From a virus, in the IMG/VR virus record IMGVR_UViG_3300030419_008105, positions 1 to 22,612 of that record: 22,612 bases of DNA; one strand, written 5' to 3'. Position 1 is the stretch's first letter. Each line of letters opens with the position of its first letter. Of this stretch, positions 1-22,612 are shown one piece after another. The translations under genes and the position numbers were made by a program. The notes below the pieces were generated by a model. That model saw only the letters and a program-made list of their open reading frames with translations, searched no databases and was not told the origin of the DNA.

Positions 1-2063
1 TCCAGTTTATCCGCCCATGAGTTTTGGCCCGCACTTCTTAAAGTATCTCGATGAGTGTTCCACCCCGCCAAACTTCCTCCGCTTTTAGCAGAATTTATAA
101 TACTCATTCCTGCAGTATAAGCGGCAGGAGGAGAAAAGTTAGGAACATACCCATGCGCGGCTGTAATCCTTTTCGCCCCTTGTGGTAAACCTCCGTTAGC
201 TCGAACCATATCAGGGTTAAATATAGCCGATCCTCCTTGCGCAAAGTTAGGTACCACATATTCTCCAGTATTAGCTACCATGCTTCCTCGCATTCCGTTA
301 CCAAAAGCAAAATTCGGAATATGGACGGGTCTCGACCCTGTACTTACACCTCCTACACCCCTCCTAATATCGCTAGCTTCAGCGCCCATACCGGGAACAT
401 ACCCACTTGCCCCGCGTCCAAATGCACCTCTTCCGCTAGGAGTTAACGCTCCCATTTTATTGGTGGTCATTCCCGCGCGTAGCAAATTATCAGCAATTGC
501 TTTGGTGGTAGCGGCTTGACTCTTGAAAGCGGTTTCTGCTTTTTGAGCTGCACCCATTAAAATGCCAGCTTGGGTAGCTGCGTTACCCGTAGCGGCAGCA
601 ACTTGTTGTGATAAAGCAGCATCGTTTGCCAACATCGCGGTAATCGATGCCTCTAGTTGCGCCCTTTTTTGCGTTTCCGTAGTGATACCTACAAGAGTCG
701 GGAGTGCTTTGGTAATATAACCTACGGTTTTAATAAAAGCGGTACCTACAACGGCCAATGCCGCAACTAAGCCGGGTCCGGCCAACACATTGCGAATGCC
801 TTTTAGAACTCCATTAGCAAGGTCGGACCCTAACCCCTCTCCATCTATTATATTATTTGCTCCCTCAACTAAATCTTTGAACGGTGCAAGTAAGCCTCTA
901 GCGATAGGCTCAAAAGTTACCTTGCCCACATTCTCTTGGAGGCGTACGAGTTCCGTACCAGTTTGAGATATTAAAGCGCTTAAAGTTTTATTTAATCTAG
1001 CATTAGCCAGATCAGCTTCATTAGTGGCTTGCACAGAAGTGTCAAGAGCTCGATTATAGACCTGTGTATTGCTATTCAAATCTTTAACAATAGCAGACAA
1101 AATATTAGCTTGGAAAACGCCAGCTACTTGCTCACGCAAATACGCTTTGCTTGAGTCAGCTAACCCGTCATAAGTTTTGGCAAAATCCTGTAATATAGAC
1201 ATAGCTGGACGAGTAGAACCTTCTACATCTCGAACAGCTACCCCGTAAGATTCTAATGCAGTTAAAGTGTCTGTACGCTGCAAACGTGTAAAAATTGTTT
1301 TTAAGGCGTTACCAATAACAGCGCCACCTCGACCGGTTTGCTGTTGAACAGCGGCAATCATGGCATTCAGCTCATTAAAATCCACCTTCGCATCCACAGC
1401 TGCGGAACCTACTCGCCCTAAACCTTCCATTAAATCACGAGCGGAAACAGCAAACTTCGTTTCCACCGCCACAAATTTATTCAGCGCTTCCGTTGTTGTT
1501 AAAGAGCTTTGTTGGAAAGCATTCACCGTTGCGGTTAAAGCACTTACCGCTTTATCTGCGTTCACTCCCGTTAGACGAACCAAAGTTAAAGCATCGTGAG
1601 TTCTACTTAATACCTCATTTAATGAGAGACCTTGACGAGCAAACTCCAAAGCTCCCTTGGCTGCATCATCAAAACCCGTAGCGGTCTTTTTAGAAAGGTC
1701 AAATAGAGAAGAGGAAAATTGCTCGAACTGCTTATTAGAAATTCCCAGAATACGATTAATATCCGCAAATTGTTTTTGTACATTAATGGTGGTTGCTGCT
1801 AACTCTTTAAAAGCGCGAGTCATACCCCCAATAACTGCCGTTGAAGCTCCAAAAGCAATAACGCGAGCGTTAGAGGCAGCTAATGCAGATTCAAATTTAT
1901 CCAAATCCCCTGTAATACGCCCCAGAGGCTGGCGAAAACCCCTTTCGTCTATTTTTAACTTTAATTTGTTTCTGCCCGCAGTGGAACGGTTAAAGGAGTC
2001 AACTCCTTTTTGCACAGAATCCACAAATTTTTTATTATTAATTACAGCGTCGAGTTTAACCAT
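1..2063 (-). CDS. Phage tail tape measure protein (partial, C-terminus off the left edge)
   Basis: Tape measure proteins set tail length and are packed inside the tail tube. The frame is open from the ATG at 2063 to base 1, giving at least 687 residues. The N-terminal half matches the TP901-type core: a motif 'ALAASNARVIAFGAS' near residues 62-76, then an alanine-rich helical stretch with 'QFADINRILGIS' and 'AVQQQTGRGG'. A hydrophobic segment ('GLVAALAVVGTAF') lies near residues 425-445. The last third visible becomes glycine-rich and carries a recurring short motif: VPGMG at 556, IPNFA at 582, VPNFA at 604 and VPNFS at 640. The gene follows the two putative chaperones, the standard order for tail genes, and has an AAGTGTA element in the 48-nt gap upstream. 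No good Shine-Dalgarno is visible before the start; an ATG at 2070 is out of frame. Confidence 0.9.
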   Translation of the reverse strand, partial: MVKLDAVINNKKFVDSVQKGVDSFNRSTAGRNKLKLKIDERGFRQPLGRITGDLDKFESALAASNARVIAFGASTAVIGGMTRAFKELAATTINVQKQFADINRILGISNKQFEQFSSSLFDLSKKTATGFDDAAKGALEFARQGLSLNEVLSRTHDALTLVRLTGVNADKAVSALTATVNAFQQSSLTTTEALNKFVAVETKFAVSARDLMEGLGRVGSAAVDAKVDFNELNAMIAAVQQQTGRGGAVIGNALKTIFTRLQRTDTLTALESYGVAVRDVEGSTRPAMSILQDFAKTYDGLADSSKAYLREQVAGVFQANILSAIVKDLNSNTQVYNRALDTSVQATNEADLANARLNKTLSALISQTGTELVRLQENVGKVTFEPIARGLLAPFKDLVEGANNIIDGEGLGSDLANGVLKGIRNVLAGPGLVAALAVVGTAFIKTVGYITKALPTLVGITTETQKRAQLEASITAMLANDAALSQQVAAATGNAATQAGILMGAAQKAETAFKSQAATTKAIADNLLRAGMTTNKMGALTPSGRGAFGRGASGYVPGMGAEASDIRRGVGGVSTGSRPVHIPNFAFGNGMRGSMVANTGEYVVPNFAQGGSAIFNPDMVRANGGLPQGAKRITAAHGYVPNFSPPAAYTAGMSIINSAKSGGSLAGWNTHRDTLRSAGQNSWADKL

Positions 2064-2080
2064 GGTGCATTACTTTGTAA

Positions 2081-2095
2081 AATATACACTTTTTT
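2081..2095 (-). promoter_or_regulatory. Late-promoter-like element upstream of the tape measure gene
   Basis: Minus strand reads AAAAAAGTGTATATT in the short gap between the upstream gene and the tape measure gene. It matches the consensus AAGTGTAwAwT seen in seven other gaps. The distance from GTGTA to the ATG is 21 nt, the longest of the set, so a leader of roughly 10 nt is expected if the TATATT acts as a -10 element. Confidence 0.6.
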
Positions 2096-2111
2096 CAATC
2101 CTTTTTTCGCG

Positions 2112-3101
2112 CTATGTCATAGTTTCAAGCAAATCTTTCATATCCATACGACCCCCCTTCTCTTTAAGCATGTCACTCAAACTTCTTCCGGACGGATTGG
2201 GCTTATGCCCTAAATATTCGTAATCTTCTTGGGTGGCACCCACAATAGTAGAAGCCCCATCTTTATCGAGGTTGTTTGTAAACTTTTCAGCTTTATCTTG
2301 AGCATTAACATAATCAATGATTTTGGTGGGGTCTTTTTTGATCTGATCAGGCATTTTTGGATAATTTTCAAAAATATTTTTAAACATGCGGGTAAAGACA
2401 ATTAATTTAACTTGACTAGTAGAAAGCTGAAATAACGGCTTATTGTAAAAGTTCATTACATTATCAGAAAAAGGATAACATGTACTATAAAAGTCTTGCA
2501 ATGCTAAAGTTTGAATGTGAAGATCTGAAAAAACTGTTATAGTATTATTATATAATAAAACAATTTCTCGTAATTGCGTTGCATTTAATTCGTCTACTTG
2601 CTCTACAGAAAAAAGAGGCTTTTTAAATTCTATATCATTATAAAAAGAATTTAATACATAATAATCACTAACACGACTTTTAGCATAAACCTCGCAAGTT
2701 TGTCCAATCAACCCCTCTTTAACTCCTTCTAGGTTGAAAAGCTTTATCTGGGCTTCTTCTAATTGTTTTTCATTTGCTTGAAGATCTGTTTTTAAATAAA
2801 GTGATTTGCGTGAAGTCTCCAAACCCTTCATATAATCTTTATGGGTTTGCAACTCCCCTTCTTCGCTATCGCCCCACAGCCCCTCCTCTTTGAGCCGTGC
2901 TAATACCTCATCTCGAGTAGGTAAGCCTCTTTTTTTAGCTTTTTCAAAAAATTTTTCATCTAACACCTCAAGATCAACTTGATCGAGTGCCGATAAATGC
3001 TTAATAAAAACTTCTTTTCCTTCAAAGTCTACACGGGAGTAGCCACATACAATATCGCGAAATAAATAACGATAATTAACCTTTTGCTGGTTCGAGCTCA
3101 C
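2112..3101 (-). CDS. Putative tail assembly chaperone, downstream member of an overlapping pair
   Basis: A 329-residue soluble, charged protein without signal peptide or membrane segment. I do not recognise a conserved domain; the role is inferred from position, directly between another chaperone-like gene and the tape measure gene, where tailed phages encode tail assembly chaperones. The C-terminus is rich in Gly, Asp and Lys ('GHKPNPSGRSLSDML'). The only plausible start is a GTG at 3101, just after an in-frame TAG at 3107-3105, and no Shine-Dalgarno precedes it. The reading frame overlaps the 3' end of the upstream gene by 26 nt in the +1 (equivalently -2) frame. Either translational coupling or a programmed frameshift could produce it. 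Other tail or baseplate functions are possible. Confidence 0.55.
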   Translation of the reverse strand: MSSNQQKVNYRYLFRDIVCGYSRVDFEGKEVFIKHLSALDQVDLEVLDEKFFEKAKKRGLPTRDEVLARLKEEGLWGDSEEGELQTHKDYMKGLETSRKSLYLKTDLQANEKQLEEAQIKLFNLEGVKEGLIGQTCEVYAKSRVSDYYVLNSFYNDIEFKKPLFSVEQVDELNATQLREIVLLYNNTITVFSDLHIQTLALQDFYSTCYPFSDNVMNFYNKPLFQLSTSQVKLIVFTRMFKNIFENYPKMPDQIKKDPTKIIDYVNAQDKAEKFTNNLDKDGASTIVGATQEDYEYLGHKPNPSGRSLSDMLKEKGGRMDMKDLLETMT

Positions 3102-3849
3102 GCACTAATTTATCAAATTCATCTTTTGTTGGGGTGGTTTGACTGAAATACCAATAGCTTGTGAGCGCAGCTAACTTAGCTTGTATTAGCTTAAAGAGTT
3201 CGTCCTCACCCTCATCTTTAGCATAGTAATTATCAATTTTTTCCTCAAACTGCTCTCCTAGAAAGAAAGGTTCTGGAGCCTCCATATCTTGTGTTTTGAA
3301 ATGAGTAAGATGTAGTATGTACCACAAAACAGTACGATTTTGAGCTTTTATATCCGCCGTATGATTGAAGAGGCTCTGGTAAGAAGACTCTAGCGTAACA
3401 ATATTTCTTCTCGTTAAAGCTATTCTTCCATTTATTTCTTTTTCTTTATCACTCAGGCCGCTCTCTTCTATGACCCCCCCGGTTTTAAGCCCCAATTTAG
3501 CTGCTTCCGATTCAAGGTCAGAAAGCTCTCCATAAAGCTCAACCAGTCTGTCCGCATCCTTATCTGTTAGTACTCCCCCTGTATCGGAATATTTCTTAGC
3601 CAGCATAGCTTTGGTAAGAATTCCTTTTTTTATGCAACGGCTGATCTCAATAGAATACTCCATATCCGCTTCCTCTAATTGGCGACGGCCCGGCTCTTTT
3701 AATATTATGTCGTAAGGGACTTTTTCCTTAACTTTACTAGATATCTCAATATCCTCTTCTTTCCCTGTTTCGGGATTTTTGCGTTTTTCCTTTGTTTTTT
3801 TCTCAACTTCGCGCTCTAGGTCGACTTTGAAACTATAAATAGACTTCAT
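3076..3849 (-). CDS. Putative tail assembly chaperone, upstream member
   Basis: A 257-residue, very charged, mostly helical protein. The N-terminal 55 residues are beta-like and Lys/Glu-rich, followed by 'KEPGRRQLEEADMEYSI' and 'CIKKGILTKAMLAKKYSD', a segment resembling proteins encoded just before the tape measure in large marine phages. The rest is predicted coiled coil. The role is inferred from this resemblance and from gene order; T4-like tail chaperone is the closest analogy I can offer. The ATG at 3849 is preceded at once by AAGG. An AT-rich, divergent 67-nt region separates it from the plus-strand head closure gene; on the minus strand this holds AAAGCATAATTTA, a possible degenerate version of the phage promoter element. 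The end overlaps the next gene. Confidence 0.6.
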   Translation of the reverse strand: MKSIYSFKVDLEREVEKKTKEKRKNPETGKEEDIEISSKVKEKVPYDIILKEPGRRQLEEADMEYSIEISRCIKKGILTKAMLAKKYSDTGGVLTDKDADRLVELYGELSDLESEAAKLGLKTGGVIEESGLSDKEKEINGRIALTRRNIVTLESSYQSLFNHTADIKAQNRTVLWYILHLTHFKTQDMEAPEPFFLGEQFEEKIDNYYAKDEGEDELFKLIQAKLAALTSYWYFSQTTPTKDEFDKLVRELEPAKG

Positions 3850-3896
3850 ACCTTATAAATTATGCTTTTAAAATAAGTTTTTTCTAAAAGATTTTG

Positions 3897-3910
3897 AAAA
3901 AGTGTATATT
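3897..3910 (+). promoter_or_regulatory. Late-promoter-like element, leaderless spacing, before the head closure gene
   Basis: AAAAGTGTATATT followed by AATAGC and then ATG at 3917. If TATATT is the -10 hexamer, the sixth base after it is -1 and the A of the ATG is the expected +1. No Shine-Dalgarno is present. It lies in the divergent gap with the chaperone genes. Confidence 0.7.
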
Positions 3911-3916
3911 AATAGC

Positions 3917-4369
3917 ATGGCAAGCCTTTTAACAGATGCAGAAAAGACAACCTGCAACAACGCAATGGACGATCTTCACGATACTTTTGCGAGAGACGTA
4001 ACTGTTTTTAAAGATGCGATAGTTACTGTTTCATCCCCCAGCCAATCTTATAACACTATTTATGGCAACGCAGGCGCAACCACCCCTGTTACGTACACAC
4101 CTCAATCTTCTACGGTTTCCGCAAGAATACTTTATGGTAAAAATTATGATGAAGATTATTTTGCCGCCAGTCAATCTGATTCCCAATTAAAAATCTTTTT
4201 GCCTGAAGGCCAAGTACGAATGATATTTAAAGCAGCTGATTATGATACGGTATCAGAAGCAAAGCGAATAGAATTTGACAGTCAAAAATTTGCCGTTAAT
4301 AGTGACTTTCGAGCTCATGGAGTATTTGGGGTAAAATTCTACACCATCTATCTCAAAAGTGTAAGTTAA
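3917..4369 (+). CDS. Putative head closure / head-tail joining protein
   Basis: About 150 residues. The segment 'FARDVTVFKDAIVTV' with a following 'YNTIYGN' resembles the N-terminal strand of head-closure or head-tail adaptor proteins, which sit between the portal-bound adaptor and the tail and keep DNA in the filled head. The remainder is predicted beta-rich, ending in 'FGVKFYTIYLKS'. A GTG at 3902 would add five residues, but the ATG at 3917 is preferred because the promoter-like element would overlap the GTG start. It is the first gene of a plus-strand run of neck and tail genes, one nucleotide from the next start. The assignment rests on this short similarity plus gene order. Confidence 0.55.
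   Translation: MASLLTDAEKTTCNNAMDDLHDTFARDVTVFKDAIVTVSSPSQSYNTIYGNAGATTPVTYTPQSSTVSARILYGKNYDEDYFAASQSDSQLKIFLPEGQVRMIFKAADYDTVSEAKRIEFDSQKFAVNSDFRAHGVFGVKFYTIYLKSVS
4355..4366 (+). promoter_or_regulatory. Possible late-promoter-like element inside the end of the head closure gene
   Basis: AAAAGTGTAAGTT is a good match to the consensus, but it codes for the last residues of the upstream gene (K-S-V-S-stop) and lies only 7 nt from the next ATG. That is too close for transcription to begin before the start codon, so it may be chance. Confidence 0.25.
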
Positions 4370-4370
4370 G

Positions 4371-4982
4371 ATGGCATATTCAACAAAATCAGTCAGCAGC
4401 AGAACTCTCGCACAAGTGCAACGAGCCCTACCCCAGCAAATGTCTTACATTAGACAGCTTAAACAAACGATAAAAGAAAGGTTAGAAGAAAAACAAAAAG
4501 AAATGCTTGCGAAATTTGATAAACATCCGGTCACCCAAGAAATTGCCGGAGGTGCAAGTGCCACCAATATTAGCGGCACTCTGGGAGGAATAGGAAATTT
4601 GTTTACCTATATAGGTTTTGATGCTGGAGATAAGCCCCTTTCTGCGCTCAGGGAGCTTTTAGAAAAATATGAAATAAGTTTTCACCATATTAAATCTAAG
4701 AGTGTCGTCAGCATAGAGCTTCCCACTAAGGAAGAGTTATTTAAGGCAACTCCTATGCCGTGGGCTACAGGAAGGAGTTGGGCCAAAGGAATAGAAACTG
4801 GTATTTCTGGCTTAGGGCGCTACCTTTCAAATAGTCGATCCCCTCGATCGCGCTCTGGAAAAGGAATACAGGTAAAAGGGCAGATTCGAACCGGTAAATT
4901 TCACAATGTATCTTATTTAACTTTAATACTAAAAGACTATTATAAATCAATCGAAAAGCTCGAAAAAGGCGATCTAACATGA
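4371..4982 (+). CDS. Putative tail completion / neck protein (HK97 gp10-like)
   Basis: A 203-residue protein. A basic helical N-terminus ('QLKQTIKERLEEKQKEMLAK', residues 29-48) is followed by a Gly-rich segment and a conserved-looking patch 'PMPWATGRSWAKGIETGISGLGRYL'-like region around 128-152, then 'SRSGKGIQVKGQIR'. Aromatic/Gly-Arg patches with a C-terminal beta hairpin are typical of HK97 gp10-like tail completion proteins that join tail to head. Placement right after a head closure candidate and before tail genes agrees. It starts one base after the preceding stop and its stop overlaps the next ATG (ATGA), so the run is translationally coupled. The identification is by general resemblance and order only. 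Confidence 0.5.
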   Translation: MAYSTKSVSSRTLAQVQRALPQQMSYIRQLKQTIKERLEEKQKEMLAKFDKHPVTQEIAGGASATNISGTLGGIGNLFTYIGFDAGDKPLSALRELLEKYEISFHHIKSKSVVSIELPTKEELFKATPMPWATGRSWAKGIETGISGLGRYLSNSRSPRSRSGKGIQVKGQIRTGKFHNVSYLTLILKDYYKSIEKLEKGDLT

Positions 4983-5851
4983 AACCACTTTATCAACATA
5001 AACTCTTAACTAGCTTTTATCTATGGTTCGACCACTACCTATTAGATAAAGGAGAAGCCTATAAAAACTTCCAAGGCACTGACTTTTACAATTACTCTGA
5101 TGAGCGTATTCAAAACAAGACAGTCTTTGGTTCTCCTTATAAGCAATGGGTTTATGATAAAAGTATAGAGAACGCTGTAATTCCCACTATTAGCGGGGAA
5201 GCTGGCTCGCTTACAAACCCATCGGGCAATACCACAGGCACAAGTGGATTACTGATTGATTATGATAACGGACGCGTTCTTTTTAATGATGGAGTGTCTT
5301 CTAGCGCTAATATTAGCGGCGGGTATGCCGTCAAAAATTTTAATACATATGTTTCTAATCAAAACGAAGAGAGTTTGATTATGGAAGGTAAATATAAATT
5401 AAATGCCCGCTATACTCGAGAATTAACCTACGTAGCCCCTTACGACGAAGTTACACCTGCCGTATTCCTATCTACTACTACTAGCAACAATGAGCCATTC
5501 GCATTTGGGGGAGAAGATAACACCATCTCTAATATCACGGCTGTAGCTTTTGCTGAAAATACTTATCAGCTAGATGGAATCCTTTCTATCTTTGCAGATT
5601 CTACTAAAGAGATCTTCAATGGAGTTCCCTATACAGGTGCCCCACTAGATGAATACGGAAATATTAAAAGTACTTATCCTACCGGCTATGATTATAAGAA
5701 TGTTGCAAACAACAATTCAACAGACATTTTCTTTATACAAAACACTACTGTTTCAAAGATTTCCGATAGAATGGACAAATTTATACCTGTTCCTCTTTAT
5801 GTAGGTTTTATCGACTTTGAAATCAACAAATACCGTTTTCCACGACAATAA
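4979..5851 (+). CDS. Unrecognised neck/tail structural protein (tail terminator candidate)
   Basis: A 290-residue protein, Asn/Thr/Ser/Gly-rich in its centre, with a helical aromatic N-terminus ('LLTSFYLWFDHYLLDKGEAY') and a beta-rich C-terminus ending 'VPLYVGFIDFEINKYRF'. No signal peptide or membrane segment. I do not recognise a family. Its place between the tail completion candidate and the tail tube gene is where tail terminator proteins usually lie, but the length is greater than usual for that family and the low-complexity Asn-rich middle (residues 75-115) suggests an extra exposed domain. The ATG at 4979 overlaps the previous stop by four bases. Confidence 0.5.
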   Translation: MKPLYQHKLLTSFYLWFDHYLLDKGEAYKNFQGTDFYNYSDERIQNKTVFGSPYKQWVYDKSIENAVIPTISGEAGSLTNPSGNTTGTSGLLIDYDNGRVLFNDGVSSSANISGGYAVKNFNTYVSNQNEESLIMEGKYKLNARYTRELTYVAPYDEVTPAVFLSTTTSNNEPFAFGGEDNTISNITAVAFAENTYQLDGILSIFADSTKEIFNGVPYTGAPLDEYGNIKSTYPTGYDYKNVANNNSTDIFFIQNTTVSKISDRMDKFIPVPLYVGFIDFEINKYRFPRQ

Positions 5852-5905
5852 AAGTTCTCAAAAAACCCTTTTGGCTGTAATTATTTTAAATAACTTTAAA
5901 ATATT

Positions 5906-7411
5906 ATGGCTACCACTAGAAATCGAATAATATACCAAAGTCAGGCGCTTTTTATATCGCCTAACTCAACAGGATTCCATATCCAAACAGGATCAACCGG
6001 CCCCACTAGCACCACCTATCTGCCCGCTGAACCCGGCGGTTGGGAAATTTCATCAGATGACAATTATAGCTTTGTCTGGACTGGTGTTACTGGCCGTAGT
6101 GCTGCTGAAGGATGGAAAGGAAACCCAGTTCGCAATCGTTCTCTGATTGAGCCCATGGAAAGAATTCAGTCTGCCAACTTTAATTTTACTATTAATAGGC
6201 AAGACATTAACGAATTTGGTAAATTGGCCCGTCTGGATTCGATTGTGATGGAATCCCCAACGGTTGGACTCGACTTCAATTATTACCTTACTGACGGAGG
6301 CAATGAAAGAAAAATGGGCTTTAACGTGCCTACGAGTTTCCAAGATGAACGTTATAAAACGGCTAATCGTACTTCAGACGCTTTTTGGACTGGAGATGGC
6401 TGTATCTCAGGATATTCTGCGCTCTCAGGTGTTCTTAACGATCCACAAGGTAATAACTATTTTATTGCTGTTGTTCCCGATGGTGAAGATGTTCAGGGTA
6501 CTACAGATCTAGCCGCAACAGGTAGTGCGTTCACAAAGAATGATGTTATTTGTATAGGTAATGGTTTTGTAAGTGATTATACAGTAGAAGCTGCTGTAGG
6601 GTCGATTCCTACCGCCTCTGTCACTGTTGAAGCCTTTAATATTAAAGTAGATGATCACCTTTCTGGCGCGCCCCTCGATGGCTCTAATAACTATCTTGAC
6701 GAAGGCGTTCCGGGTGTAACTCTTGAAGGTAATAGCGGAGCTTGCCGTTATGTTTTCCAAACTGGAATTGGTAACACAGGCACTGAAATGTATACTAAAA
6801 CCCATGGTAAATCCTTTAATACAACAGGAAGCTCTAATATAGCTGCCCTACGTCCCGGCGACCTTACCTTCGCTATGGGCTCCTCCGGAAGTTATATTGG
6901 TCTGACAGATATGGCTGGAGCAGGCGCCGCTCACGTTCAAAGCTTTACTATTAATGTTCCCCTTAGTCGTACTGTATTGCAACGTTTAGGGAGTACTTTT
7001 GGCTATGCTCGTGTGGTTGATCTACCAGTTGATATCACTTGTACTGTTTCAGCGGTAGTATCGGAACTACAGAACAAAAACTTATTTGAAGAGCTCTGCA
7101 GTCGTCAAACTCATGACTTCACGCTAACTCTTCATGATTCCTCCTGTACTTCAGCGGGTGCAAAAAAATTGAAATATACCATTAAAGGTGCTCGATTAGA
7201 TTCAGAAACCTTCACTAATGCCATTGGTGATAATGAGTCAGTAGACATGACGTTTACTTCTCAGATTGGTGGCGCTAATGACCAAACCGCTGGTCTATTT
7301 ATGGAAGGCTCTTATCCTCGTTATCGGACAATTAATTATTGGCCGTTAGGTCAAATGAAAGATAATGCAACCACTTATCAAGGTGTGCCTTTATGGTTAG
7401 GAAGTAGTTAA
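5906..7411 (+). CDS. Major tail tube protein
   Basis: A 501-residue beta-rich, Gly/Ser/Thr-rich protein with very little charge clustering, as in abundant virion proteins. The segment 'SANFNFTINRQDINEFGKLA' (about residues 88-107) followed by 'RLDSIVMESPTVGLDFNYYL' is typical of tube proteins of marine tailed phages, and a second tube-like half ('SFTINVPLSRTVLQRLGSTF') appears near 350. The protein is long for a tube monomer, so it may be two tube domains fused or contain an inserted domain. No Shine-Dalgarno is seen. Upstream, TGTAATTATTTT about 25 nt before the ATG is a partial match to the phage promoter element. A strong terminator follows the stop codon. Confidence 0.75.
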   Translation: MATTRNRIIYQSQALFISPNSTGFHIQTGSTGPTSTTYLPAEPGGWEISSDDNYSFVWTGVTGRSAAEGWKGNPVRNRSLIEPMERIQSANFNFTINRQDINEFGKLARLDSIVMESPTVGLDFNYYLTDGGNERKMGFNVPTSFQDERYKTANRTSDAFWTGDGCISGYSALSGVLNDPQGNNYFIAVVPDGEDVQGTTDLAATGSAFTKNDVICIGNGFVSDYTVEAAVGSIPTASVTVEAFNIKVDDHLSGAPLDGSNNYLDEGVPGVTLEGNSGACRYVFQTGIGNTGTEMYTKTHGKSFNTTGSSNIAALRPGDLTFAMGSSGSYIGLTDMAGAGAAHVQSFTINVPLSRTVLQRLGSTFGYARVVDLPVDITCTVSAVVSELQNKNLFEELCSRQTHDFTLTLHDSSCTSAGAKKLKYTIKGARLDSETFTNAIGDNESVDMTFTSQIGGANDQTAGLFMEGSYPRYRTINYWPLGQMKDNATTYQGVPLWLGSS

Positions 7412-7430
7412 TCCTTCAATTAATTAAGCA

Positions 7431-7463
7431 AAAGCCGCCAAGGGTAACTTTGGCGGCTTTTTT
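7431..7463 (+). terminator. Rho-independent terminator after the tail tube gene
   Basis: AAAGCCGCCAA (7431-7441) pairs with TTGGCGGCTTT (7450-7460) around an 8-nt loop and runs into six T residues. It lies 19 nt after the tail tube stop and closes the plus-strand tail operon, isolating the DUF1552 gene behind it. Confidence 0.9.
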
Positions 7464-7470
7464 ATTATAT

Positions 7471-7482
7471 AAGTGTATAATT
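7471..7482 (+). promoter_or_regulatory. Late-promoter-like element, leaderless spacing, before the DUF1552 gene
   Basis: AAGTGTATAATT lies directly after the terminator. It contains a perfect TATAAT, followed by TAAAGT and then ATG at 7488, so the predicted +1 is the A of the start codon. It has the same GTGTA-to-ATG spacing (10 nt) as the head closure promoter, and no Shine-Dalgarno. Confidence 0.75.
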
Positions 7483-7487
7483 AAAGT

Positions 7488-8735
7488 ATGATTGATAGAA
7501 GAAAATTCATTGGTTCCTTAGGTTTATCTTTAATGCTACCCCCTTTAGAGTGTTTTGGTACCCACTCTCACAATATTAAAAGATTTGCAGCGGTGTATGT
7601 GCCTAATGGTATAAATATGAACCATTGGACTCCGTCTTATTATGGCACCCTAATGGACCTTCCTAGTTCTCTATCCCCTATGATGGATCATATTAAAGAA
7701 ACTCAAATTGTCTCCGGATTAACTCACGATAAAGCTCGCGCAAATGGAGACGGAGCTGGTGATCATGCTCGCGCTTGCTCTACCTTTTTAACAGGCCAGC
7801 AAGCACATAAACACGAGTCTAAAATTCGCTCAGGAAAGTCTCTAGATCAATATCTTGCGGATAAATATAATGGCACAACACGATTTGATAGCCTTCAATT
7901 TAGCGGATCTAAAGCTCGAGTCATTGGTAAATGTGATTCTGGCTACAGTTGCGCTTATCAATATAATTTGTCTTGGAAATCAGCTTCTCAGCCTATGGCC
8001 TCCATGCATGACCCTAAAGACATTTTTAATAGATTATTTAATGTCCAAAAATTAGAGCAAAAACAAAAGCTTCAAAAAAAATCTATACTTGATTTTGTAC
8101 TAGAAGAAAGTAGAGCTTTGTCCAATCGAATACCCGCGGCTGATAAAGCTAAATTAGATGAATATATGTATTCAGTAAGAGAAATAGAACTGGAATTAGA
8201 AAGAAGAGATAAATTTAATCTTTATCATGATTTCAAGTTTAATTTTGATGTAGAACATAAAGCAGATAAATTTAGATTAATTTACGATTTAATGCATCTT
8301 GCCTTTCTGACAGATACATCTAGAGTGATAACCTTCCTCACCGCCCACGATGGCTACAATGGCCCCTACAGAGACATAGGAATTAGCGAAGGGCACCATA
8401 GCCTATCTCACCACCAAAAAGACCCTCAGAAGCTATCTGCGCTCGCTAAAATAGACCTTTTCAACGTAAGGTTGTTTTCTGAATTTATCACGAAAATGAA
8501 AAAAGACAATTTGCTACATAATACTAATATTATTTACGGAGCAGGCATCTCAGATGGCAATAGACATAATCATGACGAATTACCTCTAATGGTTGTGGGA
8601 GCAAGGAAAGAAGGCTCCCATTTTCGCGTAAAAAAAGAAAAACCTATGTGTGATTTATTTGTAAGTATTCTCCATAAGCATGGAATAGCCATGGAGCACT
8701 TTGGGGATTCTACAGGAGAGTTGAATATAGTTTAA
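7488..8735 (+). CDS. DUF1552 family protein with Tat-type signal, phage-borne
   Basis: A 415-residue protein that fits DUF1552 along its whole length. It starts with a twin-arginine type signal, 'DRRKFIGSLGLSLMLPPL', then the family signature 'FAAVYVPNGINM', 'GDGAGDHARACSTFLTG' (about residues 86-102), 'AHDGYNGPYRDIG' and 'IIYGAGISDGNRHNHDELP' near the C-terminus. DUF1552 proteins are known mostly from Planctomycetota, Verrucomicrobiota and some Myxococcota, usually beside DUF1592/DUF1588-type cytochrome genes; their biochemical role is unknown. Here it stands alone among phage genes, between the tail tube terminator and a convergent connector gene, with its own promoter element. Its TAA shares four bases with the opposing stop. 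It looks like a moron acquired from the host and put under phage control. An exported protein acting at the host envelope, or virion-associated, are both possible. Confidence 0.9.
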   Translation: MIDRRKFIGSLGLSLMLPPLECFGTHSHNIKRFAAVYVPNGINMNHWTPSYYGTLMDLPSSLSPMMDHIKETQIVSGLTHDKARANGDGAGDHARACSTFLTGQQAHKHESKIRSGKSLDQYLADKYNGTTRFDSLQFSGSKARVIGKCDSGYSCAYQYNLSWKSASQPMASMHDPKDIFNRLFNVQKLEQKQKLQKKSILDFVLEESRALSNRIPAADKAKLDEYMYSVREIELELERRDKFNLYHDFKFNFDVEHKADKFRLIYDLMHLAFLTDTSRVITFLTAHDGYNGPYRDIGISEGHHSLSHHQKDPQKLSALAKIDLFNVRLFSEFITKMKKDNLLHNTNIIYGAGISDGNRHNHDELPLMVVGARKEGSHFRVKKEKPMCDLFVSILHKHGIAMEHFGDSTGELNIV

Positions 8736-9277
8736 CCATTAAAGGCATTATAAACAACATAATTTGCTTCGCCTGTACCATCTGCTGCATCTAATCCAGC
8801 TACCTGTACGGGAGCCGCATTATAAATATTATATTTAGCAGTAAGTAGCTCTAAACGCTCCTGAGCATCATTAGCGAAACCACGATAAGTTTTAGCAATC
8901 TCGTTCTTATTAGTGCGAGTAATTAAAGAATCTCCATCTCTTAATGTGATAAAGTCTACAGAACTGTCAATCCCTTTTAAGACTGCCCGAGCTTTCTTTT
9001 TATAATATTCAACTAAATAGATTTGTTTAAAAATTTCAGCTTCTTCGAACTTAAAGCTCCCAGTGGTCACCAAGGCGGTATCCCCATCGCTCATTCCAGA
9101 CCCTGAGAAAGCACTATAAATCTCAGTATTTAGAAGGGCGACATTATTTTCAAGCCACCCTGAAATTGCACTTAGCGACTGATAGCCTGTATCGCTATCA
9201 AATTCATCACGATAGATGCCTGTTGCAATCGTGCTTACAAAGTAAGGGGTTTCTTTGCGATTAGAATTCCATGCCAT
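8732..9277 (-). CDS. Putative head-tail connector / portal adaptor protein
   Basis: A 181-residue, mainly helical protein. 'AISGWLENNVALLNTEI' and the long helix 'EAEIFKQIYLVEYYKKKARAVL' (about residues 78-99) resemble adaptor proteins of the HK97 gp6 type, which form a ring under the portal. It is the last gene of the minus-strand head block. An AAGTGTAAATT element precedes it, overlapping the end of the SAP-domain gene; AGG lies six bases before the ATG at 9277 but is weak. The stop is nested with the DUF1552 stop on the other strand. The family assignment is moderate. Confidence 0.6.
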   Translation of the reverse strand: MAWNSNRKETPYFVSTIATGIYRDEFDSDTGYQSLSAISGWLENNVALLNTEIYSAFSGSGMSDGDTALVTTGSFKFEEAEIFKQIYLVEYYKKKARAVLKGIDSSVDFITLRDGDSLITRTNKNEIAKTYRGFANDAQERLELLTAKYNIYNAAPVQVAGLDAADGTGEANYVVYNAFNG

Positions 9278-9285
9278 AGTAACCT

Positions 9286-9296
9286 AATTTACACTT
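9286..9296 (-). promoter_or_regulatory. Late-promoter-like element before the connector gene
   Basis: Minus strand AAGTGTAAATT, GTGTA to ATG spacing 12 nt. It overlaps the stop codon of the upstream SAP-domain gene, so the sequence serves both as gene end and promoter element. Confidence 0.6.
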
Positions 9297-9729
9297 AAAA
9301 ACCTTCTCCTAGAATCTTTTTGGCTTTTTCGTGGTTAGGATGATCAGGGTTGCAAATGGACGGACCTTCGTTTTGTAGTGCAATTGTCTTTTGACCACGA
9401 GTTACGCGGGTGAATTCCTTGCGCAATTTTTCCTGAAGTTCTTTTTTATTGCCGCTTGCATATAATCTAACTTTTCCACATAATCTTTGAAGATCCACTA
9501 AAGTCATTTCTCTCAGCTCTTTTTCAAAGATTTTAGCGTCATTTGTACGAAAATGGTTTACCTCATGAACTCCCAGTTTTTCCTCAAGTTCTTGAATTTT
9601 AGAAAGGGTGTCATCCTCTATTTTGCCGCTAGAATATTGCAAGTTCTCCAATTTAGCTGCTTTTTCCTTACTAGAAGCTGTAGCCTTCTTGGAAGCCTTC
9701 TTTCGTGTGGTTTTGCGTTTTGCTGCCAT
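9295..9729 (-). CDS. Lys-rich SAP-domain DNA-binding protein
   Basis: 144 residues from the ATG at 9729. The first 28 residues are highly basic with Lys/Ala/Thr/Ser ('AAKRKTTRKKASKKATASSK'), like a histone tail. A helix (40-52) leads into a SAP or Rho-N-like fold at 74-106, 'MTLVDLQRLCGKVRLYASGN' plus 'KKELQEKLRKEF', which in known proteins binds DNA. The upstream ATG at 9774 was rejected because it would lie within the terminator and promoter element. The gene sits between the major capsid gene, from which a terminator separates it, and the connector gene. A role in binding packaged DNA or nucleating head assembly is inferred; no enzyme motif is present. Confidence 0.7.
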   Translation of the reverse strand: MAAKRKTTRKKASKKATASSKEKAAKLENLQYSSGKIEDDTLSKIQELEEKLGVHEVNHFRTNDAKIFEKELREMTLVDLQRLCGKVRLYASGNKKELQEKLRKEFTRVTRGQKTIALQNEGPSICNPDHPNHEKAKKILGEGF

Positions 9730-9739
9730 ATTTAATAAT

Positions 9740-9750
9740 AGTATACACAG
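9740..9750 (-). promoter_or_regulatory. Late-promoter-like element before the SAP-domain gene
   Basis: Minus strand CTGTGTATACT, with GTGTA 14 nt from the ATG. It lies just after the terminator of the capsid operon, which would otherwise leave this gene without a transcript. Confidence 0.6.
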
Positions 9751-9758
9751 GATTTTTT

Positions 9759-9792
9759 CAAAAAAAAACTCCACCCCAAAACGGGGTGGAGT
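9759..9792 (-). terminator. Rho-independent terminator after the major capsid gene
   Basis: On the minus strand ACTCCACCCC (9792-9783) pairs perfectly with GGGGTGGAGT (9777-9768) around a GTTTT loop, followed by a run of T residues. It lies 25 nt after the capsid stop codon. The plus strand has no T-run after the stem, so it works in one direction. Confidence 0.92.
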
Positions 9793-9816
9793 CGAATTGC
9801 TTAGCGAAAAGCCCGA

Positions 9817-10968
9817 TTACATAATCAAGCCAACCAAAGCGCGGTTGTCGAGAACCATACGTCCCTCTTCAAGAGCGCCGTAGTAACCAATTCGTTGCTG
9901 ACGGATAGAGAACTGATCGTCCGCTACCAAGTTAAACTCAGAACCGGTTTCTGAATCCACAGCAATGGCACGCACCAGCGCATCACGACTGCGATCTAGA
10001 CCTACGATAATCTCCTGAGTAGCACCATTAAAGACGCTAGAAGCCGAAGTGGAACCATGATCGAGGTAATCAATGCTACCTGCAACGGTGTCAAAGACAT
10101 CATTGTAGCGCTTGCCTACACCCAACTCAAGGATTTCCATGATGTTGATACCGAAGAATTCAGTCACACCACTAGATTTCCATACTTCGTTTCGTACGGC
10201 GTCAGTAGCTGGGAAAGATGTAGAATCTTTATCAGCAGTTCCAACGGCTGCACGAGTATTCATGGGCTGATATGCGATAGAGCGAATCTGCTCTACCACT
10301 TCTGGAGAAACCAGAAGATCAGTAATTCCATGACGAGCTCCGGCAGGAGTACCACCAGACCACGAAGCGTTCACACGACGAGCTTTAGTCAGAAGCTTAT
10401 TAATGTCATTCAATTGAAAGACATCAGCTTTAGTTGTCCTAAAGACGTTGCGGTTTTTCGCGGTAAAAGCTGCATTACCTGAAGTAGCCTCAGCGAGAGC
10501 TGTCATCAGCAAGTTAGAAGAAGTTCTTTCTTGCTTCAGCAACACTTCCTGTGCTACACGAGTAAAGGTTTTACCAATCACATCCAAACGTGAACGAGAG
10601 GCATACTTTCGATCGAAAGCTACCGCGCTGTCCAGCGTATAGGTTGTGAATTTCAATTCCGCAGCAGTAGGTTGCACCATGTTGGTCGGAAGACCACCGG
10701 CGACTGACTGACTCCAAACCTTGATATAATCTTCGTCGAAAATGTTATAATACAAGTCCAACGGAAGTGAAGGGTTGTCGTCAGCATTATACTGAAGCGG
10801 CGTAAACAGATTGCTGATTGTAGGAGCGTTATTAATAACTTCCGATACAACCGGACCAATAAACTCGGCCAACGCAACCTGTGCGTTATACGCAGTCTCG
10901 CGATTCTTAGAGGCCATAGCCTTAATAAGATCGAGCTGCTCAGGGGTTCTTTTTAATGTAATTTTCAT
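9817..10968 (-). CDS. Major capsid protein (HK97-like fold)
   Basis: 383 residues. The N-terminal helix 'RTPEQLDLIKAMASKNRETA' followed by 'AQVALAEFIGPVVSEVINNA' and 'LPLDLYYNIFDED' matches major capsid proteins of marine tailed phages; an RxxxGATQEIIVGLDRSRDA-like C-terminal segment ('NGATQEIIVGLDRSRDALVR') agrees with the capsid A domain. It follows protease-scaffold and decoration genes, the standard order. The start at 10968 has one of the best Shine-Dalgarno sites in the window, GGAAAGGA, about 13 nt upstream, and no AAGTGTA element, so it is probably read from the upstream promoters with strong translation. Base composition is richer in G and C at third positions than in the neighbouring packaging genes, as expected for a highly expressed gene. 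Confidence 0.87.
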   Translation of the reverse strand: MKITLKRTPEQLDLIKAMASKNRETAYNAQVALAEFIGPVVSEVINNAPTISNLFTPLQYNADDNPSLPLDLYYNIFDEDYIKVWSQSVAGGLPTNMVQPTAAELKFTTYTLDSAVAFDRKYASRSRLDVIGKTFTRVAQEVLLKQERTSSNLLMTALAEATSGNAAFTAKNRNVFRTTKADVFQLNDINKLLTKARRVNASWSGGTPAGARHGITDLLVSPEVVEQIRSIAYQPMNTRAAVGTADKDSTSFPATDAVRNEVWKSSGVTEFFGINIMEILELGVGKRYNDVFDTVAGSIDYLDHGSTSASSVFNGATQEIIVGLDRSRDALVRAIAVDSETGSEFNLVADDQFSIRQQRIGYYGALEEGRMVLDNRALVGLIM

Positions 10969-10994
10969 TATATTAATTATTCCTTTCCGAGTTA

Positions 10995-11663
10995 TTAGCC
11001 ATTGTCAGACGGTGCCCATGATGCAGAAGCATCAATGTAAACCATCGCGTACTGTTCTGTACCCGTACCTGCAAACTCATCAGATTGCCCGTTTTGAGAA
11101 GTCCTATTGCCTGTGGCAAGAATATGCCCAACCACACGATGCAAATTCACAAGATCAGTGGAAACTCCGTCCATGGTACCTGCTGTCGAACTGACGCAGG
11201 CAACATTACCCGGAATAAATGTAGCACTCTCTGTGTACGCATCTGCAGAGAAGGTAAACAAACCTCTCACAGCGACCGGAACGGCTTGACCGCTCAGAAC
11301 CGCTTGTAATTCGTCCTTCTTAATCGGATTATAGATGAGTTTTTCACCGTTCTCATCATTTTTAATCGTCTGATTAAGAGTGACTCCCAATACTGGGGCG
11401 CCGGTTGTTGCAGCGGTGCACCGGAGGGGAACTTGAGGGTATTTGTCGGCACCCAAGAATGGATAGTCCGTTTTACCAAGGTAACTAGAAGAAGCTGCGA
11501 ATTCTACTACATCTTTCTTCAGATTACCGCTCAGCACCTTCACTAGTACACCAGCACTACCGTCGCCATTAGTTGATGGATTATCATCAACTATTTGATT
11601 GGCAAACATATTGATCACATCGTGATCACTGTATTGCCTGAATGGATATAGTCTTAATGCCAT
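10995..11663 (-). CDS. Putative capsid decoration / head stabilisation protein
   Basis: 222 residues, beta-rich, low in charge, Ala/Thr/Ser/Gly-rich. N-terminus 'MALRLYPFRQYSDHDVINMF' followed by a beta-rich region with 'GVLVKVLSGN' and 'AVPVAVRGLFTFSADAY' resembles small capsid-associated proteins encoded beside major capsid genes. No membrane or signal segment. Position between the protease-scaffold and capsid genes, with 6 and 26 nt gaps, supports a head role. The region before the ATG at 11663 shows no Shine-Dalgarno; CAGTAACATATTAA is a weak resemblance to the phage promoter element. A minor head protein is the alternative. Confidence 0.65.
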   Translation of the reverse strand: MALRLYPFRQYSDHDVINMFANQIVDDNPSTNGDGSAGVLVKVLSGNLKKDVVEFAASSSYLGKTDYPFLGADKYPQVPLRCTAATTGAPVLGVTLNQTIKNDENGEKLIYNPIKKDELQAVLSGQAVPVAVRGLFTFSADAYTESATFIPGNVACVSSTAGTMDGVSTDLVNLHRVVGHILATGNRTSQNGQSDEFAGTGTEQYAMVYIDASASWAPSDNG

Positions 11664-11669
11664 AATGTT

Positions 11670-13250
11670 TTAATATGTTACTGAAACTGTGTCTGGGTTA
11701 AAAGCCTTCATGAATTTGTCTCGTAGAGACTCTTCCTTTGAAGAAGCTTCATTATTATTAACGATTGCAGGCTCTTCAGCAGCTTCCACGTTTTCCACGA
11801 GATCTTCTACTGTAGCCTCTTCCTTGACGGTAGCTTTCGCTTCGTTAAGGTCAGCTAAACGTTTCTGAAGCTCTTCCTCGAGCTTGGCATCAAAGGCAGC
11901 TTGCTGCTCCTCTTTGTAAGCCTTACTCTTATGCTTAAGGATAACCCCAAGTTTTTGCTGATAACTTTCAAAAGCAGCTTCCGAAGACTCGAGCGCAGCA
12001 ACTTCCTTAGCCAAAACAGCGCGATCACTGTCGTCCAAGTCGTACTGGGAATCGATGTTTTCCATTCTGCTATTGAACAATTCCTCTGCTTGCGCAGAGG
12101 CGATGGTGCCCTCGAGAGAAGAAATCTTCTCTTGAGCCTCTTCGAGTTGCTTTTTAAAAGCATCGATGCTAGCTTTGGCTTCTTCAGCGCGAGCAATCGC
12201 TTCAGCCTTTTCGTTTTCGGCTGCTTCTTTCTCTAGCTTCCATTCCGCATCCTTCTCACGGATCTTATCCATGATATGGGTTGCCATGTTGGCCACAGAC
12301 TCTTGCGAAAACTCGGACTTTTTGCCTAACTTAGAATCGAGCATTTTTTCGAACTCCATAGTTAATTCTTTAGTGTCCATAGTTTTAAAACTGTTATCAT
12401 TTTTTACATTGATTTCTGCATTTTGTGAAATTTTTAAAATATTTTTTTGAATTTTTTCTAAGGTAGGCATAGGCTTTTCTTCAGCTTCGCCATCCTCAAT
12501 CTCCATTTCAACGCTTTCCTGTACTGTAACTCCTTTCACATCAGCAGCAGGTTTGGTAGTAAAACCAATACCTAATGGGAAAACTTCACCTGCCACTAAA
12601 CGATATACAGGTGTCCCATCGTCCATTTTACCGCTACCATCAAAAGCACGCAAATAGTGTTCAAACTCTTTAATCTTATTAGGGTCGGTGATTATTTCGG
12701 CTTCACTGAGATTTTGAGATCCTACCGCGATGTTATAATCATTAAAGCCTAGCTCCCAACTCGCAGAAATCTTGTGATAATCTAAATCTTCAGGGTCACT
12801 AGCTTTTAAGAGAAGCTCAGCAAATTCAGGATTAACAGTCTTATAAATTACCGCTGCTAAGGAAATATAAAAAGGATCTACTCTATTTTCGAGTTTATCT
12901 GTATTTAAAATCTTTTCATTTTCCATATCAGTAAAAGCCGCATTTACGATATGACCTACAACTCGTTGTTTCTTATGTTCTATATTTGTAGGTTTATGAA
13001 CAAAATAATCCACCAAGTCTTTAGCTGTAGCAGAATTGATTCCATCCCCATTCCTATTAAATTTATTAACAATAGCAGCATTAAAGGCGGCTCCTACTAA
13101 ATCAATATTCCTGTCTAAATCTATACCTTTAGGAATCAAAGGCTTCAAATTATCTAAAGAAGCTACGCTAATACTTAGATCTTTTTCTAAGTCGTCTGTA
13201 GCAAAAACCTCAAAGTCAAATTGTGTTTTGAATTTATAAGGGTCACTCAT
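11670..13250 (-). CDS. Prohead protease fused to a scaffold domain
   Basis: 526 residues in two parts. The N-terminal part (1-240) resembles herpesvirus-assemblin-like prohead proteases: His92 in 'NIEHKKQRVVGHIV' and the serine region 'KISASWELGFNDYNIAVG' (160-177). The C-terminal part (from about 285) is a long Glu/Lys/Ala coiled coil (330-400), typical of scaffold, and ends with a charged tail. The linker (255-290) is Asn/Lys-rich and AT-rich. Such fusions self-assemble as the core and are then digested during maturation. An internal ATG at 12380 (Met291) could give a 236-residue scaffold-only product, as in lambda C/Nu3. The gene follows the portal by 20 nt and has its own AAGTGTA element. 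Confidence 0.8.
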   Translation of the reverse strand: MSDPYKFKTQFDFEVFATDDLEKDLSISVASLDNLKPLIPKGIDLDRNIDLVGAAFNAAIVNKFNRNGDGINSATAKDLVDYFVHKPTNIEHKKQRVVGHIVNAAFTDMENEKILNTDKLENRVDPFYISLAAVIYKTVNPEFAELLLKASDPEDLDYHKISASWELGFNDYNIAVGSQNLSEAEIITDPNKIKEFEHYLRAFDGSGKMDDGTPVYRLVAGEVFPLGIGFTTKPAADVKGVTVQESVEMEIEDGEAEEKPMPTLEKIQKNILKISQNAEINVKNDNSFKTMDTKELTMEFEKMLDSKLGKKSEFSQESVANMATHIMDKIREKDAEWKLEKEAAENEKAEAIARAEEAKASIDAFKKQLEEAQEKISSLEGTIASAQAEELFNSRMENIDSQYDLDDSDRAVLAKEVAALESSEAAFESYQQKLGVILKHKSKAYKEEQQAAFDAKLEEELQKRLADLNEAKATVKEEATVEDLVENVEAAEEPAIVNNNEASSKEESLRDKFMKAFNPDTVSVTY

Positions 13251-13259
13251 ACTCTTTAT

Positions 13260-13272
13260 GTTACACTTTTTT
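13260..13272 (-). promoter_or_regulatory. Late-promoter-like element before the prohead protease gene
   Basis: Minus strand AAAAAAGTGTAAC, GTGTA 11 nt from the ATG at 13250. It spans the end of the portal stop codon and the short gap after it. AAAGAG just before the ATG could be a weak ribosome site. Confidence 0.6.
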
Positions 13273-15283
13273 AATCTTTTGGAGAATTCTTAGAGCTATG
13301 ATACAAAATTGCAGATGAGTACTCATCTAATGAATGTTCTGAGCTCAACTCCGTAACAGGAGGAAGTATGTCTAGCTTAAGGATTTTTTTATTGTCTTTT
13401 AAGCAGCTTACCGCTGTGGTTTGCCACTCTGCTTTTTCGCGAGAACAAATAACTGCTTCACATACTTTTTGCAAAATATCCTTTTGTTCCTTAGTTAATC
13501 GTTTCTTTTTGAATACTTTTCGAGCTTCTGTAGTAAGCTTATTATAAAACTCGTTTGTAGAGTCAATTACGTCTTTAATTGCATCTACTGCATAAGTCAC
13601 TTTATTAGCTTGGCTTTTAGCTCCTAAAGGACGTCCGGGAGATTTAGGAGTTTTATTCTTATTTTTTTGCTCCTCTATCATCTTCATATCTCGAGTAAAC
13701 TCTATTTCATCATCCGCTTCTTCAAAAACCGGAACTCCACCTACCAATGGGTTGTACCAGCCCTTTTTACGATCTTCCAAGAATTTTTCTTGAGCACTCT
13801 CCAATTCTCTATTTGAAGGAAATACTCCTGTATCAATTACCTTCATTCCTTCTTCTGGAGGAAGAATACCGAGTTCCATCATACGAGTAATCACGCGTTG
13901 AACCTGATTCTCGTCTTTCATATCAATATCTTCAAACTTAGCTTGAGGTGCATCTCTGAGACCAAAGTTTTTACAGATTTGATCTATTTCAGGTTGCAAA
14001 AATTCTTTGAGGAAAGCCTCACGAGACTCATGTAATCTTTGTAAAAATAATTGAGCCTTAATAGTTGCGTTAGCGAATTTTTCTTCACCTAGCATTGCGT
14101 TCTGTAAACCCTCTTTAATATCGAGGTTAACTACATCATACTTAGATGGTCCAAGAACTTTTTGAAGGTCGGGAATGATAAAATCTGCCTTTGTGGTATA
14201 GTCGCTCACCAATACGCGTCCAACACTTTGATTAGTGAAGAGACTTTGCATAGCGTGCATGTTACGTGGATTTATACCACCTTTATCCGGCGGAGCTCCC
14301 ATTGTTATCATTAAGACAACATTTTCAACGGTACGGCAAATCGCTTGATCAATTTTTTTCATCTCCATCTTGAAGTTGATGTCATCAAGAACAGCAAACC
14401 CAAAAGGGACGCCAAAGGGCTCATAATCTTGCTTCTTGTAGAAAGCATATCGAAGCTTAGATGGATCTAAATCGACCTTAATACCACCGGGCGTCCATGA
14501 ATTGTTTCTTATACGTCGCTTGATATTTTCAGGCAAAGCGTTATAAAGCTCGCGATCTGAATCATTTTTCGGATCTTTTAGTCGCTCTATCTCATATTCA
14601 CTTAGCACTTTAGCAAAAAATCTAACATCAAAAGAAGTAGTACGCTGAGCTACTACATCAAAAGGATTTAGCAAAATATATTTTATCGGAAGCTTGTTAC
14701 TCGCGGCGGTTAGCCCCAAGTTTCTAATGCGAGCAAATTCGTCCGCTTTAAATTTTCCATCCACAGTATAAAAGAAAATATTTCCACTACGGTAATACTC
14801 TCTAAAAAATTGATCCTTCAGTCCCCATATTCCAATTTTTTTAAACCATGAATTAATAAAGCGTCTCGATTTTTCGGATCCTCCATCTAAGTATAATGAA
14901 GAGTTGGCAAAATCTGCCATCATGTCTATAGAGTTTCTAAAGATAGCTACGTTACAATAGGCTTTTTGACAAAGCTCAATAGCTTCGCGTACATTAACGC
15001 CATCCATTGCATATTGGTACGGTAACAACCCATCTCTAATATTATTGTACCCATAGAGCTTAGGCTGAACAGCAATAGCGTTACGACGACGATCTGTTGA
15101 GTCAAAACTTCCATTGCGAGCATAAGCCTCAGAAGTATATTGATAAAAAGAGTCCCCCATGAGCTTCGGCTCATAATCTTCAGTTTTCCCTGCTATGCTT
15201 TCATAGGGATTGTTAGGATACTGAAAATTTTTCTCGAACTTTTTCCAATAGTCCGAGCGTTTCGTATATTTTCTTTTTGCCAT
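13271..15283 (-). CDS. Portal protein
   Basis: 670 residues. The portal ring is the gate for DNA entry and the nucleus for head assembly. Recognisable portal features are 'VREAIELCQKAYCNVAIFRN' (98-117), then 'DMMADFANSS' and 'FFREYYRSGNIFFYTVDG' (159-176), followed by 'LPIKYILLNPFDV' and the clip/stem region with 'VENVVLMITMGAPP'. The C-terminal 130 residues are basic and include 'KSPGRPLGAKS', similar to an AT-hook core, possibly an added DNA-contacting tail. The order large terminase, portal, protease, capsid is canonical. The gene lies 49 nt after the terminase stop and has its own promoter element; no Shine-Dalgarno is visible. Confidence 0.85.
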   Translation of the reverse strand: MAKRKYTKRSDYWKKFEKNFQYPNNPYESIAGKTEDYEPKLMGDSFYQYTSEAYARNGSFDSTDRRRNAIAVQPKLYGYNNIRDGLLPYQYAMDGVNVREAIELCQKAYCNVAIFRNSIDMMADFANSSLYLDGGSEKSRRFINSWFKKIGIWGLKDQFFREYYRSGNIFFYTVDGKFKADEFARIRNLGLTAASNKLPIKYILLNPFDVVAQRTTSFDVRFFAKVLSEYEIERLKDPKNDSDRELYNALPENIKRRIRNNSWTPGGIKVDLDPSKLRYAFYKKQDYEPFGVPFGFAVLDDINFKMEMKKIDQAICRTVENVVLMITMGAPPDKGGINPRNMHAMQSLFTNQSVGRVLVSDYTTKADFIIPDLQKVLGPSKYDVVNLDIKEGLQNAMLGEEKFANATIKAQLFLQRLHESREAFLKEFLQPEIDQICKNFGLRDAPQAKFEDIDMKDENQVQRVITRMMELGILPPEEGMKVIDTGVFPSNRELESAQEKFLEDRKKGWYNPLVGGVPVFEEADDEIEFTRDMKMIEEQKNKNKTPKSPGRPLGAKSQANKVTYAVDAIKDVIDSTNEFYNKLTTEARKVFKKKRLTKEQKDILQKVCEAVICSREKAEWQTTAVSCLKDNKKILKLDILPPVTELSSEHSLDEYSSAILYHSSKNSPKD

Positions 15284-15286
15284 GAT

Positions 15287-15298
15287 AAATTTTACACT
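15287..15298 (-). promoter_or_regulatory. Late-promoter-like element, near-leaderless spacing, before the portal gene
   Basis: Minus strand AGTGTAAAATTT, then ATC and ATG at 15283. GTGTA is 9 nt from the ATG. It lies in the noncoding gap after the terminase gene. No ribosome binding site precedes the ATG. Confidence 0.65.
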
Positions 15299-15332
15299 GA
15301 ATTAATTAAAAGTGACTTTGAAATGTTAAAAG

Positions 15333-17198
15333 TTAGTTTATAAACATTGGTTCAAATGTTTCTATTATATTAGATTTAGGCTGTTTTTGCGCATCAAAAT
15401 AAATTTTTGTCATCCAGTTGGCTAGCACCAAAGCTGAATAAGAGTCTTTCCGGGCTTTGTCTGGCCCTGTTTGACGCCTCAAATTAGAAGGTAAATCAAA
15501 AGTTTGAGTCCCTTGGGCGGTTGTGGTGATCTGAATAAGGGCACACTCATTTTTAGTCAAGTTCATCATGTCAGCTTGGTGTTCAATAAAATCTATCATT
15601 TTAGCCCCAGCACTTTGCCTTTCGGATTCGCCAATTCTCAAAAAACGGATTTCCTCAATTGGGATTTTTTTGTTCTTCTGTATTGAATATTGATCATCAA
15701 TAGCTTGGCTTGCAAATAAAATTCGTCGATGATCAAAATTTGCTTGCAATAACTCGTTGGCTTGCCTAATCCAATTGCTAGTTGGTTTACGCAAAATGAT
15801 ATGTTTATAATCGCCTCGATTATACTCTTGCTTAAAAAGCCTTAAATCATTCTGATATTCTTCAGGCCTATCAAAACCTACCTCAATTTGTTGCAACTTC
15901 ATCTCTTTATTTTTAAAAAGTTCGCTCTCATTACAAGCTTGTAAAAACTGCACCCCTCCATTATAGTCACCACATATAGCAACTACATTAAAATTCTCTA
16001 AACAATAAAGAAAATAACGAATATGATGCTTTAAAGAAGTTCCAGCTAAAGCATAGCTATGCACTAAAACCGCCTTTTGCTCTTCTGCATTTAATTTTAA
16101 AATCTGAATTGCAAAATCATCGGAACTTTCTGTTTGTGACCATGATGGGTCAAAAGCTAAAATGTATTCCGCGTCAGGATCTCCCTTGACTTCAATGCAA
16201 GGAAGTTCCCCATCTGGAACAGTACAAAGCGCCATCTTACTTGTTTTAAAATACCCTGCGCTATCATCAGTGAAAACCGCTCCAAACTCTCTTTCAAATT
16301 GAGATTGGCTCATTGTAGTCTTAGCCTGATTAATCAAATTTTGGTCATATAATTGCTCTGGAGCACAATCGTAAGAAAAATGCATAATACATCTAGATGC
16401 ATTATCTTTTTGTTCCTCTAGAGTAATATTAAATTCAAATTGCTGATACAGTTTATACAAGTATTCAAATTTGTAAGAAGCAGAAGAAAGAGCAATCAAT
16501 TTATTATTAGGCCATATATGTCTTTCTTGTTCTGTCATTTTGCCATCCTCAATAAGCTGTGTTTCCAATTTATGAAGATCATCTCGTTGAGTAGGATTAG
16601 TTACGACAGATAAAAAAGGCACAATAACCTCATTATAAATTCTTTCGGGCATCAATAAAAATTCATCAATAATAATGCGATGAAAACGAAAACCACGTAA
16701 TTTTTCGCCATCACCTAAAGGAAGAGCTCTAATTCGACTAGAGCCAATTTCCATCAACCATTCGTCATTACTTTTAGAGACCTTCGTAATACATTGCTTA
16801 AAAAGCCCTGCGTCAGGATGCATTGAAATATCTTCAATCTTTTTAAAGATCATCTTGGCTTGACGGAATGACTTAGAAAGTATTCCAATTTCTACCCCTT
16901 GATTTAATACGGCATCCAAAGCAGCATAAACACCTGTTGTAAAAGATTTAGACATTCCACGTGACCAAACCCCAAGAAAATAATCTGTTTCAAACATACT
17001 CTTAACGGCCATATGCTGAAAAGGGAAAAGCTTAATACCCATTAATAGCTCAGCTGTAAATGTAATATTACTACGCAAAAATTCATACAATGCAATCTTT
17101 GCATCACGCTCCTCTAAAAAACCCTTAAGCTCCATCAACTCGTCGTTTGATCGACAACGCTGAGGGGGTCTATTCTGCGTTCCTTCTATCCAACTCAT
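15333..17198 (-). CDS. Terminase large subunit (packaging ATPase and nuclease)
   Basis: 621 residues. The ATPase domain has an adenine-motif-like 'LFPFQHMAVKSMF' (57-69), Walker A 'WSRGMSKSFT' (78-87) and Walker B 'RIIIDE' (174-179) with the catalytic Glu. The RNase H-like nuclease domain supplies acidic residues in 'YILAFDPSW' (Asp350), 'VAICGDYNGG' (Asp411) and 'RKDSYSAL' (Asp585). The lysine-serine Walker A lacks the usual glycine before the lysine; this variant occurs in T4-like marine phages. It starts inside the 3' end of the nuclease gene with a 29-nt overlap and no clear Shine-Dalgarno, so it is the last gene of the PhoH-to-terminase operon. Confidence 0.92.
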   Translation of the reverse strand: MSWIEGTQNRPPQRCRSNDELMELKGFLEERDAKIALYEFLRSNITFTAELLMGIKLFPFQHMAVKSMFETDYFLGVWSRGMSKSFTTGVYAALDAVLNQGVEIGILSKSFRQAKMIFKKIEDISMHPDAGLFKQCITKVSKSNDEWLMEIGSSRIRALPLGDGEKLRGFRFHRIIIDEFLLMPERIYNEVIVPFLSVVTNPTQRDDLHKLETQLIEDGKMTEQERHIWPNNKLIALSSASYKFEYLYKLYQQFEFNITLEEQKDNASRCIMHFSYDCAPEQLYDQNLINQAKTTMSQSQFEREFGAVFTDDSAGYFKTSKMALCTVPDGELPCIEVKGDPDAEYILAFDPSWSQTESSDDFAIQILKLNAEEQKAVLVHSYALAGTSLKHHIRYFLYCLENFNVVAICGDYNGGVQFLQACNESELFKNKEMKLQQIEVGFDRPEEYQNDLRLFKQEYNRGDYKHIILRKPTSNWIRQANELLQANFDHRRILFASQAIDDQYSIQKNKKIPIEEIRFLRIGESERQSAGAKMIDFIEHQADMMNLTKNECALIQITTTAQGTQTFDLPSNLRRQTGPDKARKDSYSALVLANWMTKIYFDAQKQPKSNIIETFEPMFIN

Positions 17199-18132
17199 GA
17201 TCTAAAAAATATTGCATATCTGTTTCCCACACTTTCTTTCCAAAAAATAAGAGACGCAAAATCATCTCTTGAGACGTATCTCTATTTCCTGTAAATAAAA
17301 ACTGACAATGGCCCCGAAACTCATAGCTTAAATCGCGGATGCGCTTAAGAATATAATCTATATTTCCCTTTCTGCCAAATGCCCTGCTAGCTTTAATAAT
17401 TTTTTCAGGAGTCGATTCTATAACTACGAATAAATAAGAGTCTAGCTCTTTAGTTCTTTTTAACTCCCTTTTAAACCTATCATAATTTTTATTACTTAAT
17501 GTAGACTGCAAATCCGAACCAGACTTTCTGTCTACAAAAGTATATGAATAATGTTCTCCAAATAAAGTATAATCCCCTACATCTAGCTTGTGATTCTTCG
17601 TTTCATGGTCGCCGGAAAATTGCAAAGGGGTTTGTTCTCGCGTATCTACAGCAATAGATAAGGAAGGGAGTTCTTGAGTAAAAAAACCCGCAGTTATTTT
17701 TTGATGGTATAAAGGGCGCAACCCAATAAGGTCCGCTGCCTTATTATAACTTCCAAAAACTTTTCTGTAAGTATCAATATCAGGTAAAAAACAACTTTTG
17801 ATTTCTAAATGAAAAGGAGCATAGGATCGTTCTTTCTTTGATTGTCTTTTTTCAATTAATGATAAAATATAATCTTTTACTTCGTGAGAAGGGGCCTCCT
17901 TGCACCATTTTTTTAATTGTTGTTTAGTGGAAAAATCTCTGTCGAAATAGTGATCAATATTTTTAAAAGGGAGCGCTTCTCCTGTTAATTTATTGTAACG
18001 TGGATAATGGAGTGTATAGTATTCAGCCATAGAAAGGCCATGCTGCTTCAAATGCTTATGGAGAGACGCCCTGCCTTCAAACTCTTTTTTGCATTCTGCG
18101 CATTTGAATATTTTTTTTACCACTCGCTCCAT
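17170..18132 (-). CDS. C2H2 zinc finger-ERCC4 nuclease fusion
   Basis: 320 residues. The N-terminus has a classical C2H2 finger: Cys11, Cys14, His27 and His31 (C-x2-C-x12-H-x3-H). A 'TYRKVFGSYNKAADLIGL' segment (121-138) resembles the homing-endonuclease-associated repeat. The C-terminal domain (158-300) has the ERCC4/XPF signature: 'VDTREQ' (162-167), Gly-Asp at 186-187 and 'DRKSGSDL' (201-208), the counterpart of the GDx(n)ERKx3D motif with Asp in place of the first Glu. This predicts a metal-dependent, structure-directed DNA nuclease. It lies between a possible small terminase and the large terminase, overlapping both, with a good AGGAG eight bases before its ATG. A role in genome processing before packaging is inferred. 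Confidence 0.82.
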   Translation of the reverse strand: MERVVKKIFKCAECKKEFEGRASLHKHLKQHGLSMAEYYTLHYPRYNKLTGEALPFKNIDHYFDRDFSTKQQLKKWCKEAPSHEVKDYILSLIEKRQSKKERSYAPFHLEIKSCFLPDIDTYRKVFGSYNKAADLIGLRPLYHQKITAGFFTQELPSLSIAVDTREQTPLQFSGDHETKNHKLDVGDYTLFGEHYSYTFVDRKSGSDLQSTLSNKNYDRFKRELKRTKELDSYLFVVIESTPEKIIKASRAFGRKGNIDYILKRIRDLSYEFRGHCQFLFTGNRDTSQEMILRLLFFGKKVWETDMQYFLDHELDRRNAE

Positions 18133-19205
18133 TATACAATCTCCTGCCTGCTAATACCTAAGACGCGGGCTTTCCAGTCTACCATTTGCTCAATCTTGTC
18201 CGCTTCGTCTTCCACTGCGGTTTTTTGCATATCCGCCATTTTAATCATCAGCTGCCGCTCTTCTTCTTCTTGAAAAAGCTGAACTAAGGCCAATACCGAG
18301 GCGTTTCGTTGCTGCAGATTAGAAATGCGCTTAGCCCTCTCTCCATTTAATTTGGCAATCATTTTATCAATGCGATTAGTGCATTGATTATATTCTTCAG
18401 ATTTAGTTTTGAGCATCTCTGTCAATCTCATTGTTAAATCATTTTGACCTTCCGCGTCATCAAACATTAAATTTAATTTTTGTTTTTGCTGCTCTATTTC
18501 TTTAAGGTTGACATAATCCATACATACATTGATATAAAGATTAAGCTCATCCGCAGTAAGATCAGGCTTATCCCATGTAGATCTAACAAACTCTGACTCG
18601 AAGAGCTCCCTGTTAGCTTTGGTAGTATAAGAATTAATAACTTGCAGAAAACGAGGAGCACCTAAATAGGTCAATAATCTTTCTAGGCATTTTTTGTCTT
18701 GGACATTAATCTTTTCAATTTCAAACTCTTTAAAAACCACCTTGTTAACTTTTTTTATTACGGTCGTCATGATCTTAGGAGGCGCGTAGCGATCACTGGC
18801 GGCATCATCGCGCATGTTAGTTAAATTCGGGAATTCTTTATTGATGAAATCAGATAAAGCAATAAATTTAGCACTTTCATAAAATCCCCTATGATTGGTT
18901 TCGTCTTTCCATAAAAGCTGAGCAATTTCTCTCTTCGTCATTTCAACGCAATAATGACGATGAATAAAATCTTTTTCAGTGTCTTCAAGAAAATATTTAC
19001 TACTTTTTTTCTTAACTTTTGTGCGATACTCGAACCCTTTTTCTACCCAAAACTTACGTAGCGCCCTTCCTCGTACAGTGCTACCTTTTTCATTAGGATC
19101 GTCGAAAAGTTTTTTTGCGGCCTCGTTTAAGTCCCCGTCTAACTCTTTGAATAATTGAACCCCTCGCTCCTTTTCATCTTTGGATAAAACATAATTGTTA
19201 CTCAT
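18132..19205 (-). CDS. Putative DNA-binding coiled-coil protein, small terminase candidate
   Basis: 357 residues. The N-terminal 110 residues are predicted helical with helix-turn-helix-like segments ('DGDLNEAAKKLFDD' and 'MTKREIAQLLW'). A basic linker follows, and the C-terminal half (230-340) is a long coiled coil rich in Glu, Gln and Lys. I do not recognise a named family. The position two genes before the large terminase, a helical DNA-binding N-terminus and an oligomerising coiled coil fit a small terminase subunit, but the length is about twice the usual for that family. It starts inside the sigma gene's end (8-nt overlap) behind AGAGGA and ends in a TAATG overlap with the nuclease gene. 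Confidence 0.5.
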   Translation of the reverse strand: MSNNYVLSKDEKERGVQLFKELDGDLNEAAKKLFDDPNEKGSTVRGRALRKFWVEKGFEYRTKVKKKSSKYFLEDTEKDFIHRHYCVEMTKREIAQLLWKDETNHRGFYESAKFIALSDFINKEFPNLTNMRDDAASDRYAPPKIMTTVIKKVNKVVFKEFEIEKINVQDKKCLERLLTYLGAPRFLQVINSYTTKANRELFESEFVRSTWDKPDLTADELNLYINVCMDYVNLKEIEQQKQKLNLMFDDAEGQNDLTMRLTEMLKTKSEEYNQCTNRIDKMIAKLNGERAKRISNLQQRNASVLALVQLFQEEEERQLMIKMADMQKTAVEDEADKIEQMVDWKARVLGISRQEIV

Positions 19206-19908
19206 AAAAAATATCCTCTTTTTCTATTATTTTTTTTGCTATTGTCTTATATTGATTCTTTAAATTTTTAATTTGCTTATAGCCCGCCTTGCGCCCTTTT
19301 TCATTGCTTTTATATCCTAAAATACGAGCCACCTCTTCTTCAGAGATACCATCAATAAAAAGCATCTTATAAACAAAATAATGACGAGAAGTTAATACAA
19401 TTTTCATGCGCATATGTAATGTGTTTGTAGCGCGCCCAATATCAAAGTGGTCTTCAGGATCCGTGTTTTGCGTATAGGTATGAAATTCTAAAGAAAGGGG
19501 CATTTTAATATCATAGGCATTTTTTTTGGTTTTTTCCCATTTTGCAAAGTCGCCACATTCGTTTGATTGTAATCCGCTAGGCGTAAAAGCGCATAGGGCG
19601 GATATCTGTCCTTCTGCTTGTTCTTTAGATTGGTTGTGCTGGCAATTTAAACATGGTCTGGCAAAATTAGAGTAATTATTGCGTAAAATATTTTTAAGCT
19701 GATTAGAAATAATTTTGTTTACCCATGGCTCTAGCGCACGAGACTGATCCCATTGATCCCATTTTTTATAAATGTGTGCACGAATGATTTGAGCTACATC
19801 ATCAAAATCAAACCACGCGATCGCATGCAGGTGCCATTTATAGTACCGCTTGCGTATTTCGTTGTCTATTATGTGAGCTTTATCTTCGTAAGTGTCATTA
19901 TGCTCCAT
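19198..19908 (-). CDS. Sigma-70-like transcription factor with an inserted cysteine cluster
   Basis: 236 residues. Residues 15-80 look like sigma region 2: 'WFDFDDVAQIIRAHIYKKW' followed by 'RALEPWVNKIISNQLKNILR', the helix pair that binds core polymerase and the -10 element. Residues 82-125 form an insert with Cys86, Cys89, Cys106 and Cys118, likely binding zinc, then 'DFAKWEKTKK'. The C-terminus (175-225) has a region 4-like helix-turn-helix, 'DGISEEEVARILGYKSNEKG'. A small two-domain sigma like this fits ECF-type or phage late sigma factors such as T4 gp55. The zinc-ribbon gene overlaps it by 11 nt. It is the obvious candidate to read the AAGTGTA elements found in this window. Confidence 0.8.
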   Translation of the reverse strand: MEHNDTYEDKAHIIDNEIRKRYYKWHLHAIAWFDFDDVAQIIRAHIYKKWDQWDQSRALEPWVNKIISNQLKNILRNNYSNFARPCLNCQHNQSKEQAEGQISALCAFTPSGLQSNECGDFAKWEKTKKNAYDIKMPLSLEFHTYTQNTDPEDHFDIGRATNTLHMRMKIVLTSRHYFVYKMLFIDGISEEEVARILGYKSNEKGRKAGYKQIKNLKNQYKTIAKKIIEKEDIFYE

Positions 19909-20272
19909 CCTCAGTTATCTGTGGCGTTTGGCGTGGCGCACATTCTGCCATGGATTGAGCGACAATCTTTTCCCTATCTGCTTTACTTTTACGACGCCCT
20001 TTGGTGGGAGTCGCTTTTGAATCAATTTCTTCAGGATTTAGTGGATTATGAAACAAATCCCCCAAAGTAGTCTTGCTGCTCTCAACTTCAATAGAGTACT
20101 CAAGCTTGCTCAATGCGGGGATATCATCCACCTCCTCTGCTTCTTCTTGATGTGTAGCGACTTTCGCTGTGCTCACGGTTCCAAACCTAGCTCCGCAAGA
20201 TTCGCAAAACTTAGGTTTATTTAAAGTGAAGGTAGCTTTCGCTCCACAATCAGGACAAAATATACTAGCCAT
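19898..20272 (-). CDS. Zinc-ribbon protein
   Basis: 124 residues. The N-terminus has two CxxC pairs, 'CPDCGAK' and 'CESCGAR' (residues 6-28), which form a zinc ribbon. The rest is acidic (45-75), has 'LGDLFHNPLNPEEIDS' and a basic 'GRRKSKADRE' tail, and is probably disordered in part. The gene is two bases after the PhoH stop and its end overlaps the sigma-like gene by 11 nt. A transcription accessory role with the sigma factor, comparable in function to T4 gp33, is a reasonable inference from linkage, but no direct motif supports it. No Shine-Dalgarno is visible. Confidence 0.7.
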   Translation of the reverse strand: MASIFCPDCGAKATFTLNKPKFCESCGARFGTVSTAKVATHQEEAEEVDDIPALSKLEYSIEVESSKTTLGDLFHNPLNPEEIDSKATPTKGRRKSKADREKIVAQSMAECAPRQTPQITEDGA

Positions 20273-20274
20273 TT

Positions 20275-21009
20275 TTATATATTTTTAATTTTGGGGATGT
20301 TTTCAATTTTATTTACTATAAATTTAAGAATTTCGCTTCTTACTATATCTTCCTTTGTAAACTCAAAACAATGAATTCCACGTTTTGCGCTTTCTTCATC
20401 ATCGAAAGTTTTATACATGGTTCTAAAGCCTGTTTTACCGTTAATGTCTGATTGTAAAGGGTCTCCACAAATAAACATCTTAGTATTTTGACCTATACGA
20501 GTCACCAATGTAACCAACTCTTTTAATGTAAAATTTTGAGATTCGTCAGCGATAATCAGTTTATTTGCCCAATTTGCCCCTCGCAAATAATTGATAGGTG
20601 CTGCTGAAATTATCTTCTCATCTGTTAGCATTTTAATTTGGTCATTTGTTAAAATTTCTTCCATTTTGTCATTTAGCGGCATCATAAAAGGGTGAAATTT
20701 TTCATCTATGTCTCCGGGAAGATGCCCTAAATTCTTTTCGCCGCTTTCAACGATTGTTCTTACATAGAACATATCGTAATCATTATTTTCATTAAAAATA
20801 CGCAATGCAGAATACACTGACATAAATGTTTTAGAAGATCCGGCGGGGCCGGACACCAACATTATGCGCGTCTCTGGATCAAACGCTTTTTTTAAAAAAT
20901 CTTTTTGCTTATCGGTTAAATCAAACTGTTTAAAATGTAAGTGATATTTGCTTATTATGTTCGGCAAAATTTTTTCCGTCATCTTAGGTTTCTTACGCCT
21001 AGCTGCCAT
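20275..21009 (-). CDS. phoH: PhoH-like ATPase
   Basis: 244 residues from the ATG at 21009. Walker A is 'GPAGSSKT' (54-61), preceded by 'LTDKQKDFLKKAF'; Walker B is 'LIIADESQN' (152-160), then 'GDPLQSDI' (183-190), the typical PhoH ending 'GD..Q.D'. PhoH is common in marine phages and predicted to be an RNA-associated ATPase or helicase-like protein, with no settled function. An upstream ATG at 21111 would add 34 residues, but they are unlike PhoH, and the phage promoter element lies inside them, so 21009 is preferred. This is the first gene of the minus-strand packaging operon. Confidence 0.88.
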   Translation of the reverse strand: MAARRKKPKMTEKILPNIISKYHLHFKQFDLTDKQKDFLKKAFDPETRIMLVSGPAGSSKTFMSVYSALRIFNENNDYDMFYVRTIVESGEKNLGHLPGDIDEKFHPFMMPLNDKMEEILTNDQIKMLTDEKIISAAPINYLRGANWANKLIIADESQNFTLKELVTLVTRIGQNTKMFICGDPLQSDINGKTGFRTMYKTFDDEESAKRGIHCFEFTKEDIVRSEILKFIVNKIENIPKIKNI

Positions 21010-21020
21010 ATGTACATATA

Positions 21021-21031
21021 TAATTACACTT
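21021..21031 (-). promoter_or_regulatory. Late-promoter-like element before the PhoH operon
   Basis: Minus strand AAGTGTAATTA, with GTGTA 15 nt from the ATG at 21009. No Shine-Dalgarno. It overlaps, on the opposite strand, the -35 element of the divergent glycosyltransferase promoter. Confidence 0.6.
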
Positions 21032-21057
21032 GACTTATGTTTTTTTCTACTTAATAT
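21030..21057 (+). promoter_or_regulatory. Sigma-70-like promoter for the glycosyltransferase gene
   Basis: TTGACT (21030-21035), a 16-nt spacer, then TAATAT (21052-21057). The ATG at 21068 is ten bases later, so the leader would be about four bases. This is a host-type promoter, unlike the AAGTGTA elements, which suggests early expression. Confidence 0.6.
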
Positions 21058-21067
21058 CTCAAAAAGA

Positions 21068-22177
21068 ATGATATTCCATGTTTTATCTATTCCAGTGCAC
21101 CCTACGCGCAAAGAAATTACTTTATGCGCTTTTACACAAAAAGTATATAAATTTTGTACGGAAATGACCCGTCGGGGCCATACCGTATATCACTATGGCC
21201 ATCCCGACTCTCAAGTAAATTGTACCGAACATATTAACGTAGTCTCTAGAGAAACTTATAATAAAGATTATAAAAAGCAAGCATGGCAAACCCTGCTTCC
21301 TCAAGGAATAGATAATGAAACACATCGCGAATTTAACGCTAATGCTGCAAAGGAAATTTTAAAACGTCATAAAAATCCAAATGAATTTGTGTTAGCTTTT
21401 TGGGGATTTGGGCACAAAACTGCATGCGAAAAAGTACAAGATCGCCTAATTGTAGTTGAACCCAGTATTGGATATGATTCTATTTTTGCCGCCCACCGAG
21501 TGTTTGAGTCTTATGCTCAATTACATAAGCTTCTAGCTGCCTCTAAACTGCATCACCCTTCTTATACCGACCACGTTATTCCTCCGGGTTTCAACCCCAA
21601 TGATTTTGAATTTTCAGCCCAAAAGGAAAAATATTTACTTTTCTTAGGTCGCATTACTGACGGCAAAGGAGTATGTATTGCTGACGAATTATCCCGTGCT
21701 TTAAGGTGGCCTATAAAGTTTGTAGGCCCCCATAATCTCAAAACCTCATTACGTCGAGATAATCCTTATGCCGAATATATTCCTACTGTAAGCACAGAAG
21801 AGAGAAAACATCTTTTAAAAAATGCCAAGGCTTTAATCATGCCTACTTTATATGTGGAGCCGTGTGGCTGGGCAATGATGGAAGCATGGTTCTCAGGAAC
21901 CCCCACCTTAACTACTGACTGGGGAGGCCCTTCAGAATATAATCTACATCGTCGCACCGGTTTTAAATGTCGTACTTTAAACGAATTTTACCATGCGGCC
22001 ACTTTGATAGACACTATAAATCCTGAGTATTGCCGTCGTTACGCCGAAAGCAACTTCCACATCAAAGATATTATGAACCAATATGAATCGTATTTTAACC
22101 TTTTGATTGAAGAGGGGGAAGCACCAAGTGCAATTCGGGATAAATGCACTTTTACCAAACCCCCGTTTTTGGTGTAA
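21068..22177 (+). CDS. GT4-family glycosyltransferase
   Basis: 369 residues, GT-B fold, retaining family 4. The donor-binding side has 'LLFLGRITDGKG' with Arg195 and Lys200, and the 'EPCGWAMME' motif with the E-x7-E pair (Glu264 and Glu272), followed by 'SGTPTLTTDWGGPSEY'. The N-terminal half has an early 'IPVHPTRKEITLCAFTQKV' loop like other family 4 enzymes, but weaker similarity. No signal peptide, so cytoplasmic. The substrate is unknown; phage glycosyltransferases modify DNA, virion proteins or host envelope sugars. The start at 21068 is chosen because an earlier in-frame ATG at 20948 would lie antisense within the PhoH gene and add a hydrophobic extension unlike the family. Confidence 0.83.
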   Translation: MIFHVLSIPVHPTRKEITLCAFTQKVYKFCTEMTRRGHTVYHYGHPDSQVNCTEHINVVSRETYNKDYKKQAWQTLLPQGIDNETHREFNANAAKEILKRHKNPNEFVLAFWGFGHKTACEKVQDRLIVVEPSIGYDSIFAAHRVFESYAQLHKLLAASKLHHPSYTDHVIPPGFNPNDFEFSAQKEKYLLFLGRITDGKGVCIADELSRALRWPIKFVGPHNLKTSLRRDNPYAEYIPTVSTEERKHLLKNAKALIMPTLYVEPCGWAMMEAWFSGTPTLTTDWGGPSEYNLHRRTGFKCRTLNEFYHAATLIDTINPEYCRRYAESNFHIKDIMNQYESYFNLLIEEGEAPSAIRDKCTFTKPPFLV

Positions 22178-22218
22178 ATCTTAATTATTGTTCTTATTAT
22201 AGATAAGACGTTGAAGAA

Positions 22219-22612
22219 ATGAAAAAAGCGTTTTCCCTTATTGAGCTTCTGGTTGTTATTGCAATAATCGCTATTTTAGCAGCCCTACTACTCCCCGCTC
22301 TTGCCAAAAGCAAACAAAGTGCTTCCAAAGCATTATGCATCTCTAATCAAAAACAATTAAATTATGCGATGAGTCAGCTTGCTCTTGATTCAGATGATAA
22401 AATAGTTTACGCATCCGCTTGGCATAATGAGCCTACTGCACCTAGAGCTTGGGTAGCTGACAGTATGTCCGGCGGCAGCAGATGGAGCAAATGGGCGCAA
22501 ACAGAAAGATCCCTAATATGGTCTCCTCTATTCGAATATGCTGGCAAAGGTATATATAGATGTCCCGAGGATAAATCTATGGTCAGCTGGAATGGAGAAA
22601 GGTGGGGGATGG
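22219..22612 (+). CDS. Type II/IV pseudopilin with prepilin leader (partial, cut by right edge)
   Basis: At least 131 residues. The N-terminus is a class III signal, '[20 protein letters not shown]' with Glu at +5 of the mature protein, then '[18 protein letters not shown]', followed by '[20 protein letters not shown]'. Downstream 'RAWVADSM' and '[17 protein letters not shown]' match the pseudopilins that Verrucomicrobiota and Lentisphaerota encode in many copies. The residue before the cleavage site is Ala instead of the usual Gly. The start at 22219 is fixed by the leader; GAAG is a weak ribosome site. A GTGTAAATC sequence at the end of the glycosyltransferase gene, about 45 nt upstream, could be a distant promoter element. 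If it is truly phage-encoded, its function is unknown; if not, it marks a junction with host DNA. Confidence 0.85.

Follow-up and report, generated by a model that had tools for sequence, protein, structure and literature searches.

Sites of the element in the window

The window, which is the whole stretch of phage DNA analysed here (22.6 kb), carries genes for a tape measure protein (TMP), a portal protein and a capsid protein together with an operon of the order PhoH-g19-sigma-g17-ERCC4-TerL. Eight copies of a short element accompany these and other genes (Table 1). Its shape is that of a −10-like hexamer TAwnnT directly preceded by GTG. A preliminary description had listed eight such sites with an invariant GTGTA, and all eight are found in the sequence at these coordinates and strands, with GTGTA present in 8/8. 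Every element is located upstream of a gene on the same strand and is directed at it, on both strands of the window, as had been claimed. The sites had also been called intergenic. This holds for the position upstream of genes and fails in the strict sense for 9286–9296, which overlaps the stop codon of the preceding gene. The variant in front of g10 lacks the A preceding GTGTA. An extra copy, AAGTGTAAGTT at 4357–4367, precedes the gene at 4371; it was absent from the earlier list and is not conserved (1/12 orthologues).

AGTGTA occurs ten times in the window, counting both strands, and eight of these copies precede a gene start on their own strand by no more than 21 nt, with annotated gaps making up only 2.5% of the sequence. 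No copy is directed away from a gene that it precedes. Among all 6-mers in the 22 upstream 30-mers of the window, AGTGTA ranks first, with 8 occurrences versus ~0.1 expected (log10 p = −12). The enrichment withstands both shuffling and comparison with the inside of genes: AGTGTA never exceeded 4 in 2000 dinucleotide shuffles of the upstream regions, and 5000 random samples of coding windows never yielded more than 2. By count alone, AGTGTAWAWT with at most one mismatch is not enriched in the window (13 versus 9.6), so the signal resides in position.

Two strong terminators stop 10–17 nt ahead of the element. In addition to the element, the contigs carry sigma-70-like promoters with a clear TTGACT or TTGACA at a distance of 16–17 nt and without GTG. 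One of them is placed before the divergent glycosyltransferase gene next to PhoH, and a TTGAC-containing −35 followed by a −10-like hexamer is found in the 17 relatives of the clade of this gene. We conclude from the clear −35 and the missing GTG that two promoter classes coexist.

Table 1. Coordinates of the element, associated genes, terminators and a sigma-70-like promoter in the window.
Feature	Position	Strand	Remarks
Candidate promoter element AAGTGTATATT	2081–2091	−	Before TMP gene (3–2063); GTGTAW in 14/14 distinct orthologous upstream regions
Candidate promoter element AAGTGTATATT	3900–3910	+	6 nt to ATG of g4 (3917–4369); orthologues 15/16
Candidate promoter element AAGTGTATAAT	7471–7481	+	6 nt to ATG of DUF1552 gene (7488–8735)
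Candidate promoter element AAGTGTAAATT	9286–9296	−	Before g9 (8732–9277); orthologues 17/17
Variant element CTGTGTATACT	9740–9750	−	Before g10 (9295–9729); GTGTAW in 17/29 orthologues
Candidate promoter element AAGTGTAACAT	13258–13268	−	Before g13 (11670–13250); orthologues 44/45
Candidate promoter element AGTGTAAAAT	15289–15298	−	5 nt to ATG of portal gene (13271–15283); orthologues 76/76
Candidate promoter element AAGTGTAATTA	21021–21031	−	Before PhoH, operon head; orthologues 24/24
Intrinsic terminator	7430–7461	+	End of unit closing with g7; 14-pair stem; directly before next element
Intrinsic terminator	9767–9793	−	After capsid-protein gene; 17 nt before g10 element
Sigma factor gene	19198–19908	−	Proposed reader of the element; regions 2 and 4, four invariant cysteines between
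PhoH-like gene	20275–21009	−	Pfam PhoH 1.2e-45; first gene of operon with sigma and TerL
Sigma-70-like promoter TTGACT-16-TAATAT	21030–21057	+	Divergent glycosyltransferase gene; −35 overlaps PhoH element

Distribution of the element among related phages

The relatives of this phage are uncultured, and all contigs of the group are fragments. Whole-window megablast and tblastn with MCP and sigma gave no match to GenBank phages, TerL and portal gave distant matches only (21–27% identity), and no close relative of the group was found among 50,697 GenBank phage records. The search for prophages and hosts returned four MAG contigs, whose bins belong to different bacterial phyla and so point to no single host. 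Our literature searches turned up neither this promoter nor the phage group, with subscription journals mostly outside coverage.

In 13 longer relatives, too, AGTGTA outranks all other 6-mers in front of genes (74 versus 3.1 expected). Here, 75 of the 250 AGTGTA copies are located at most 30 nt upstream of a gene on the same strand and 10 point the wrong way, with controls at 3–8. As 175/250 copies are not upstream of any called gene, AGTGTA by itself is insufficient to define a promoter. The group shows an over-represented, oriented motif upstream of its transcription units, preceding ~30 unrelated (non-homologous) gene families. The element is conserved at the orthologues of unit heads, namely TMP, g4, g9, g13, portal and PhoH, and is near zero before the orthologues of the operon-internal MCP, g12, TerL, ERCC4, g17, sigma and g6. 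For MCP upstream regions, AGTGTA is found in 0/64 and GTGTAW in 4/64. This distribution agrees with the unit borders conserved in gene order; the order from PhoH to TerL is itself conserved in relatives. Some unit heads, such as g3, have no element. Among the listed g10 orthologues without GTGTAW, most carry AGTTGTAATAT or AGATGTAATAT. The DUF1552 gene is found in only 2/161 loci.

The sigma factor and its known counterparts

The same phages encode a sigma factor, which the preliminary description did not mention. A homologue is present in 85/161 loci, many of which are short, and region 2 is recognised by both Pfam and PHROG profiles, with Pfam Sigma70_r2 found in 31/31 aligned relatives. The alignment places the invariant cysteines at C85, C88, C105 and C117. 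NCBIfam sigma70-ECF spans residues 29–200, below its cut-off, and a sequence-profile search of the PDB returned no match. Among the matches listed for the structure model there are solved sigma factors only, and these cover region 2 and region 4, with the region 4 fold at residues 152–234 (Z 8.2 to 1s7o, 69 residues; Z 7.9 to 2h27, 70 residues). In 193 genomes around a Verrucomicrobiales MAG, the only true match to the sigma profile is the phage contig of that MAG; six further matches are weak and partial.

A sigma factor with region 4 leads to the expectation of a clearer −35 than is observed, which counts against our preferred explanation. The preliminary description had seen no shared −35. 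A strong −35 is indeed missing, as the columns at the −35 place all stay at or below 0.32 bits in 30 families, but relatives do contain a weak T-rich block ~19–24 nt upstream of GTGTA. A one-occurrence model recovers it as Ttt.g. with a log-likelihood of 18.4 versus 8.6–9.1 in control windows (~2x) and with scattered positions. Terminator T-runs may feed this upstream signal, so we do not claim a −35.

Among known systems, phiEco32 gp36 comes nearest, ahead of T4 gp55. Its promoters read tAATGTAtA, with transcription starting 6–8 bp downstream (PMC8948821). Both systems share a phage-encoded sigma-70-family factor, a single-element promoter with a TGTA core, no strong −35 and the service of structural genes, in phiEco32 by middle and late promoters; the TGTA core and the single strong element are present here, and the start point is a prediction. 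Both proteins match PHROG 1740, to which 28/31 sigma members match (best 1.8e-7); gp36 does so over its whole length (1.9e-45), the window sigma over residues 13–77 only (8.9e-6). Beyond this shared profile, the proteins have no detectable alignment (hhalign probability 0.2). In contrast to the window sigma with its region 4 and four-cysteine insert, gp36 is described without region 4, and the base before TGTA is A in phiEco32 and G in most sites here. Bacteriophage 7-11 gp47 is likewise a late sigma factor acting with host RNA polymerase, as proposed here, and bears region 4, but its promoter GTAAtg-16-aCTA is strongly two-part and of other sequence (PMC8948821). phiKZ and AR9 also have short phage-specific late promoters, but these are recognised by multisubunit RNA polymerases of the phages themselves (PMC5312081).

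Proposed promoter function, spacing and alternative readings

We consider it likely, judging from sequence comparison, that the element AA-GTG-TAwnnT is a phage-specific and probably late promoter that host RNA polymerase finds through the phage sigma factor. It would define a second transcription class, in which sigma replaces the host sigma on host RNA polymerase and reads GTGTA together with the A/T-rich remainder of the −10-like hexamer, with at most weak upstream contact. Since the sigma operon is headed by the same element, sigma would boost its own production after a first supply from another promoter. The earlier proposal, a phage-specific promoter made of a −10 element only and used by head as well as tail genes on either strand, is supported by the conservation, orientation and unit-head position of the element and by the linked sigma gene. 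Of "likely late", the promoter class is supported, and lateness is suggested by gene content. Another phage sigma factor, encoded outside these contig fragments, may instead be the reader.

That the host primary sigma reads the element as an extended −10 seems unlikely to us. TAwnnT is similar to a −10 box with TG just upstream, and the good sigma-70-like promoters on the same contigs imply that host sigma is used somewhere. Yet the invariant GTG directly adjoins the hexamer and thereby misses the classical TGn spacing by one base, and the coexisting sigma-70-like class does without GTG. In two MAG bins with a relative's contig, AGTGTAWAWT also shows no excess above the reversed control (4 versus 11, 30 versus 29), as expected for a phage-specific pattern, and in one Verrucomicrobiales genome, which may not be that of the true host, GTGTAW seldom precedes genes.

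The spacing to the start codon is short and fairly constant. The element usually lies 7–14 nt before it, and the distance measured from the final A in GTGTA is mostly 9–14 nt with a family-weighted mode of 10. Shine-Dalgarno-like sites precede 0/9 and 4/106 motif genes versus 64/595 control windows inside genes. Both observations would suit a translation signal acting in the mRNA as ribosome-binding or start site. We regard this as very improbable, as the element is near absent before operon-internal genes that are also translated, including the capsid gene, directly follows terminators, varies in spacing from 7 to 21 nt, and has a −10 shape accompanied by a sigma factor gene.

Strict T4-type late transcription, by a gp55-like factor with sliding clamp and co-activator (gp55/gp33/gp45), shares with our system the single −10-position element with A/T-rich sequence downstream and no −35 (PMC2988020), genes on both strands and a T4-type terminase, but the earlier likeness to T4 late promoters is not supported and this reading carries hardly any probability, because GTGTAwwwT differs from the 8-bp TATA box and the sigma factor has the region 4 that is missing in gp55, just as T4 late RNA polymerase has no sigma-4-equivalent domain (PMC2988020). 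Homologues of the clamp and of gp33 did not turn up, but with fragment contigs and a PCNA-family clamp search that had archaeal-only control hits this carries no weight.

For the phage-sigma promoter that we prefer, transcription would start ~6–8 nt beyond the element. With 5′ ends 5–8 nt downstream, the criterion of the preliminary description, the start would fall at or a few nucleotides from the start codon, a point which that description did not make; initiation 7 nt past the hexamer and 9–14 nt spacing give leaders of ~0–4 nt. The first-gene mRNAs of element-headed units should therefore be leaderless or nearly so, as predicted from spacing, when leaderless is defined as a 5′ end <8 nt from the start codon (PMC10783764); AR9 leaders measure 26–491 nt (PMC5312081). 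For TMP, with 12–21 nt between element and gene, the leader would be longer. Operon-internal genes, e.g. the capsid gene, could use Shine-Dalgarno-like sites. A wider proposal could equally hold or fail: that nearly every unit, of the phage-sigma as well as the host-sigma-like class, starts with a leaderless or near-leaderless mRNA, and that sigma is of a new type whose regions 2 and 4 are separated by a metal-binding insert.

An uncultured phage group thereby gains a readable transcription map with unit borders, regulator and target sequence. A predicted sigma factor and the promoter sequence proposed for it come as a pair, which makes specificity directly testable. If transcription starts fall where spacing predicts, this would be a phage with structural genes mostly translated from leaderless mRNAs, which would be possible only in a host that initiates well without Shine-Dalgarno sites.

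Position and conservation of the element

All eight AAGTGTAwAwT elements claimed in the preliminary description are found, on the strands given for them. The full 10-mer with one mismatch allowed is not enriched by count in the window, and therefore the evidence for the element is positional. Only 2.5% of the window falls in annotated gaps. The core AGTGTA occurs in 10 copies, 8 of which lie at most 21 nt upstream of a same-strand gene; this set is not identical to the eight elements first listed, as it includes an unconserved copy and omits one element without the A. AGTGTA is the commonest 6-mer of the 22 upstream 30-mers in the window (8 vs 0.1 expected). Dinucleotide-preserving shuffles of the upstream regions contain at most 4 copies. 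Random coding windows contain at most 2.

Features of the window (nt)
Feature	Coordinates	Strand	Remark
g3 region	3850-3900		divergent from g4
AGTGTA copy	4357-4367		unconserved
Strong terminator	7430-7461	+	ends 10 nt before an element
DUF1552 (HXXSHH) region	7430-8735		
Element without the A	9740-9750		
Strong terminator	9793-9767	-	ends 17 nt before an element
Palindrome-like sequence	15299-15330		upstream of portal element
Predicted sigma factor gene	19198-19908	-	
Overlapping promoter pair	21021-21067		element and sigma-70-like TTGACT-16-TAATAT (-35 TTGACT), the latter for the divergent glycosyltransferase gene
Pilin-like gene start	22219-22612		

Among distinct orthologous upstream regions from 161 loci of relatives, GTGTAW is present for the tape measure gene TMP (14/14), g4 (15/16), g9 (17/17), g13 (44/45), portal (76/76) and PhoH (24/24). 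For g10 it is found in 17 of 29, and the regions without it, among those listed, mostly read A-G-(T/A)-TGTAATAT. In the same loci it is missing or near-missing upstream of g2, g6, the capsid gene MCP, g12, TerL, ERCC4, g17 and the sigma gene. Upstream regions of 13 contigs, 28-71 kb long, likewise have AGTGTA as their commonest 6-mer (74 vs 3.1 expected), and the claimed orientation toward the next gene prevails, with 75 copies pointing the correct way and 10 the wrong way. Thirty gene families without detectable shared homology carry GTGTAW, including those of a tail assembly protein and a RIIB-like protein; the relatives are not independent, and it is the unrelated families that count as separate cases. 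For the most distant contigs, G001 and G007, automatic gene starts hide some elements, which are visible on direct reading of the portal regions. Gene order is kept in the units PhoH-g19-sigma-g17-ERCC4-TerL, portal, g13-g12-MCP, g10, g9 and g4-g5-g6-g7, and the element stands at their heads. The unit head g3 is mostly without it. The palindrome-like AAAGTCACTTTTAA is kept across clades and is a possible site for another regulator.

Gene content and hints to the host

Megablast of this 22.6-kb virus record against GenBank phages gave no match; relatives in IMG/VR are many. Products are a tape measure protein, a T4-type terminase, a PhoH-like protein, an ERCC4 nuclease and a sigma factor. The putative portal takes its name from remote similarity to proteins annotated as portals, the putative MCP from gene order only. 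Two genes are of bacterial type. The DUF1552 protein has up to 52 matches in Verrucomicrobiales genomes, and the pilin-like protein, which has an N-terminal methylation motif, weakly matches Verru_Chthon cassette models. These genes hint at a host in or near Verrucomicrobiota, which is not an assignment. MAG bins with relatives span several phyla. Public MAGs named Halobacteriovorax, Flavobacteriaceae and Verrucomicrobiales include contigs of this phage group (L163, L164, L165), an assortment that points to faulty binning of at least some. The DUF1552 gene, flanked by tail genes and preceded by a terminator, has a phage-type element of its own and is present in only 2 of the 161 loci. It would be a cargo gene equipped with the phage promoter.

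Shape of the probable promoter and start-codon spacing

Three features speak for a promoter. First, the two strong terminators finish 10 and 17 nt ahead of an element. Second, GTG in the element is followed by TAwnnT, which has the form of a -10 hexamer. Its T and A are invariant, and the last T is found in 59-78%, varying by sample. Third, operon-internal genes are without the element, a lack that a role as ribosome-binding signal leaves unexplained. The last A of GTGTA and the start codon are 9-14 nt apart in most cases, the commonest distance over 30 families being 10; gene starts of the relatives come from a simple script or alignments, and their errors blur this spacing. Transcription usually starts 7 nt from the hexamer, which would place it on the start codon. 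In phiEco32 the start was mapped 6-8 bp downstream (PMC8948821), and at that distance the leader would measure 0 to few nt. Shine-Dalgarno-like sites occur in 0/9 and 4/106 motif genes, vs 64/595 control windows; among the MCP genes listed, most have GAAAGGA or AAAGGA. Sigma-70-like promoters of the same contigs also tend to be close to the start codon, at 5-13 nt in 13 of 24 entries. Some Verrucomicrobia are reported to be Shine-Dalgarno-scarce (PMC10783764). Taken together, these points make leaderless translation the consistent prediction, not a demonstrated property. We infer gene timing from gene content.

The sigma factor and known promoter systems

The proposed reader of the element matches sigma region 2 above the Pfam threshold, and a region 2 match recurs in 31/31 aligned relatives; the protein also matches NCBIfam sigma70-ECF over residues 29-200, below its cut-off. 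From these profile matches, the predicted sigma factor is a firm assignment. Its AlphaFold model has a mean pLDDT of 70.5 and a poor linker. The nearest solved structures, among the matches listed, are SigH, SigE, SigL and Sigma28. Fold matches separate into region 2 (residues about 1-79) and region 4 (about 152-234), with Z values of 8, moderate for small helical domains; superposing the whole protein gives a high rmsd, since the model does not predict the linker. Between both regions, C85, C88, C105 and C117 are invariant in all 31 relatives, which suggests a metal site.

The phiEco32 gp36 promoters, with the single element tAATGTAtA and a start 6-8 bp downstream (PMC8948821), are the nearest known in sequence and kind. 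The likeness of gp36 to the window protein is limited to the common profile PHROG 1740; direct alignment of the two gave none, and gp36 is described as being without region 4, whereas the window protein has a region 4 fold. The proposed resemblance to T4 late promoters holds for layout, but sequence and type of recognition factor differ (PMC2988020).

Lying in the PhoH-headed operon, the sigma gene would be under its own promoter. In the gap that separates PhoH from its divergent neighbour, the glycosyltransferase gene, the phage element, which reads TTACACTT on the + strand, overlaps TTGACT by its last two bases. The divergent overlap is kept in 17 relatives of the clade, most with the -10 at spacing 16. 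A polymerase on either promoter would exclude one on the other, so that the phage sigma factor could act as a switch, silencing the glycosyltransferase gene while activating the PhoH operon.
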